Below are positions 1 through 64,000 of a stretch of 64,000 nucleotides of DNA, piece after piece. Under the pieces are notes generated by a model. That model saw nothing but the letters and a program-made list of their open reading frames with translations, was not told where the DNA came from and did no database searches. The stretch lies in contig NZ_CP059165.1 in NCBI RefSeq assembly GCF_013466425.1, positions 2,046,001-2,110,000 of the forward strand, given 5' to 3'. Every line of letters starts with the position of its first letter. The stretch's first letter is position 1. This stretch comes from Mycobacterium vicinigordonae (GTDB lineage Bacteria > Actinomycetota > Actinomycetes > Mycobacteriales > Mycobacteriaceae). Made by a program: the position numbers and the translations under genes.

Positions 1-551
1 CCGCCCACGTCGTCGTTCTTGTCGATGACCTCGAACGCGATCCCGGCCTCTTTCAGGCGGATGCCAGCCAGCAATCCGGATTCGCCGCATCCGATCACCA
101 GTACCGAAAAGTTCTCCGGTACCGCAATATTCGGATCCAGGATGATGGCGCGCGGATTGGCGGCGGACAAGTCCAGCTCCTCGGTGTACAGGGCCGCGTA
201 GTCGTCGGGCACCGGGGTGCAGGCAATCCAGTCCATGATCTCGCGGATGGTCGCGGTGTCGGGTGGTTCCGGCGGGGGGCAACCCGCATCGCGCCACGTA
301 CAGATAACTTTGATTGCGTCGCGGCGCAATTGGTCTTTGTCGGCCGCGTCGAGGCAGCCCTGGAACTCGTTGACGACGAACTGTCGCGGCCGGATCGGTC
401 CGCGCAACAACGAGACATCACCAGTCAGCTGGACGGCGGAAGCGATCAGCGCCGGCACCGAGACTTGAGTCAGTGCCGCGACGATCGCTGCATCGTCGTC
501 GGTGATCGGTGTGGTGACCAGATGTCGCGCGGGGTCGGGGAGTGGCGTCAT
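1..551 (-). CDS. Flavin-containing (Baeyer-Villiger) monooxygenase, N-terminal part
   Basis: This is the N-terminal 183 residues of a gene whose remainder lies left of the window. The protein starts MTPLPDPARHLVTTPI. After roughly 145 residues it reaches a Rossmann FAD motif, VIGCGESG (glycines near residues 154-159), followed by an acidic strand end, EVIDKNDDVGG. A long extension before the FAD fold is known from 4-hydroxyacetophenone monooxygenase-type enzymes, which insert oxygen next to a ketone using NADPH and FAD. The BVMO fingerprint and NADPH motif would be downstream and cannot be seen, so the substrate is unknown. It is transcribed divergently from the TetR gene, which is the likely regulator. 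Confidence 0.8.
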   Translation of the reverse strand, partial: MTPLPDPARHLVTTPITDDDAAIVAALTQVSVPALIASAVQLTGDVSLLRGPIRPRQFVVNEFQGCLDAADKDQLRRDAIKVICTWRDAGCPPPEPPDTATIREIMDWIACTPVPDDYAALYTEELDLSAANPRAIILDPNIAVPENFSVLVIGCGESGLLAGIRLKEAGIAFEVIDKNDDVG

Positions 552-571
552 GGCAGCCTTTCGGAATGGCA

Positions 572-610
572 CGATTGAGTGTCTAATATGGCACTTATAA
601 GTGTCAATCG
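572..610. promoter_or_regulatory. Palindromic operator between monooxygenase and TetR gene
   Basis: The 83-bp divergent intergenic region holds a perfect 12-bp palindrome, CACTTATAAGTG (592-603). Around it lie outer inverted arms CGATTGA (572-578) and TCAATCG (604-610). Nested symmetry in front of a TetR gene and its divergent neighbour is the usual arrangement of an autoregulatory TetR operator. Binding by this TetR is inferred. Confidence 0.6.
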
Positions 611-634
611 TGTGCCCGGGCGTATTCTCGGGCG

Positions 635-1240
635 ATGGCCGCCCCCCGCCCCGGATCACTGGCCGACGCCAAGCGGCAGGCGGCAGTTGACCACATCCTG
701 GCTGCCGCGCGACGCCTCGTCCTCGGCAAAGGTCTGGACGTCACCATGGACGACCTGGCCGAAGTGAGCGGGGCCAGCCGTCGCACCCTGTTTCGGCACT
801 TCACCAGCCGCGACAAGCTAATCGCGGCGGCCTTCGACGCCGGCATCGTCGACTACCGACACCAGCTGCCGCGCTTCGAAGGCGACCTGACCAACTGGCT
901 GCGCGAGACTTGCGACAGCGCCCACCGGATGAACGCGACGATCGGCCCCGGCTTCTTCGAGCTAGCGTCGCGCCAGGACCTCTCCCCAGAGCTGGCCGCT
1001 GCAGAAACCAAGCGCCTCAACGAGTTTCGGGGAGCGATGACCGATATCTGCGTCACGTTGTGGCGCGCCGGCGGCCACCAAAGCGATCCACCGGCATCGT
1101 TGTACACGACTGTCTGCGCCCATCTGAGTCCGCACTTCACCGCAGCGCTGATGATCGATGCGGGGCAAACTTGGGCTGCGGCAGCCGAGTTGGCCTACCT
1201 TGCCATCGAGTCTGCGATGCACCGCGCGATTGATTCATGA
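635..1240 (+). CDS. TetR/AcrR family transcriptional regulator
   Basis: A 201-residue protein with a typical TetR N-terminal helix-turn-helix. Residues about 15-60 include AARRLVLGKGLDVTMDDLA and VSGASRRTLFRHFTSRDKL, with the usual F-x-H-F recognition-helix end. The C-terminal part is helical and unspecific, as expected for a ligand-binding domain. It lies head-to-head with the flavin monooxygenase and overlaps the following flavin-reductase gene by 4 bp. It therefore probably controls both sides, most likely repressing the monooxygenase until a ketone or aromatic ligand appears. The ligand is not predictable from sequence. Confidence 0.85.
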   Translation: MAAPRPGSLADAKRQAAVDHILAAARRLVLGKGLDVTMDDLAEVSGASRRTLFRHFTSRDKLIAAAFDAGIVDYRHQLPRFEGDLTNWLRETCDSAHRMNATIGPGFFELASRQDLSPELAAAETKRLNEFRGAMTDICVTLWRAGGHQSDPPASLYTTVCAHLSPHFTAALMIDAGQTWAAAAELAYLAIESAMHRAIDS

Positions 1241-1737
1241 TGGGTGGCGTGACACACGACGGATTGGACCGGCTGACCGAGCAGATGGACACCGCGATCC
1301 TGGTGGTGACGACCCAGGCGGATGGCCAACGATCTGGTTGCGTCGTCGGCTTCGCGACCCAGGCCAGCATCAACCCACCGCGACTATTGGTGTGCCTGTC
1401 ACGCACCAATCACACCTTCGGCGTCGCCGCCCGATCCGACCACCTCGCGGTGCACCTTCTGGCCCACCGCGACATGGCGCTGGCTGAACTTTTCGGTGGC
1501 GAAACCGACGATGAGATCGACAAATTCGACCGCTGCACATGGCATCGGGGTCCGCAACAGATGCCGATTCTCACCAACGCGATCGGCTGGCTAGTGGGCA
1601 GGACAGTCGAGCGCGTCGAGTTCGGTGACCACGTCGGCTATTTGCTGGCGCCCGTCGACGCCTGGTTTGCCGACAGGGACGACGATCCGCTGCGCTTCTC
1701 CGACGTCATGGACATCGATCCCGGCCACGATCCGTAG
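1237..1737 (+). CDS. Flavin reductase-like (FMN-binding split barrel) protein
   Basis: A 166-residue protein of the flavin reductase/DIM6-NTAB family. The N-terminal half carries the family pattern TAILVVTTQADGQRSGCVVGFATQ followed by NPPRLLVCLSRTNHT, which forms the FMN-binding barrel. Such proteins supply reduced flavin to oxygenases or bind FMN. The ATG at 1237 overlaps the TetR stop by 4 bp, so the two genes are probably co-translated. It is clearly paralogous to the next gene: both share VTTQADGQ-SGCVV and the later -MPIL-A-WLV pattern. The role beside a Baeyer-Villiger monooxygenase is inferred from position only. Confidence 0.8.
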   Translation: MMGGVTHDGLDRLTEQMDTAILVVTTQADGQRSGCVVGFATQASINPPRLLVCLSRTNHTFGVAARSDHLAVHLLAHRDMALAELFGGETDDEIDKFDRCTWHRGPQQMPILTNAIGWLVGRTVERVEFGDHVGYLLAPVDAWFADRDDDPLRFSDVMDIDPGHDP

Positions 1738-1805
1738 CGCGTCCCGGCCGGATCACGATTGCGTCCGAAGAATGTCGTAACCGGTGGTCGAGGACGCATC
1801 ATGGT

Positions 1806-2375
1806 GTGGTGACCGCAGAACCGTTCGACGACCTGATGTCGATGCTGGACTCCCCGGTGTTCCTGGTGACCACCCAGGCCGACGGTCAGGCGTCGGGCTG
1901 CGTGGTCGCCTTCGCCACCCAGACCAGCGTCCAGCCGCCCAGCTTCATGATTGGTCTGCCGTCGCACAGCCCCACCCATCAGGTGGCGTGTCGCTCCGAT
2001 TTCCTGGCGGTGCACGTGCTGGCACGGCACAAGCAGGTGCTGGCCGAATTGTTCGCACGCCAGGTCGACGGCACCGACACGTTCGCGCACTGCTCCTGGC
2101 GCGGCGGACCCGCGGGCATGCCGATCCTCGACGACGCCGCGGCCTGGTTCGTGGCGCGGATATTGAGCCGCAGCGAGGTGGGCGATCACGTCGCCTACCT
2201 GCTGGATCCGGTCGCCGCCTGGGCTCCCGAGAGTGCCGAGGAGTTGCTCTATCTGTCCGACCTCGACGAGGACGACCTCGAACCCGGCCAGGAGGCGCCG
2301 CAGCGGTTATACGACGGCAAGCGCGCCGACGGGACCGGCCGCTACGGGATGCGCTTCACCCTCGACGTCCCCTGA
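1806..2375 (+). CDS. Flavin reductase-like protein (Rv3007c-type)
   Basis: A 189-residue paralogue of the preceding gene with the same FMN-binding flavin-reductase fold (LVTTQADGQASGCVVAFATQ, then PPSFMIGLPSHSPTHQV). It adds a C-terminal tail with EPGQEAPQRLYDGKRADG. In M. tuberculosis a single oxidoreductase of this type, Rv3007c, lies next to lppZ, and this copy keeps that position. The upstream copy therefore looks like the extra one. The GTG at 1806 starts a reading frame MVTAEPFDDL. A second GTG one codon later is equally possible. Confidence 0.8.
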   Translation: MVTAEPFDDLMSMLDSPVFLVTTQADGQASGCVVAFATQTSVQPPSFMIGLPSHSPTHQVACRSDFLAVHVLARHKQVLAELFARQVDGTDTFAHCSWRGGPAGMPILDDAAAWFVARILSRSEVGDHVAYLLDPVAAWAPESAEELLYLSDLDEDDLEPGQEAPQRLYDGKRADGTGRYGMRFTLDVP

Positions 2376-2393
2376 GTCGCCGGCACTGGCCCG

Positions 2394-3515
2394 TCAGGTC
2401 TTGTCGTCGTTATTGCGTGGGAAGCCGCCACCCTGCGGGAACAACGGGAACACCACGTCGTCGAGCTTCTCGGCGTCGCCGGCGGTTCGATTCACCGTGG
2501 CACCCCAGACGTTGCCATCCGGCGACATCCGCAGTGCCCAGGCGTGGGCGTGGCTGTCCTTGCGGACGACGTCGGGCTCGCCGGTCACCGCGCCCGTCTT
2601 CGCTGCGAGCCGGACCGCCACGGTCAGCTTGGTGTTGATCAGGTTGACCAGCACCGTCCCGTCCATGGCCGCGCAGCCGGCAACCCCAGGCTTGTCCGGC
2701 CAGGTCCACACTGTGGACACCTCGGACTTCTTCGTGATGCGCTGCAACCGGTCGGCGCTGGGCGTGCGATCGGCGACGTAGAGCGAGCCGTCGACAGGAT
2801 CGATGCACAGGCCGCCACCTGAGCCGATGCCCGACAACGCCGTCGTCGGCGGGGCCTGACCCAGTGTGGTTGGCTGCTCGATGCGTAAAACCTTGCCCGC
2901 CAACGAATTGGGGTCAGCAGCCAGCGCCGGATTGCCGGCATCGCCGGTCATCACCACCAGAGTCGTGGGGCTGGTGAAGATCAGCGCTCCGGTGTTGCCC
3001 GTCGCGCCCTTGGGGATCCCGGTCAGGATGTCCTTGGGAACGTCGCCCTCGGCGATGCGGATAACCCGATTGTCAGTCGGAGTGCTGACGTAGGCGTACA
3101 TCAAGCGGTCCTGCGAGAAGGTGGGCGACAGCACGATGTCCATCAGGCCGCCGTCTCCAGACGGATCGACCGGGATGACCATCTTCACCTTGGGCTCGGC
3201 ACTGACCGAGATCTCCTTGACCGCGCCGGTGGTGCGCTCGGCGACCAGCGCGGTCTTGCTGTCGACGCCCATGATCAAGCCGCTGGTGCTCTCTAGGCAG
3301 CCCTGCATCACCCCCGGCGCCGGGCAGGCCTTGGGGAACGGCGTGGGCGGCAACGGCGGCGGCGGAGGAGGTGTCGAGCTGGGCTGGGGCTTGAGTTCCG
3401 GGACGGTCGTGAACGGTTGTGACTGGGCGTCGTTGAAGCGTGCGCAGCCGCTCGACACCAGCACCGCCGCGCACAGCGCAGCGAGCGCGCATCGAACCGA
3501 CCGCCGTATCCGCAT
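2394..3515 (-). CDS. lppZ: Lipoprotein LppZ, beta-propeller PQQ/glucose-dehydrogenase-like
   Basis: A 373-residue secreted lipoprotein. The signal peptide (positively charged MRIRRSVR, hydrophobic ALAALCAAVLVSS) ends in a lipobox, SSGC, with Cys near residue 24. A proline-rich linker (about residues 50-60) follows. The remainder has repeated strand motifs such as GLCIDPVDGSLYVADRT and RMSPDGNVWGATVNR, typical of soluble glucose/sorbosone dehydrogenase-type propellers. It matches M. tuberculosis LppZ (Rv3006) in length and neighbourhood. Its enzymatic activity is unknown. It is convergent with the Rv3007c-type gene and divergent from the chimeric ATPase gene. Confidence 0.9.
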   Translation of the reverse strand: MRIRRSVRCALAALCAAVLVSSGCARFNDAQSQPFTTVPELKPQPSSTPPPPPPLPPTPFPKACPAPGVMQGCLESTSGLIMGVDSKTALVAERTTGAVKEISVSAEPKVKMVIPVDPSGDGGLMDIVLSPTFSQDRLMYAYVSTPTDNRVIRIAEGDVPKDILTGIPKGATGNTGALIFTSPTTLVVMTGDAGNPALAADPNSLAGKVLRIEQPTTLGQAPPTTALSGIGSGGGLCIDPVDGSLYVADRTPSADRLQRITKKSEVSTVWTWPDKPGVAGCAAMDGTVLVNLINTKLTVAVRLAAKTGAVTGEPDVVRKDSHAHAWALRMSPDGNVWGATVNRTAGDAEKLDDVVFPLFPQGGGFPRNNDDKT

Positions 3516-3737
3516 GCCCGACAGGCTACCTGTCGGTCATACCGCGACTCGCTGCCAACTGCGCTGCTGAACACCAGGGCGCCCCATCCCGTGGCCACCG
3601 ACCAACCCACGAGCGGGGGCGGGCATTGCTCGTCGAACTGCGCTGGGGGTCGCAAAAGAACAGGTCACGCCCGACTCCGCTGCGTCTTCTTGTGTCGTCT
3701 ACCTGGGTCGACGAGCAATTACCCCTTGGCAAACCAA

Positions 3738-6623
3738 ATGCATCTCTACCGAGCTTCCATGCTCGATCAGTGGCCCATGGTCGGCCGAGATCAACAGATC
3801 GGCGACATAATGCGCTCGATCGCCGACCAGGCCGTGCGAGGTGTGGCGCTGGCGGGAAAGGCCGGGGTCGGGAAGTCTCGGTTGGCTCGTGAGGCGGTGC
3901 GCGAGGCGATCGCCACTGGGTGGAGCGTTCGGAGCATTGCTGCTACGGCGACGAGCCGCTCGATCCCGCTCGGTGCCTTCGCGCAGTGGGCCGGCGACGC
4001 GGAGAGCGCGCCGGTTGCGTTGGCGCGCATGGTCGTTGAGAGGTTGACCGAGGGCACCCAACCGGACCGCCTACTGGTCTTCATCGACGATGCGCATCTG
4101 CTGGATGATTTGTCCGCTCTGGTCCTGCACCAACTTGTGCACTCGCGTGCTGCCGCGGTGATCGTCACGATCCGTACTGGCGAGGCATCCCCGGCCGCGG
4201 TGACGGCGCTTTGGAAGGACGGCCTACTGCGCCGACATGAACTAGAACCGTTCACCCGCAACGAGATTGACGCCCTATTGGTGGCGACGCTAGGGGCGGT
4301 TCCGGATCGGCCGTGCGCGGAGAGGCTGTGGCATCTCACCGAGGGAAACGTGCTCTTCTTGCGTCAGCTCGTCGAACAGGAGTGCCGAGCGGGACGGATG
4401 ACAGTCCTCGATGGCGACGTTCGTTGGCTCGGCAACACTGCCATCTCCGGATCCCTCGCCGAAGTAGTGGACGCGCAGATCGGCGCAATCCCCGCCGACG
4501 TTTGCGACGTGGTGGATCTGGTGGCCATCTCCGAACCCGCCGACTGGGACTGCCTGCGGCTGATTACCGAGCAGGCCGCCATCGAAGACGCCGAGCAGCG
4601 TGAACTGATCCGCACGGTGCAAGGCGAGATCTACGTCGGTCACCCGCTGTACGCCGAGGTCCGGCTGAATCGGTGCGGCCCCTCGCGGCTGCGCCGTCTG
4701 CGTGGGCAGATGGCCACCGCGATGAAGGACGGCGGAGGTGCCGCAAAGGTGGTCAAGCCGGGACTGCTGTGGTTGGAATCCGACCTGCCACCCGAGCCGG
4801 AGGTGCTGCTGGCGGTGGCCACCGCCGCGAGTTCCCTGCTGGACTTCGAGACGGCGGAGCGGCTCTTCACCGCTGCCGCCGCAACCGGAATCGGTGCGCA
4901 GGCCCGAATCCCCCTCGCCTATTCGCTGTTCATGAGGGAAAAAGGTGAGCTTGCGTTGGAGGTGCTCGACGGCGTGGAAGTCGACGCCGCGACGGAATCC
5001 GCCTTCATCAACGACGTAATAATGCGTGCATCCAACCTGCTGTGGGGAATGCGCTCACCGGAGCGGTCTTGGCGGCAGATCGACGAGGGGCTCAAGACCG
5101 CCCGCAGAACGCGACGCCAACAGTTGCTGGTGTTCCGGGCCAATCAGTTCGCGCTGGCGGCCAGGCCGCGTGAGGTTCTAGAGACCATGGCCGATGTCGA
5201 TTACCGGGATATCGATCAGTACGGCGCGGCGATGGCGTACGGCGCCGAGAGCATGGCCTACGGCGAACTTGGTCAACCCGATCAAGCCGCGGCGAGGGTA
5301 ATGGAGGGTGATCTGGCGCTTCGGCTGAGCGAGCAGGGCAAATTCCTCCGCCAGCCGTTGGCCGAATTCCACACGTTCGCTCTGGCGGCGGCGGGACGCA
5401 TCGGCGAAGCAATCGAGGTGGCCGAACGGCACTTCCGTGCCCAACGTGAGGAACCGGCAGACGTACGAGCGGTGGCCGCGGAGATTTTCGGCATGGTGAT
5501 GCTGGCTAGCGGTGACCTTGACGCAGCCCTGCGTTACCTGCCCGAGAGTCAAGGTGGCACCGGTGGTCGGAGCACCGGCGTCGCCAGCCAAGGCGGCACC
5601 GGCGGTCAAGGTGGCACCGGCGGCGACGGCGGCACCGGTCTGGTCACCGGCGGCATTGGCGGCGATGGCGGAACCGGCGGGACGGGCGGAGCGGGCTCCT
5701 ACGGAGCTGGCGGTTTGGGCAGCTACGGCGGCGGGGGGAATGCTGGCAGCGGACCCTCCGGTGTCTCCGGAGGCGCCGGCGGGTCCGGCGGCTCGCAGGG
5801 TTCCGGCGGCGGCGGTGGGGGCGGCGTAAGCACCACCGTCACCGGGGGCAGCCCGCAAGCGGTGGCGGTCGGACCCAACGGCAACGTCTATATTGCTGAC
5901 ACCACCGGCAAGGCTGGGGGCCACACGGTTGACGTGTACGACCCCACTCAAGGCGCGATCGTCGACATCATCCAGGTTGGAAACGGCCCGACGTGGATAG
6001 CAATCAACCCGGCGACAGGCAACGTCTACGTCACCAACCTGAACTCCGGAACGCTATCCGTAATCGACTCCGGCGACAACGTCATCGCTACCGTCCCCAT
6101 CGGCCCGATCTTCGGGTCCTCTTTCCCATACGGGGCGGCAGTCAGTTCGGCCAATGGCGACGTCTACGTCGCCAGCCACATCACCAACCCCACCACGATT
6201 TCGGTGATCAACCCCGCCACCAACACCATCACCGCCACCGTCGGCGTGGGGGCCGGAGCCTCGCCGATCGGGCTAGCCGTCAGCCCCACCAGCCCTCACG
6301 CCGGCTTCATCTACGTCGCTAACTCGGCCGCCGACACGGTGTCGGTGATCAACCCGGCGACCAACGCCGTCGTTGCCACCGTCCCGGTCGGCGACACCCC
6401 GGTGAGTGTGGCGATCAGCGGGACGGGCCCCTGGGCGGGCGACGTCTTCGTCACCAATCAGGTCAGCGGCACGGTGTCGGTGATCGACTCCGCAACCAAC
6501 ACCGTGATCGCCACCGTCCCGGTCGGCAGCCTTCCGGAGGGGGTGGCGGTCAGCGCCGCCGGCCCTTCCGCGGGCGAAGTCTTCGTCACCGGCCGCAATG
6601 GCACACTGACGATCCTCAGTTGA
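3738..6623 (+). CDS. Chimeric protein: LuxR-type AAA ATPase + PGRS-like linker + YVTN beta-propeller
   Basis: A single frame of about 961 residues. Residues about 1-600 match the ATPase/TPR-like part of mycobacterial LuxR regulators: a start motif MVGRDQQIGDI, Walker A GKAGVGKS (near 40), Walker B LLVFIDDAH, then helical repeats ending in DAALRYLPES. At about residue 603 the frame runs into a glycine-rich block (GGTGG repeats, about 605-695) like PGRS sequence. It then enters a propeller of YVTN repeats (NVYVTNLNSGTLSVID, VAVSPTSP...FIYVANS) to the end. The LuxR C-terminal HTH is absent and there is no PE domain. The start is uncertain: ATGs at 3738 and 3759 both precede the conserved MVGRD, and a longer frame from 3591 has unconserved sequence. 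Either a genuine fusion or an assembly/recombination product. Confidence 0.8.
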   Translation: MHLYRASMLDQWPMVGRDQQIGDIMRSIADQAVRGVALAGKAGVGKSRLAREAVREAIATGWSVRSIAATATSRSIPLGAFAQWAGDAESAPVALARMVVERLTEGTQPDRLLVFIDDAHLLDDLSALVLHQLVHSRAAAVIVTIRTGEASPAAVTALWKDGLLRRHELEPFTRNEIDALLVATLGAVPDRPCAERLWHLTEGNVLFLRQLVEQECRAGRMTVLDGDVRWLGNTAISGSLAEVVDAQIGAIPADVCDVVDLVAISEPADWDCLRLITEQAAIEDAEQRELIRTVQGEIYVGHPLYAEVRLNRCGPSRLRRLRGQMATAMKDGGGAAKVVKPGLLWLESDLPPEPEVLLAVATAASSLLDFETAERLFTAAAATGIGAQARIPLAYSLFMREKGELALEVLDGVEVDAATESAFINDVIMRASNLLWGMRSPERSWRQIDEGLKTARRTRRQQLLVFRANQFALAARPREVLETMADVDYRDIDQYGAAMAYGAESMAYGELGQPDQAAARVMEGDLALRLSEQGKFLRQPLAEFHTFALAAAGRIGEAIEVAERHFRAQREEPADVRAVAAEIFGMVMLASGDLDAALRYLPESQGGTGGRSTGVASQGGTGGQGGTGGDGGTGLVTGGIGGDGGTGGTGGAGSYGAGGLGSYGGGGNAGSGPSGVSGGAGGSGGSQGSGGGGGGGVSTTVTGGSPQAVAVGPNGNVYIADTTGKAGGHTVDVYDPTQGAIVDIIQVGNGPTWIAINPATGNVYVTNLNSGTLSVIDSGDNVIATVPIGPIFGSSFPYGAAVSSANGDVYVASHITNPTTISVINPATNTITATVGVGAGASPIGLAVSPTSPHAGFIYVANSAADTVSVINPATNAVVATVPVGDTPVSVAISGTGPWAGDVFVTNQVSGTVSVIDSATNTVIATVPVGSLPEGVAVSAAGPSAGEVFVTGRNGTLTILS

Positions 6624-6820
6624 GTCCGAATGGACGGCGATGCGAAGACGCGACGCTGCGGTCAATGGCCGTGCCGCGCCAATAAAGGGCCGCCCAATCG
6701 GTCCGGGAAAGTTGGCCGCCGCGTCCATTCGAACCGTCGATCGGCCGAACTGCGGATTTAACAAGCAGAAGCGCCGCTCAAATCCCAGATTCAGGCCAAA
6801 ATGCCCTTACCCTGACACCC

Positions 6821-7666
6821 GTGACCAGTTCGAAAGACTCACCATGGCAGCGGCCGGATGGCTCATTCGGCCCCACCCCGGGACGTCCCGCATCGGCGAG
6901 CCTGGTTGATCCCGAAGACGACCTGACTCCGGCTGGCTACTCAAGCAGCTTCGGCAACACCGGAACCACCACGATCATCCCGCCCCTGGATGCCGGTGAC
7001 GCCGGCGGCGCCGGATATCACCTGCTCGACGCGCAGGAACCGTTGCCCTATGTGCAACCACAGGCGGCCGCGCGGCCGATTCCGGCGGCGCCGGCTGCCG
7101 TCGACATCGACGACGAGGAAGATCGATTCCGGGCCGCGGGACGACGCGGCACTCAGAATCTCGGCTTGCTGATCCTGCGGATCGGGCTGGGCGCGGTCCT
7201 GATCGCCCACGCTCTGCAGAAGCTTTTCGGCTGGTGGGGCGGCTCGGGTCTGCACAGCTTCAAGAACTCGCTGACCGATGTCGGGTTCCAGCACGCCGAC
7301 ATCCTGGCCTACGTCAGCGCCGGCGGTGAGCTGGTCGCGGGCGTGCTGCTGGTGCTGGGCCTGTTCACTCCGGTCGCTGCCGCGGGTGCGCTCGCCTTCC
7401 TGATCAACGGCCTGCTCGCATCGGCGTCGGTGCGACCGCACACGCACACCTTCACCTACTTCCTGCCCGACGGGCACGAGTACCAAATCAGCCTGATCGT
7501 CATGGCGGTGGCCGTCATCCTGGCCGGTCCGGGACGCTACGGACTTGACGCGGGCCGGGGCTGGGCAAGTCGGCCCTTTATCGGGTCATTCGTCGCGCTG
7601 CTCACCGGGATCGCGGCGGGTATCGCGGTGTGGGTGTTGCTCAACGGCGTTAACCCGATGGCCTGA
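6821..7666 (+). CDS. DoxX family membrane protein (Rv3005c homologue)
   Basis: A 281-residue protein. The N-terminal ~110 residues are polar and proline/alanine-rich. Four hydrophobic segments of a DoxX domain follow: LGLLILRIGLGAVLIAHAL, ILAYVSAGGELVAGVLLVLG, a third around AAAGALAFLINGLLA, and ISLIVMAVAVILAGPG. The G-L-R-x-x-x-G---HG/HAL-Q-K pattern at the first helix is characteristic. In M. tuberculosis this DoxX joins SodA and the thiosulfate sulfurtransferase SseA in a membrane complex against radical stress. That role is carried over by homology. GTG at 6821 is the first plausible start. The 197-bp gap before it shows no other gene. Confidence 0.85.
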   Translation: MTSSKDSPWQRPDGSFGPTPGRPASASLVDPEDDLTPAGYSSSFGNTGTTTIIPPLDAGDAGGAGYHLLDAQEPLPYVQPQAAARPIPAAPAAVDIDDEEDRFRAAGRRGTQNLGLLILRIGLGAVLIAHALQKLFGWWGGSGLHSFKNSLTDVGFQHADILAYVSAGGELVAGVLLVLGLFTPVAAAGALAFLINGLLASASVRPHTHTFTYFLPDGHEYQISLIVMAVAVILAGPGRYGLDAGRGWASRPFIGSFVALLTGIAAGIAVWVLLNGVNPMA

Positions 7667-7751
7667 TTCGCGCGCTTTGGTGCGCTTTCCGAGCAGGCCC
7701 GGCATGGCTTAGCGTGAAGGCCGCCGGTGTTGTTCGACGATCGGGGACTTC

Positions 7752-8354
7752 ATGAGCACACCTCGCGACCGCATCCAGCCTCCTTGGCCACCGAACCGCG
7801 GGCCGGACCCGTCGCAGGAGCCGACCCAGCATGCTGAGATCCCGTGGTACAAGCAGCCTGTCGTGCGCCCGGCACCGCCGCAGAGCCCGCCCCGTCCACC
7901 GTCGCCGTACCCGGGTCAGTACGGGTCGCCGCCGCAGTACCCGCCGCCGGGCCCGGGTGGCCCACCACCGGCCACACCCACCCTGCCGCAGAAGCCGCGC
8001 AGCTCCAATCGCACGCCGCTCTTGGTAGGCGCAGCGATCGTCGCCGTCGTGATTGCCGGGGTGATCGCCGTGCTACTGCTAGCCGGGGTGGTGAACGGCG
8101 ATACCAAGAAGATCGCCGTCAGCGGAGTGCAGACCGAAGTCGAACAGATCCTGTTGGACCGGACCAGCGGGTACTACTCCGACGACATCAAAAACGTCCG
8201 CTGCAACAACGGACAGGACCCGACCGTGAAGAAAGGCCAGAAATTCAGCTGCGACGTCACTGTGCGGGGCAAACCGCACCAGCTGACGGTGACCTTTGAT
8301 GACGACAACGGCACCTACACGGTGGGTCTGCCCCAGCTCGGCGGCGGCAAGTGA
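7752..8354 (+). CDS. DUF4333 membrane-anchored protein
   Basis: A 200-residue protein with a proline-rich cytoplasmic N-terminus (about residues 1-90, many PPQ/PPR/PPG runs). One transmembrane helix follows (LLVGAAIVAVVIAGVIAVLLLAG, about 95-118). The extracytoplasmic DUF4333 domain begins VSGVQTEVEQILLDR and has a two-cysteine signature: VRCNNGQDPTVKKG and FSCDVTVRGKPHQLTVTF. DUF4333 domains are common in mycobacterial envelope proteins of unknown function. It overlaps the next lipoprotein gene by 4 bp, so the two are probably co-translated. The pair lies between the doxX and cfp6 homologues, which are adjacent in M. tuberculosis, and so looks like an insertion. Confidence 0.8.
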   Translation: MSTPRDRIQPPWPPNRGPDPSQEPTQHAEIPWYKQPVVRPAPPQSPPRPPSPYPGQYGSPPQYPPPGPGGPPPATPTLPQKPRSSNRTPLLVGAAIVAVVIAGVIAVLLLAGVVNGDTKKIAVSGVQTEVEQILLDRTSGYYSDDIKNVRCNNGQDPTVKKGQKFSCDVTVRGKPHQLTVTFDDDNGTYTVGLPQLGGGK

Positions 8355-9835
8355 GACGTACAAGCGTGGTCAAGTCGATCGCCTTGATCGGATGCGCGGC
8401 GCTGGTGTTGGCCGGTTGCGCGGGCAAAAGCGGCACCACGAGCATGGTGAACGGCCACGCGGTGTCGGTGCTGTACGACCCGGCCAGCGTGGCCGGGCTG
8501 CCGGTGTCCGAGGGGCCCAGCGGGCCTCGTGGCGATGCGCCGAAACCGACCGGCACGGTGAAGAACACCGACAACGGCGATATCGACCATCTGTCCCTAT
8601 TGGCACTCAACGACATCGAGGAATTCTGGAAGCAGAATTGGCCCGACGAGGCGAAAAAGCCATTCAAAGAAGTCAGCTCATTCGTGTCGTACGACTCCAC
8701 CGACCCGGCTAGCCCAATTGTGTGTCGATCCAAGACATATAAGGTGATCAATGCCTCGTACAACTATGGGTGCAATATCGTGTCATGGGATAGGGGACAG
8801 TTGTTCCCCGCGGCGAAGAAATATTTCGGCGATATGTCTGTGGTCGGCATCCTGGCCCATGAATTCGGGCATTCGTTGCAATTTAACGGGGGACTGGTGA
8901 ACCCCAGGACAACGCCGACCCTGGTCGAGGAGCAGCAGGCGGATTGCTTCGCAGGCGTCTACCTGCGATGGGTTGCCGAAGGGCATTCGACGCGCTTCAC
9001 GTTGAGCACCGGTGACGCGCTGAGCCACGTGATCGCCGGAATGCTCAAGATTTCCGATCCGATCATGACCGAGGCGGAACTGGAGGAATCCGAAGACCAG
9101 GCGCACGGCACTGGCCTCGACCGGATCAGCGCGTTTCAAATGGGATTCAACAGCGGATCGGGAACGTGCGCCAAAATCGACATGGATGAAATCAAGAAAA
9201 GACGCGGAAACGAGCCGTTGGCGCTGCAGGTGGACACCTCGGGTGAAACGACCAGCGGCGAGGTGGCCATCGATAGCGACAGTGTCGGCACGTTGGTGGA
9301 GATCCTCACCGCGATCTTCTCACCCAAGTCGCCGCCTACATTGACGTTTTCCAACAGCACCTGTTCGGATGCGAAAGCCACCCAGGGAGCCACCTACTGT
9401 CCGTCGACCAACACCCTCATCGCCGATCTGCCTGCGCTGCAACAGCTCGGCAAACCCGGGGGCCGGAAGGGTATGACCGACCCGCAGATGCTGCAGGGCG
9501 ACAACACTGCGATGTCCATCGTCGCCTCGAGGTATGTGCTGGCGGTTCAGCACGAGCGGGGGCTGCCGCTGAACACACCGGCAGCCGCCGTGCGGACGGC
9601 GTGCCTGACTGGCGCATCACAGCGGAATATGGCGCAGCCCGTCAGCATCCCGTCCGGCAAGCAGCTGGTGCTGACGGCCGGTGACCTCGACAAGGCAATC
9701 ATCGGGCTGCTCGTCAACGGCGTCGCCGCCAGCGACGTCAACGGCGAGAACATGCCCGCCGGCTACACCCGTGCCATTGCGTTTAGGGCCGGGGTTCTCG
9801 ACGACTCCGACGAGTGCTTCAAGCGGATCCCCTGA
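8351..9835 (+). CDS. Lipoprotein zinc metallopeptidase (LpqM/YpfJ-like)
   Basis: A 494-residue exported protein. A short basic start is followed by a hydrophobic stretch and a lipobox, VLAGC (Cys about 24), predicting lipid anchoring outside the membrane. A zinc-protease motif HEFGH lies at residues 170-174. A downstream EEQQADCFAG (about 193-202) supplies the third ligand, the pattern of the neutral zinc metallopeptidase family. Paired cysteines elsewhere suggest disulfides. M. tuberculosis LpqM is a lipoprotein peptidase of similar size, but identity with it is not established. The GTG start at 8351 overlaps the DUF4333 stop, which argues for a joint function at the cell envelope. Confidence 0.75.
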   Translation: MRRTSVVKSIALIGCAALVLAGCAGKSGTTSMVNGHAVSVLYDPASVAGLPVSEGPSGPRGDAPKPTGTVKNTDNGDIDHLSLLALNDIEEFWKQNWPDEAKKPFKEVSSFVSYDSTDPASPIVCRSKTYKVINASYNYGCNIVSWDRGQLFPAAKKYFGDMSVVGILAHEFGHSLQFNGGLVNPRTTPTLVEEQQADCFAGVYLRWVAEGHSTRFTLSTGDALSHVIAGMLKISDPIMTEAELEESEDQAHGTGLDRISAFQMGFNSGSGTCAKIDMDEIKKRRGNEPLALQVDTSGETTSGEVAIDSDSVGTLVEILTAIFSPKSPPTLTFSNSTCSDAKATQGATYCPSTNTLIADLPALQQLGKPGGRKGMTDPQMLQGDNTAMSIVASRYVLAVQHERGLPLNTPAAAVRTACLTGASQRNMAQPVSIPSGKQLVLTAGDLDKAIIGLLVNGVAASDVNGENMPAGYTRAIAFRAGVLDDSDECFKRIP

Positions 9836-9839
9836 CACC

Positions 9840-10217
9840 TCAGCGGTAGGGGTTGGGCACCCGACCCCCACTGATCTGTGTCAACTGCGGCAGCGTCGAG
9901 AACGTCACCGCAGGCAGGCGCACTTCTTCGCCAGACTTGAGCTTCGCGCGTGCCCACGAGCCGCGGTGGAACCGCAGACCGTCGATGTCCTCCCAGGCCA
10001 TGGTTCGCCCGCCCAGCAGGGTGCGTACCCGCACGCCCTGTGTGTCGGCGACCGTCCGCAGCCGGATGATCAACGCCGACAACAACACCGGGATGACCAG
10101 TACCGGTGCACTGGGCGGCCAGGCCAGCACCGGCACCAGTAGGCCCAGGGACAGGAATCCGACAGCCAGATGCGCCATCGGCGATACCTTGATCACGACG
10201 GGCGACTCAGTAACCAC
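9840..10217 (-). CDS. cfp6: Low-molecular-weight protein CFP-6, PH-domain membrane protein
   Basis: A 125-residue protein with a double hydrophobic segment (HLAVGFLSLGLLVPVLAWP and APVLVIPVLLSALIIRL) followed by a small PH-like domain. That domain has the pattern RTVADTQGVRVRTLLGGRTMAWEDIDGLRF, typical of bacterial PH_6 proteins. It matches M. tuberculosis Cfp6 (Rv3004), a small protein found in culture filtrate. It lies immediately upstream of, and divergent from, the ilvB leader, as in M. tuberculosis. The GTG start at 10217 is the only initiation codon near the beginning of the conserved region. Function unknown. Confidence 0.85.
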   Translation of the reverse strand: MVTESPVVIKVSPMAHLAVGFLSLGLLVPVLAWPPSAPVLVIPVLLSALIIRLRTVADTQGVRVRTLLGGRTMAWEDIDGLRFHRGSWARAKLKSGEEVRLPAVTFSTLPQLTQISGGRVPNPYR

Positions 10218-10315
10218 TCTCGTATCATTCCATCGCCGCGCGCGACATTCGCCGACCAGCGGTCCCAGGAGCAGGATTTGACGGTTGAGCTGTGCGAAGG
10301 CTACCGTCGGACGCT

Positions 10316-10363
10316 ATGAAGCCTGGAATGCTCGTAGTACTTAGTCGGCGCGTTGGTGCCTGA
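10316..10363 (+). CDS. ilvB operon leader peptide
   Basis: A 15-residue open frame, [15 protein letters not shown], ends in TGA 87 bp before the ilvB start. Codons 6-9 read Leu-Val-Val-Leu, the amino acids made by the downstream pathway. Leader peptides rich in branched-chain residues control ilvBNC by ribosome-mediated attenuation in Corynebacterium. Its 3' end forms one arm of the first attenuator hairpin. No ribosome profiling can be seen here, but position, codons and adjacent structures agree. Confidence 0.75.
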
Positions 10364-10421
10364 CTAGCCATCGAGCACCAACGCGGCCCTCGTACAGCAG
10401 CTGTGCTGACGGGGGTTTTTT
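10349..10421 (+). terminator. ilvB attenuator: two hairpins and a T-run
   Basis: A perfect 11-bp stem pairs CGCGTTGGTGC (10349-10359) with GCACCAACGCG (10375-10385). It is followed by a second stem (10387-10415: CCC/GGG, CGT/ACG, CAGCA/TGCTG around a GCTG loop) and six T residues (10416-10421), a standard intrinsic terminator. Because the first stem begins inside the leader peptide, ribosome position there should decide which structure forms. Low branched-chain aminoacyl-tRNA would stall the ribosome at the Leu-Val-Val-Leu codons and favour read-through. The mechanism is inferred. Confidence 0.7.
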
Positions 10422-10449
10422 GTTGCCCACCGACTTTAAGAGGACAAAA

Positions 10450-12299
10450 GTGAGCGCACCGACCAAGCCGCACCCACCCCAGCGGCAGGACGCTACCCAT
10501 GGCGCCAAGCCTGCGCAACCGAAACGTATTGGGCCAGAACAACTTACCGGAGCACAAGCGGTCATCCGGTCGTTGGAGGCTCTTGACGTCGACGTCATCT
10601 TCGGCATCCCCGGCGGCGCCGTACTGCCGGTATATGACCCACTGTTCGACTCTCAGCAGCTGCGCCACGTGCTGGTGCGCCACGAGCAGGGCGCCGGGCA
10701 CGCCGCCAGCGGTTATGCGCACGCGACCGGTCGGGTCGGGGTATGCATGGCCACGTCGGGTCCCGGGGCGACCAACCTGGTGACGCCGCTGGCCGACGCC
10801 CAAATGGACTCGATTCCGGTGGTGGCCATCACCGGCCAGGTCGGACGGCAGCTAATCGGGACCGACGCCTTCCAGGAGGCCGATATCTCGGGCATCACGA
10901 TGCCGATCACCAAGCACAACTTCCTGGTCCGCACCGGCGACGAGATCCCCCAGGTGATCGCCGAGGCCTTCCATATCGCGGCGTCGGGGCGCCCGGGCGC
11001 AGTGCTCGTCGACATCCCCAAGGACGTACTCCAGGGCCAGTGCACCTTCAGCTGGCCGCCGCGCATGGATCTGCCCGGCTACAAGCCGAACACCAAACCG
11101 CATAATCGGCAGATCCGCGAGGCCGCCAAGTTGATCGCGGCGGCCCGCAAACCGGTGCTTTACGTCGGCGGTGGTGTAATCCGCGGCGAGGCGACCGCCG
11201 AGCTGCGTGAGCTGGCCGAGCTCACCGGCATCCCGGTTGTCACCACCTTGATGGCCCGCGGCGCGTTCCCCGACAGCCATCACCTGAACATGGGCATGCC
11301 CGGCATGCACGGCACTGTGGGGGCCGTTGCGGCACTGCAGAAAAGCGATCTGCTGATCGCGCTGGGCACCCGCTTTGATGACCGGGTGACCGGCAAACTG
11401 GAGTCGTTCGCGCCCGAAGCCAAAGTTATTCACGCCGACATCGACCCCGCCGAGATCGGCAAGAACCGGCATGCCGATGTGCCGATCGTCGGCGACGTCA
11501 AGAATGTCATCACTGACCTGATCGCGATGCTGCGCCACGACGGCGTGGGCGCTGGCGACCCCAAGATCCCAGAGATGACGGACTGGTGGGTCTACCTGGA
11601 GGGCATCCGCAAGACGTATCCGTTGAGCTACGACCCCCAGAGCGACGGCAGTCTGGGCCCGGAATACGTGATCGAGAAGCTCGGCCAGATCGCCGGCCCC
11701 GACGCCATCTACGTAGCCGGGGTGGGTCAGCACCAGATGTGGGCGGCGCAGTTCATTAAGTACGAAAAGCCCCGCACCTGGCTGAATTCCGGTGGTCTGG
11801 GCACCATGGGATTCGCGATTCCGGCGGCGATGGGCGCCAAGATCGCCCTGCCTGACACCGAGGTGTGGGCCATCGACGGCGACGGTTGCTTCCAGATGAC
11901 CAACCAGGAGCTGGCTACCTGCGCCGTCGAGGGCATCCCGATCAAGGTGGCCCTGATCAATAACGGCAACCTGGGCATGGTTCGGCAGTGGCAGACGCTG
12001 TTCTACGACGAGCGCTACTCGCAGACCGACCTGGCTACCCACTCGCGCCGCATCCCGGACTTCGTGAAGCTGGCCGAGGCGCTGGGTTGCGTCGGGATGC
12101 GTTGCGAGCGTGAAGAAGACGTGGAAGAGATGATCAACCGGGCCAGGGAGATCAACGACCGCCCGGTGGTGATCGACTTCATTGTCGGCGCCGACGCGCA
12201 GGTCTGGCCCATGGTCGCCGCCGGCACCAGCAATGACGAGATCCAGCAGGCCCGCGGTATCCGCCCGCTGTTCGACGACATCACCGAAGGGCATGCCTG

Positions 12300-12300
<1 letters not shown>
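10450..12300 (+). CDS. ilvB: Acetolactate synthase large (catalytic) subunit
   Basis: A 616-residue thiamine-diphosphate enzyme that condenses two pyruvates to acetolactate, or pyruvate with 2-oxobutyrate, in valine/leucine/isoleucine synthesis. The catalytic glutamate is in [14 protein letters not shown] (about residue 79). The ThDP/Mg motif [14 protein letters not shown]...[10 protein letters not shown] lies near residues 475-515. It matches M. tuberculosis IlvB1 closely over the whole length, including the end [11 protein letters not shown] 10450 was chosen because it gives the known N-terminus MSAPTKPH and follows AAGAGG. It is the first gene of ilvB-ilvN-ilvC and shares its last base with the ilvN start. 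Confidence 0.97.
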
Positions 12301-13869
<1,569 letters not shown>

Positions 13870-13883
13870 CCACCAGGCCTTCG

Positions 13884-13915
13884 CGCCGAGCGTCACGCGA
13901 GTGTGGCGCTCGGCG
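13884..13915. terminator. Stem-loop after ilvC
   Basis: A perfect 9-bp inverted repeat, CGCCGAGCG (13884-13892) and CGCTCGGCG (13907-13915), lies 15 bp after the ilvC stop. There is no T-run after it. U-less hairpins at operon ends are common in mycobacteria, but termination here is inferred from position only. Confidence 0.5.
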
Positions 13916-13989
13916 TGGGTCGTTGCGCTGCCGTGACGCTCGGTAAATTTCGCGTGTGAGATAGCATGGCGACACGTTTTCCGAGGGCG

Positions 13990-14170
13990 TCAACGAAAGC
14001 GCCCCGTCGCCCCACACAACTCGTCACGATCCGGCTCGGCAACAATCTGAACAATCCGCCCATCCAATGGCATTGCGCTGACCGGTCAACTCCGCCAACT
14101 CCTCGATCAACACCTCAAGACGCTCTGCAGAACTCACCACCACAGCCCCAGACGATGCGATCGACGACAT
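13990..14170 (-). pseudogene. 13E12-repeat (DUF222/HNH) protein, frameshifted N-terminal fragment
   Basis: On the minus strand from 14170, the frame reads MSSIASSGAVVVSSAERLEV...ELAELTGQRNAI. This is the start of the mycobacterial 13E12 repeat-family (DUF222, HNH-endonuclease) proteins. A one-base shift after RNAI restores DGRIVQIVAEPDRDELCGATG, the expected continuation, which then ends at a stop near 13990. The remaining ~400 residues of a normal 13E12 protein are absent. This is the remnant of a dispersed mycobacterial repeat, not a working gene. It fills most of the ilvC-wrbA gap; the rest shows nothing else recognisable. Confidence 0.7.
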
Positions 14171-14217
14171 ACCCCCATCATCGCAACCACCACTGACGAG
14201 TCCCGGCCGCCCTAGGA

Positions 14218-14823
14218 TCAGCCTGATCGTGCGAGCTGGTCGGCGACCGAGACGACGCGGCGGGCCAGGTGATCCAACGCGGCGGCGGTCGCGTCGTCGA
14301 TATCGGTGATGTTGTCGTGGGTTGCGACCAGGCTTGCGCCATAAGGGTTTCCGTCGACGAACTTCGACGGATCGGTGTAGCCCGGTGCGACGATGATGCC
14401 GCCCCAGTGCATCAAGGTGACGTAGAGCGTCAGCAGCGTGGACTCCTGTCCTCCGTGCAGGGTGTTGGTGGAGGTGAACGCCGCATACACCTTGTCGGCG
14501 AGCTTGCCTTGCGACCACAGCCCGCCAAGGCCGTCCAGGAAGTCGCGCAGCTGCGCGGCGACAGAGCCGAATCGGGTGGGGGAGCCGAAGATCACCGCAT
14601 CGGCCCATACGACATCGTCGCCGGTAGCCACCGGAAGATCCTTGGTGGCTTCGTAATTCGCCGTCCAGGCTGGGTTCTGGGCGAAGGTGGCCGGGTCGCG
14701 GGTCTCGGCCACGTGGCGCACCCGGACTTCGGCGCCGGCGGCCTCGGCTGCCGCCGCGACACGCGTGGCCATCGTGGTGCCGTGCCCGGTGGCGGAGTAG
14801 TAGATGATCGCGAGTTTGGTCAT
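14218..14823 (-). CDS. wrbA: NAD(P)H:quinone oxidoreductase, WrbA type
   Basis: A 201-residue flavodoxin-fold protein. The FMN phosphate loop is YYSATGHGTTMA near the N-terminus. Later come the WrbA signatures FGSPTRFGSVAAQLRDFLDGLGGLW and FTSTNTLHGGQESTLLTLYVTLMHWGG. WrbA enzymes reduce quinones by two electrons with FMN and NAD(P)H, limiting semiquinone formation. The ATG at 14823 overlaps the stop of the upstream FAD oxidoreductase (ATGA), so the two are co-translated. A GTG two codons earlier is possible. The neighbour suggests a redox role, unspecified. Confidence 0.88.
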   Translation of the reverse strand: MTKLAIIYYSATGHGTTMATRVAAAAEAAGAEVRVRHVAETRDPATFAQNPAWTANYEATKDLPVATGDDVVWADAVIFGSPTRFGSVAAQLRDFLDGLGGLWSQGKLADKVYAAFTSTNTLHGGQESTLLTLYVTLMHWGGIIVAPGYTDPSKFVDGNPYGASLVATHDNITDIDDATAAALDHLARRVVSVADQLARSG

Positions 14824-16250
14824 GGCCACAGCCTAGGCATCTCGGTGATCCCGAACTCGTGCCGCAGTAGCGTGCGCGCGGCGTAATAGCCGGCCATGCC
14901 GTGCACCCCGGCGCCCGGCGGGGTCGCCGCCGAGCAGAGGTAGGCCTTGGGAATTGGCGTGCGCCAGGGGGTCAGCGCCGGAGTGGGGCCAAGCATGTTG
15001 CGCCACAACGAATTCGCGCCCACCGAGATGTCGCCGCCGACGTAATTGGCGTTGTGATCGGCCAGTCGTGCCGCAGGCACTGCCCGAGCGGCCACCACGA
15101 CATCCCGAAAGCCGGGAGCGAACCGCTCGACGACCGCGGTCACTGTCTCGGTCGCGTCGACGGTGGAGCCCGCCGGCACATGGGCGTAGGTCCAGAATGG
15201 ACGTCGCCCGTCGTCGTCTCGGCGGCGAGGGTCCACGAGGTGTGGGACAGCGGCCAGCACCATCGGCCATTCGGCATGTCGACCGGCGGCGACCTGCGCC
15301 TCGGCGCGCGCCATTTGCGCGCGGGTGCCGCCGAGATGCAGCGTCGGCGCCTCGCGCAGTCGGGGGTCCGCCCACGGGATGTCTTCGCTGAGCACGAAAT
15401 CCACCTTCGCAACGCCTGGCCCGAATTGGTAGCGGCGCAACGCTTTTGCGTAGCCATCTGGGATGGTGTCGCGGTAGACACGCAACAGCGTGGTGGGCGC
15501 GGTGTCGAAAACGGCCACCCCTTCGGGCGGATCGGTGACCTCGGCATCCGTCGCCATCTCCCCGCCGTGCACACGCAGATCGGCGATCAGCGCTTCGACG
15601 ATCGCCTGGCTGCCGCCCGTCGGAATCGGCCAGCCGACCGAATGGGCAAGCGTGGCCAACATCAATCCCGCGCCCGCCGAAACCAATGATGGCAAGGGCG
15701 AAATTGCATGTGCGGCAACACCACTAAACAATGCACGAGCGTCCTCGCCGCGCAGCAATCCCCAGGCCGGGGTGCCCTGGGCTAGCATCCGCAGACCAAG
15801 GCGCGCAGGGGTCAGCAGCGAGCCCGGTGCCGACCGCTTGTCGCCGAGCATGAACTCGACCGCCGCATCCGAGTTGACCACTAAAGGCTCGAGAAGCCGC
15901 CGCCACGATGCGCCGTGGTCCAGCTCCGCGCAGGTGCGCCCTAGGTCGCGGTAGGCCACTGCGGCCGGTCGACCCGGCAGTGGGTTGGCGTACGAGATAT
16001 CCGGCACGCCCAACTGCACCCCGCGGGCGGTCAGATCGAACTCCGCGAAGAACGGCGACGCCACGGCCAGCGGATGCACCGCTGAGCACACGTCGTGCCA
16101 CACTCCGGGGAACTCGATATCGGCTTGGGTTCGGGCACCGCCGCCGAACGTGGGCTGGGCTTCGACGACCCGTACTGCAAGGCCGGCGCGGGCACAGATA
16201 ACGGCTGCGGCGAGCCCGTTGGGCCCGCTGCCGACGACGGTGACGTCCAT
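14820..16250 (-). CDS. NAD(P)/FAD-dependent oxidoreductase, phytoene-desaturase-like (Rv2997-type)
   Basis: A 476-residue FAD enzyme. The dinucleotide motif VVGSGPNGLAAAVICARAGLAVRVVEA occupies residues 4-30, followed by the CrtI/amine-oxidase type GGGART. The C-terminal FAD contact is YLCSAATPPGAGVHGMAGYYAAR. It resembles M. tuberculosis Rv2997 (alanine-rich dehydrogenase) in size and in lying directly beside serA. The substrate is unknown. No carotenoid genes are nearby, so phytoene is unlikely. It is divergent from serA (66 bp between starts) and overlaps wrbA. Confidence 0.85.
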   Translation of the reverse strand: MDVTVVGSGPNGLAAAVICARAGLAVRVVEAQPTFGGGARTQADIEFPGVWHDVCSAVHPLAVASPFFAEFDLTARGVQLGVPDISYANPLPGRPAAVAYRDLGRTCAELDHGASWRRLLEPLVVNSDAAVEFMLGDKRSAPGSLLTPARLGLRMLAQGTPAWGLLRGEDARALFSGVAAHAISPLPSLVSAGAGLMLATLAHSVGWPIPTGGSQAIVEALIADLRVHGGEMATDAEVTDPPEGVAVFDTAPTTLLRVYRDTIPDGYAKALRRYQFGPGVAKVDFVLSEDIPWADPRLREAPTLHLGGTRAQMARAEAQVAAGRHAEWPMVLAAVPHLVDPRRRDDDGRRPFWTYAHVPAGSTVDATETVTAVVERFAPGFRDVVVAARAVPAARLADHNANYVGGDISVGANSLWRNMLGPTPALTPWRTPIPKAYLCSAATPPGAGVHGMAGYYAARTLLRHEFGITEMPRLWP

Positions 16251-16316
16251 CTATCGATTCAAGCCGACAGAACCGCCGCTGGCGACCTCACTCGCGACAC
16301 GCTTTAGGCTGTCCGG

Positions 16317-17903
16317 GTGAACTTGCCTGTTGTGTTAATCGCCGACAAACTCGCCGAATCGACCGTCGCTGCCCTGGGAGACCAGGTTGAGGTGCGCTGG
16401 GTGGACGGGCCGGACCGGGAGAAGCTGCTGGCCGCGGTACCCGAGGCCGACGCCTTGCTGGTCCGGTCGGCCACCACCGTCGACGCTGAGGTGCTGGCAG
16501 CCGCCCCCAAGCTGAAGATCGTCGCCCGCGCCGGAGTCGGGCTGGACAACGTCGACGTGGACGCCGCCACCGCTCGCGGCGTGCTGGTGGTCAACGCGCC
16601 GACGTCGAACATCCACAGTGCTGCTGAGCACGCAATCGCCTTGTTGTTGGCCGCATCCCGCCAGATCCCGGCCGCTGACGCCACCCTGCGCGAGCACACC
16701 TGGAAGCGCTCCAAGTTCTCTGGCACCGAGATCTTCGGAAAGACCGTCGGCGTGGTCGGCCTGGGCCGGATCGGTCAGCTGGTGGCGCAACGGATCGCGG
16801 CATTCGGCGCCCACATCGTTGCCTACGACCCCTATGTGTCCTCCGCCCGCGCCGCCCAGCTGGGGATCGAGCTGCTCTCCCTGGACGACCTGTTGGCCCG
16901 CGCGGACTTCATCTCGGTGCACCTACCCAAGACGCCGGAAACCAAAGGCCTGCTGAACAAGGAGGCGCTGGCCAAGACCAAGCCGGGCGTCATCATCGTC
17001 AACGCCGCTCGCGGCGGGCTGATTGACGAGGCGGCGCTGGCCGAGGCGATCACCAGCGGGCACGTGCGCGCAGCCGGCCTCGACGTGTTCGCGACCGAAC
17101 CGTGCACCGACAGCCCCCTGTTCGAGCTGCCGGAGGTGGTCGTCACGCCACACCTGGGTGCCTCCACCGCCGAGGCTCAGGACCGCGCGGGCACCGACGT
17201 GGCCGAAAGCGTTCGGCTGGCCCTCGCCGGCGAGTTCGTGCCCGACGCCGTCAACGTCGGTGGTGGCGTGGTGAGCGAGGAGGTGGCACCGTGGCTGGAT
17301 CTGGCGCGCAAGCTCGGGGTACTGGCCGCCGCGCTGGCTGACGAGGCGCCGGTCACGTTATCGGTGCAGGTGCGTGGCGAGTTGGCCGCCGAGGACGTCG
17401 AGGTGCTCAAGCTTTCGGCGCTGCGCGGCCTGTTCTCGGCGGTCATCGACGAACCGGTGACGTTTGTCAATGCGCCTGCCCTGGCGGCCGAGCGAGGCGT
17501 CACCGCCGAGATCAGCAAGGCCACCGAAAGCCCCAACCATCGCAGCGTGGTCGAGGTGCGGGCGGTGGCCGCAGACGGCTCGGTGGTGAACGTGGCGGGG
17601 GCATTGTCCGGACCTCAGCTGGTTGAGAAGATCGTGCAGGTCAACGGCCGTCACTTCGATCTGCGCGCCGAGGGCATCAACCTGGTAATCAACTACGCCG
17701 ACCAGCCGGGGGCCTTGGGCAAGATCGGCACGCTGCTGGGCGCGGCAGGGGTGAACATCCACGCCGCGCAGCTGTCCGAGGACGCCGAGGGTGCGAACGC
17801 GACGATCCTGCTGCGGCTGGATCAGGACGTGCCGGAGGAGGTGCGCTCGGAGATTGCGCAGGCTGTGGGTGCCAACAAGCTCGAAGTGGTCGACCTGTCG
17901 TGA
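16317..17903 (+). CDS. serA: D-3-phosphoglycerate dehydrogenase
   Basis: A 528-residue type I PGDH that oxidises 3-phosphoglycerate with NAD+ in the first step of serine synthesis. NAD motif [16 protein letters not shown] lies near residue 145. The catalytic Arg is in [13 protein letters not shown] and the catalytic His in [12 protein letters not shown]. After about residue 320 come the intervening allosteric substrate-binding domain and a C-terminal ACT domain ([27 protein letters not shown]), the serine feedback site, as in M. tuberculosis SerA1. It starts at GTG 16317. The stop overlaps the leuB start by 4 bp. Confidence 0.97.
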
Positions 17904-18913
17904 CCAAACTTGCTGTCATCCCCGGTGACGGTATCGGGCCGGAAGTCATCGACGAGGCACTTAAAGTGCTCGACGCGGTCAAGCCCGGCATCGAGACAAC
18001 CACCTACGACCTGGGGGCCCGGCGCTACCACGCCACCGGCGAAGTACTTCCGGAATCGGTGGTGCCCGAACTGCGCCAGCACGACGCGATCCTGCTGGGT
18101 GCGATCGGTGATCCGTCAGTGCCCAGCGGTGTCCTCGAGCGCGGCCTGTTGCTGCGCATGAGGTTCGAACTTGACCACCACGTCAATCTGCGGCCGGCCC
18201 GGCTGTACCCGGGGGTGCAGAGCCCGCTCGCCGGTAACCCCGATATCGATTTCGTCGTGGTGCGCGAGGGAACCGAGGGCCCGTATACGGGCAACGGCGG
18301 CGCGATCCGCGTCGGCACCCCGCATGAAGTCGCCACCGAAGTGAGTGTGAATACCGCGTTTGGGGTACGCCGGGTGGTGATCGACGCCTTCGAGCGGGCC
18401 CGCAGTCGTCGTAAACACCTAACCCTGGTGCACAAGACCAACGTGCTCACGTTCGCCGGCGGACTGTGGCTGCGCACGGTGCAGGACATCGGCACGCAGT
18501 ATCCCGACGTGGAGGTCGCTTACCAGCACGTCGACGCGGCCACAATCTTCTTGGCCACCGATCCGGGGCGCTTCGACGTGATCGTCACCGACAATTTGTT
18601 CGGCGACATCATCACCGATCTGGCCGCGGCGGTATGCGGCGGAATCGGCTTGGCTGCCAGCGGAAACATCGACGCGACCCGGATCAATCCGTCGATGTTC
18701 GAACCGGTGCATGGCAGTGCGCCCGACATCGCCGGTCGGGGCATCGCAGACCCCACCGCCGCGATCATGTCGGTGGCGCTGCTGCTGGCCCATCTTGGCG
18801 AGGACGAGGCGGCGGCCCGGGTGGATCGTGCGGTGGCGGCCTATCTGTCGACTCGCGGGGACGAACGGCCTGCCACCACCGATGTCGGCGAACGGATTGC
18901 AGCCGCGCTCTAG
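17900..18913 (+). CDS. leuB: 3-isopropylmalate dehydrogenase
   Basis: A 337-residue NAD-dependent decarboxylating dehydrogenase of leucine synthesis. It has the start [22 protein letters not shown], the substrate arginines in [23 protein letters not shown], the catalytic Lys in HKTNVLT, and the metal-binding stretch [15 protein letters not shown]. It has the length of the M. tuberculosis enzyme (336). GTG 17900 overlaps the serA stop (GTGA), so serA and leuB form a coupled operon. Its 3' end is overlapped by about 149 bp by the convergent MFS gene. Confidence 0.97.
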
Positions 18914-20102
18914 TCTCCAGGCCCGGCGGCAGTAGCCGGGTCGGCACCAACGGCACGGCGGCCAGCGGGAACAGTCCGCACAACCCCCACGCTAACGGGT
19001 AGGCGGCCGTGGTGATCAGCGCCCCGAACATCGGGGGACCGGCCGCGGCCATCAAGCGCTGCATGGTGTTCTGCGTGCCTAACGCGCGTCCACTCCAATA
19101 GGGTCCGGCGAACTCGGTGATGGCGGTGGCCTCCAGCCCGTTGTCCAGTACCGCGATCACCGAGATGGTGATCATGAGCCACACGTCGCAGCGGGAATCC
19201 ACGTGGTCGGCGAGGGCCAGTAGGAACAACGTCAACGCCGACGCGGCCGCGATGAAGCGGACCGGCCGCATCCTCGATCCGATGCGATCCGACCACCGAC
19301 CGACCAGGATTCGGCCACCGGCCCCGATCAATTGTGAGACGGTCATCAGGCCGCCCGCGGCCGCTACCGACCAATGATGGTGGTTGATCAGCCAGACCAG
19401 CATGAACGTCACGGTCACCGTCTGCGGCATCATCAGCAACGCGGAGACGGTGTGGATTCGCCACAACACCCCCGAGCCGAGATAAGGGCTGGACAGTTCT
19501 TCGTTGCTGGCCGCCGCGCGTGGTTTGCGTGGCGGGTTGACCACGCCGATCAGGCTGGCCACCGCGGCTACGCCGCACACCACCGCGGGAAACATCAGCC
19601 CGGCATGCGCTCCACCTTCGGCCAACTCGGGAATTGCAATGGCACCCAACGCAATTCCGAGTGGCTGCGCGGTTTGTCGGATCCCCATCGCCAGGCCGCG
19701 CTGCTGCGGTGGAAACCAGCCCGACACCAGTCGGCCGCCGGCACTGTTTGCACTCGCGGCGGCCATCCCGCCGAGAAACAGAAAGACCCCCATCGTCAGC
19801 AGGGAGTGCACCGACGCGGCGGCGTAGGAAGCGGCGGCAGTCAGGGCCGAGCCCAGGGCCAGCACGATCCGCTCGCCGATTCGGTCCAGTGCATAGCCCC
19901 ACGCGATCAGCGTGACCACCATTCCCCAGCTCGGCATCGATGCCAACAGGCCGGCCTGGGTCAGTGGAATTCCGCGCGCGGCCTCCAGTCGGGGGATCAG
20001 GAAGGCGACGCCATTGATAAAGAGGAAAGAGCTTGCCGTGACAAATAGCGAGATGACCAAGATCGACCAGCGGGCGCCCGCGCCGGTCGGCTCTTCAAGC
20101 AT
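18765..20102 (-). CDS. MFS transporter (Rv2994-type)
   Basis: A 445-residue major facilitator with about twelve hydrophobic segments. Examples are [40 protein letters not shown] and [22 protein letters not shown]. The inter-helix loop [13 protein letters not shown] is the classical MFS loop 8-9 signature. The substrate cannot be predicted. The last ~50 residues (basic and Pro-rich) run antisense over the leuB 3' end. The ATG at 20102 was chosen because the neighbouring paralogue begins at the equivalent residue. A longer form from 20123 is possible. It lies between leuB and the FAH/gltX genes, as in M. tuberculosis. Confidence 0.88.
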
Positions 20103-20168
20103 CCACCCATGCTTGCACAGCACTGCGGCAATCGGCCTGATGAAGCAGCTGCCGGTACCAACGCGAAA

Positions 20169-21410
20169 TCAGTCGCGCGTTCCCACTTCCTTCTCGGTAG
20201 CCCAGCCACTCGCCTCCCCGTCCGCCAGGCCCGGTATCTCCAACCCGCTCGGTACCACGGGCACCGCCGCCAGCGGGAACAGCGCGCACAACGCGAACGC
20301 CACCGGATAGCCGAATGCTCCGATGACCGCACCGAATACCGGCGGACCGGCGAGTGCTATCAGCCTTTGCCCGGTGTTCTGCACACCCAGCGCACGCCCG
20401 CTCCAGAACTGCCCGGCGAATTCGGTGATCGCGGTCGCCTCCAGGCCGTTGTCCATCACCGTTATCACCGATACCGAGACCATCATCAGCACGGAAATGG
20501 CGTGGTGCCCGTTGGTGAACGCCAGCAACATCATCGTCAGACTGGTGGCCAAGGCGATCAGACGTATCGGGCGCATCCGGGAGCCGATGCGATCCGACCA
20601 CCGCCCGGCCGCGATGCGGCTGACCGCGCCGAGCATCGCGGTGACCGCGACCAAGATCCCGGCGGACTCTTTGGTCCATCCCTGGTCGCACCGCAGCCAC
20701 ACCAGCATGAACGTCACGGTCATCGACTGCGGCATCACCATCAATGCGGACAGCGCATGAATGCGCCACAGCACCGCCGAACCTCGGTAGGGGCTCGCCA
20801 ACTCGTCCGGGTGAGCTCGCGCACGTGGCTTGTGCGGCGGGTCATGCGCGACGACAGCGGCGACCACCGCCGACACGGCACACGCCAATGCCGGAAACAG
20901 CAGTCCACCGGCGGGTGACCCGTGCTCGGCGAGCCCCGGAATCACCAGGGCGTCCATCGCGATTCCGACAGGTTGGGCGGTCTGACGGACACTCATCGCC
21001 AGGCCACGCTGCTGCGGCGGGAACCATCCGGCGACCAACCGACCGCAGGCGGGATTGCAACTGGACGCGGCCATGCCACCCAGGAACAGGAAAACTCCCA
21101 TCGCAACCAGCGAGTGGGCCGTCGACGCTGCATACGCGGCGGCCGCCGTCAAGGAGGAGCCGACGGTGAGCACGATGCGTTCTCCGATGACGTCGGCTAT
21201 GTAACCCCAGCCGATGAGAGTAACCACCATGCCCAGGCTCGGCATCGCCGCCAACAGCCCGCTTTGTGACAACGGGGTGCCCCGGCTGGACTCCAGAGCT
21301 GGGATCAGGAAGGGCGTCGCATAGACAAAGCTGAACGTGCTGGCTGTCAACACGAGCGCGACGGCGACCATCGACCAACGCGTAGTGGCGCCGATCGCTT
21401 GCGATGACAT
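20169..21410 (-). CDS. MFS transporter, tandem paralogue
   Basis: A 413-residue major facilitator strongly similar along its whole length to the downstream transporter. Shared blocks include [37 protein letters not shown] and [28 protein letters not shown]. It was therefore produced by tandem duplication. It lacks the Pro-rich C-terminal tail and ends SGWATEKEVGTRD. The long upstream frame to 21794 is rejected because it would run over the divergent gene at 21504. The first membrane-proximal ATG is 21410. Whether the copies now move different substrates is unknown. Confidence 0.88.
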   Translation of the reverse strand: MSSQAIGATTRWSMVAVALVLTASTFSFVYATPFLIPALESSRGTPLSQSGLLAAMPSLGMVVTLIGWGYIADVIGERIVLTVGSSLTAAAAYAASTAHSLVAMGVFLFLGGMAASSCNPACGRLVAGWFPPQQRGLAMSVRQTAQPVGIAMDALVIPGLAEHGSPAGGLLFPALACAVSAVVAAVVAHDPPHKPRARAHPDELASPYRGSAVLWRIHALSALMVMPQSMTVTFMLVWLRCDQGWTKESAGILVAVTAMLGAVSRIAAGRWSDRIGSRMRPIRLIALATSLTMMLLAFTNGHHAISVLMMVSVSVITVMDNGLEATAITEFAGQFWSGRALGVQNTGQRLIALAGPPVFGAVIGAFGYPVAFALCALFPLAAVPVVPSGLEIPGLADGEASGWATEKEVGTRD

Positions 21411-21503
21411 CAAGCCATGCTTGCATACTGACGATGATTCAGCAGGCCGCGGCCGGGACCAGTTATGCGGGTCCGGCCGCGATCCCGCAGTAGATTCAGC
21501 GGT

Positions 21504-22133
21504 ATGCCGTCCCATGCCGCGACCGTTCATGTTCGCGCTGCCATCACCAGTGCCCTGGCGGGGCCGCCCCGCGTGGTCATGGTCGAGGTACCCAACGATG
21601 GGTGGTATGTCCAGACGGTGTTTGCCGGACTGCGCCGCAATGTGCCGGTGTATGTGCATGACGCGGAGACCACGAGCAGCGCCGCGTCCGCCGAGCCGGG
21701 TTCGCCGCCGCCATTCGGCAGGTATCAGGGACTGGTGCATCCCGGCTATCCGTTTATCGCCGTGCTGGTGACCAACGGAATCGGTACGGTGCAATCCACC
21801 TGTCTGGACGAGAACCTGTTTGCCTACTACGCGGATATCGATACTTCAGACGAGGTTGCAGAGCGCGTTCAGCAATTGATCGGCCGGTTGGCTTTCTTAG
21901 AACCCGATGCGGCGGTCGACGAGAATCGGCTGGCACCGGGTGCGGGTGTGGTGATCCCGGTGGTCGTGGGGCGGCCGCCGATCGTCTACCGGTTGAATCC
22001 CGGCCCCGCGTCCGAGAATGACGGTCCACACGCCGTAATTCGGCATCGCACGTTTGTGGTGCCGCGTGCCGACGGCGAGGCCGTTCGAGCTCTGCGGCAG
22101 TTGGGTTTTGCGCCCTGGCGGCCGCCCAATTGA
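21504..22133 (+). CDS. Conserved protein of unknown function
   Basis: I do not recognise a named family in this 209-residue protein. It begins MPSHAATVHVRAAITSALAG. The central part (YQGLVHPGYPFIAVLVTNG, then STCLDENLFAYYADID) and the end (FVVPRADGEAVRALRQLGFAPW) align by eye with the C-terminal half of the protein encoded convergently at 22141-23313 (YQAVVHPDHPFVAILGV; LDRRLAAYYFTHY; LVPRPDANTLAYIAELGFTPW). The two are paralogues. No signal peptide or membrane segment is evident. It is divergent from the second MFS gene. Confidence 0.7.
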   Translation: MPSHAATVHVRAAITSALAGPPRVVMVEVPNDGWYVQTVFAGLRRNVPVYVHDAETTSSAASAEPGSPPPFGRYQGLVHPGYPFIAVLVTNGIGTVQSTCLDENLFAYYADIDTSDEVAERVQQLIGRLAFLEPDAAVDENRLAPGAGVVIPVVVGRPPIVYRLNPGPASENDGPHAVIRHRTFVVPRADGEAVRALRQLGFAPWRPPN

Positions 22134-22140
22134 TCGAGGG

Positions 22141-23313
22141 TCAGTCCGGTGGTGGTGCGTCCGCCGCTGCCTGGGGCGCCTCGGAATGCCAAGGAGTAAA
22201 GCCCAGTTCTGCGATGTAGGCCAAGGTATTGGCGTCGGGGCGCGGGACGAGGAATTCGAGCAACCAGCCTTCGGTCGGGGCTGTGGTGTCGGGGCGAAGA
22301 TCGTGAACCATGGGCAGCGCGAATTGCCGCTGCGGGATGATCATGCCCACACCGTCGCTGACTGCCACCCCCTCGGAATGTTGCTGGGCAAGTATGATCT
22401 CACTGATCAAACACCTTGCGGTGTAAGCGGTTTGACTGGGCTGCGGATAGTGCGTGAAGTAGTACGCGGCCAGTCGCCGATCGAGGACGGCCGACTCGAC
22501 GGTCGCATCAACGTCGACACCCAGTATCGCGACGAACGGATGATCCGGGTGCACCACGGCCTGATACAGGTCGAACCGCGGACCACCAGTGTTCCCGCGG
22601 GAGACGTAGACCGCACTGGGCCGCCCAGCGTCGGGGAAAAGGCTATCGACGAATTGTTGTTCGTCCCGGGCGGTTACCAGCACGATGCGAGGCTCACCGT
22701 GGAATGCCGCGATGATCGCCTGGCGGGCAGCCACCGAATCGACGGCTGGGTACGGCGCCGCCGGCGGGGAATAGGTTTCCGTCGCAGGGCCGACGGATTC
22801 GACGACGGTTATCGCGTATTCCGCCGTGCGCGGCCCGGCCACGGTGGGGGGCCCGGTCACGGTGGGCGGCCCGGTCACGGTGGGCGGCCCGGTCACGGTG
22901 TCAGGTCCCGTCACCGTGCGGGATCCGGTCGCCTCAGGGGTGTCGAGCATCGCGAGTTGTTCCCTGGCGTAGTCCGATACCCGGGCCTGCGTGGTAGCGC
23001 CGCCGTCGATCACTTCGACGATGTCGTCCTGGGTTGCCAGGCGTTCCCACACGCTTCGACCGGCAGCGGTGTCGATGCCGGTGAGCAGTGTGGCGGCATA
23101 GACGCGTCCGGCGGGTGTCGATTCGGTCAGCAGTCCAAAAATGCGGCCCAGATTCGCCGACCCCGCGGCACGAATCTGCTGGAACGCCTTGGTCGCCGGG
23201 TCCTCGGTATCGCCAGTGTCCGCGCCACCGAGATCCACCGCGCGGGCGCGCCGCAGCTCATTGAAGGCTGCATCCATATCCGGGCCGGCAGATCCCCCGA
23301 CAGATGAAGCCAT
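22141..23313 (-). CDS. Unknown protein with TVTGPP repeats; paralogous C-terminal domain
   Basis: A 390-residue protein. The N-terminal domain (about 1-120) is helical and has no motif I can name. A low-complexity linker near residues 130-160 repeats TVTGPP, encoded by an 18-bp repeat around 22830-22920. From about residue 185 it carries the same domain as the convergent neighbour at 21504. A clustered acidic/aromatic ending precedes an Ala/Pro tail. Only 7 bp separate the two stops. I cannot assign a function. Arrangement and shared domain suggest an inverted duplication. Confidence 0.7.
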   Translation of the reverse strand: MASSVGGSAGPDMDAAFNELRRARAVDLGGADTGDTEDPATKAFQQIRAAGSANLGRIFGLLTESTPAGRVYAATLLTGIDTAAGRSVWERLATQDDIVEVIDGGATTQARVSDYAREQLAMLDTPEATGSRTVTGPDTVTGPPTVTGPPTVTGPPTVAGPRTAEYAITVVESVGPATETYSPPAAPYPAVDSVAARQAIIAAFHGEPRIVLVTARDEQQFVDSLFPDAGRPSAVYVSRGNTGGPRFDLYQAVVHPDHPFVAILGVDVDATVESAVLDRRLAAYYFTHYPQPSQTAYTARCLISEIILAQQHSEGVAVSDGVGMIIPQRQFALPMVHDLRPDTTAPTEGWLLEFLVPRPDANTLAYIAELGFTPWHSEAPQAAADAPPPD

Positions 23314-23485
23314 CGGTCCAGGATAGCGGCGACCACTCCGGTTGCACTCGAGCCAATCTGCTTGAATTCCTCTGACGAGCCGGTGTCAGCCAGCCGGCAG
23401 CCCGCAGCGTGATCGGATCGGGTTTAGTCAGTCGCGGGGTCGGCTGGGGGTGCCGAGCCCCAACCGCTGGAGGTAGGAGAAACGA

Positions 23486-24292
23486 ATGCGCCTTGGTCGA
23501 GTCGCCAGCCCGGACGGAGTCGCGTTCGTCAGTATCGACGGTGAACTGGACGACCCCGACGGCATGACGGTCCGCGAAATCGCCGAGCACCCGTTCGGGA
23601 CGCCGACTTTCACGGGTCGCTCCTGGCCGCTGGCCGACGTGCGGCTGCTGGCACCGATTTTGGCCAGCAAGGTCGTCTGCATCGGCAAGAACTACGCCGA
23701 CCATATCGCCGAGATGGGCGGTGGCACCGGTCCGGCGCCGGCCGACCCGGTGTTATTTATGAAGCCCAACACCGCAATCATCGGTCCGAATGTACCGATT
23801 CGACTGCCCGCCAATGCATCACCGGTCCACTACGAGGGCGAGCTGGCGGTGGTGATCGGCCGGGCATGCAAGGATGTCCCGGCTGTGCAGGCGGCCGAGA
23901 ACATTCTCGGCTACACCATCGCCAACGACGTGTCGGCGCGCGACCAGCAGAAGTCTGACGGCCAGTGGACCCGAGCCAAAGGCCACGACACCTTCTGCCC
24001 GGTCGGCCCCTGGATAGTGACCGATCTCACGCCGTTGGACCCGGCCGATCTGGACCTGCGCACCGAGGTCAACGGCCAGGTAAAACAACACGCCCGGACG
24101 TCGCTGATGATTCACGATGTCGGCGCCATCGTCGAGTGGATCTCGGCGGTGATGACCTTGCTGCCAGGTGATCTCATTCTCACCGGAACACCGGCCGGGG
24201 TCGGGCCCATCGAGGACGGCGACATCGTTTCGATCACCGTCGAGGGCATCGGCACGCTGTCCAATCCCGTGATACGGAAAGGTAAGTCGTGA
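23486..24292 (+). CDS. Fumarylacetoacetate hydrolase family protein (Rv2993c-type)
   Basis: A 268-residue FAH-superfamily enzyme. The family core is [16 protein letters not shown] (about 70-85), [14 protein letters not shown], the metal-binding [11 protein letters not shown] (E-x-E) and NDVSARDQQ, followed by [14 protein letters not shown] and the end signature [15 protein letters not shown]. Members hydrolyse or isomerise acylpyruvate-type diketo acids using Mg/Mn. The exact substrate is not readable. It follows a good RBS (GGAGGTAGGAGAAACG) and overlaps gltX by 4 bp, an arrangement also found in M. tuberculosis. Confidence 0.9.
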
Positions 24293-25749
24293 CTGTACGA
24301 GTTCGGTTTTGTCCGTCTCCCACCGGAACGCCGCACGTCGGGATGGTGCGGACGGCGTTGTTCAACTGGGCTTATGCGCGGCATACCGGCGGCACCTTCG
24401 TGTTTCGCATAGAGGACACCGACGCTCAGCGTGACAGTGAGGAGAGCTACGCGGCGCTGCTCGACGCGTTGCGCTGGCTGGGCCTGGACTGGGACGAGGG
24501 CCCCGAGGTCGGCGGTCCCTATGCGCCGTACCGGCAATCGCAGCGCAGCGATCTCTACCGCGACGTGGTTGACCGGCTGCTCGAGGCGGGTGAGGCCTAC
24601 CAGGCGTTCTCGACGCCTGATGAGGTCGAGGCGCGTCACATCGCGGCCGGCCGCAACCCGAAGCTCGGCTACGACAATTTCGACCGTCAGCTCACCGCCG
24701 AGCAGCGCGCGGTATACCTGGCCGAGGGGCGACAGCCGGTGGTGCGCCTGCGAATGCCCGAGGAAGACCTGAGCTGGGACGACCTGGTACGCGGACCCAC
24801 CACCTTCGCGGCCGGTTCGGTGCCGGACTTCGCCTTGACCCGGGCGAACGGAGATCCTTTGTACACCTTGGTCAATCCGTGCGACGACGCGCTTATGCGG
24901 ATCACACACGTGCTGCGCGGCGAGGACCTGCTGCCCTCGACACCGCGTCAGCTGGCGTTGTATCAAGCCTTGATCCGGATCGGGGTTGCCGAACAAATCC
25001 CGCAATTCGCGCATCTGCCAACGGTTTTGGGGGAGGGTACCAAGAAGCTATCCAAACGGGACCCCCAGTCGAACCTGTTCGCCCACCGTGACCGCGGCTT
25101 CATCCCCGAGGGGCTGCTGAATTACCTTGCGCTGCTCGGCTGGTCGATTGCCGACGACCACGACCTGTTCAGCCTCGACGAAATGGTCGCCGCATTCGAC
25201 GTCATCGACGTCAACTCCAACCCGGCGCGGTTCGACCAGAAGAAGGCCGACGCCCTCAACTCCGAGCACATCCGGATGCTCGCCCTCGACGACTTCACCG
25301 GCCGGCTGCGCGACTATTTCGACACCCATGGTCACCACCTCGGGTTGGATGACGCGCAGTTCACCATCGCCGCCGAACTGATTCAGACCCGCATCGTCGT
25401 GCTCGGCGACGCGTGGGACCTGCTGAAGTTCCTCAATGACGACGAGTACGCGATCGAGGACAAGGCCGGCAGCAAGGAATTGGGTGCTGCCGCGGCTCCG
25501 GTGCTGGATGCGGCCATCGGGGCGCTCGAGGCCGTGCCGGATTGGACGACCGCGCATATCGAGGATGCCCTCAAGGCAGCCCTGATCGAGCGACTGGGGC
25601 TCAAACCGCGCAAGGCTTTCGGGCCGATTCGTGTTGCGGTCACCGGCACCACGATCAGTCCGCCACTTTTCGAGTCGCTGGAGCTGTTGGGCCGCGACCG
25701 CAGCCTGCACCGGCTGCGTGCAGCGCGCGGACAGGTTCCCTCGCCGTAG
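24289..25749 (+). CDS. gltX: Glutamyl-tRNA synthetase
   Basis: A 486-residue class I synthetase. The HIGH-type motif is [21 protein letters not shown] (about residues 8-28) and the KMSKS-type motif is [12 protein letters not shown] (about 248-259). The C-terminal anticodon-binding domain is complete. It charges tRNA-Glu and, in organisms using GatCAB, also misacylates tRNA-Gln. Suitably, tRNA-Gln and tRNA-Glu follow immediately downstream. The GTG start at 24289 overlaps the FAH gene stop (GTGA), so expression is coupled. Confidence 0.97.
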
Positions 25750-25887
25750 GCGTGCCGAGTGGGCCCTGAGTCTTTGGTACTCTGCACTTCGGCTTTCACA
25801 CGGTCTAGATCGGCTGGCCACAGCAGTCGCAGGATGCGGGCAGGTTCTCCGCGGAATCGACTCTGACCAGCAGTTATAGGCAGCCAA

Positions 25888-25959
25888 TGGGGTATGGTGT
25901 AATTGGCAACACAGCTGATTCTGGTTCAGCCATTCTAGGTTCGAGTCCTGGTACCCCAG
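25888..25959 (+). tRNA. tRNA-Gln (CTG)
   Basis: A 72-nt cloverleaf. Acceptor stem TGGGGTA pairs with TACCCCA and is followed by discriminator G. The anticodon stem GCTGA/TCAGC encloses loop TTCTGGT with anticodon CTG. The T arm contains GGTTCGAGTCC. No CCA is encoded. It lies 138 bp after gltX. Confidence 0.95.
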
Positions 25960-26042
25960 CAAAACCCGCCAGCGCCAGCGAGTGCTGAGTGATTAGGTGG
26001 GTTTTTCCGGGGTGGGCTATGCTGACTCCTCGGATCATGTCC

Positions 26043-26115
26043 GGCCCCGTCGTCTAGCGGCCTAGGACGCCGCCCTCTCACGGCGGTAGCGTGGGTTCGA
26101 ATCCCATCGGGGCTA
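26043..26115 (+). tRNA. tRNA-Glu (CTC)
   Basis: A 73-nt cloverleaf. Acceptor GGCCCCG pairs with CGGGGCT (one G-T pair), discriminator A. The anticodon stem CCGCC/GGCGG encloses CTCTCAC, anticodon CTC. The T loop has GGTTCGAATCC. It lies in the same orientation as tRNA-Gln and gltX. Confidence 0.95.
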
Positions 26116-26126
26116 CAGAAAGAGCG

Positions 26127-26645
26127 TCATCCCGTCTGCTGGTTACCCAGCACGGTTGGCGCGGTCGAGCCGCCCACGGGCATCGGGGGCATTCCCAGTT
26201 TGCGGTGATCCCAAGACCGGCTGCGACGACTGACGATGCGTACCCCGACCCGCTTGTTCATCATCTGGTCGACGAACGGCTTCATCTCGTCGCTGTAGGG
26301 GCCGGTGTAGCGCTCCCACACGCTGACCCCGACGCGGTGCAGCGTGTCGGGATCGTCGACGATCTCGGCTACGCCCTCGAAGGAAACCCCGCGCAGGGTG
26401 TCGTAGGTGTCGCCGTCTTCGAGCAGGAAGCTCACCCGCGGATCGCGCTTGAGGTTGACCGCCTTCTGCGACTTGGCCTTGGTTTCCAGCCAGATCTCGC
26501 CGTCGACGACGGCGTACCACATGGCCGTCAGGTGTGGCTGGCCGTCGGGGCCGATAGTGGCCAGCGTGCCGGTGCGGCTGCTGTTGACGAAGTCGGCGAT
26601 CTCATCGGCGGTCATGACGATGCTCGCGCGCTGATTGGTTCCCAT
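26127..26645 (-). CDS. F420-type split-barrel oxidoreductase (Rv2991 homologue)
   Basis: A 172-residue protein of the pyridoxamine-phosphate-oxidase-like/FDOR-B fold. Features are the strand pattern GTLATIGPDGQPHLTAMWYAVVDGEIWLETKAKSQKAVNLKRDPRVSFLLEDG, then GVSFEGVAEIVDDPD and late Arg/Trp residues. Mycobacterial members bind F420 or flavin. M. tuberculosis Rv2991 is the direct counterpart and sits beside the same leuCD/IclR block. The substrate is not known. The start MGTNQRASIVM agrees with the family N-terminus. Confidence 0.85.
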   Translation of the reverse strand: MGTNQRASIVMTADEIADFVNSSRTGTLATIGPDGQPHLTAMWYAVVDGEIWLETKAKSQKAVNLKRDPRVSFLLEDGDTYDTLRGVSFEGVAEIVDDPDTLHRVGVSVWERYTGPYSDEMKPFVDQMMNKRVGVRIVSRRSRSWDHRKLGMPPMPVGGSTAPTVLGNQQTG

Positions 26646-26699
26646 GGCGTCAGTGTGTCAGGTGGTTCGGCCGCCCCGCTGTCGGGTTCGCTGGTGGAC

Positions 26700-27401
26700 T
26701 CAGAGCCGGCGGGTGAGCGTCTCGGCGGCGGCCAGCAGGTCCGTTGCCCACCGCACCCCCGGGCGCCGGCCCATCCGATCGATGGGACCGGACACCGAAA
26801 TGGCCGCCACCACAACGCCGCGGCTGTCGCGCACCGGCGCGGACACGCTGGCGACCCCCGGTTCGCGCTCGGCCACGCTCTGCGCCCAACCGCGGCGGCG
26901 CACCTCGGCCAGCGCCCGGTCGGAGAATTTCGCATTGGGTAGCACAGCTTTTTGAGTGGCCGCGTCGCTGTGGGCGAGCAGCACCTTGGCGCCCGATCCT
27001 GCAGTCATCGGCAACCTCGTGCCCACCGGAACCGTATCGCGAAGACCCGCAGGCGGTTCCAACGCGGCCACACACACCCGTGTGGTGCCTTCCCGCCGGT
27101 ACAACTGGACGCTCTCGCCGGTGGTTTCCCGCAGTCGTGGCAATACGGTGGCGCTGGCGGCCAGCAACGGATCACTGACATGGCCGGACAATTCGGTCAC
27201 CGCCGGTCCGAGTCGCCAGCGGCCGTCCTCGTCGCGAGCCAGGAGCCGGTGCACCTCCAGCGCGGCCGCAACCCGGTAGGTGGTGGCCCGGGGCAGGCCG
27301 GTGCGCTCGCACAGTTCGGCGAGCCCGCACGGCGATTCAGTGACGGCGTGCAGGATTCCCACCGCTTTGTCCAGGACACCTATGCCGCTCTGCTGTCTCA
27401 C
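26700..27401 (-). CDS. IclR family regulator of the leuCD region
   Basis: A 233-residue IclR protein. The winged HTH is in residues about 8-65 ([12 protein letters not shown]...[29 protein letters not shown]). The ligand-binding domain follows, with [16 protein letters not shown] and [25 protein letters not shown]. Homologues of this gene next to leuCD in actinobacteria (LtbR in Corynebacterium, NdgR in Streptomyces) control leucine and tryptophan synthesis. That role is inferred from position. It is divergent from leuC, and its start GTG 27401 abuts the repeated operators. Confidence 0.9.
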
Positions 27402-27415
27402 ACATCAATACTACC

Positions 27416-27525
27416 GTCTCATAATTTGAGATTCGGTCGCTGGGGCCTGCCAAGACTTTGTGGGAAGCCCGATGGTGCGGCTATGCTGTCTCATGATAAG
27501 ACATTCGCGTCTCATATTCTGAGAT
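27416..27525. promoter_or_regulatory. Three repeated TCTCA-N-TGAGA operators, iclR-leuC
   Basis: Three similar dyads lie in the 177-bp divergent gap: GTCTCATAATTTGAGAT (27416-27432), TGTCTCATGATAAGACA (27487-27503) and GTCTCATATTCTGAGAT (27509-27525). The third has perfect TCTCA/TGAGA arms. They flank both transcription starts, so one regulator can control itself and leuCD. IclR-type LtbR in Corynebacterium controls the same genes. Binding by the adjacent IclR protein is inferred. Confidence 0.65.
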
Positions 27526-27578
27526 TCCAGCCCAACCGGTTCAGTCGGGACGCGACGAACGAATCGAGGCAATCGCGC

Positions 27579-29000
27579 ATGAGTTCAACCAGCGCCGGGC
27601 CGCGCACGCTGGCCGAGAAGGTTTGGAACGACCACGTTGTGGTCTCCGGCGACGGGAGCGCTCCCGATCTGATCTACATCGATCTGCATCTGGTGCACGA
27701 GGTCACCAGTCCGCAGGCCTTCGACGGCCTGCGACTGGCCGGCCGCCCGGTGCGGCGGACGGACCTGACCATCGCCACCGAGGACCACAACGTCCCTACC
27801 GTTGACATCGACAAGCCGATCGCCGATTTGGTATCACGCACCCAGGTCGAGACGTTGCGACGCAACTGCGCGGAATTCGGTGTGCGGCTATATCCGATGG
27901 GCGACATTGAGCAGGGCATCGTGCACGTCGTCGGGCCGCAGCTGGGTCTGACCCAGCCGGGGATGACCATTGTCTGTGGGGATAGTCACACCTCGACCCA
28001 CGGTGCATTCGGTGCAATCGCAATGGGTATCGGCACATCCGAGGTCGAACACGTGCTCGCCACTCAGACTTTGCCGCTGCGCCCGTTCAAGACGATGGCG
28101 GTCAACGTCGACGGCGAGTTGCCCGTCGGTGTGACGGCCAAGGACATCATTCTGGCGGTGATCGCCAAGATCGGAACCGGCGGCGGTCAGGGGCACGTCA
28201 TCGAATACCGGGGTCGCGCCATCGAATCGCTGTCCATGGAAGGTCGGATGACGATTTGCAACATGAGCATCGAAGCCGGCGCCCGGGCGGGCATGGTGGC
28301 ACCCGACGAGACCACTTACGAGTATCTGCGCGGCCGCCCGCACGCTCCCACCGGTGCTGACTGGGATGCCGCGCTGGCCTATTGGCAGGGGTTGCGCAGC
28401 GATCCGGGCGCGGTTTTCGACACCGAGGTGTACTTGGATGCGGCGTCGTTGAGCCCATTTGTGACCTGGGGGACCAACCCCGGCCAGGGCGTGGCGCTGT
28501 CGGCTGCCGTGCCCGATCCCGAACTGATGACCGACGACGCCGAACGCCAGGCGGCCGAGAAAGCGTTGGCGTACATGGACCTTCGGCCCGGAATGGCGAT
28601 GCGCGACATCGCCGTCGACGCGGTGTTCGTCGGCTCGTGCACAAACGGGCGCATCGAGGACCTGCGGGTGGTCGCCGACATACTGCGGGGCCGCAAAGTG
28701 GCCCCGGGCGTACGCATGCTGGTGGTCCCGGGCTCGATGCGGGTACGCGCGCAAGCGGAAGCCGAAGGGCTGGGGGAGATTTTCACCACAGCCGGCGCCG
28801 AATGGCGACAGGCGGGCTGCTCGATGTGCCTGGGCATGAACCCCGACCAACTTTCGCCCGGGGAGCGCTGCGCGGCGACGTCCAACCGCAATTTCGAAGG
28901 GCGACAGGGCAAGGGCGGCCGGACGCACTTGGTGTCACCGGCCGTTGCCGCGGCTACCGCGGTGCGCGGCGCGCTCTCGTCGCCGGCCGACTTGAACTGA
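27579..29000 (+). CDS. leuC: 3-isopropylmalate dehydratase large subunit
   Basis: A 473-residue aconitase-family subunit that isomerises 2- to 3-isopropylmalate with LeuD. [4Fe-4S] cysteine motifs are [15 protein letters not shown] and [12 protein letters not shown]. The substrate loop [16 protein letters not shown] and the end signature [20 protein letters not shown] are also present. ATG 27579 gives [21 protein letters not shown], matching the M. tuberculosis N-terminus and its length (473). A longer frame back into the iclR gene is rejected. Regulated by the adjacent operators; 34 bp upstream of leuD. Confidence 0.97.
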
Positions 29001-29034
29001 CCGAACTCGAAATCGCGCTGAGGGATAGGGAAAC

Positions 29035-29631
29035 ATGGAAGCCTTTCACACCCACACTGGCATCGGAGTGCCGCTGCGACGGTCCAATGTCGACACCGAC
29101 CAGATCATTCCCGCGGTCTTTCTGAAGCGGGTAACCCGAACCGGTTTCGAGGACGGCTTGTTCGCGAGCTGGCGCAGCGACCCGTCATTCGTGCTCAATC
29201 TCAGCCCCTTTGATCGCGGCTCAGTCTTGGTTGCCGGGCCGGATTTCGGCACCGGATCATCCCGCGAACACGCTGTGTGGGCACTCATGGACTACGGATT
29301 CCGGGTCGTTATCTCATCCCGGTTCGCCGACATTTTTCGCGGTAACGCCGGCAAGTCGGGTCTGTTGGCGGCCGAAGTCGACCAAGATGGTGTCGAACTA
29401 CTCTGGAAGCTGATCGAGCAGAGTCCGGGGCTGGAAATCACTGTCAATCTTCAAGATCGAAATATCACTGCGGGAACCACGGTGTTGCCGTTCGGGATTG
29501 ACGATCACACCGCGTGGCGGCTGCTCGAAGGACTCGACGATATTGGCCTTACGCTGCGGAAACTCGACGAAATCCAGTCATTCGAGTCCCGCCGGCCGAC
29601 CTGGAAACCGCGTACTGTGCCAACCTCATGA
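29035..29631 (+). CDS. leuD: 3-isopropylmalate dehydratase small subunit
   Basis: A 198-residue swivel-domain subunit. Signatures are [62 protein letters not shown] and a typical C-terminal tail. Length equals the M. tuberculosis protein. It pairs with LeuC to form the isomerase and has its own RBS (AGGGATAGGGAAAC). The following 212 bp lead to hupB and contain no gene. Confidence 0.97.
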
Positions 29632-29766
29632 CGTGTTGCGGCGGCGCGGATTTGTGACTCGGTTACCGCGCTGAACGAAGCTATTCCACGGCGGCGCCAC
29701 CGGCCCACGGCGGCAATCGGATTGCAGAAATGGCGCCTTTAAAGGTCTGAAATTGCGCGTGGCTCT

Positions 29767-29779
29767 TGGCAATTTGCCA
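29767..29779. promoter_or_regulatory. Palindrome in the hupB upstream region
   Basis: TGGCAATTTGCCA is a perfect 13-bp dyad (6-bp arms, one central base) 65 bp before the hupB ATG, in an otherwise unstructured 212-bp gap. It may be a protein-binding site for hupB control. No known regulator is recognised from the sequence alone. Confidence 0.3.
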
Positions 29780-29843
29780 GCTAAGGGTTTACCGTGTGCA
29801 CTAGTCGGTTCCAAAACGAGGACCACTGGCTTCGGAGGGTTGG

Positions 29844-30500
29844 ATGAACAAAGCAGAGCTCATAGATGTGCTCACACAGAAATTGGGCTCAGACCGTCGG
29901 CAGGCTACCGCCGCTGTCGAGAATGTCGTCGACACGATTGTGCGCGCGGTGCACAAGGGCGAGAGCGTGACCATTACCGGTTTCGGCGTCTTTGAGCAAC
30001 GGCGCCGAGCGGCTCGCGTGGCCCGCAACCCGCGTACCGGCGAGACGGTCAAGGTGAAGCCCACATCGGTGCCGGCGTTCCGTCCCGGAGCCCAGTTCAA
30101 AGCCGTTGTGGCTGGCGCACAAAAGCTCCCGGCTGATGGTCCCGCGGTGAAGCGCGGTGTCGTCGCGGGTGGCGCGAGGAAGACGGCGGCCAAGAAGGCT
30201 CCGGCGAAGAAGGCTGCGACCAAGGCTCCGGCCAAGAAGGCTGCCACGAAGGCTCCGGCCAAGAAGGCTGCCACGAAGGCTCCGGCCAAGAAGGCTGCGA
30301 CCAAGGCTCCGGCCAAGAAGGCTGCGACCAAGGCTCCGGCCAAGAAGGCTGCGACCAAGGCTCCGGCCAAGAAGGCTGCGACCAAGGCTCCGGCCAAGAA
30401 GGCTGCCACGAAGGCTCCGGCCAAGAAGGCTGCCACCAAGGCCCCCGCCAAGAAGGCCGCGGCCAAGAAGGCTACCGCCACACGGCGCGGCCGCAAGTAG
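29844..30500 (+). CDS. hupB: DNA-binding protein HU, mycobacterial long form
   Basis: A 218-residue nucleoid protein. Residues 1-90 are a complete HU domain ([45 protein letters not shown], the DNA-binding arm and PAFRPG). From about residue 110 it becomes a basic tail of near-identical [10 protein letters not shown] units, ending TATRRGRK, like eukaryotic histone H1 and other mycobacterial HupB proteins. The tail compacts DNA and is a target for acetylation in M. tuberculosis. It has a good RBS (GGAGGG). The repetitive tail produces long meaningless frames on the other strand. Confidence 0.97.
30190..30440 (+). repeat. 30-bp coding repeats in hupB
   Basis: About eight tandem copies of a 30-bp unit (aaggctgcgaccaaggctcc and its continuation) encode the decapeptide [10 protein letters not shown]. 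Copies differ mostly by synonymous changes such as GCGACC versus GCCACG. The array is prone to length change by slippage or recombination, so copy number may vary between strains. Confidence 0.85.
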
Positions 30501-30509
30501 TACTACACG

Positions 30510-30553
30510 CAAATACCCTTCGGGTGGCAGCGATGTCGCCCGAAGGGTATTTG
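30510..30553. terminator. Bidirectional terminator between hupB and mutT1
   Basis: A perfect 15-bp inverted repeat, caaatacccttcggg (30510-30524) and cccgaagggtatttg (30539-30553), with a 14-nt loop lies 9 bp after hupB and 20 bp before the convergent mutT1 stop. The A/T-rich base of the stem gives short T-runs on both strands. It should terminate both genes. Confidence 0.8.
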
Positions 30554-30573
30554 TATGGGTGCCAATAGTCGCG

Positions 30574-31506
30574 TCAGGCCCGCACGTTGGCGGCCAGCGC
30601 GCCACCGATGTGGTCGGCGGCGATGAGCCGGCCACCGGCCAGCGACAGTACCCAGGTGCTGCCTTTGTGGTTACGCGACTTGTCCGGACGGATCCCGTCG
30701 CGCTCACACCACCAGCTGATCAGATCCGGAATCACCTTGCCCTGCGTGCAGATCACCGGTGTCCCGGGACGTTCGGCGATTTGCAGCACCCGCTGGCGGC
30801 CGCGCTTGGGATTCTTCGCGTACGCCTCCTCAGTTAGGTTGGGCTCGTTGTGAATAGCCACACCGAGTTCGGCGGCCAGCGGTTCCACGGTCTGGTGACA
30901 CCGCACTCGGTCGGCGGCATACACGTGTGTCGCGCCGAACGCGGATAGTTGGGAAACCAGCGCCTCGGCCTGGGCGCGCCCCTTTTTGTCCAGCGGCCGT
31001 TTGGTGTCGTCGCCGTGATAGCGAGCCTTGGAGCCCGCTGTGCCGTGCCGCACCACCAGCACGGTCTTGGTGTCTGCCGGATGTTTGACGAACCGTCGCA
31101 AGACCTTTCGGTCGGGCGCGTAGTCGAGTGCCTTCATGGCCTCGGACGCCGGCAGCCAGCGCAGTTGATCCACCTCGTCTCCGGGGGTGAAATCTCCGCC
31201 CAGGCTTCGGGCCGCCCAGTAGTGCACCTTCTTGATGCCTTGATCGATCGGGTAGGTGATGGTGGTGAGACACCGGCCGAGACGACTGTGCTGGCCGGTT
31301 TCTTCGAAGACTTCCCGCACGGCGGCCACCGGTGCGGTCTCACCCGGGTCGACCTTGCCTTTTGGCAGCGACCAGTCGTCGTACCGGGGGCGGTGGATGA
31401 TGGCGATCTCGACCGACTTGCCTGAACCGCCGACGGGCCGCCACAGCACCGCGCCGGCGGCGTACACGGTCCGGCCCTGGCGGGCCGACGAGCTCTGGGG
31501 CGACAC
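30574..31506 (-). CDS. mutT1: 8-oxo-(d)GTP diphosphatase MutT1 (Nudix + histidine phosphatase)
   Basis: A 310-residue two-domain protein. Residues about 12-150 form a Nudix domain with the Nudix box from [22 protein letters not shown]. Residues about 165-310 form a histidine-phosphatase domain starting [10 protein letters not shown] with the R-H-G catalytic motif. In mycobacteria this enzyme clears oxidised guanine nucleotides and can also act on diadenosine polyphosphates. Length matches M. tuberculosis MutT1 (317). GTG 31506 follows AGGAG. It lies downstream of ppk in the same direction. Confidence 0.95.
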
Positions 31507-31577
31507 TTCAACTCCTGCAGGTCAATTCGAACAGGTCGCGCGGCAGTGGATGTGCTCAGGAGCTGAACCGGTTTGGT

Positions 31578-33755
31578 TCAGGTGCTGCGATGCTTCTCCA
31601 TCAACGACACCTGGTGGTCGCGCACGCTCCGGCCCTCGTGTGGGGAGGCGGTCCACACCCCGTCGGATCCGAGTTCCCAACAGCGGGTGGCCGGGTCGAG
31701 CGCGGATTCGAACAATTCGTTGAGCTGTGCGGTCAGGCGCGGATCTTTGACCTGAGCCATCACCTCGACCCGGCGGTCGAGATTGCGATGCATCATGTCG
31801 GCGCTGCCGATCCAAAATTCATCGATAGCGTTGAAATGCAGGATGCGCGAGTGTTCCAGGAACCGGCCGAGAATAGAGCGGACGAAGATGTTCTCGGACA
31901 ATCCTTCCGCCCCAGGGCGCAAGGCGCAGATGCCACGCACCACCACCTCCACCCGGACCCCGGCCTGCGAGGCGCGATACAGCGCGTCGATGACCTGTTC
32001 GTCGACGAGCGCGTTCATCTTGAGTCGGATACGCGCGTCCTTGCCCTTACGGTGTGCCTCGACTTCGCGCTCCACCCGTTCGATGATGCCGGTGCGAATT
32101 CCCTGCGGTGCCACCAGAAGATTGCGGTATCTCAGCTTGCGCGAGTATCCGGTGAGCGTGTTGAACAAATCGGTGAGGTCGGCGCCAATGTCGGGATCTG
32201 CGGTCAGCAGACCGACATCTTCGTACAGGCGCGCGGTCTTGCCGTTGTAGTTGCCGGTCCCGACATGGCAGTACCGCCGGATGTTGGGGCCCTCGCGCCG
32301 CACCACCAAGCAAGTCTTGCAGTGCGTCTTGAGCCCGACGAACCCGTACACCACGTGCACCCCAGCCTGTTCCAGCGCGCGTGCCCAGCGGATGTTGGCC
32401 TGTTCGTCGAACCGCGCCTTAATCTCCACCAGTGCCACGACCTGCTTTCCGGCTTCGGCGGCGTCGATCAGCGCCCGCACGATCGGCGAGTCACCGGAAG
32501 TGCGGTACAGCGTCTGCTTGATCGCCAGCACGGCAGGGTCCGCGGCGGCGGCCTCGATGAAGCGCTGCACGCTGGTGGAGAAGGAGTCGTAGGGATGGTG
32601 CACCAACACATCGCCTTCGCGCAGCGTGGCGAAGATGCCCCTGGTGGTTTCCAGATCGGCGAAGGCCGGGTGGGTGGCCGGGACGAAGGCCCGATCCTTG
32701 AGATCGGCCCGGTCCACTCCGTAGATCTGCCACAACGACGACAGGTCCAGCAGCCCAGGGACTTCGATCACGTCGCCGGGGTGCACGTCGAGTTCGCGGT
32801 GCAACAACTCAAGCATGCTCTCGGTCATGTCGTCGGCGACTTCAAGGCGCACCGGCGACCCGAACCGGCGGCGCGCGAGTTCTCGCTCGAGTGCTTGCAG
32901 CAGGTCTTCGTCGCGGTCCTCTTCCACCTCGAAGTCGGCGTTACGGGTGATGCGGAACGCATGGTGCTCCACAATTTCCATGCCTGGGAACAGCACTGGC
33001 AGGAAGGCGGCGATCAATTCCTCCATCGGCAGGAATCGAACGACTGTGCCGTCGGAGTTCTCGTCGCCCTCCTTCGCCTCGAGTTGGACGAAGCGGTCGA
33101 CGTTGTCGGGCACCTTGACCCGCGCGAAATGCTGGGTGCCGTCCTCGGGCTGCTTGACGGTGACCGCGAGGTTCAGGCTCAACCCGCTGACGAATGGGAA
33201 GGGGTGCGCGGGGTCGACGGCCAGCGGCGTGAGGACCGGGAAAACCTGCTCGTTGAAATACGTCGATAGGTGGTCTCGCTCATCGTCATCCAGGTCGGCC
33301 CACGTGACGATGGAGATGCCCTCTTCTTCCAGCGCGGGCAATACCGCCTCAAGGAATACCTTCGCGTGACGACTGGCGATCTGCTGGGTCTGCTCGCCGA
33401 TACGGCGCAGCTGCTCGCGAGGCGTCAAGCCGTCGGCGGATCGCACTGACAGCCCCATCTCGTCGCGGCGCTTGAGGCCGGCGACGCGAACCATGTAGAA
33501 CTCGTCGAGATTGGAGGCGAAGATCGCCAGGAACTTGGCCCGCTCCAGCAACGGCAACGAGTTGTCGGCCGCCAGCGCCAGGACGCGGGCGTTGAAGTCC
33601 AGCCAACTCAATTCTCGGTTGAGATAACGCTCCTCCGGCAGCGTGTCGTTGATCGCAGCGGGCGTCGCGGCAGGCGGTGCGGCCGGCGCCGAGTCGCCCG
33701 GCTGCCATGCGTTCTCGTCGGGGCGTGCCTGCGGGCTGGCTTCGATTTCGGTCAC
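31578..33755 (-). CDS. ppk: Polyphosphate kinase
   Basis: A 725-residue PPK1 that polymerises ATP gamma-phosphate into polyphosphate reversibly. The N-terminal domain starts [19 protein letters not shown]. The head domain contains [15 protein letters not shown]. The first catalytic region has [21 protein letters not shown], and the autophosphorylated histidine is in [19 protein letters not shown]. The second catalytic histidine region is [22 protein letters not shown]. Length is typical (about 740 in M. tuberculosis). Its product supports stress signalling through polyphosphate. It is followed by mutT1 at 71 bp. Confidence 0.97.
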
Positions 33756-33865
33756 CCTGCGATCATTGCCTAAGCCCGGCGATGCTGCCAGCAGTCCGCC
33801 GACATCGAACCCGCCGTTGGTGCGTGGTTCACCGCCCGGACAGATTCGCGGTGCGGACGGGGGCG

Positions 33866-34603
<738 letters not shown>

Positions 34604-34644
34604 CTAGGGTTGTCGGCTGCGGATGCGACATATTAGGGGAGCGG

Positions 34645-35652
34645 ATGACCGGCACGGGAACTGTCACGGTGATGGGCGCCGGTGCCTGGGGCACCGTGCT
34701 GGCCAAGGTGCTGGCTGACGCCGGTAATGAGGTCACGTTGTGGGCTCGGCGCGCCGAGGTCGCCAAGCGGATCAACTCCACCCGATCCAATCCCGACTAT
34801 CTTCCGGACACGAAGTTGCCGGCGGGCATCCGCGCCACTGCCGACGCCGAGGAGGCGTTGTCCGGCGTGACGACGGTGCTCCTCGGTGTGCCGGCACAGA
34901 CCATGCGGGCCAATCTCGAGCTGTGGAACGGCATGTGGGCCGACGGCGCGACGCTGGTCAGCCTGGCCAAGGGCATCGAGCTGGGCACGCTGATGCGGAT
35001 GAGCCAGGTGATCGTGTCGGTGACCGGAGTGGACTCCTCGCAGGTGGCCGTCATCTCGGGGCCTAACCTGGCCAGCGAGATCGCGCAGGGACAGCCGGCC
35101 GCCACTGTGGTGGCGTGCAGCGACTCCGGACGCGCAGTGGCGCTGCAGCGCTTCCTGAACAGTGGCTATTTCCGCCCGTACACGAACTCCGACGTGGTGG
35201 GCACTGAGATTGGCGGTGCCTGCAAGAACGTGATCGCGCTGGCTTGTGGGATGGCGGTCGGGGTGGGGCTGGGTGAGAACACCGCAGCGGCCATCATCAC
35301 TCGCGGATTGGCTGAGATCATGCGGTTGGGGTTGGCGCTGGGTGCCAAGGGCGCGACGCTGGCGGGCCTGGCCGGAGTGGGTGACCTGGTGGCCACGTGC
35401 ACCTCGCCGTACTCGCGCAATCGTTCGCTGGGGGAGCGGCTTGGCCGCGGCGACACCATGTATTCGGCACTGCACGACCGTGACGGACATGTTGTCGAAG
35501 GAGTGACGTCCTGCGAGTCGGTCCTGGCGCTCGCATCCAGCTACGACGTCGAAATGCCGCTCACCGATGCGGTGCACCGAGTGTGTCATAAGGGGCTCTC
35601 GGTGAACGAGGCGATCGCCCTGCTGTTGGGCCGCACCACCAAGCCGGAATAG
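34645..35652 (+). CDS. gpsA: NAD(P)-dependent glycerol-3-phosphate dehydrogenase
   Basis: A 335-residue enzyme that reduces dihydroxyacetone phosphate to glycerol-3-phosphate for phospholipid synthesis. Features are the N-terminal Rossmann motif [27 protein letters not shown], the signature [15 protein letters not shown], the catalytic Lys in [13 protein letters not shown], and the helical domain with [20 protein letters not shown]. It is the GpdA2/GpsA position of M. tuberculosis Rv2982c. It precedes ddl in the same direction with a 126-bp gap. Confidence 0.96.
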
Positions 35653-35778
35653 GGCATTGAGTCTGCGCTCAGGGCGACAAAGTGCGTCTCGCCCACCGAG
35701 CCAAGGTGTGCCGCTCTGCCTGGCATTGACCTGCGCAATCCCGCGCTTCGGCGCCGCACCCGGTAGCCTCTTTAGGTT

Positions 35779-36888
35779 GTGACTGCCTCCAACCGGGTGC
35801 GCGTCGCCGTCGTTTTCGGCGGGCGCAGCAACGAGCACGCCATCTCGTGCGTGTCGGCGGGCAGCATTCTGCGCAACCTGGACCCGCAGCGCTTCGACGT
35901 CGTCGCGGTCGGGATCACCCCGCAAGGCTCCTGGGTGCTGACCGACGGAGACCCCGACGCGCTGGCAATCACCAACCGGCAACTGCCCGCGGTGAGCGCC
36001 GAATCGGGCACCGAGCTGGCTCTGCCGGCCGACCCGCAGCGTGGCGGACAGCTGGTGTCGCTGGGACCCGGCGCCGTCGAGGTGCTGGGTTCGGTCGACG
36101 TGGTGTTTCCGGTGCTGCACGGTCCCTACGGCGAGGACGGCACAATCCAAGGCCTGCTCGAACTCGCCGGGGTCCCCTACGTCGGCGCGGGTGTGCTGGC
36201 CAGCGCTGCGGGCATGGACAAGGAATTCACCAAGAAGCTTCTGGTCGCCGAGGGACTGCCGGTGGGCCCGTACACGGTGATGCGACCGTCGCAGTCCACG
36301 CTGCACCCCGAAGAATGTGAACAGCTGGGCTTGCCAGCTTTCGTCAAACCCGCGCGCGGCGGCTCGTCGATCGGCGTCAGCCGGGTGTCGCGCTGGGACG
36401 AGCTGCCCGCCGCTCTCGAGTTCGCGCGCCGTCACGATCCGAAGGTCATTGTCGAGGCGGCGATCAACGGTCGCGAACTGGAATGCGGCGTCCTTGAAAT
36501 GCCGGACGGCACAGTCGAAGCCAGCACGCTGGGTGAGATCCGGGTGGCCGGGGTGCGCGGCCGCGAGGACTCCTTCTATGACTTTGAAACCAAGTACCTC
36601 GACGACGCGGCCGAATTAGACGTACCGGCAAAGGTCGATGACGATGTCGCTATCGCGGTGCGACAGTTGGCGATTCGGGCGTTCGCTGCCATCGACTGCC
36701 AGGGTCTGGCCAGGGTGGACTTCTTCCTCACCGACGACGGCCCGGTGATCAACGAGATCAACACCATGCCGGGGTTCACCACCATCTCGATGTACCCGCG
36801 GATGTGGGCGGCCAGCGGCGTCGACTACCCGACGTTATTGGCCACGATGGTGGACACCGCAATCGCGCGCGGCGTCGGCTTGCGTTAA
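35779..36888 (+). CDS. ddl: D-alanine--D-alanine ligase
   Basis: A 369-residue ATP-grasp ligase that makes the D-Ala-D-Ala dipeptide for peptidoglycan; it is the target of cycloserine. Conserved parts are [19 protein letters not shown], the ATP lid [32 protein letters not shown] and the metal/product motif [23 protein letters not shown]. It corresponds to M. tuberculosis DdlA (Rv2981c, 373 residues). GTG 35779. Its TAA interlocks with the stop of the convergent DUF3515 gene through a shared TTAA. Confidence 0.96.
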
Positions 36889-37475
36889 CGGACAGGTGCC
36901 GGGTCGATCGGCACCGCCGCCATGGTGCGGTCGATGACCCCGGAGAGGTCCTGGATCGCGGTGGGGCCCGATCCCGCGGGCAGTGTGATGGCTACGTAGA
37001 CCGGCCGGTCCACGGTGTACCAGGTGGATCTGCCTGCGCCGCCGCCCGATTCGGGTGTGTCGGACTGCGCCGCCACCCGGAACCACTGCACCCGGTCGAC
37101 AACCTGGATCGGCGAGCCGATCACGAATTCCTCGGGGCGTTGCAGTCCGCATCGCACGATGACGGTGTCGGATCCGGATTGCCAGGCGCTGGCCCCCTCC
37201 GGCGGGGGCTGCGCTGTGGCGGCGCGCTGGAAATCTCCGAGCCGGGCGGGCAGCGCCGCCGCCAGCGCCCGGCACTCGGCGTTAGCGGCTTGCGGGGCGG
37301 GCACCGTTGCAATCGTCACAGGCCGCTGCGGGGTGGCGCGGGTGGCCGCGAACACCAAGATCCCCGCAATCGTCGCCAGGGCGACGGCCAGCGCTGCGAT
37401 CAGCACCGCGCGCGGTGGCCCGCCGGGATCGGACTGATCCGTCACCTGCCTGGCCACCTCCGACGTTTCGCCCAT
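36885..37475 (-). CDS. DUF3515 membrane protein (Rv2980 homologue)
   Basis: A 196-residue protein. One N-terminal transmembrane helix ([22 protein letters not shown], about 24-45) follows a short cytoplasmic part. The extracytoplasmic DUF3515 domain has [15 protein letters not shown], a second cysteine in [26 protein letters not shown] and a final [14 protein letters not shown]. Mycobacterial members are conserved beside ddl and thiL; function unknown. ATG 37475 was chosen; the longer frame to 38084 runs antisense through thiL and is rejected. Confidence 0.85.
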
Positions 37476-37539
37476 GACTACACTGACCTGCGCCCCAGGG
37501 GGCTTCGAGAACCAACTTACCGTCGACGGAGGAGGTGGC

Positions 37540-38490
37540 GTGCGCAACGAGTCCGAGACACTGCAGCAACTCGGTGAGTTCGGTGTGATCGAACGCTTGG
37601 TGCGCGACCGGCGCCAGGCCGCTGGGGTTGTGTTGGGCCCGGGCGACGACGCCGCGGTGGTGTCGGCTGGCGACGGACGCACCTTGGTGTCGACCGATAT
37701 GTTGGTGCAGGACCGGCACTTTCGGTTAGATTGGTCGACTCCACACGATGTCGGGCGCAAGGCCATCGCCCAGAACGCGGCGGACATCGAGGCGATGGGG
37801 GGTCGTCCGACAGCGTTTGTGGTGGGTTTCGGCGGGCCGGGTAGCACGACGGTTGAGAAGATGAGCGCCTTGGTCGACGGGATGTGGGACGAGGCGCAAC
37901 GTGTCGGTGCCAGTATCGCCGGCGGAGACTTGGTGAGCTGCCCGCAGTGGGTGGTGTCGGTGACCGTGCTGGGTGAACTCGACGGCCGCGCGCCGGTGCT
38001 GCGCTCCGGGGCACAGGTGGGTTCGACGGTCGCCGTCAGCGGCGACCTGGGGCGGTCGGCCGCTGGGTATGAGTTGTGGCGCACCGGGATCGAGGAGTTC
38101 GACGAGCTGCGCTCGCACCACCTGGTACCGCGGCCGCCCTATGGTCAGGGGCCGGTGGCCGCGGTTGCGGGCGCTACGGCGATGATCGACATCTCTGACG
38201 GTTTGATCGGCGACCTGCGGCATGTGGCCGAGGCGTCCGGGGTGGAAATCGACCTGTCGACCGCGGCGCTGACGCCCGACCGGGATGCCTTGTCCGCTGC
38301 TGCAACTCGGCTCGGGGTGGATGCTTGGGATTGGGTGATGGGCGGTGGCGAGGACCATGCGCTGGTGGCCTGTTTCGCCGGCGATGTGCCCGACGGGTGG
38401 CGGGTGATCGGACATGTGCGGCAGGGGCCGGTCCGGGTGCTGGTCGACGGGGAGGAATGGAGTGGGTATGCCGGCTGGCAGTCGTACTAG
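37540..38490 (+). CDS. thiL: Thiamine-monophosphate kinase
   Basis: A 316-residue enzyme that phosphorylates thiamine phosphate to the active diphosphate. The AIR-synthase-like fold shows GPGDDAAVVSAGDGRTLVSTDMLVQDRHFRLDWSTPHDVGRKA, an N-A-A-D-I-x-A-M-G motif, GGDLVSCPQWVVSVTVLG and DISDGLIGDLRHVAEASG. GTG 37540 follows GGAGGAGG and gives a normal N-terminus. An ATG at 37474 would overlap the divergent DUF3515 start and adds unconserved residues. Downstream is ung, in the same direction, as in M. tuberculosis. Confidence 0.94.
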   Translation: MRNESETLQQLGEFGVIERLVRDRRQAAGVVLGPGDDAAVVSAGDGRTLVSTDMLVQDRHFRLDWSTPHDVGRKAIAQNAADIEAMGGRPTAFVVGFGGPGSTTVEKMSALVDGMWDEAQRVGASIAGGDLVSCPQWVVSVTVLGELDGRAPVLRSGAQVGSTVAVSGDLGRSAAGYELWRTGIEEFDELRSHHLVPRPPYGQGPVAAVAGATAMIDISDGLIGDLRHVAEASGVEIDLSTAALTPDRDALSAAATRLGVDAWDWVMGGGEDHALVACFAGDVPDGWRVIGHVRQGPVRVLVDGEEWSGYAGWQSY

Positions 38491-38595
38491 TTCCCGCGGC
38501 CGCGTGATACGCCGCGAGCGTGAGTTCAGCGCGTTCACCGGCCTGGATCTTCGCAGGGCGGTTACCGTCGGCGGCGGTGCAGCGAGGGAGGCGAA

Positions 38596-39279
38596 ATGAC
38601 CCCGCGTCCGCTGAGCGAACTCGTTGAGCCTGGCTGGGCCAGAGCACTGGGGCCGGTTTCCGATCAGGTCACTCGGATGGGCCAATTCCTTCGTGAGGAG
38701 ATCGCGGCCGGGCGGCGATACCTCCCAGCCGGACCGAACGTGTTGCGCGCCTTCACCTTTCCATTCGACGATGTTCGGGTTCTGATCGTGGGACAGGACC
38801 CGTACCCGACGCCCGGGCACGCGGTGGGCTTGAGTTTTTCGGTGGCGCCCGACGTACGCCCGCTGCCGCGCAGCCTGTCCAACATCTTTGACGAGTACAG
38901 CAACGACCTCGGTTACCCGACGCCGTCATGCGGCGACCTGACGCCGTGGGCGCAGCGCGGTGTGCTGTTACTGAACAGGGTCCTCACCGTACGTCCCAGC
39001 AACCCGGCTTCGCACCGGGGCAAAGGCTGGGAAGCAGTGACGGAGTGCGCGATTCGCGCGCTCGTGGCACGCGAGCAGCCGATGGTCGCGATCCTGTGGG
39101 GCCGCGACGCGTCAACGCTCAAGCCGATGCTGGCCGAAGGCAATTGCACGGCCATCGAATCCCCGCACCCGTCGCCCCTATCGGCATCGCGCGGGTTCTT
39201 CGGGTCGCGGCCGTTCAGTCGAGCCAATGAACTGCTGACCGGGATGGGCGGCGAGCCGATCGACTGGCGGTTGCCCTGA
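38596..39279 (+). CDS. ung: Uracil-DNA glycosylase
   Basis: A 227-residue family 1 UDG that removes uracil from DNA. The catalytic water-activating loop [40 protein letters not shown] and the minor-groove loop [23 protein letters not shown] are intact. Length equals the M. tuberculosis protein. It is the last gene of the conserved core block: in M. tuberculosis recG-side genes follow, here an accessory region starts. Confidence 0.96.
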
Positions 39280-39361
39280 CTTGACCAGAGTCTCGGGCGC
39301 AAGCCTCGGACTTCAGTGCGGCGTGAGCTCATCGTGTTTGTCGGGGGGCGAAGCCCGGCGG

Positions 39362-39484
39362 TCAGAGTGGTCGGGCTTGGCCGTCGATGTATTGCTTGAT
39401 GACCGACAGCGGTGGGTCTCGGCGCGAGACCGCGAAGCAGGACGGCGATCAGAGGTGTCTGCGCATGCGGGCGCGGACACAAAC
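39362..39484 (-). pseudogene. IS200/IS605-type TnpA C-terminal remnant
   Basis: Reading leftward, the frame gives MRRHL, a stop at 39449-39451, then SPSCFAVSRRDPPLSVIKQY and IDGQARPL ending in TGA at 39362. IS200/IS605 TnpA proteins end in a pattern of the kind LWSPSYFAAS...APLS-IKQYI--Q-RP, so the internal stop probably replaces the family tryptophan (TGG to TGA). The upstream half of the transposase is not recognisable. The rest of the 373-bp ung-SnoaL gap shows nothing else. The remnant marks the border of the accessory region. Confidence 0.5.
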
Positions 39485-39652
39485 GCCGTGTTTTCGCGGT
39501 AGGCGAGGCTCGCGCATAGTCGGCCAGCAACGCAGCGGGCTCTCGAATTCCCCAGGGACCCAATCGGTCAGAGTCGCTTTGCGTTACGCGTCGGTCATGA
39601 TCGTCGCGCGGTCAAAATAGATTGAGTGGTCCACGTGTTGTGAACTTGCGGA

Positions 39653-40096
39653 TCAGAATTTCAGGTGGTGGCCCAGATCGCCCACCTGGTCGATGAACAT
39701 GGTGCGGCTGTCGAACCACCAGACGCCGTCGATCCGCTGGAAGGTGTCCTTGTAGTGCCCGGTTACGATCACCTGCAACGGCAGATCCGGCGTGGCTTGG
39801 GTGACGCAGTAGTAGGAGGAGCTGCGCGCGGTGCCGTTGGCCTCGTCGATGTGCAGTTGCACATTGCTGGTGTTGTGGTGGGTCTTGGGGGTGCCGTCCT
39901 CGTAGAGGCGGATGCTCATCTCGTACATGGCGCGCACCCCGGTGGTTCCCCGGAAGATGGTCTCCGGCGGCCCGTCCTCCACCCCGCAGATGCGGCCGTG
40001 CTCGAAAAGAGCGGCGACACCGTCGAGGTCACCGCTGTCGAGGAGTTGCGCATAGGTGTAGATGAGATTGGTGATCGCCGTTGCGCTGTCACTCAT
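39653..40096 (-). CDS. SnoaL-like (NTF2-fold) protein
   Basis: A 147-residue cone-fold protein: AITNLIYTYAQLLDSGDLDGVAALFEHG at the N-terminus, then GVRAMYEMSIRLYEDGTPKTHHNTSNVQLHIDEANGTARSSSYYCVTQ and FQRIDGVWWFDSRTMFIDQVGDL. The D-x-D and T-x-H-x-x-x-N residues are typical of ring-hydroxylating beta/SnoaL_4 proteins, which act as isomerases, dehydratases or accessory subunits. ATG 40096 is the natural start; the longer frame includes part of the 58-bp repeat. It belongs by position to the catabolic island. Confidence 0.8.
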   Translation of the reverse strand: MSDSATAITNLIYTYAQLLDSGDLDGVAALFEHGRICGVEDGPPETIFRGTTGVRAMYEMSIRLYEDGTPKTHHNTSNVQLHIDEANGTARSSSYYCVTQATPDLPLQVIVTGHYKDTFQRIDGVWWFDSRTMFIDQVGDLGHHLKF

Positions 40097-40130
40097 GTCG
40101 ACCACCTTGCCTGGAAGCCAGTTTGCTTCA

Positions 40131-40294
40131 GTGCTGACCCGCTTCGCCCGGACAAGGTCCGCCCTCGCGATCAGCACGGATATCTATAGTGCTGACCCGC
40201 TTCGCCCGGACAAGGTCCGCCCTCGCGATCAGCACGCATATCTATAGTGCTGACCCGCTTCGCCCGGACAAGGTCCGCCCTCGCGATCAGCACG
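40131..40294. repeat. Three tandem 58-bp repeats with internal dyad
   Basis: A 48-bp element beginning gtgctgacccgcttcgcccg and ending gatcagcacg is present three times (40131, 40189, 40247). Copies are separated by a 10-bp spacer tatctata preceded by ga or ca, giving a 58-bp period. Each element has 7-bp inverted ends GTGCTGA/TCAGCAC and an inner CGGACAAGGTCCG-type dyad, so each can fold. It lies upstream of the SnoaL-like gene. The copies are essentially identical, so the array is recent. Confidence 0.9.
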
Positions 40295-40305
40295 GGTCTC
40301 ACGTC

Positions 40306-40386
40306 GTGACGTTACCTTGGACCCCGAGCCGGCTCCGCAACCTGACCGGCAAGCGGGTCATCGTGACCGGCCGGGGAACGATCTAG
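40306..40386 (+). pseudogene. Truncated SDR N-terminus
   Basis: Directly after the 58-bp array a GTG-started frame reads MTLPWTPSRLRNLTGKRVIV, then TGRGTI and stops. L-x-G-K-R-V-I-V-T-G is the first strand of short-chain dehydrogenases, but the glycine-rich loop and the remaining ~250 residues are missing. This is the 5' stub of a gene cut off near 40375, next to the repeat. The following stretch to 40614 contains nothing I can assign. Confidence 0.5.
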
Positions 40387-40614
40387 CGAAGGTGGGCGGG
40401 CATACCGATGGGACTCGCGCGTCCCGACTTCAACGGGCGACCTCCCGCGGGCGCCCAGGGCGCCGTGAAGTCTTCGCCGGCGCGGCCTTTCCACCCTGCG
40501 CCTCTCGGCCGCCCGCCATCGGCAACGTCGCGCAGTTGAATTTTGGCGTCATCAAACGAAACACGTGGCCGCTGTTCAGACGTCCAGACTTTCGTCCGCC
40601 GCTCCAATCACCTC

Positions 40615-41442
40615 TCAGCGGCGGATGTCCATTCCAGCATCGACTTTGAATACGCTTCCGGTAAACGCCCGGCCCAGATCGGAGATGAGGAACAGAATCG
40701 CGTTGCTGACGTCTCTCGGCTCGATCATGGGAAGGTCAGGAAGCGCTGTTTGCATGGCGTTGACCAGGTTCGGCATCTGTTCTACCACCTTGAACAGCGC
40801 TGGGTTGTCGGTCACCATCGGTGTTGCGCAATTGGTGGGCGCGACAGCATTTACGCGGATGCGCTCCGCTGCAAGCAGATTCGCGTACGAACGCACCAGT
40901 CCGGTGATCGCTAGCTTCGACATGTTGTAGGCGTCCGAACCGCCACGGCCATCGGTGAGGTCGAGCAAGGCGGCCATCGAGCTGGTGGCGATCAGATTGC
41001 CGCCCTGGCCACGCTCCCGCAGATGTGGGAGCGCCACCTGGAAGGTGTTCCACACACCGATCAACATGATGTCGATGCCGAGGCGCAGCGCCTCGGAGGA
41101 GTCGCGCTCGTCGGGGTTTGTGAGAATAACACCGGCGTTGGCGATGACGGTGTCAATGTGGCCGAACTGCTGCACGCCGGCATCGAATGCTACTTGCAGG
41201 GCGGCCTTATCGCGCACATCCGCTTGCTGGATGTGCATGTGCTGACCTGTCTTCTCGACGAGCCGAGCGGTCTCCTCGAGGTCCTCGGAGGTGCCCATCC
41301 GGTAGGGCACCACGTCAAGGTCCTGGCAGATGTCGACGCCGACGATGTTCGCGCCCTCTTCGGCACACATCACAGCGTGTGACCGTCCCTGACCGCGCGC
41401 GGCGCCCGTGATGAATACGACGCGGCCGTCGAGTAAGGCCAT
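40615..41442 (-). CDS. Mycofactocin-coupled SDR family oxidoreductase
   Basis: A 275-residue short-chain dehydrogenase. The cofactor loop is FITGAARGQGRSHAVMCAEEGANIVGVDIC, with an acidic Asp for NAD. NAG is in IDTVIANAGVI. Catalytic Ser-Tyr-Lys are in ATSSMAALLD and DAYNMSKLAITGL. The GAARGQGRSHA motif and insert near residue 45 are typical of the mycofactocin-dependent SDR subfamily, whose NAD stays bound and is recycled by mycofactocin during alcohol oxidation. A carveol/alcohol dehydrogenase role fits an island with a P450 and an ALDH. Its substrate is unknown. Confidence 0.82.
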   Translation of the reverse strand: MALLDGRVVFITGAARGQGRSHAVMCAEEGANIVGVDICQDLDVVPYRMGTSEDLEETARLVEKTGQHMHIQQADVRDKAALQVAFDAGVQQFGHIDTVIANAGVILTNPDERDSSEALRLGIDIMLIGVWNTFQVALPHLRERGQGGNLIATSSMAALLDLTDGRGGSDAYNMSKLAITGLVRSYANLLAAERIRVNAVAPTNCATPMVTDNPALFKVVEQMPNLVNAMQTALPDLPMIEPRDVSNAILFLISDLGRAFTGSVFKVDAGMDIRR

Positions 41443-41716
41443 CGGGTGCTCCCCTCATTTGAGTTCAACTGACTTGGGCGCGGCACCGAACTCGGGGTGC
41501 GTGCGCTATACGAGGGGGATGCTACGCCGAGGCACTTCAATCATACAACTATCTGCCTAATTACACCCGGGTTTGACTCCGAGAACGTTCCGCAATCACC
41601 TCACGGCGAGTCCGCGTGGTGCAACCTCCGGCGAGCCCGATTGGTTGCGTGGCGGCGTCAGCTACGACGCAGAATCGTGCCCGAGGCTCACTAATGCGTG
41701 AACATAGTCTATTGTA
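41443..41716. other. Divergent intergenic region
   Basis: Between the SDR (minus) and the first FadE gene (plus) are 318 bp. I see no gene here. A weak copy of the island dyad (ATTAGGCAGATAGT on the minus strand, 41548-41561) lies on the SDR side, and the strong copy lies at 41717-41730 on the FadE side. Confidence 0.5.
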
Positions 41717-41730
41717 GCTAAATGTTTAGC
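41717..41730. promoter_or_regulatory. Island operator copy 1
   Basis: GCTAAATGTTTAGC is a 14-bp dyad (6-bp arms GCTAAA/TTTAGC) located 31 bp before the FadE GTG at 41761. Its complement GCTAAACATTTAGC fits the consensus G-Y-T-A-A-A-C-A-N-N-T-A-N-C found in front of other units of the island. Confidence 0.6.
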
Positions 41731-41760
41731 GGATTTTGCCGCCGATTGGGGAGGTAGTCG

Positions 41761-42945
41761 GTGCCCTCCGAATATGGCAGATACGCGTCGGACATCGCCG
41801 GCTTCCGCCAGGACTTTCGACGATTCCTTCAGGAGTTGCAATGGGCAGCCGAATGGCGTGCCGCCGCTTTCGATAACGCCGAGGAAGGCTTGGCGTTCGA
41901 TGCGAACGTCCTGGGCCGTCTGTTCGAGGCGGGGTGGTGCCGATATGGATGGCCCCCCTCAGCCGGGGGTTTAGGGGGTAACGAAATACACCGGGCTGTC
42001 TACTACGAAGAACTCGCCAACGCTACCTTGCCGGTCCCGGCCCAACACTGGACCCTAGAGACATTAGGCCCGGCACTGCTTAAGTTCGCCCCGCGCCTTG
42101 CGGCCGAACACCTGCCCAAGTACCTCAGTGGCGCGGAGTGGTGGGGACAAGGGTTCTCGGAACCCGAAGCCGGCAGCGACCTGGCCAACTTGCGCACGCG
42201 CGCGGCCGACGACGGGCACGGGGGGTTCGTCGTAAACGGCCAGAAAATTTGGACGAGCCAGGGTTCGACCGCCGCTCGACTGCTGGTGCTGGCACGCACC
42301 GGAACCGCGGAAAGTCGCCATCGTGGGCTGACGATGTTCATGATCGATGCGAACAGTCCCGGCGTCACGATCCGGCCCATCGCGATTGCGAGCGGACGGC
42401 AGGAACTAGCCGAAGTGTTCTTCGACGACGTGCGCGTCGACACGTCGCGCCTCGTCGGCGACATGGGACAGGGATGGGCTGTGGCGATGTATCTGATGCA
42501 GTTCGAACGGGGGATGTACGGTTATGCGGCCTTGACGAAGACCCTCAGTCGGCTGACTCTACTGCGCAACGAGATGGCCAAGCGCAAAACGTCTGCGGCC
42601 CATCGCCAAAGGTTTGCCCAGACCTATGTTGCGGTCGTAGCGGCGCAGGCCCGGTGCGCCGCCACGGTCCGCAAACTGGCCTCTGGAACACCGATCGGAC
42701 CAGCTACCAGCGTCGACAAGCTGCTGTTCTCCACCGCGGAAAAAGACGCAGGAGATCTGATTCTCGATATCCGGCGCGACTGGATGATCGGTGGTTACGA
42801 GGAGACGGATCGAAATGAGTTGGACACCGCTCGAGCCGAATGGTGGTACTCGCGCGCGGCCACGATCATGGGCGGTACTGCCGAGATTCAGCGCGGGATC
42901 ATCGCCGACCACCTTCTGCGGCTCCCGAAGGAGGTCGGTAAGTGA
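41761..42945 (+). CDS. Acyl-CoA dehydrogenase, catalytic subunit of a FadE pair
   Basis: A 394-residue acyl-CoA dehydrogenase. The middle-domain flavin contacts are GFSEPEAGSDLANLRTRA and GFVVNGQKIWTS. A candidate catalytic base is Glu249 (QFERGMYGY), the helix-G position used by isovaleryl/long-chain types, since the usual YEGT site reads MGGTAEIQRG. GTG 41761 has GGGAGG upstream. It overlaps the next, shorter FadE by 4 bp. Pairs of this kind form alpha2beta2 dehydrogenases in steroid side-chain degradation, so a bulky or branched CoA ester is likely. Confidence 0.88.
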   Translation: MPSEYGRYASDIAGFRQDFRRFLQELQWAAEWRAAAFDNAEEGLAFDANVLGRLFEAGWCRYGWPPSAGGLGGNEIHRAVYYEELANATLPVPAQHWTLETLGPALLKFAPRLAAEHLPKYLSGAEWWGQGFSEPEAGSDLANLRTRAADDGHGGFVVNGQKIWTSQGSTAARLLVLARTGTAESRHRGLTMFMIDANSPGVTIRPIAIASGRQELAEVFFDDVRVDTSRLVGDMGQGWAVAMYLMQFERGMYGYAALTKTLSRLTLLRNEMAKRKTSAAHRQRFAQTYVAVVAAQARCAATVRKLASGTPIGPATSVDKLLFSTAEKDAGDLILDIRRDWMIGGYEETDRNELDTARAEWWYSRAATIMGGTAEIQRGIIADHLLRLPKEVGK

Positions 42946-43913
42946 CCGACGAATCCTGGTTGATGATCGAAGAGGCAGTTTTCAGGGTGTTCGAGGGTCT
43001 TGCCGAGAAGGGCACCGAACACACCGAGATCGGTTCACAGCTGGACGAACTCGGCTGGGCGGAGATCGAAGTGGAATATCCGACAGACGCGTGCGCTCTG
43101 CTCTTCCGTGCGCAGGGCCGGTCATTGGCCCAGACCGATTGCCTGCAGCGCACGTTGCTCAGCGAGCTCGCCGGCCTCATAGACGGCCCGGTTGACGGCA
43201 TCGTGCTGCCCGATCTGGCCGAGGACTGTGAGCCCAGCTTCGACCCCATGAACATCGCGGGCGTGATCGTCGGGCCTCCGCGTGGCCGGGTGGTCGTGCC
43301 TGTTTCAAGCGATGGCGCAGTGTCGCTGGGCGTGATCGATGCCGCGCACCTGCAATCGCGGCGAATGGATACCTTCGACTCCTCCGTCTACTGGACCCGG
43401 GTGACGGGTCGACTGGACGGGCCGAGGGTTGCAGCCGCAACCGAATGGCAGCGTGTAATCGCCGCTGCGCGACGGGCCATCGCTACCGAACTGACCGAGA
43501 TTGCAAGCGCCGCATTGCGCATCGCCGTCGAACACGCACGGGTTCGTATTCAGTTCGGCGTCCCGATCGGGTCCTTTCAGGCTCCCCGTCACGCCCTGGC
43601 GGACGCCTTCGCGCGACTGGAGGGCGCCAAGGCGGTGCTCGACGAGTCCTGGCGCGACGGCGGCCGAATGTCGGCGCAAACCGCCAAGGCGGCGGCCGGC
43701 CGAGCCCACCGCGAGGTGTGCGCGGCAGCCCAACAAGTGTGCGGTGCGATCGGTATCAGTGCCGAACACGACCTGCCACGCTACATCGCCCGTGGGTTTC
43801 AGCTTGATGCGCTCTGTGGCTCGTATCAACAGCTTGAGGCGTCCCTCGCCGATCGGCTGCTCGAGACGAAGGCGACTGCCCGTAGCCTTCCCATGTTTGC
43901 CGCAAGCCAATGA
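42942..43913 (+). CDS. Acyl-CoA dehydrogenase-like, partner (beta) subunit
   Basis: A 323-residue shortened FadE. The C-terminal helical domain is clear (AALRIAVEHARVRIQFGVPIGSFQAPRHALADAFARLEGAK; then AAQQVCGAIGISAEHDLPRY). The N-terminal and middle domains are reduced and lack the usual SEPGAGSD flavin motif and any clear catalytic Glu. This fits the non-catalytic subunit of a heteromeric dehydrogenase that completes FAD binding at the interface. GTG 42942 overlaps the upstream stop (GTGA). Confidence 0.82.
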   Translation: MTDESWLMIEEAVFRVFEGLAEKGTEHTEIGSQLDELGWAEIEVEYPTDACALLFRAQGRSLAQTDCLQRTLLSELAGLIDGPVDGIVLPDLAEDCEPSFDPMNIAGVIVGPPRGRVVVPVSSDGAVSLGVIDAAHLQSRRMDTFDSSVYWTRVTGRLDGPRVAAATEWQRVIAAARRAIATELTEIASAALRIAVEHARVRIQFGVPIGSFQAPRHALADAFARLEGAKAVLDESWRDGGRMSAQTAKAAAGRAHREVCAAAQQVCGAIGISAEHDLPRYIARGFQLDALCGSYQQLEASLADRLLETKATARSLPMFAASQ

Positions 43914-43931
43914 CGTATTAGAGGAGATCAA

Positions 43932-45074
43932 TTGCGACGCAACATATTTGATCAGATCCACGACGATTTTCGGGCAACCGCCCGCGAATTCTTCGAGCGG
44001 GAGTGCGCTCCCCACGCTGAGGAATGGGAACGCGACGGCAAGGCCAGCAGGGAGGCCTGGCTTGCCGCGGGAAAGCTCGGGTTGATTGGCTGGGCGCTGC
44101 CGGAGAAGTACGGTGGCCTGGGTATCATCGATTATCGCTTCAACCAAATCGTTTCCGAGGAATTCTTTGCTTCGGGCACCGTGGGGATTGGTCTAGGCGT
44201 CCAAAACGATATTTTGGTGCCATATCTGACCGACCTGACCACCGATGAGCAGAAGGCCCGCTGGCTGCCCAAATTCATCTCCGGGGAATACATCGGCTCG
44301 ATTGCGATGTCCGAACCGGCCGCCGGCTCGGATCTGGCCGGCATCAAGACCAGCGCCAGCGACGAGGGCGACCACTGGGTGGTAAACGGCCAGAAGACGT
44401 TTATCAGTAACGGTCTGTTGTCCTCGCTGGTGCTGACGGCGGTAAAGACGGATCCCTCAGCCGGTCGCCGCGGCCTGAGCTTACTCATGATTGAAGACGG
44501 CATGGCGGGCTTTACCCGAGGCCGTAAACTCGACAAGATCGGTCAGCATTCCGCAGACACTGCTGAACTGTTCTTCGACAACGTTCGGGTACCCAAGGCA
44601 AACCTCGTGGGGGACCTCAATCGAGGCTTCTATCATCTAGTGTCGCACCTCGCCACAGAGCGTCTCGGCGTCGCCTGTTATGCGCTGCCCATGGCGCGCC
44701 GTTCCCTTGAACTCACCAAGGCCTACGCGCTTGAGCGGACCGCATTCGGTCAGCCGATCGGGAAGTTTCAAGTCAATCGCCACTTCATCGCCGAGATGCA
44801 GACCAAACTCGACGCTGCCCAGACCTATCTCGACCAATGTGTGCTGGCCGCCAATGACGGAACCCTGAGCGATGAGGACGCGGCGGGGCTGAAATGGTGG
44901 ACGTCAGAGGTGCAGTGGGAGATCGTCGATCGCTGCTTGCAGATGCACGGCGGCTACGGATACATGAACGAGTACGAGGTTGCGCGACTGTGGCGGGATT
45001 CGCGGGTGCAGCGTCTCTATGCGGGCACGACCGAAATCATGAAAGACTTGATGGGACGGGCGATGGGGTATTGA
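43932..45074 (+). CDS. Acyl-CoA dehydrogenase (long-chain/isovaleryl type)
   Basis: A 380-residue complete FadE. It has the N-terminal helices with LGLIGWALPEKYGGLG, AMSEPAAGSDLAGIKTSA, VVNGQKTFISNG and AFGQPIGKFQVNRHFIAEM. The base is probably Glu243 (ATERLGVACY), the IVD/LCAD position; the other site reads YAGTTEIMK. It starts at TTG 43932 with a good RBS (GAGGAGATCA) 18 bp after the preceding stop, so it joins the same operon. It is a close paralogue of the gene at 53344: same length and same catalytic position. Confidence 0.9.
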   Translation: MRRNIFDQIHDDFRATAREFFERECAPHAEEWERDGKASREAWLAAGKLGLIGWALPEKYGGLGIIDYRFNQIVSEEFFASGTVGIGLGVQNDILVPYLTDLTTDEQKARWLPKFISGEYIGSIAMSEPAAGSDLAGIKTSASDEGDHWVVNGQKTFISNGLLSSLVLTAVKTDPSAGRRGLSLLMIEDGMAGFTRGRKLDKIGQHSADTAELFFDNVRVPKANLVGDLNRGFYHLVSHLATERLGVACYALPMARRSLELTKAYALERTAFGQPIGKFQVNRHFIAEMQTKLDAAQTYLDQCVLAANDGTLSDEDAAGLKWWTSEVQWEIVDRCLQMHGGYGYMNEYEVARLWRDSRVQRLYAGTTEIMKDLMGRAMGY

Positions 45075-45116
45075 GGACCCGCGAGTTGGCAAGATTTCTT
45101 GACAATGTAGGAGATA

Positions 45117-45130
45117 GTTAACCAAATCAT
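45117..45130. promoter_or_regulatory. Weak island operator copy before GntR gene
   Basis: GTTAACCAAATCAT shares G-T-T-A-A-N-C-A and a T at position 11 with the island dyad but lacks the second half. It lies 42 bp before the gntR ATG, in a short AT-richer gap beginning TTGACA, so it could serve autoregulation. Weak on its own. Confidence 0.3.
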
Positions 45131-45171
45131 TGATTTCCTCATTACCGCGCGACCGGAAGGACGGACACACC

Positions 45172-45912
45172 ATGGAGGTCGAAAGCCTTCGAGAACCGAA
45201 GATGGCAGATCGCGTCGCGGCTGTGCTTCGTAAGATGTTGGTCCGCGGCGAGATCACCGAGGGCAGCATGTTGCCCTCGGAATCCGAGCTGATGGAGCGT
45301 TTCGGGGTATCTCGACCGACGCTGCGCGAGGCATTCCGCGTGCTCGAGTCGGAGTCGTTAATCAAGGTCGAACGCGGCGTGCGCGGGGGGGCGCGGGTCC
45401 ATCGACCGCGGCGGCAGACCTTGGCACGATATGCGGGTCTGATTCTTGAATATGAAGGAGTCACGCTCAAAGACGTCTACGACGCCCGCGTGACGATCGA
45501 GACGCCGATGATCGTGCAGCTTGCACAGAACCACACGGCTGCGATCATCAAAGAACTCGAGCAGATCGTCGAGGACGAGGCGAATCTGCCACCCGGCGAA
45601 GAGGCTGTCGAGCAGCTCACGGATTTTCACGCTGCCATCGCGCGGCTGTGCGGCAACCAGACCTTGCAGATGGTCAGCGAAATGCTGCACCACATTATCG
45701 TCAAGGCCAACAGATCGCTGCAGCCGGCCACAGGAGCACGCGCCGAGCAGGCTGCACGGCGTTCCGCCAAAACTCATCGGCTGGTACTCGACCTGATTAA
45801 AGCCGGCGATGCCGAAGGCGCCAGCGAGTTATGGAGCCGGCACTTGAAGAAGGGCGAGGAGTATGTCCTGACCGGGTCGATGTTGTCCACCGTGGTGGAT
45901 CTGCTCGAATGA
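45172..45912 (+). CDS. FadR-type GntR (FCD) transcriptional regulator
   Basis: A 246-residue regulator. The winged HTH covers about residues 10-75: ADRVAAVLRKMLVRGEITEGSMLPSESELMERFGVSRPTLREAFRVLESESLI. The FCD effector domain (about 90-230) has DVYDARVTIETPMIVQLAQ, LTDFHAAIARLCGNQTL and AKTHRLVLDLIKAGDAEGASELWSRHL, with the Asp/His residues that often bind metal. Effectors of this family are often acyl-CoAs or organic acids. It is the only regulator seen in the island, so it is the best candidate to bind the repeated dyad. ATG 45172 chosen; GGAAGGA lies upstream. Confidence 0.88.
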   Translation: MEVESLREPKMADRVAAVLRKMLVRGEITEGSMLPSESELMERFGVSRPTLREAFRVLESESLIKVERGVRGGARVHRPRRQTLARYAGLILEYEGVTLKDVYDARVTIETPMIVQLAQNHTAAIIKELEQIVEDEANLPPGEEAVEQLTDFHAAIARLCGNQTLQMVSEMLHHIIVKANRSLQPATGARAEQAARRSAKTHRLVLDLIKAGDAEGASELWSRHLKKGEEYVLTGSMLSTVVDLLE

Positions 45913-45925
45913 TCGACTCAAGGTC

Positions 45926-46529
45926 ATGAGTTCTATCGCGGCGGAAAACTCGTACTCTGCTTCCGATTCGGAGAACGGCGGCCCGGATAGTCGATAGATT
46001 CGGGATAGAGATCTGCGAGGAGGACCCCTCGGCCGGCACCGCCGCCATGTCGATGCCGACGGCGGATCTGTTCAATCCTCTTACCGAGCTGCCCACCGTC
46101 GCACCGCTTGCCTTCCTGGTTGATGTCGTAGCCGGACTGGCCAACCACTTTCGCCGTGAGCCGAACCAATGGACAGTGTCTCGGAGCTGTGGCTCGAGGT
46201 TGACCCCGAGTGCACAGTTGATTTCGACGCGGGATCGCCAATTACCGCTTCTGCCAAGGCTGTAGCGGCTGCTGGAGTCACATCGCTGTCGGAGTGTGAG
46301 CTGATTGCTGGGCAAAAGGTGCTGAGCGTGGGCAGTGTGCGGTCGGTATTCGTTCCAGCAGACGGTGTCCAGTCGCAGTGGCCAGCCGACCCGGTACATT
46401 CGGACTTTCCGAGCTGCACAGGGTGCCCGGTATGAGGGCACCGCCGTCCGTCAGGGCCGACGCAGCGCCATCGCCGATGCACGGGCGGTATGCCGCGACG
46501 GTCGTCCCGCCATCACCGCGTACCGCTGA
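45926..46529 (+). pseudogene. PaaI-type acyl-CoA thioesterase, broken by frameshifts
   Basis: Three frames together read as one hotdog thioesterase. The first piece contains RFGIEICEEDPSAGTAAMSM and then NPLTELPTVAPLAFLVD and ANHFRREPNQWTVS. After a shift near 46175 it continues SELWLEVDPECTVDF and SVGSVRSVFVPADGVQ. After a second shift near 46425 it ends GTAVRQGRRSAIADARAVCR and DGRPAITAYR (stop 46529). A further shift near 45960 separates the ATG. All parts are in the expected order, so this is a decayed gene and not chance. It ends 3 bp before the convergent hydratase. Confidence 0.7.
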
Positions 46530-46532
46530 AGA

Positions 46533-47345
46533 TCAAGATCGGTTCGAACGAGCGCGAAATGCGGCTACCCTGTCCTTGAATTCGGGGGTCGAGAACGATG
46601 TGTACTCCGCCGCCAACGCGTACTCCAACACGCCGAGCGCAGCCCGCGAAAGGTGCATGTTCATCGCCCTCTTGGTCGATTGCACAGCCTGCGAGGGCAG
46701 GCTCGCCAACCGCTCGCCAAGCGCAAGACCTTCCTCCAGAACACGGTCGTCGGACACCACCCGCGTCGCCAGGCCCACATCCTTGGCGATCTGAGCGGTA
46801 ATCTGCTCACCGAGCAGCACGAACTCCTTGGCCTTAATCATGCCCACCAGTAACGGCATCATCGCTGCACCGCCGTCACCTGCGGTCAGACCAACTGCTA
46901 CATGAGGATCGGCAAGATAGCTGCCTTCGCCCATCACCAACAGGTCCGACAGCAGAGCTATGGAACACCCCAGTCCGACGGCGGGGCCGTTGACGGCCGA
47001 CACGAGCGGTTTGCTGAAGTTGATGATTTCCAGAAAGACGGTTCGCGCGTCGGCGATCTGCTTGGCGCGCGCGTCGGGATCCTCGATCAGCCGGCTGAAC
47101 ATCACCATGTCGCCGCCGGCGGAGAAGGCCTTTCCGGCGCCGGTGATCACGACGGCACGGACATCCTCGTCGTTCTCGAGCACGCGCCAGATCCCGGCGA
47201 ACGCCTCGTGGACGTCCTCGTTGACGGCGTTTAACGTCTCAGGGCGATTGATCCGGATCAGATGCGCGCCGCCGATCTTTTCGACCAGCAGCGACGGCGC
47301 GAAAGCCTCATATCCCGCCAGTGTCGCAACTTCTGATGTGGTCAT
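46533..47345 (-). CDS. Enoyl-CoA hydratase/isomerase family protein
   Basis: A 270-residue crotonase-fold enzyme. It has INRPETLNAVNEDVHEAF, the oxyanion-hole segments GAGKAFSAGGDM and AVNGPAVGLGCSIALLSDL, and then YLADPHVAVGLTAGDGGAAMMP. The usual second catalytic Glu (P-E) is replaced by P-H, and an Asp occurs in GDGG. Crotonases with this pattern use Asp and often act on unusual substrates. It lies upstream-to-downstream behind the thiolase unit (9 bp gap), as part of a three-gene minus-strand operon. Confidence 0.88.
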   Translation of the reverse strand: MTTSEVATLAGYEAFAPSLLVEKIGGAHLIRINRPETLNAVNEDVHEAFAGIWRVLENDEDVRAVVITGAGKAFSAGGDMVMFSRLIEDPDARAKQIADARTVFLEIINFSKPLVSAVNGPAVGLGCSIALLSDLLVMGEGSYLADPHVAVGLTAGDGGAAMMPLLVGMIKAKEFVLLGEQITAQIAKDVGLATRVVSDDRVLEEGLALGERLASLPSQAVQSTKRAMNMHLSRAALGVLEYALAAEYTSFSTPEFKDRVAAFRARSNRS

Positions 47346-47354
47346 GACGTCTCG

Positions 47355-48515
47355 CTAGTTCCTCTCACTCGACAGTATGGTGATCGCTGACACAGCCGTC
47401 GGTCCACCGATGTTGTGTGCCAATGCTATTCGTGCCCCGTCGACTTGGTTCTCCGCTTCGCCTCGCAGCTGGTTGAACAGTTCGTAGCACTGCGCTACCC
47501 CGGTGGCTCCCGGTGGATGCCCTTTGGCCTTCAGACCTCCACTCGGGTTGATGGGTATAGATCCACCGACATAATTGTCTCGCGCCTCAACGATTTTGTA
47601 CGCCTCGAACCGGTTGGCGAAACCGAGATCTTCGTAGCTGATCATCTCGACTCCAGTGAAGCAGTCGTGCACCTCGGCGACATCCACATCGCGGGGGGTG
47701 AGCCCAGCCATCGCGAAAGCCGCCTTGGCGGCACGGACGGTCGGCGGGAAGGTCGTCATGTCCGACTTGTGCTGGTGCATCACACGATCCATGCCAAGAC
47801 CGACGCCGCGCACCCATACCGGGCGATCGGTGTAGTGGTCCACGACATCCTCGGCGGCCAAGATCACCGCCGCGGCGCCATCACTTTGCGGTGTGCAGTC
47901 GTAGAGACCGAAAGGCTCCACCACGGTGGGCGCCGCCAACGCCTGCTCGACAGTGATCTCGTAGCGCAACTGAGCATAGGGGTTCTTCAGCGCATGGAAG
48001 TGGTTCTTGACGGCCACCATCGCCAGATGTTCCTTGGTGGCGGGTGATTCATGGAGGTAGCGGGTCACATGCAGGGCGAAGTTGGCCGGTGCGACCAAAC
48101 CCAGGGGGTAGTCCCATGCGTTGTCGCGAGTCATTGCTGCCCATTCCCAGAACGTGGTGTTGGTCGCGGTCTCGCGAACCTTGTCGGCACCGACCACCAA
48201 AACGACGTCGTACATGCCGGACGCGATTGCCATCACCCCACCTCGGATCGCGTCATTGCCTGTCGCGCAGGCATTTTCGACCCGCGTCACGGGAATGCCG
48301 GTGAGGTCCAGCGTGTCTGCGAGGATCCCGGAGGGAAACCCGTCGGTGGTCGACAGCTCACCGAACCACGCCGCCTGGATGTCGGCCCTCTCGATGCCCT
48401 TGTCGACGTGGGTGACGGTATTCGCATAGGCCATCGGCAGCAGATCCTTGATGCCGTGGCCGAAATGTTCACCGAACGGGGTCATCCCCGCGCCGACGAT
48501 TGCGACGTTTCTCAT
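47355..48515 (-). CDS. SCP2-type thiolase / acyl-CoA retro-aldolase-like protein
   Basis: A 386-residue thiolase-fold protein. The nucleophile Cys83 lies in VENACATGNDAIRGG. Other signatures are CTPQSDGAAAVILA, EVHDCFTGVEMISYEDLG and INPSGGLKAKGHPPGATG. The final catalytic region reads LAHNIGGPT, with His but no Cys, as in lipid-transfer-protein type thiolases rather than classic beta-ketothiolases. Its coupling by a 4-bp overlap to an OB-fold protein resembles Ltp2-ChsH2-type aldolases, which release propionyl units from steroid side chains. Thiolytic or retro-aldol activity remain alternatives. Confidence 0.85.
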   Translation of the reverse strand: MRNVAIVGAGMTPFGEHFGHGIKDLLPMAYANTVTHVDKGIERADIQAAWFGELSTTDGFPSGILADTLDLTGIPVTRVENACATGNDAIRGGVMAIASGMYDVVLVVGADKVRETATNTTFWEWAAMTRDNAWDYPLGLVAPANFALHVTRYLHESPATKEHLAMVAVKNHFHALKNPYAQLRYEITVEQALAAPTVVEPFGLYDCTPQSDGAAAVILAAEDVVDHYTDRPVWVRGVGLGMDRVMHQHKSDMTTFPPTVRAAKAAFAMAGLTPRDVDVAEVHDCFTGVEMISYEDLGFANRFEAYKIVEARDNYVGGSIPINPSGGLKAKGHPPGATGVAQCYELFNQLRGEAENQVDGARIALAHNIGGPTAVSAITILSSERN

Positions 48516-49765
48516 GCCAACGCACCCTCTCTGCTTTGGTCCAAGTCGCCGGGTCCAGGCCCACGGCCTGGCCAGAATGCGTAGCCGTAGTCGGGGATGC
48601 CGCTACGCATGGCGATCCGCCGCAACACCACCGCCCCCCGCTGACCGATCGTCGTTTCACCGGCAGGCACGCCGGTGACCTTGAGCAGTACCCGTACCGG
48701 GCTATTGTCGAGCTGAATGACAGCAAGGGAGTATGGGCTGGGGAGGTCGGGCACCGGAATCCGGACAGTGGTGTGGGTATACACCGCTCCGGTGCGCGGC
48801 AGTGGCTCCAACCGGTAGTCGGCTGCCAGCACCCCGTAATCATCGACGCGTGCTCGTGGCGGAAATTGTGGCACCGAGTCAATGCCCGGTCGTTCGTCGA
48901 AAACGGCTGCTTCCCAGCGGATCTTGGGTTCGAAAGCGCGGGCGTACGCGGGGAGCGAGATCGGTATCCCGACACCCTCGGCGACCCGCACCTCGGGCAG
49001 CTCACGAGGCGGCACCTCGTCCCGGACTACGGGTGGCTGACCGTCGCCGGCGCGCAGCGAAACAGCCGTGATCTCCGACTGCTCGAAGCTCACCAGCAGG
49101 CCGAGTACCTTACGTTCGACAGCTTCCGCCAGTAGCCGCAGAGCTGCGGCGGCCGAGGTGGCAGTGGCGTGTATCGCGCCGGCCGTGTCGACGATGCCCT
49201 CCAGTTGCGCAGCGGTGGCGCCAGCAACGGCCAGCAGCGGATCAGAGTCAGCCAGCTGGAGACGGCGCGCGGTGGCGCGCAGTCCGACTTCGCGCTCCAG
49301 GCGCGGATCGACGTACTCGTGGCGCGTGCCGTCGCCGTCGCGGGTGTGCAGCGGCAGGCTGCGGGTCTGGCGGGCAGTCGGCAGGACGTCGACCCCCGCA
49401 CCGGTGTCAGTCACCAGCACCGCCACCGCCCCCACCGATGCGACGTTGTCGTCGGTCGCGATGATCAGCGTGTTGGGCGAAGCGCTCGCCACCTGGTCGA
49501 GCGCGGCCGGGCCACCGCCGAGCACCTCGGTGACCGGAAGTGATGCCGACAACCCTAGGCCCGCAAGTAAGACCGCTCCGTTGCCCCCTTCGAGCAGCGG
49601 GAAATCGCGCGACACGACCACCAGGCGCTTGGCGACTGCCGCCGCGTCGGCGGCGCGGCCGGCCGCGACGGCCATCGTGATGGCATCTTCGTCAACGCCT
49701 TTGACTCTGTGGCCCTTGACCTGCCATGGCGGCAGGTAGCTTCCGATGGAAGTGACCCGACTCAT
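48512..49765 (-). CDS. HMG-CoA-synthase-like domain fused to OB-fold (DUF35)
   Basis: A 417-residue protein with two parts. Residues about 1-255 look like a thiolase/HMG-CoA-synthase fold (VTSIGSYLPPWQVKG; LPVTEVLGGGPAALDQVASASPNTLIIATDD) but have no nucleophilic cysteine. Residues about 285-410 match the DUF35 OB-fold that partners SCP2 thiolases (PQFPPRARVDDYGVLA...VYTHTTVRIP...SPYSLAVIQLDNSPVRVLLKVTG). The usual zinc-ribbon cysteines before the OB fold are missing. Translation is coupled to the thiolase (ATG overlap), so the two form a complex in all likelihood. Confidence 0.8.
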   Translation of the reverse strand: MSRVTSIGSYLPPWQVKGHRVKGVDEDAITMAVAAGRAADAAAVAKRLVVVSRDFPLLEGGNGAVLLAGLGLSASLPVTEVLGGGPAALDQVASASPNTLIIATDDNVASVGAVAVLVTDTGAGVDVLPTARQTRSLPLHTRDGDGTRHEYVDPRLEREVGLRATARRLQLADSDPLLAVAGATAAQLEGIVDTAGAIHATATSAAAALRLLAEAVERKVLGLLVSFEQSEITAVSLRAGDGQPPVVRDEVPPRELPEVRVAEGVGIPISLPAYARAFEPKIRWEAAVFDERPGIDSVPQFPPRARVDDYGVLAADYRLEPLPRTGAVYTHTTVRIPVPDLPSPYSLAVIQLDNSPVRVLLKVTGVPAGETTIGQRGAVVLRRIAMRSGIPDYGYAFWPGRGPGPGDLDQSREGALA

Positions 49766-49818
49766 CGGCGCCTCTCTCTCATATGGCAGTCCAGATTGAC
49801 CACTTGGCGTGAAAATAC

Positions 49819-49832
49819 GCTATATGTTTATA
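49819..49832. promoter_or_regulatory. Island operator copy 2, divergent promoter
   Basis: The complement of GCTATATGTTTATA reads TATAAACATATAGC, matching twelve of the fourteen positions of the island consensus, including T-A-A-A-C-A and the end T-A-G-C. It sits in the 110-bp gap between the OB-fold gene (minus, start 49765) and the SDR gene (plus, start 49876), where it can serve both directions. Confidence 0.55.
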
Positions 49833-49875
49833 TCATTGCGCGGCAGGTTGCCCGCGACAGGAGAGGAATACCGAC

Positions 49876-50730
49876 GTGCCCGACGCTCGTCCATCACTGG
49901 CAGGCAGCGTTGTCCTGATCACGGGGGCCAGTCGCGGTATCGGACGTGAAATGGCTTTGCGGGTCGCCCGAGACGGGGCGCGGGTCGCGCTTCTGGCCAA
50001 GACCGCGACACCTCATCCGAAACTGCCGGGCACGCTGGACGAAACGGCGGACGCGGTGCGCGCCGCGGGCGGTGAGCCGCTGCCCATCGTGTGTGATGTT
50101 CGCGACGAAGCAAGCGTGTCTGATGCGGTGGCCACGGTGGCCGAAATCTTCGGCGGCATCGATGTGGTCGTCAACAACGCGGGCGCCATCGATCTGCGGC
50201 GTACGCCAGAGCTTGCTGCCAAACACTTCGGTCGCCTGCTCGACATCAACGTGTTAGGACCGTATGCCGTCGTTAATGCTGCAGTGGGACACCTTCGGAA
50301 CGCGGACAATCCGCACATCGTCAACGTGTCTCCGCCGGTGAACCTCGACCCCTCGTGGTTCGCCCCGTACGTGGGGCACACAGTTGGCAAGTACGCAGAA
50401 AGCCTGCTGGTGTTGGGCTGGGCGGCTGAGTTTGCATCGATACCGATCGCGGTAAACGCATTGTGGCCGGCGGTAACGGTGGCAAGCGAAGGAATGGTAG
50501 CGGTGCTCGGCCGAGCTGAGGCGTTCGCCCAGGCACGTAGCCCGCGGACCATGGCCGACGCCCTGTATTCCATGATTATCCGCCCGGCCGCAGAGTACAC
50601 CGGAAACTTTGTCACCGACGAGCAGGTTCTGCGCGAGGACGGGGTGGAGGATTTCTCGGGCTATCGGCTGGCCGACCGCGAAGAAGACCTCACCGCAAGT
50701 TTCTACCTCTCGTCCGCGACGGGCAGCTGA
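49876..50730 (+). CDS. Short-chain dehydrogenase, HSDL2-like
   Basis: A 284-residue SDR. It has the cofactor loop LITGASRGIGREMALRVARDGARVALLAKTATPHPKLPG, whose insert after the second strand is typical of hydroxysteroid-dehydrogenase-like protein 2. It also has VVVNNAGAID and a Y-x-x-x-K in YVGHTVGKYAESLLV shaped as in HSDL2 (catalytic Tyr is not in the standard YxxxK, so activity is less sure). It starts at GTG 49876 with a RBS (CAGGAGAGG). It is followed at 3 bp by a FadE pair. Confidence 0.8.
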   Translation: MPDARPSLAGSVVLITGASRGIGREMALRVARDGARVALLAKTATPHPKLPGTLDETADAVRAAGGEPLPIVCDVRDEASVSDAVATVAEIFGGIDVVVNNAGAIDLRRTPELAAKHFGRLLDINVLGPYAVVNAAVGHLRNADNPHIVNVSPPVNLDPSWFAPYVGHTVGKYAESLLVLGWAAEFASIPIAVNALWPAVTVASEGMVAVLGRAEAFAQARSPRTMADALYSMIIRPAAEYTGNFVTDEQVLREDGVEDFSGYRLADREEDLTASFYLSSATGS

Positions 50731-50733
50731 CGC

Positions 50734-51879
50734 GTGGCACCGCTGGGGGAACCACAACCAGACGCCGCGGGATCGATCCAGCTACGGCAGCTGATACGCG
50801 ATTTCATCCAGGCCGACGCCGAGGAATTCGGCTGGGAGCCCGAGGTCGACTCGTGGCTGGGTCAGTGGGATCCGGCGTTCAGTCAACGGCTGGCACGCGC
50901 GGGCTTTCTCGGGTTGACGATTCCGCGACGCTACGGCGGTCGGGGCCTTAGCCACCTCGACCGGTACGTGGTCACCGAGGAACTGCTCGCCGCGGGCGCA
51001 CCGATTGCGGCCCACTGGGTCGCCGATCGCCAGTTCGCGCCGAGCGTCTTGGTGCACGGAACCGAAGAGCAGCGCCAGCGATGGCTGCCCGAGATCGCGG
51101 CTGGACACCTTTACACTGCGCTCGGGTTCAGCGAGCCGGGCGCAGGCTCAGATCTCGCCGCCGCCCAAACCAAGGCCGCCCGCACCGACGGCGGCTGGTT
51201 GCTCCGTGGCACCAAAGTATGGACGAGTGGCGCACACCACGCGCATCTGATCGCTGTCCTTGCCCGCACCAGTCCACCTGATCCGAAGCACCGGCACGCG
51301 GGGTTCACCGAATTTCTCATTGCCCGCGAAACACCGGGCGTCGTGATCAGCGCAGTCGAACTGATGTCGGGCGAGCATCATTTCAATGAAGTGACCTTCG
51401 ACGACGCCTTCGTCCCCGATACCGACGTGCTCGGTGAGGTCGGCAACGGCTGGGCGCAGGTCACTTCAGAGCTGTCAGTGGAACGCAGCGGCCCGGAGCG
51501 ATTTTTGTCCACTGCGCCGCTCATCACAACGGCAGTCGGGGAGCTGGCCCAGATGGTGCCCGATGACGGCACCGCCGCGGCGGTCGGGGCGTTACTCGCG
51601 GAGCTGATGTCACTACGTCAATTGTCGATGACGGTGTCCGAGGAGTTGCAGAACGGCCACGATGCCGCTAGCCGCGCTGCGCTGGTAAAGGACATGGGCA
51701 CCGAGTTCGAACAGCGCTCAGTCGATGTCATCGCAGAGTTGCTCGCCGATCGCACGTTGTCGATCCGGCTGCAGCAGCAGTTGGCCACCGCACTCCTACA
51801 CAAACCGTTGTTCACGCTGCGCGGCGGCACTAACGAGGTTCTGCGCGGCGTCGTCGCGCGCAGGATGGGATTGCGATGA
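50734..51879 (+). CDS. Acyl-CoA dehydrogenase, catalytic subunit of a second FadE pair
   Basis: A 381-residue acyl-CoA dehydrogenase. It has the N-terminal helical domain, the flavin segments GFSEPGAGSDLAAAQTKA and WLLRGTKVWTSGAHHA, and the catalytic-base motif VERSGPERFLS (Glu250). The C-terminal site reads LRGGTNEVLRGV. The ERSGPERFLS motif is typical of mycobacterial heteromeric FadE proteins acting on ring or side-chain CoA esters. GTG 50734; it overlaps the following partner subunit by 4 bp (ATGA). Confidence 0.88.
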   Translation: MAPLGEPQPDAAGSIQLRQLIRDFIQADAEEFGWEPEVDSWLGQWDPAFSQRLARAGFLGLTIPRRYGGRGLSHLDRYVVTEELLAAGAPIAAHWVADRQFAPSVLVHGTEEQRQRWLPEIAAGHLYTALGFSEPGAGSDLAAAQTKAARTDGGWLLRGTKVWTSGAHHAHLIAVLARTSPPDPKHRHAGFTEFLIARETPGVVISAVELMSGEHHFNEVTFDDAFVPDTDVLGEVGNGWAQVTSELSVERSGPERFLSTAPLITTAVGELAQMVPDDGTAAAVGALLAELMSLRQLSMTVSEELQNGHDAASRAALVKDMGTEFEQRSVDVIAELLADRTLSIRLQQQLATALLHKPLFTLRGGTNEVLRGVVARRMGLR

Positions 51880-52997
51880 GCAGCTGGCTGGCGGGGGGTG
51901 TGTTCGAGGATGCGCCGCAGGACAACCACTCAGCACTTCGGGAACTGGTCCGCGAGATCGGGCAGCGAGCCCACCGGATGCACCGGCCGGGCGCCGTTGA
52001 GTTCGACCGAAGACTGTGGCGGACGCTCGAGGACAGTGACCTCACGCGATTGACAAGCTCGCACGATCCAGACGCCGGGGCAGGAGAGCTAGCCGTCGTG
52101 CTTCACGGCTTGTCTCGCCAGGCAATCGGGGAACCGGTCGCGGACACGGATCTACTGGCGGCCTGGCTGGCCGATGCCGCCGGCCTGTCCGTCCCGCAGC
52201 GAGGCCCGCTGTCGGTGGCTATCGCCAACGGAAGGATCGACGACGACCGCCTTCACGCCACCAGCGACGCGGTGCCGTGGGCGAGGCACGTGGCGGCGTT
52301 GGTTCTCCTGGCGCGCACGGCCGATGGCTACTTGGCCGGAGTTATCGATGCCGGCGGTGCGCGGATCGAGCCGGCGCGCAACCTTGCGGGCGAACCGCGC
52401 GACCGTGTGATCATCGACGTCGGCGTGGCCGAACTGCGTCGCATTGACGCCGCGCGATCCCGCGAACTGATCCGCAGAGGCGCGTGGGCGCGCTGTATCC
52501 AAATCCTCGGGACGCTCGACGCTGCGGCAGAGCTGACGGTGGCCCACACGCGCGACCGGATTCAATTCGGGCGGCCTCTCAAGGACTTTCAAACCGTTCA
52601 GCACGCGCTGGTCGCAATGGCCGGCGACATCGAACGCGCGCGGGTGGCTACTACCGCGGCGGTTGCGGCGTCATGTCAGCACGGTTTCGCCTCCGCCCAC
52701 ACGGATTTCGCGGTGACTACTGCCAAGGTAGTGGTCGGTCGCGTTGTTCCGCGAGTCACAACAGTTGGCCATCAACTGCACGGCGCCATCGGCGCAACCG
52801 CTGAACACTCGTTGTGGCAGTCGACTTTGCGAGCGCAAAGCTGGGTCGGCGAATTCGGGTCGACCCGCGAGTGTGCCACCAAACTTGGGCGAGTCGCGCT
52901 CGCGCATGCGGGCGGTCGCGCGTCGTTATGGGAATTCTTGACCAAGGACACCAGCGTGTCGCCGGGAACGTCTGGACGACAGAACAATTCGCCATAG
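51876..52997 (+). CDS. Acyl-CoA dehydrogenase-like, partner (beta) subunit
   Basis: A 373-residue FadE-like protein whose recognisable region is the C-terminal bundle: ELTVAHTRDRIQFGRPLKDFQTVQHALVAMAGDIERAR and LHGAIGATAEHSLWQSTLRAQSW. It contains the R-x-Q-F-G FAD contact but lacks the middle-domain SEPGAGSD and a catalytic Glu. This is the same partner-subunit pattern as the gene at 42942. Coupled to its catalytic partner by ATGA overlap. It has an additional unstructured C-terminal tail. Confidence 0.82.
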   Translation: MSSWLAGGVFEDAPQDNHSALRELVREIGQRAHRMHRPGAVEFDRRLWRTLEDSDLTRLTSSHDPDAGAGELAVVLHGLSRQAIGEPVADTDLLAAWLADAAGLSVPQRGPLSVAIANGRIDDDRLHATSDAVPWARHVAALVLLARTADGYLAGVIDAGGARIEPARNLAGEPRDRVIIDVGVAELRRIDAARSRELIRRGAWARCIQILGTLDAAAELTVAHTRDRIQFGRPLKDFQTVQHALVAMAGDIERARVATTAAVAASCQHGFASAHTDFAVTTAKVVVGRVVPRVTTVGHQLHGAIGATAEHSLWQSTLRAQSWVGEFGSTRECATKLGRVALAHAGGRASLWEFLTKDTSVSPGTSGRQNNSP

Positions 52998-53267
52998 GAG
53001 GAACAGTTACCTGGCTCGCGTTCAAAGGCGCGTGCGGCATTGTGTTCAGTGAGGCAGGTCCCTTCGCGTCCTCAGCGATCTGGGCGCGCGGCTTGATGCA
53101 CTCGTGAACCACGCGGAGACTGCCGTTTCGTGGGAATTGAGCTGGCCGTACCGAAGGAGCCATACGACAAAGGGATTGGTGGCTGGTAGTGGTTGCAACG
53201 TGCCCGATCGACGTGCCGCGCCGCTGGGTAAGCGTCGCGATGAACCCCAGCTCGGAAGTAATATATA
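52998..53267. other. Intergenic region upstream of FadE
   Basis: The 346-bp gap contains an unused strong GGAGGAAC right at the preceding stop and a short frame to 53107 (ending SSAIWARGLMHS) that I cannot match to anything. It ends in an AT-rich stretch from about 53255 carrying the operator and presumably the promoter of the FadE at 53344. Confidence 0.4.
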
Positions 53268-53281
53268 GTTAAACAGATAGC
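53268..53281. promoter_or_regulatory. Island operator copy 3
   Basis: GTTAAACAGATAGC matches the island consensus at every defined position. It lies in an AT-rich segment (ATATATAGTT before it, TAATTATT after it) 63 bp upstream of the FadE ATG at 53344. Overlapping direct half-sites TAGTTAA and TAGCTAA are 12 bp apart. Confidence 0.6.
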
Positions 53282-53343
53282 TAATTATTGGTCCTTTACT
53301 TGTCGCGTTGCGGCGAGAGCGATGCAACTCAAGGAGAGCGACG

Positions 53344-54486
53344 ATGAAGAAGAGGGCGTACGAAGCCGAGCACAAGGCCTTCCGCGAGACCGTGCGGCAG
53401 TTCATCGAGCGCGAACTCCAGCCCCATGCGCAACGCTGGGAAGCAGAAGGGATCGTCGATCGCAGCGCGTTCGTCGCCGCGGGCAAGTACGGTCTCGTCG
53501 GATTCAACATCCCAGAGGAATTCGGGGGAGGCGGAGTAAACGACTTCCGCTTCAACGCGGTGATTGACGAAGAACTCGCCCGGTACGGGGGCCCGTCACC
53601 GGGCTTGAGTCTGGTAAATGACGTGGTCGGCCCTTACTTCACGTCGCTGTGCAACGACGAGCAGAGTAAGCGTTGGCTTCCTGGGATCGCCAGGGGGGAA
53701 ACGATTCTGGCGGTGGCGATGAGCGAGCCGGGCGCCGGGAGCGATCTTGCGGGAATCCGGACGTCGGCGGTTCGCGACGGCGACGACTGGGTCATCGACG
53801 GAAATAAGACCTTCATTAGTTCGGGAATCAACGCTGATCTCGTGGTGGTGGTTTGTCGGACCGATCCAGATGCGGGCCACAAGGGATTCACCTTGTTGGT
53901 CGTGGAACGCGGTATGGCGGGTTTCATCCGCGGACGCAAACTTCACAAGATGGGCCTGGGCTACCAGGACACGGCCGAGCTGACGTTCGACAGTGTCCGG
54001 GTGCCTGTGAGCAACGTGCTGGGGCAGGAGGGGCGCGGGTTTTACCACCTGATGCATAACCTGCCCTCTGAACGGCTCTCGATCGCGATTTCAGGTGTCG
54101 CGACTGCGCGCGAAGCCTGGCGTCAGACACTGCAATATGCCAAGGATCGACACGCGTTCGGTCAACCGATCGGCAGTTTTCAGCACAATCGTTTTCTGCT
54201 TGCCGAATTGGACACCGAGCTCGAGATCGCCGAGCAGTATCTGGACCGCTGCTTGCTCGCCGTGGTCGAAGGTGAGCTCACGGCCGTGGAGGCGGCTAAA
54301 GCGAAGTGGTGGTGCACCGAGGTCGCTCTTAAGGTGATCGACCGGTGCGTGCAGCTGCACGGCGGTTACGGCTACATGATGGAGTACCGCGTTGCCCGTG
54401 ATTATGTGGACAACCGCATACTGACGATTTTGGGCGGCAGCACCGAGATCATGAAGGAGATCATCGGCCGTGACCTCGGATTGTGA
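53344..54486 (+). CDS. Acyl-CoA dehydrogenase (long-chain/isovaleryl type)
   Basis: A 380-residue complete FadE. It has LVGFNIPEEFGGGGVND, AMSEPGAGSDLAGIRTSA, WVIDGNKTFISSG, AFGQPIGSFQHNRFLLAELDTELE and the base Glu243 (PSERLSIAIS). The other site reads LGGSTEIMKEIIGRDLGL. It is the close paralogue of the gene at 43932. Homotetrameric activity on linear or methyl-branched acyl-CoA is expected. ATG 53344 follows AAGGAGAG, so the longer frame is rejected. It stands alone behind its own operator. Confidence 0.9.
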   Translation: MKKRAYEAEHKAFRETVRQFIERELQPHAQRWEAEGIVDRSAFVAAGKYGLVGFNIPEEFGGGGVNDFRFNAVIDEELARYGGPSPGLSLVNDVVGPYFTSLCNDEQSKRWLPGIARGETILAVAMSEPGAGSDLAGIRTSAVRDGDDWVIDGNKTFISSGINADLVVVVCRTDPDAGHKGFTLLVVERGMAGFIRGRKLHKMGLGYQDTAELTFDSVRVPVSNVLGQEGRGFYHLMHNLPSERLSIAISGVATAREAWRQTLQYAKDRHAFGQPIGSFQHNRFLLAELDTELEIAEQYLDRCLLAVVEGELTAVEAAKAKWWCTEVALKVIDRCVQLHGGYGYMMEYRVARDYVDNRILTILGGSTEIMKEIIGRDLGL

Positions 54487-54872
54487 ACCGCGGTGAGTCG
54501 CTGTTTCGGGACATGTCAATGAAGATGTTTGCGTCGATCCCGACGGGTGGCCGGCTTCCGCTTTCTAGACCCGATTGCATCTGGTGTAGGAGCCTCCGCT
54601 ATTGGTTCCGAGTGTCATATGTGTGCAATCCGAACGCCACACTGCAGTTGTGCGCCGAATGCGGCTACACCGTTTCGGGAAAAGCCGGTGAAAAAGTTTG
54701 GCGGACATGACGATCCGTCAAGACGGCGTGGTCATCGAGTTAGCCGCAGTCATTGAGGGCGCCGCTGTTGCAGTGGTGGCCCGAAGGGAAAATGAATAAA
54801 TCCCTCACCCCTTGATGTCCAAGGACGGTCGCGCTACGGGTCGCCGGTCCAGTCGACGCAACCGTGGCGCCG
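54487..54872. other. Unassigned region between FadE and P450
   Basis: This 428-bp gap contains overlapping short frames. One at 54529-54756 has the segment AGFRFLDPIASGVGASAIGS and two cysteine pairs, but I cannot match it to a family and it lacks an RBS. I see no convincing gene. It may be the remains of one. Confidence 0.35.
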
Positions 54873-54894
54873 CCTACCGGGAGAATCCGGTAGG
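54873..54894 (-). terminator. Stem-loop after P450 gene
   Basis: Perfect 8-bp inverted repeat CCTACCGG/CCGGTAGG with a 6-nt loop, 21 bp beyond the P450 stop. No T-run follows in the P450 direction. It is probably the end of that transcript or of the plus-strand FadE transcript. Confidence 0.45.
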
Positions 54895-54914
54895 TCGGGG
54901 TGATCACGGCAGCA

Positions 54915-56099
54915 CTATTTGTGGAGAAGCAGTGGAAGCCTCGCGAGGCCGAATGTATTCGCCGGCCAGTTAATGCAGGGTACGAAACCGGGCTCCACAC
55001 TGAAGTCCGGCACTCGTGCCAGCCATTCATTGACGATGAGCGTGAGTTCCATGCGGGCGAGGTGCGAACCCAGACACCGGTGTGGGCCTCCACCGAAACC
55101 CCAGTGCTTGTGCACCTTTCCGTCCATGACGATATGGTTGGCCGACGTATCGTCACTTTCGTCGCGGTTGATGCCGCCCATGCACAGCTTGACAAGGGAT
55201 CCCGCCGGAACGGTCATGCCGCCGACCTGCACTTCACGTGTGGTAGCGCGCACCACAAGCGGGGCGGGGGGTTCCAGTCGCACCATTTCTTCCACGAAAA
55301 GTCGTGTGTCCTGGGGATGTGTGCGCAAATGCGTGCATATCTCGCGATTGCGCGCGAGCTCTAGCAGAGCCATCCCTAGGGCGCCGGTGACAGTGTCGAG
55401 GCCTGCCAGGATGAAGAGGAAGGCCAATCCCAGGGCTTCGTTGTCGTCGAGGGGATCGGCGCCCCCGAGCAAGCTGGACAACAGGTCATCGCGTGGATTG
55501 GCCCGGTGGTCGGCGATGGACTCAGTCAGGTACGCGAAAAGCTCCAAGGCCGGCGTCAGGTCGGCGTTTGCCATATCCGGAATTTCCGACAGGTGGATAA
55601 CCGCGTCTTTCCAGGCGATGAGGCGATCGCGGTCAGCCAAAGGAAGACCGAACATGGTTAGGAAAACCTGCGAAGGGTAGGGCATGGCAAGTTCGGAGAT
55701 CACCTCGCAGCGGTCATCCGCGCACGCTCGTTTGATGATGTCAATTGCCTGCTGTTGCAGGGACGGCAGGATCTTCGACAGCGTTCCTGGGCTGAAGAAG
55801 GGCTGCAGAATCTTGCGGTAGCGGGTGTGTTCGGGAGGGTCGTAGGACAACGGAAGCAAGGGCAACGGGCTGCCAAGCACATCGTAGGCCTTCTTCGACG
55901 AGAAGACCTCCGGGTTGCGCAAGGCTTCGAGAACATCCTCACGACGAGTGAAGTAGTACCAGGGATCCTCGTATACGACCGGTCCGGCGTCCCTGAGTGC
56001 CGCCCATCCAACGGCGCGATCCTCGGCGAACGGCAGCTCGGGCCATGAGATGTGGGGGATCGAGCTTGTGTTGGCGCTGGTCTGGTTAACGCTGGTCAT
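54915..56099 (-). CDS. Cytochrome P450
   Basis: A 394-residue soluble bacterial P450. The I-helix oxygen motif is FLFILAGLDTVTGA. The E-x-x-R is EEMVRLEPPAPLVVR. The heme-binding loop is FGGGPHRCLGSHLAR with the thiolate Cys342. The N-terminal region has SYDPPEHTRYRKILQPFFSP. No ferredoxin or reductase gene is beside it, so its electron partner lies elsewhere. It probably hydroxylates the pathway substrate, giving an alcohol for the SDR and ALDH. ATG 56099 was chosen over an earlier one because it fits the family N-terminus. CYP family number cannot be assigned by eye. Confidence 0.92.
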   Translation of the reverse strand: MTSVNQTSANTSSIPHISWPELPFAEDRAVGWAALRDAGPVVYEDPWYYFTRREDVLEALRNPEVFSSKKAYDVLGSPLPLLPLSYDPPEHTRYRKILQPFFSPGTLSKILPSLQQQAIDIIKRACADDRCEVISELAMPYPSQVFLTMFGLPLADRDRLIAWKDAVIHLSEIPDMANADLTPALELFAYLTESIADHRANPRDDLLSSLLGGADPLDDNEALGLAFLFILAGLDTVTGALGMALLELARNREICTHLRTHPQDTRLFVEEMVRLEPPAPLVVRATTREVQVGGMTVPAGSLVKLCMGGINRDESDDTSANHIVMDGKVHKHWGFGGGPHRCLGSHLARMELTLIVNEWLARVPDFSVEPGFVPCINWPANTFGLARLPLLLHK

Positions 56100-56648
56100 G
56101 CGACTTCTTCCAGGGTAGGGCGGTCGGACGGCGGACACCGGCGGGCGTTACTGCACCACAAGTGCTTTGGATTTGTAAACGCCTCGATCGCGCGCTGATA
56201 TGGCGCGTGGAAACGTCGGAGTGGTGAGATCCACGTCACGACGATAGCAAAATCCGTTGATTGTTTAAATGTATCGAGCAGCGCTGGTCGCGGGCGAGGT
56301 GGCCGCGGCGCAGGTCACGGGCCCGGTGCTCGCAGATGGGCAGGATGACTGGGAGGGTCTTGGTGCGCGCGTGTGGACTCGCAACATGAACCTTGGTGGT
56401 GGCGTCGTCGGTCTCGCCGCGCTGGCGGGTACGGCGAATTCTGTGCGGCGTCCCAGCACGCCGACAAAACGGTGGCACCAGATGGAGGTGGATGCCAATG
56501 GACAGGCCCAGACGAACCGGCAATGCCGTGGCGGCGTGCGCGAACGACCCATACCCGCGGTCATCGTATCCGGCAGCTTCCTTGCTGAGCGCGGCGTGCT
56601 ACCTAGCCCGGATGACGCCGCCGCCACCAATTGCGCACCGCAGTAACA
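56100..56648. other. Divergent P450-ALDH intergenic region
   Basis: 613 bp separate the P450 and ALDH starts. A plus-strand frame (56269-56646, beginning MYRAALVAGEVAAAQ) and minus-strand frames overlap here, but none has a family match or a RBS I can defend. An island-like dyad lies at 56256-56269 on the P450 side and a strong one at 56649 on the ALDH side. The middle may be a decayed gene. Confidence 0.4.
56256..56269. promoter_or_regulatory. Island operator copy 4 (weaker), P450 side
   Basis: The complement of GTTGATTGTTTAAA reads TTTAAACAATCAAC, with the T-A-A-A-C-A core and the final C of the island consensus and two mismatches in the rest. It lies 157 bp upstream of the P450 start. Confidence 0.35.
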
Positions 56649-56662
56649 GCTAAACAATTATC
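56649..56662. promoter_or_regulatory. Island operator copy 5
   Basis: GCTAAACAATTATC matches the island consensus G-Y-T-A-A-A-C-A-N-N-T-A-N-C at all defined positions, 51 bp before the ALDH ATG at 56713. An AT-rich TCTATAAGAG follows and may be part of the promoter. Confidence 0.6.
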
Positions 56663-56712
56663 TATAAGAGGCTACAATGCGTCACGAATCATTTTTGCGA
56701 GAGGGAGTAGCC

Positions 56713-58209
56713 ATGACGGCTTCATCGGTCGCTGCCACCACGGTCCAATTCAATCCCGAGACCAGGTTGTACATCGACGGTCGATTACGCGATGCGGCGA
56801 GCGGTCGCACCGCTGAGAACATCAATCCGGCCACTGAGGAGGTCCTCGGTCTGGCGACGGACGCGGGGGCAGAGGACATGGACGAGGCGATCGCTGCGGC
56901 CCGCCGTGCCTTCGATACCACCGACTGGTCGACGAACCCCGACTTCCGCCAGCACTGTCTGATGCAGTTGCACGATGCGCTGCAGCAGGATCGCGAGGAT
57001 ATGCGTGCCGAGCTCATCGCAGAGGTGGGGGCCCCACTCGGCTTCACCTACTTGGCACAGCTGGACTGGCCGCTGGCCGATGCGCTGCGTTGGCCCGCAG
57101 AGTACATCTCGCAATTCGGTTGGGAACGACAGCTCGATGTCGACGACAAGTTTGGGGTGCCCTACCATCGCGCGGTCGTCAAAGAGCCGATGGGTGTGGT
57201 CGGCGCGATCACTCCGTGGAACGTTCCGTTCGAGATCATCGCTAATAAGGTTGGACAGATCCTCGCCACCGGCAACACGATGGTCCTCAAGCCAGCGATG
57301 GAGACGCCGTGGAACGCGTTGCGTTGGGGCCGGGTCATCGCCGAGAGGACCGACATTCCCCGGGGTGTGGTCAACATCGTTCCGGCTTCGGACAACAGCG
57401 TCGCGCAGCGGCTGCTCACCGACTCGCGGGTGGACATGATTTCGTTCACCGGCTCCACGGTGGTCGGCGAACTGATTCAGCGGTTGTCCGCCTCGACGAT
57501 GAAGCGCAACCTACTCGAACTCGGCGGCAAGTCGGCCTTCCTGCTGCTCGACGACGCGGACCTGAATGCGACGGTGCCCGGCTGCATCGCCGCATTGATG
57601 AATGCCGGTCAGGGATGCGCACTGACGACCAGGATGCTGGTGCCCAGCCAGTTCTATGAGACGGCCGTCGAGATCGCGACTGCCTCGTTCTCCTCAGTGT
57701 CTTGCGGTGATCCCGGCGACCCCGCCAACCTCTACGGTCCGGTCATCTCAGCCAAGCAGTATGACCGAGTGATGGGTTACCTGCAGATCGCGAAGGAAGA
57801 GGGTGCACGGATCACCACCGGCGGCGGCAGACCCAAAGGGCTCGACAGGGGCTACTTCATCGCCCCCACGGTGCTCGCCGACGTGGCACCGCAGCACCGC
57901 GTTTTCCAGGAGGAGATCTTCGGGCCGGTGCTGACCGTAACCCCGTACGACGGCGGCGACGACGGGGCTGTCGAGATGGCGAACAACTCCATGTACGGGC
58001 TGGCCGGCACCGTCATGGGTTCTACAGACCGGGCGATGGCCGTCGCGCGCCGTATCCGCGCCGGGTCGATCAACGTCAATTCCGCCTTGTACTACGGCGC
58101 GGACGCGCCCTTCGGGGGCTACAAGATGAGCGGCATCGGCAGGCAAAACGGCGTCGAAGGATTCGAACAGCACCTGCAGACCAAAGTGATCGCGTACCCC
58201 GTCGACTGA
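56713..58209 (+). CDS. Aldehyde dehydrogenase
   Basis: A 498-residue NAD(P)-dependent ALDH. It has the cofactor region GAITPWNVPFEIIANKVGQILATGNTMVLKPA, FTGSTVVGELI, the general base Glu269 (LLELGGKSA) and nucleophile Cys302 (NAGQGCALTTR). The end is PFGGYKMSGIGRQNGVEGFEQHLQTK. It would oxidise an aldehyde made by P450/SDR action to an acid for CoA activation. ATG 56713 follows GAGGGAG; an ATG at 56677 gives a poorer N-terminus. It is the first gene of a plus-strand operon with the CaiB and VOC genes. Confidence 0.93.
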   Translation: MTASSVAATTVQFNPETRLYIDGRLRDAASGRTAENINPATEEVLGLATDAGAEDMDEAIAAARRAFDTTDWSTNPDFRQHCLMQLHDALQQDREDMRAELIAEVGAPLGFTYLAQLDWPLADALRWPAEYISQFGWERQLDVDDKFGVPYHRAVVKEPMGVVGAITPWNVPFEIIANKVGQILATGNTMVLKPAMETPWNALRWGRVIAERTDIPRGVVNIVPASDNSVAQRLLTDSRVDMISFTGSTVVGELIQRLSASTMKRNLLELGGKSAFLLLDDADLNATVPGCIAALMNAGQGCALTTRMLVPSQFYETAVEIATASFSSVSCGDPGDPANLYGPVISAKQYDRVMGYLQIAKEEGARITTGGGRPKGLDRGYFIAPTVLADVAPQHRVFQEEIFGPVLTVTPYDGGDDGAVEMANNSMYGLAGTVMGSTDRAMAVARRIRAGSINVNSALYYGADAPFGGYKMSGIGRQNGVEGFEQHLQTKVIAYPVD

Positions 58210-58251
58210 CCTCGCCAACTAAGGAATTCTGACCTCGCCAACTAAGGAATT
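58206..58251 (+). repeat. 23-bp tandem duplication before the CaiB gene
   Basis: ctgacctcgccaactaagga plus att is present twice in a row (58206-58228, 58229-58251), each with an AAGGA. A 7-residue mini-frame ATGATGCAACCAAGGAACCA (58253-58276) follows, and its TGA overlaps the CaiB ATG (ATGA). The duplication is recent and gives redundant ribosome-binding sequence. Confidence 0.8.
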
Positions 58252-58272
58252 AATGATGCAACCAAGGAACCA

Positions 58273-59484
58273 ATGACCGACATTCTCAGTGGGATACGCG
58301 TCGTCGAGTTGGCGTCGTGGACCTTCGTTCCCTCCGCCGGTGCTGTGCTTGCGGACTGGGGAGCCGACGTCATCAAGATCGAGCACCCCGAAACCGGTGA
58401 TCCCCAGCGCGGCCTGATCAGCTCAGGCGTCGTCGCCAGCGGGGGCGGCGTCAACCACTTCATCGAGCAACCAAATCGCGGCAAGCGCAGCATCGGTATC
58501 GATACGTCGGGCCCCGACGGACTTGAGCTACTGATGAGGCTGATCGAGACTGCCGACGTGTTCCTGACCAACTTGTTGCCCGATTCTCGTCGGCGTATGG
58601 GCGTGGACGTCGAACAGGTGCGGACCCGAAACCCCAGGATCATCTATGCGCGCGGGCACGGCTACGGAGCCAAGGGGGATCTGGCTTCCCAGGGCGGGTT
58701 CGACCTCGCCGCCTACTGGGCGCGGGGCGGGATCGCTGACGCGTATGCCGTCGGTGACGGTTCCTACCCGCCGGTCCAGCGGCCCGCGTTCGGCGACGTC
58801 TACGGAGGACTGGCGATAGCAGGCGGTATCGCAGCGGCACTGGTAAAGCGCGAACGCACCGGCGAGACTTCGGTGGTCGACGTCTCGCTTCTGAGCTCCG
58901 CCATTTGGCAACTGGGGATGGATATCGTGGGTTCAGGCGTCACAGGCCGGGATATCCCGAAGTTCAACTTGGAAGAAATGCCGAATCCGGTTGCCAGCGT
59001 TTACAAGACCCGAGACGGCCGGTTTATTGCTTTGGTGCTCTTGCAGTCAGACCGGTTCTGGTCGGAGTTCTGCACGCGCCTGGGCAGACCCGAGCTGATT
59101 GACGATGAGCGCTTCGCCAACGCCGTCGCGCGGTTCGGCAATCGCAAAGAGTGTATTGCAAAGCTGCGAGCCGCCTTTGAGTCCGAAGATCTAAGCCACT
59201 GGGAGAAGGCCCTCGCCGGCTTTGGCGGAGTGTGGGACGTGGTGCGCACCGCCCACGAGGTGAACAACGACCCGCAGGCCCTCGCCAACGGATACCTGCC
59301 ACGCGTGACCGACACAAACAACAACGAGTTCGCGGTGGCGGCGAGCCCCGTCCAGTTCGATGAGACTCCATTGAGATTGACGTGTGCACCTAACCACGGC
59401 GAGCATACTGACGCGCTACTCACCGAATTGGGGTTTAGCGAGGACGAGATCATCGAGTTCAAGATTAATTCTGTGGTCCTGTGA
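58273..59484 (+). CDS. CaiB/BaiF family (class III) CoA-transferase
   Basis: A 403-residue class III CoA-transferase. It begins DILSGIRVVELASWTFVPSAGAVLADWGADVIKIEHPETGDPQRG and continues FIEQPNRGKRSIGID. The nucleophilic Asp175 lies in RPAFGDVYGGLAIAGGIAAAL. Such enzymes move CoA between carboxylates, often succinyl-CoA or an acyl product being the donor. Here it is well placed to activate the acid from the preceding ALDH. ATG 58273; the stop overlaps the VOC gene start by 1 base. Confidence 0.92.
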   Translation: MTDILSGIRVVELASWTFVPSAGAVLADWGADVIKIEHPETGDPQRGLISSGVVASGGGVNHFIEQPNRGKRSIGIDTSGPDGLELLMRLIETADVFLTNLLPDSRRRMGVDVEQVRTRNPRIIYARGHGYGAKGDLASQGGFDLAAYWARGGIADAYAVGDGSYPPVQRPAFGDVYGGLAIAGGIAAALVKRERTGETSVVDVSLLSSAIWQLGMDIVGSGVTGRDIPKFNLEEMPNPVASVYKTRDGRFIALVLLQSDRFWSEFCTRLGRPELIDDERFANAVARFGNRKECIAKLRAAFESEDLSHWEKALAGFGGVWDVVRTAHEVNNDPQALANGYLPRVTDTNNNEFAVAASPVQFDETPLRLTCAPNHGEHTDALLTELGFSEDEIIEFKINSVVL

Positions 59485-60446
59485 TGACTCTCGCTGGCGG
59501 AGCTCGCGTGGGGGACTGTCTCGCGCGACGATTTCTCCACGTCAATCTCAACTGCGCCTCGCTGGAGGCAACCGAAGAGATCTACGGGAAGGCTATGGAT
59601 CTCGTCGCGCGGATGCGTACCGACCCGACCGTAGCCTCCGACGGTTCGGTCCTGGGGCTCGACGGCGAAACCTATTGCGAGACAGCGTTCTTATATGATT
59701 CGCGAGGTGCACGGGGTGGCTGCGCCCTGGAGATCATCGAGTACCGCGTCCCTGTGCTGGCGCGCGATACCGACACCAACCCCGCGCGTCCCGGCATCCG
59801 GGCAGCACACCTGGCGGTCTCCGACCTGCATAGAACTGCTGCGACATTGCGCCGTGCTGGGCTCACAGTAGGCGAGCCAATCGATGGCCTGATCGGTGGC
59901 GTCACGTCGATTCTCGCCGTCGATCATGACGGGGTAGTCATAGAATTGTCCCAGATCGAAGGCGGCGGCGCGTCGAACCTGGTGCAGTTCAACGGCATCC
60001 GAATCTGCGCGATCGACGCGGCAGCGACCGGCAGTTTCCTTCGTGCCATCGGATTCGCGGAGCTGATGCCTCCCATCGCCGTTCCTGTCGCCGGCGAGCA
60101 GCTTAGCCCTCACGGACCGACCGACACGGTGGACTGTGTGGTCGGCCGGTATGCCCTCGCCGAGGATCGTCATCAATTCTCGCTAGTGGTTGTCGAGCAT
60201 CCAAACACTGATTCCGCGCCGGTGCCGTGGGGGGGCAACCGTCAGGGAATCTACCGCTGCGCGCTGCGGGTCGAAAGCGTGCACGATGCCCTCGCTCAGA
60301 TTCCCGATCACGTTGAGCAGGTGGGCAGTCCAGTCTGGATTCCTTTGCCGGGAACCAAGATTGACGGCTTGTACGTAGCGTTTCTGCGGTCCCCTGAGGG
60401 CGTCGTGTTCGAGCTGGTCGAGCGGCCGCTCGCCTACTTCAGCTGA
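59484..60446 (+). CDS. Two-domain VOC (glyoxalase/extradiol dioxygenase-fold) protein
   Basis: A 320-residue protein with two vicinal-oxygen-chelate domains. The first has FLHVNLNCASLEATEEIYGKAM and RAAHLAVSDLHRTAATLRRAGL...VVIELSQ. The second covers about residues 175-318 with RICAIDAAATGSFLRAIGF and GIYRCALRVESVHDAL ending VVFELVERP. Histidine and glutamate ligands for a metal are partly present. Members can be isomerases, epimerases (methylmalonyl-CoA epimerase) or dioxygenases. I cannot choose among these. It closes the ALDH-CaiB operon. A GTG one codon upstream is an alternative start. Confidence 0.78.
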   Translation: MTLAGGARVGDCLARRFLHVNLNCASLEATEEIYGKAMDLVARMRTDPTVASDGSVLGLDGETYCETAFLYDSRGARGGCALEIIEYRVPVLARDTDTNPARPGIRAAHLAVSDLHRTAATLRRAGLTVGEPIDGLIGGVTSILAVDHDGVVIELSQIEGGGASNLVQFNGIRICAIDAAATGSFLRAIGFAELMPPIAVPVAGEQLSPHGPTDTVDCVVGRYALAEDRHQFSLVVVEHPNTDSAPVPWGGNRQGIYRCALRVESVHDALAQIPDHVEQVGSPVWIPLPGTKIDGLYVAFLRSPEGVVFELVERPLAYFS

Positions 60447-60461
60447 TGGACGCCGCGGCCG

Positions 60462-61373
60462 CTAGGTCGGCAGCAAGGGGCCGGCCAGACCGCGGGGAAG
60501 TGTGTCCCAAAGCCAGCTGACCGCTTGGCCCACCTCAGAGTACTGAAGGTGATTCTGATCTTTGGCATGGTAGCGCTGCGGAGCCTCGGAGAACCCAACG
60601 ATACGGCTCAGAGAGCTGCCGTTGACCCGCAAGATCTGTCCCGTCAGCCACGCCGACTCGGCAGACTGGAGCCAAGCCACGACTGCGGAGCTACGAGCAG
60701 GATCCAATGCCGGGTCGGCGGCCTTGTCAGCGCCGAAGAAGCCTTCGCTGATGCGCGTGACCGCCAACGGCGAGATCGCGTTGGCAGACACGTTATAGCG
60801 CCGCATCTCCATTGCTGTTACCAGCGTCAGGTTGGCGATGGCGGCCTTGGCGGCTCCGTAGGCGCTTTGGCCGACATTGCCCCAAAGACCTGCGCCGGAA
60901 ACGGTGTTGACGATGCGGGCGTCGACGGGGTTGCCCTGCTTGGCTTGTGAGCGCCAGTAGTCGCAGGCGTGTTTGGTGACGGCGAACGTGCCCTTGAGAT
61001 GCACGGCCGTGACCGCATCGAAATCGGCCTCCGTCGCGCTGGTGATCATCGCGTCTCGCACGATTCCTGCGTTGTTGACCACGCCGGTCAGCGTGCCGAA
61101 CTGCCTGACGGCGGTGCTAACCATGTCGGCGGCGTCATCCCAGGATGCCACTGAGCCCGTGTGCGCGACGGCCCTGCCGCCCGCTGCTTCGATTTCCGAG
61201 ACAACTTGTGCCGCAGGGCCATCCGCGTTATCGCTCGCGGTGCCGTCACGGCTGACGCCGGGATCATTCACCACCACCGCGGCACCGTGCGCGGCCAGCT
61301 CCAGACAGTGGGCACGGCCGATGCCACGCCCGCCGCCGGTGACGAGCACAACCCGTCCCTCGAGTGACCCCAT
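60462..61373 (-). CDS. SDR family 3-hydroxyacyl-CoA dehydrogenase-like protein
   Basis: A 303-residue SDR resembling the dehydrogenase part of HSD17B4/multifunctional enzyme 2. The loop is LVTGGGRGIGRAHCLELAAHGAAVVVND, then VVNNAGIVRDAMI and catalytic Ser/Tyr/Lys in TVSGAGLWGNVGQSAYGAAKAAI. The C-terminal ~60 residues extend beyond the SDR core. It probably oxidises a hydroxyacyl-CoA after hydration. It lies 14 bp downstream of the CoA-transferase gene, with which it forms an operon starting at the FadE (63713). Confidence 0.87.
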   Translation of the reverse strand: MGSLEGRVVLVTGGGRGIGRAHCLELAAHGAAVVVNDPGVSRDGTASDNADGPAAQVVSEIEAAGGRAVAHTGSVASWDDAADMVSTAVRQFGTLTGVVNNAGIVRDAMITSATEADFDAVTAVHLKGTFAVTKHACDYWRSQAKQGNPVDARIVNTVSGAGLWGNVGQSAYGAAKAAIANLTLVTAMEMRRYNVSANAISPLAVTRISEGFFGADKAADPALDPARSSAVVAWLQSAESAWLTGQILRVNGSSLSRIVGFSEAPQRYHAKDQNHLQYSEVGQAVSWLWDTLPRGLAGPLLPT

Positions 61374-61387
61374 GAAACTTCCTTTCC

Positions 61388-62560
61388 TCAGGTGAAAAGC
61401 TTGGTGATGAGCCCGCGGCGCTGTGCCCAGTCGGCGCCGCGCAGGTCGACGTGGCCGGATTCGGTGACGATCATGTCCACGTCGTAAGCGGGTGTTGATG
61501 CTGGACGGCTGAGATGATCGACCAACGGCGAACGGCCGTTGATGACCGACGGAACCGCGATGATCGAGAGGCCGCCTCGGCTCAGCCGCGCACCGGTGCA
61601 GTAGTCCGGATGTCCACCGATCCCGCCGACCACCTTCTCGCCGATGCCTTCGACGTTGATCTGCCCGAGCGGGTCGATCTCGATTGCGGTGTTCACCGCG
61701 ATCAGTGGTTGACCGCGCGACAGACGAGTGATGTCGTGGGTGTAGTCGATGCCGCGCAGAATCTTGCGACCATCGGCCCAGTCGTACAGCGCTTCGGTGC
61801 CCAGGAGATAGGTTGCCGACGGCGCGCCCACGAGCAGCCCCCGCCGGTCCAATTCGACCACCTCATCAGTCAGCAGGCCGGTATCGATACCCAGCGGAAC
61901 GCGGGCGCGCCGCAGCAGCGCAGTGCCTAACTGGCCCGGGCCATACTGGAGTCGGGCGCCCCGTGGGATCAAACGCAACACCTCATCGGCGAGAGCGAAG
62001 TGAATCGGCTCAGGTTCTTTTTGGGGAACCTCGGCCAACCCCTCGGTCGTCGCGCCGAGCAGGCGAACTTGGTCGACGTGTTCGTGAGCGCTGGCGGCGG
62101 GTGCGTTGGCGTCGATGACGCCGAAAACCTCAGCGCCGCAACTAATCGCGGAACTCTGCCAAGATACTTCGCTACTGAACTGCAACCCACGGGGTCGTCG
62201 AACCAGCCGGGTGATCAGGATGTCAGGGCGAAGTACGTCGGTCAGAAGGGCGGGGATCGCCGATAGCCGTGTTGGGACAAACCGTGCCGACGAGCTGCGC
62301 AGCGTATCGCGCAAACCCCACCCCGGCATCAGCGCCACGACGTCAGCGAACGCGTCGGCGTCCAGGCCGGCGATTGAGGTGGGAAGCCAGCCGATGACTA
62401 GGCGCACCGACCCCACCTCACGGGCCGCTGCGCTCAATGCGGCGCCCACCGAAGTGCCATCATCGAGGCAGCCGAGCGCGCCGACACCGTCGCCCAACGC
62501 GACAGTCATTCCGGGACGGAGAAGAGCGCGCAGCGCGCGCGAAGCGCTCGTCGAGGTCAA
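61388..62560 (-). CDS. Acetyl-CoA hydrolase/4-hydroxybutyrate CoA-transferase family protein
   Basis: A protein of about 390 residues in the class I CoA-transferase/acetyl-CoA hydrolase family. The C-terminal domain is clear: ARLQYGPGQLGTALLRRARVPLGIDTGLLTDEVVELDRRGLL, then YLLGTEALYDWADGRKI and AVNTAIEIDPLGQINVEGIG with GGIGG. The N-terminal domain is weaker and there is no obvious Glu nucleophile context. The start is unclear: TTG at 62560 lies 8 bp after the FadE stop; a frame from 62629 would overlap FadE by 62 bp. It may transfer or release CoA on the pathway product. Confidence 0.75.
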   Translation of the reverse strand: MTSTSASRALRALLRPGMTVALGDGVGALGCLDDGTSVGAALSAAAREVGSVRLVIGWLPTSIAGLDADAFADVVALMPGWGLRDTLRSSSARFVPTRLSAIPALLTDVLRPDILITRLVRRPRGLQFSSEVSWQSSAISCGAEVFGVIDANAPAASAHEHVDQVRLLGATTEGLAEVPQKEPEPIHFALADEVLRLIPRGARLQYGPGQLGTALLRRARVPLGIDTGLLTDEVVELDRRGLLVGAPSATYLLGTEALYDWADGRKILRGIDYTHDITRLSRGQPLIAVNTAIEIDPLGQINVEGIGEKVVGGIGGHPDYCTGARLSRGGLSIIAVPSVINGRSPLVDHLSRPASTPAYDVDMIVTESGHVDLRGADWAQRRGLITKLFT

Positions 62561-62567
62561 TCTGCCG

Positions 62568-63713
62568 TCACCGAGGTTCTTTGGGCAGGCCAAGCACACG
62601 CTCGCCCAAGATGTTGCGCTGGATTTCACTGGTGCCGCCGAGGATGGTCTGCGCCCGACCCACCAACATGTGATGCACGAGTTCGTTGTCGGCCGGATCG
62701 GCGCAGGCGTCGGTGCCCAGCACTTCGGTCGCCATATCGCCCAGGTCGCGGTCGGTTTCCGAACTCATCAGCTTGAGTACCGAAAAGGCAGGAGACGTGA
62801 GGTCGCCGGAATCGATGGCTCGCAGCCAGGTGAACCGCAAAAGCCACATCCGCGCCCACAGCTTCGTCATCGACCGCGACAGGGCAGGATCGAGTAGATC
62901 ATGGTCACGGGCGGCATCGATCAAGCGCCTGTGGAGGCGAAACATCCCGACAGCCTGCGAACCGAGGGTCAGGCGTTCACGGCCTAGCGTCACCAGCGCC
63001 AGAGTCCAGCCCTGCCCGACCTCCCCGATCAACGCGTCGTCGGTCAATTCGGCACCGTCGAAGAACACTTCGTTGAATTTGCTCTCGCCGTCCATCTGGG
63101 TGAGTGGGCGCACCGTGACCCCGGGTGCATCCATTGGCACCACGAACATCGACAACCCGCGATGCTTGTCGGGACCGGTACGTGCCAACAGCAGCCCGTA
63201 GCGGGCCGGCACCGCCGCAGAACTCCACACTTTCTGACCGTCGACGCGCCAGCCTCGGTCGGTGCGCTGCGCGCGGGTGCGCACAGCGGCTAGATCCGAT
63301 CCCGCCCCCGGTTCGGAGAACAGCTGACACCACACATCGTCACCCAACCGGATTGGCTCCAGATAACGGGATTTCTGCTCGTCGCTTCCGAACTTGATCA
63401 GCACGGGACCAACGAGGTCGGGGCCGGTGATGTTGACTTGTCGCGGAACACCGGCACGCGCGCACTCCTCGGCGAACACGGCCTGGAACGCCACTGTCGC
63501 GTCAGCGCCGCCGACGTCGTGTGGCCAGTGCAGACATGTGTAGCCGTGCTCGGCGAGGTGGCGGTGCCACTGGCGGCCGGCACTGACGTCGGCGGCCGTC
63601 GGCGTGGGTCCGTAGTTGCGTAGCCCCGCCGGCTTGGGAGCGTTGTCCAGGAAAGCTCTGATCTCAAGGCGAGAGGCCTCGATGTCCTCGGCGACTGAAG
63701 TGGCTGCGGACAT
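62568..63713 (-). CDS. Acyl-CoA dehydrogenase
   Basis: A 381-residue complete FadE. It has GYTCLHWPHDVGGADATVAF at the N-terminus, LFSEPGAGSDLAAVRTRAQR, WRVDGQKVWSSAAVPARYG and the base Glu246 (GRERLTLGSQ). The end is ILGGTSEIQRNILGERVLGLPKEPR. ATG 63713 is preceded by AGGAG (the longer ORF from 63731 is rejected). It is the first complete gene of the minus-strand operon continuing to the CoA-transferase and SDR, and the partial FadE upstream of it may be its partner. Confidence 0.9.
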   Translation of the reverse strand: MSAATSVAEDIEASRLEIRAFLDNAPKPAGLRNYGPTPTAADVSAGRQWHRHLAEHGYTCLHWPHDVGGADATVAFQAVFAEECARAGVPRQVNITGPDLVGPVLIKFGSDEQKSRYLEPIRLGDDVWCQLFSEPGAGSDLAAVRTRAQRTDRGWRVDGQKVWSSAAVPARYGLLLARTGPDKHRGLSMFVVPMDAPGVTVRPLTQMDGESKFNEVFFDGAELTDDALIGEVGQGWTLALVTLGRERLTLGSQAVGMFRLHRRLIDAARDHDLLDPALSRSMTKLWARMWLLRFTWLRAIDSGDLTSPAFSVLKLMSSETDRDLGDMATEVLGTDACADPADNELVHHMLVGRAQTILGGTSEIQRNILGERVLGLPKEPR

Positions 63714-63867
63714 AGTTACTCCTCTGCACAACGGGCGCGATTTGCCCGTCGAGATCGTCGGGGCATTTCTCTGAGATCGACTAAATGCCGGGGAAATAAG
63801 CCGGAAACGCGACGTCTGGCCTGCCGATTGGCCGGCTGCGGATCGTGCTTGGCCGGGTGCACCGTCG

Positions 63868-64000
63868 TCACGTCAGCTCGGCCACCGGCGTTAGGCGGTC
63901 CCAGTGTTGGGCCGGCGTGCCGAACAAGACTTCGTCCGTGCGAGCGCGACGCAGATACAGGTGCGCCGAATCCTCCCAGGTGAATCCAATGCCGCCGTGG
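63868..64000 (-). CDS. Acyl-CoA dehydrogenase, C-terminal end (partial)
   Basis: The last 43 codons of a FadE that continues beyond the window: HGGIGFTWEDSAHLYLRRAR, TDEVLFGTPAQHWDRLTPVA and ELT, then TGA. H-G-G-I-G-F-T is the family C-terminal FAD-contacting loop. It is oriented like the FadE at 63713 and 154 bp upstream of it, so the two may be the partners of a third FadE pair, and the island extends to the right. Confidence 0.85.
   Translation of the reverse strand, partial: HGGIGFTWEDSAHLYLRRARTDEVLFGTPAQHWDRLTPVAELT

What the first reader, a model, noticed from the sequence alone, without database searches (positions are those of the whole stretch)
39653..64000. Accessory catabolic island with P450, ALDH, CoA-transferases, seven-plus FadE and an aldolase-like pair
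The genes supply the consecutive reactions for taking an inert hydrocarbon or cyclic alcohol into central metabolism: hydroxylation (P450), alcohol oxidation (mycofactocin-type SDR), aldehyde oxidation (ALDH), CoA loading (CaiB), dehydrogenation (several FadE), hydration (crotonase), second oxidation (SDR) and cleavage (SCP2 thiolase/OB-fold). Heteromeric FadE pairs and the OB-fold partner point to bulky, branched or ring CoA esters rather than plain fatty acids. No ring-opening steroid genes (kstD, hsaC type) are in this window, so it is not the standard cholesterol cluster. The substrate is unknown.
Basis: partly seen in the sequence, partly recalled or inferred. Interest (0 to 1): 0.75.

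Follow-up and report, generated by a model that had tools for sequence, protein, structure and literature searches.

The report
Mycobacterial ring-acid degradation gene cluster
This stretch is the larger part of a patchily distributed gene cluster of mycobacteria that probably breaks down a bulky ring-shaped lipid acid, using steroid-pathway-like enzymes that include an altered CoA-transferase which may open the ring; its natural food molecule is still unknown.

Summary
The gene content is real. Window 39653-64000 encodes a mycofactocin-type SDR, seven acyl-CoA dehydrogenases (an eighth starts at the edge), a CYP143-family P450, ALDH, CaiB, a crotonase, two further SDRs, an SCP2 thiolase with an OB-fold partner, a VOC protein and a CoA-transferase-fold protein. 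It belongs to a cluster that runs at least 14 kb past the window and recurs, rearranged, in a minority of mycobacteria (19 of 148 genomes carry both marker genes). Standard cholesterol-pathway markers lie elsewhere (5.76-5.78 Mb).

Two readings change. (1) The 'aldolase-like pair' keeps the thiolase motifs and lacks the Ltp2/Sal motif; its partner is a Cys-free HMG-CoA-synthase-like/OB fusion. Most likely it is a thiolase for bulky substrates. (2) The second 'CoA-transferase' (61388-62509) has Gly at the catalytic Glu in all 120 best database matches (window included), the substitution reported for IpdAB of steroid ring opening, and sits beside an IpdE-like dehydrogenase pair. I propose a hydrolytic ring-opening enzyme in a pathway for an alicyclic acid. 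Substrate and activity are untested; this is a new variant of a known kind.

The parts
39653..40177 (-). SnoaL-like protein, left edge of island
   Evidence: PF13577 61.1 bits
40615..41442 (-). mycofactocin-coupled SDR
   Evidence: TIGR03971 329.8 bits, above cut-off 300
41761..42945 (+). FadE a1, presumed large subunit of heteromeric acyl-CoA dehydrogenase pair a
   Evidence: Pfam ACAD N+M+C; best solved relatives 6wy9/6wy8 and 4x28
42942..43913 (+). FadE a2, presumed small subunit; only the C-terminal ACAD domain is recognised
   Evidence: PF00441; best NCBIfam IpdE2 84 bits, below cut-off 450
43932..45074 (+). FadE a3, complete single-chain type acyl-CoA dehydrogenase
   Evidence: Pfam N+M+C
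45172..45912 (+). GntR/FCD regulator
   Evidence: PF00392, PF07729; start
46533..47345 (-). crotonase (enoyl-CoA hydratase/isomerase family)
   Evidence: PF00378
47355..48515 (-). SCP2-type thiolase with intact Cys, HDCF and GHP motifs
48512..49765 (-). OB-fold partner: HMG-CoA-synthase-like region + zinc-ribbon remnant without Cys + OB_ChsH2_C
49876..50730 (+). SDR (PRK08278 type)
   Evidence: NF006133 327.7 bits, above cut-off 250
50734..51879 (+). FadE b1, presumed large subunit of heteromeric pair b
51876..52997 (+). FadE b2, presumed small subunit
   Evidence: C-terminal ACAD domains only
53344..54486 (+). FadE b3, single-chain type; not found in the nine relatives' regions
54915..56099 (-). 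Cytochrome P450, CYP143 family (56.4% to the M. tuberculosis CYP143 chain)
56677..58209 (+). aldehyde dehydrogenase, Rv0768-like
   Evidence: TIGR04284 614.7 bits, below cut-off 775
58273..59484 (+). CaiB-type (family III) CoA-transferase
   Evidence: PF02515 302 bits
59481..60446 (+). VOC (glyoxalase-superfamily) protein; a second VOC domain is suspected from length, not recognised by Pfam
   Evidence: PF00903 29.6 bits, residues 17-156; no credible solved relative
60462..61373 (-). SDR (PRK07791 type)
   Evidence: NF005861 330.6 bits, below cut-off 373; beside the CoA-transferase-fold gene in 21 of 25 copies
61388..62509 (-). CoA-transferase-fold protein, catalytic Glu replaced by Gly211; proposed ring-opening hydrolase
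62568..63713 (-). FadE c, presumed large subunit of heteromeric pair c
   Evidence: Pfam N+M+C; NCBIfam pimC_large 192.8 bits, below cut-off 624; gene
63868..64000 (-). C-terminal end of the eighth FadE (presumed small subunit, IpdE2-like, 181.5 bits), which continues past the window
   Evidence: L009:1868-3028

Best explanation
The island is the larger part of a dedicated pathway for the degradation of a bulky, probably alicyclic (terpenoid- or steroid-fragment-like) lipid acid. Shown from sequence: gene content, conservation as a cluster, intact thiolase motifs, altered CoA-transferase active site, CoA-transferase fold of the model. Inferred: the P450 hydroxylates an inert position; the mycofactocin SDR and the ALDH oxidise the alcohol to an acid; CaiB and acyl-CoA synthetases just downstream load CoA; heteromeric dehydrogenase pairs (a, b, c) desaturate bulky CoA esters; the crotonase, and outside the window a MaoC protein, hydrate; SDRs oxidise; the SCP2 thiolase, held by its HMG-CoA-synthase-like/OB partner, cleaves the beta-keto product thiolytically. 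The CoA-transferase-fold protein, having lost the covalent glutamate, hydrolyses a cyclic beta-keto acyl-CoA and so opens the ring, in the manner of IpdAB, next to an IpdE1/IpdE2-like dehydrogenase pair.
Against: No activity, expression or substrate data. IpdAB did not appear among the sequence or fold rows, so the likeness rests on one residue, a shared superfamily and gene company; loss of Glu could also mean a transferase that works without the covalent step, or a scaffold. Other window genes are less constant in the nine regions: CaiB, VOC, GntR 7; ALDH, crotonase, SDR 49876 6; FadE b1 5, b2 4; mft-SDR 1; P450, FadE b3 and SnoaL 0 (several regions end before the P450 end of the cluster). 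The window P450's position in the CYP143 tree is unsure. Of the VOC's His/Glu/His/Glu set in the window protein, one His is missing in all four relatives aligned. The Mce importer downstream is only 23-29% like the one beside the cluster in G117.
Confidence: 0.55

Rival explanations
1. It is an accessory steroid or bile-acid module: it handles a steroid side chain or a modified steroid nucleus, feeding products into the standard cholesterol pathway encoded elsewhere in the genome.
For: Steroid-type FadE relatives; an OB_ChsH2_C protein, a MaoC protein and SCP2-fold proteins without full thiolase motifs just downstream; Mce-type importers near the cluster; cholesterol-pathway markers elsewhere in the genome.
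Against: None of the island's proteins that I scanned reaches a steroid-pathway NCBIfam cut-off. The in-window thiolase is not of Ltp2/Sal type (PMC12329534 passages).
Confidence: 0.25
2. It is a pathway for branched-chain or very-long-chain aliphatic lipids (methyl-branched fatty acids, isoprenoid alkanes), with no ring involved; the CoA-transferase-fold protein is a plain acyl-CoA hydrolase or salvage enzyme.
For: P450, SDR, ALDH and CoA loading fit omega-oxidation of alkyl chains; SCP2 thiolases also serve branched substrates (general knowledge).
Against: FadE pairs related to ring/steroid enzymes and an active-site substitution like that of IpdAB, conserved in every homologue examined.
Confidence: 0.15
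3. There is no single pathway: several unrelated lipid operons, common in mycobacteria, lie side by side by chance.
For: The genome holds 28 thiolase-like, 63 P450 and 90 acyl-CoA-dehydrogenase-like matches, some genes of the last set in two pieces, so chance neighbourhoods of such genes are expected.
Against: Orthologous blocks stay together across genomes, in changed order and away from the window's left-hand neighbours; both markers in 19 genomes of 20 and 23.
Confidence: 0.05

Closest known systems
KstR2-type HIP (last steroid rings) module: IpdE1-IpdE2, IpdF, EchA20, IpdAB, FadA6
   Same: A CoA-transferase-superfamily protein with Gly in place of the catalytic Glu, next to an IpdE2-like FadE pair and an SDR (PMC5380842 passages).
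   Different: One gene of the 4-hydroxybutyrate-CoA-transferase type; its FadE partner scores far below the IpdE2 cut-off (181.5 vs 450 bits); the over-cut-off IpdE2 of the genome lies at 5.76 Mb.
BbsAB benzoylsuccinyl-CoA thiolase and the archaeal thiolase/HMG-CoA synthase/DUF35 complex
   Same: Thiolase with intact motifs next to an OB-fold partner; the BbsA model matches 34 of 34 partners at E<=0.1 (best 2.2e-10, window only 0.0079); thiolase hits 6esq at 223 bits.
   Different: All below the BbsA/BbsB cut-offs; the partner carries an HMG-CoA-synthase-like region and, in the window, has lost the zinc-ribbon cysteines; substrate unknown.
ChsH1-ChsH2-Ltp2 and Shy-Sal steroid side-chain aldolases
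   Same: SCP2-fold enzyme with an OB_ChsH2_C partner.
   Different: In-window enzyme has Cys/HDCF/GHP rather than YDHF or YDCY (PMC12329534 passages). d10061 outside the window (YDGF, no Cys) is nearer to that type.
CYP143A1 of the ESX-5 locus (orphan P450)
   Same: Same family: 56.4% identity.
   Different: Different neighbourhood; the window genome carries a second CYP143 (71.9% to the M. tuberculosis chain) beside EccB, an FtsK/SpoIIIE protein and a PPE gene.
Pimeloyl-CoA dehydrogenase PimC/PimD
   Same: PimC is the best NCBIfam model for FadE c, a1 and b1.
   Different: All far below the equivalog cut-off (125-193 vs 624 bits).

Membership tests
Ltp2/Sal steroid retro-aldolase | YDHF (Ltp2) or YDCY (Sal) motif in place of the thiolase HDCF | tested here: not met
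   47355-48515 has HDCF, 39 of 39 rows; motif definition from PMC12329534 passages
SCP2-type thiolase | nucleophilic Cys, HDCF and GHP motifs | tested here: met
   39/39, 39/39 and 38/39 rows, one gap; aligned to solved thiolases
SCP2-type thiolase | thiolytic activity | not testable with these tools
   no assay
Family I CoA-transferase (4-hydroxybutyrate type) | fold | tested here: met
Family I CoA-transferase (4-hydroxybutyrate type) | catalytic Glu forming the CoA intermediate | tested here: not met
   Gly211 instead; 120 of 120 matches and 9 of 9 rows, window included in both
IpdAB ring hydrolase | Gly at the catalytic-Glu position of a type I CoA-transferase | tested here: met
   IpdAB statement from PMC5380842 passages
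IpdAB ring hydrolase | IpdA/IpdB sequence family in two chains | tested here: inconclusive
   single gene, PF13336; the five NCBIfam matches are butyrate, succinate or citrate-lyase type; IpdAB was not compared directly
IpdAB ring hydrolase | hydrolysis of a cyclic beta-keto acyl-CoA | not testable with these tools
   no assay
Standard cholesterol/steroid cluster | HsaA and IpdE2 equivalogs in the cluster | tested here: not met
   over-cut-off hits lie at 5.78 and 5.76 Mb only; other marker genes were not searched
CYP143 P450 family | more than 40% identity to a named CYP143 (naming rule recalled) | tested here: met
   56.4% over 390 residues
Mycofactocin-coupled SDR subfamily 1 | NCBIfam cut-off | tested here: met
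   329.8 vs 300 bits
Extradiol ring-cleavage dioxygenase (for the VOC protein) | detectable relation to solved extradiol enzymes | tested here: inconclusive
   no credible solved relative; no NCBIfam match

The most novel reading that the evidence does not exclude
The 61388-62509 family is a second, independently evolved ring-opening hydrolase: a single-gene CoA-transferase fold that lost its glutamate, as IpdAB did, and opens an alicyclic beta-keto acyl-CoA in an undescribed mycobacterial pathway that also uses a pseudo-HMG-CoA-synthase/OB-assisted thiolase, with a CYP143-type P450 as recurrent entry enzyme.
Probability: 0.3. Interest if true: 0.7.

Novelty: new variant of a known kind. Interest (0 to 1): 0.5.

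Why it matters
If right, it adds a ring-opening step for saturated rings that needs no oxygenase, suggests that CoA-transferases turned into ring hydrolases more than once, and gives a patchily distributed mycobacterial gene set a concrete, testable role. It also gives the orphan CYP143 family a catabolic context in many mycobacteria, beyond the ESX-5 locus where it is usually discussed.

Tried and rejected
Aldolase reading of 47355-49765: rejected on motifs. Extradiol ring cleavage by the VOC protein: no support. Ferredoxin beside the window P450: a motif scan of the window found none; one ferredoxin lies at L009:16397-16591. A regular-expression test for the catalytic Glu of the FadEs was uninformative: it found no YEGT-type motif in any of the seven window FadEs, single-chain ones included. 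The first CYP143 tree (33 rows) had wrongly read rows (L133, L138, L146); for (31 rows) I re-read the ORFs, dropped four rows (L032, L130, L139, L146) and added two (L129, L157); the window P450's grouping with P450s from another operon fell from 97/95 to 90/80, i.e. unsure. IpdAB was not among the rows printed, which shows only part of the fold space.

Literature: ten searches listed no paper whose title or abstract start describes this cluster or its substrate; only open-licence PMC papers were searched. Passages read: PMC9868604 (plus its section 5), PMC6469627, PMC8025370, PMC12329534, PMC5380842; all others were seen as listings with abstract starts. PMC8025370 lists cyp143 and mce3 genes with nearby locus tags in hypermutated regions of M. 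intracellulare; I did not check whether this is the same cluster. From memory, not from a call: the catalytic role of residue 238 in 3gk7, the HMG-CoA synthase Cys motif, P450 naming thresholds, the identities of 6wy8/6wy9 and 4x28, and the term C ring for the IpdAB substrate.
Full report
WHAT IS THERE. The window is G000:C1:2046001-2110000 of a 6.27-Mb single-contig genome; named relatives of its OB-fold protein are mostly Mycobacterium and Mycolicibacterium. Gene calling with a codon model trained on clear genes gives 21 calls from 39653 to the window edge, plus the end of one more. Pfam/NCBIfam assign 20 of the 21: SnoaL, mycofactocin-type SDR, FadE a1/a2/a3, GntR, crotonase, SCP2 thiolase, OB-fold protein, SDR, FadE b1/b2/b3, P450, ALDH, CaiB, VOC, SDR, a CoA-transferase-fold protein and FadE c; the ORF at 56269-56646 has no Pfam match.

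THE CLUSTER IS LARGER THAN THE WINDOW. Just past the edge lie an IpdE2-like FadE, an acyl-CoA synthetase, an SCP2-fold protein (d4744), an amidohydrolase, a TetR regulator, an OB_ChsH2_C protein, MaoC, a further SCP2-fold protein (d10061), a second synthetase and a ferredoxin. An Mce operon (two MlaE permeases, MlaD and Mce4_CUP1 matches) starts 22.6 kb beyond the window. Mce genes also lie within the flank of the cluster in two named relatives tested with Pfam (L025; L026) and, by BLAST similarity only, in G117, where they are just 23-29% like those of the window genome. The link is suggestive.

IT IS A CONSERVED UNIT IN PART OF THE GENUS. A search with the OB-fold protein returned 39 named loci; 10-kb flanks, some cut by contig ends, show the same blocks, with a CYP143-like P450 (62-66% to the window's) in 19 of 39. 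With the CoA-transferase-fold protein, 23 of 148 genus genomes match at E<=1e-60. The OB-fold protein matches 57 of 148 at E<=1e-80, of which 20 genomes (22 copies) are at 57% identity or more and the other rows at 52% or less (I set the line after seeing this gap). 19 genomes have both, 1 only the OB-fold protein, 4 only the other, 124 neither (Fisher p 4e-19, not corrected for kinship). In 18 of the 22 copies both lie on one contig, 4-73 kb apart. 25 of the 26 CoA-transferase-fold matches were available as loci; in 21 of 25 the gene lies with FadE c and the SDR. Nine 40-kb regions, chosen from few-contig genomes, show the arrangement: ten proteins are found in 8 or 9 of 9, the other window genes in 0 to 7 (figures under evidence against). 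None of the six window genes just left of the island was recognised in these regions or in the 39 loci, so the cluster occupies different places. Loci from Gordonia, a Streptosporangiaceae and an Acidimicrobiia bacterium (L036, L048, L050) keep the OB-fold protein, thiolase and CoA-transferase-fold protein but show no P450 of this type or ALDH within their flanks, which suggests a CoA-ester core with peripheral oxidation added.

NOT THE STANDARD CHOLESTEROL CLUSTER. The only over-cut-off IpdE2 (561 bits) and HsaA (699 bits) matches of the genome lie at 5.76 and 5.78 Mb.

THE THIOLASE/OB PAIR. The thiolase has the nucleophilic Cys motif in 39 of 39 rows, HDCF in 39 of 39 and GHP in 38 of 39 with one gap (L031, cut by its contig end, is not counted). 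Steroid aldolases carry YDHF (Ltp2) or YDCY (Sal) instead (PMC12329534 passages). So this is most likely a thiolase. Its partner has an OB_ChsH2_C domain (34 of 34 relatives) and weakly matches the BbsA model (34 of 34 at E<=0.1, best 2.2e-10, window 0.0079). The rest is weakly like HMG-CoA synthase (14 of 34 at E<=0.1). Over most of its length it aligns with 485-499-aa proteins of other actinobacteria that match the HMG-CoA synthase model at 200 bits or so, below its cut-off (0 of 198 genomes over it); hhalign probability 90.4, E 1.4e-6, on shallow profiles. One of these (L159) has a zf-ChsH2 zinc ribbon and a sub-cut-off OB match; the distant orthologue L048 keeps the zinc ribbon too. In the window protein the zinc cysteines are gone (FPPR kept) and there is no Cys at all; of the 119 other listed homologues 90 also have none (the best 120 of 934 hits, window included, were examined; L050 was split by my gene calling and left out of the 39 rows). 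Just outside the window, d10061 has no Cys and YDGF (2 of 2 rows) and is the better aldolase candidate; d4744 has Cys but QDTD and GEP (5 of 5 rows) and stays unclear.

THE P450. It is a CYP143-family enzyme, 56.4% to the M. tuberculosis chain. The genome has a second CYP143 (71.9%) next to EccB, an FtsK/SpoIIIE protein and a PPE gene, i.e. in an ESX locus. CYP143A1 is described as an orphan of the ESX-5 locus (PMC6469627, PMC9868604; passages). In relatives a CYP143 lies within 22 kb of the OB-fold gene in 13 of 22 copies, window included, 12 of them within 10 kb; in some others the contigs are broken. The window P450 sits elsewhere in the cluster than those, and its tree position is unsure, so it may be a separate recruitment.

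VERDICT. A real, conserved, accessory catabolic cluster; most likely for a bulky alicyclic acid, with a plausible hydrolytic ring-opening enzyme. Substrate unknown. New variant of a known kind.

Noticed in passing
window:40130-40303: Three tandem copies of a 58-nt unit (98% and 91% to the first) overlap the start of the SnoaL gene and its upstream region.
   Followed up: no
L149-L153, L158: CYP143-family P450s also occur in a third setting: near a CbbQ/NirQ-type AAA protein, a 510-aa VWA-domain protein and small proteins without family assignment; tested with Pfam in L150 only.
   Followed up: partly
L094:8976-9278 and L009:6130-6435: A conserved protein of about 100 aa (69-74% to the window genome's copy in 7 of 9 regions), without Pfam or NCBIfam match, lies next to an acyl-CoA-synthetase-like gene in relatives.
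   Followed up: no
43 of the 148 genus genomes, e.g. G018, G085, G140: A second group of OB-fold long proteins (47-52% to the window's) exists in many mycobacteria, pointing to a related paralogous pathway; some matches run across a TGA.
   Followed up: no
L009:6507-7748 and 14868-16070: Two PF04909 amidohydrolases belong to the cluster neighbourhood (found in 5 and 6 of 9 regions); their step is unknown.
   Followed up: no
L013:14041-16161: A 706-aa protein with a tannase/feruloyl-esterase match and weak PKD matches lies inside the cluster of one relative.
   Followed up: no
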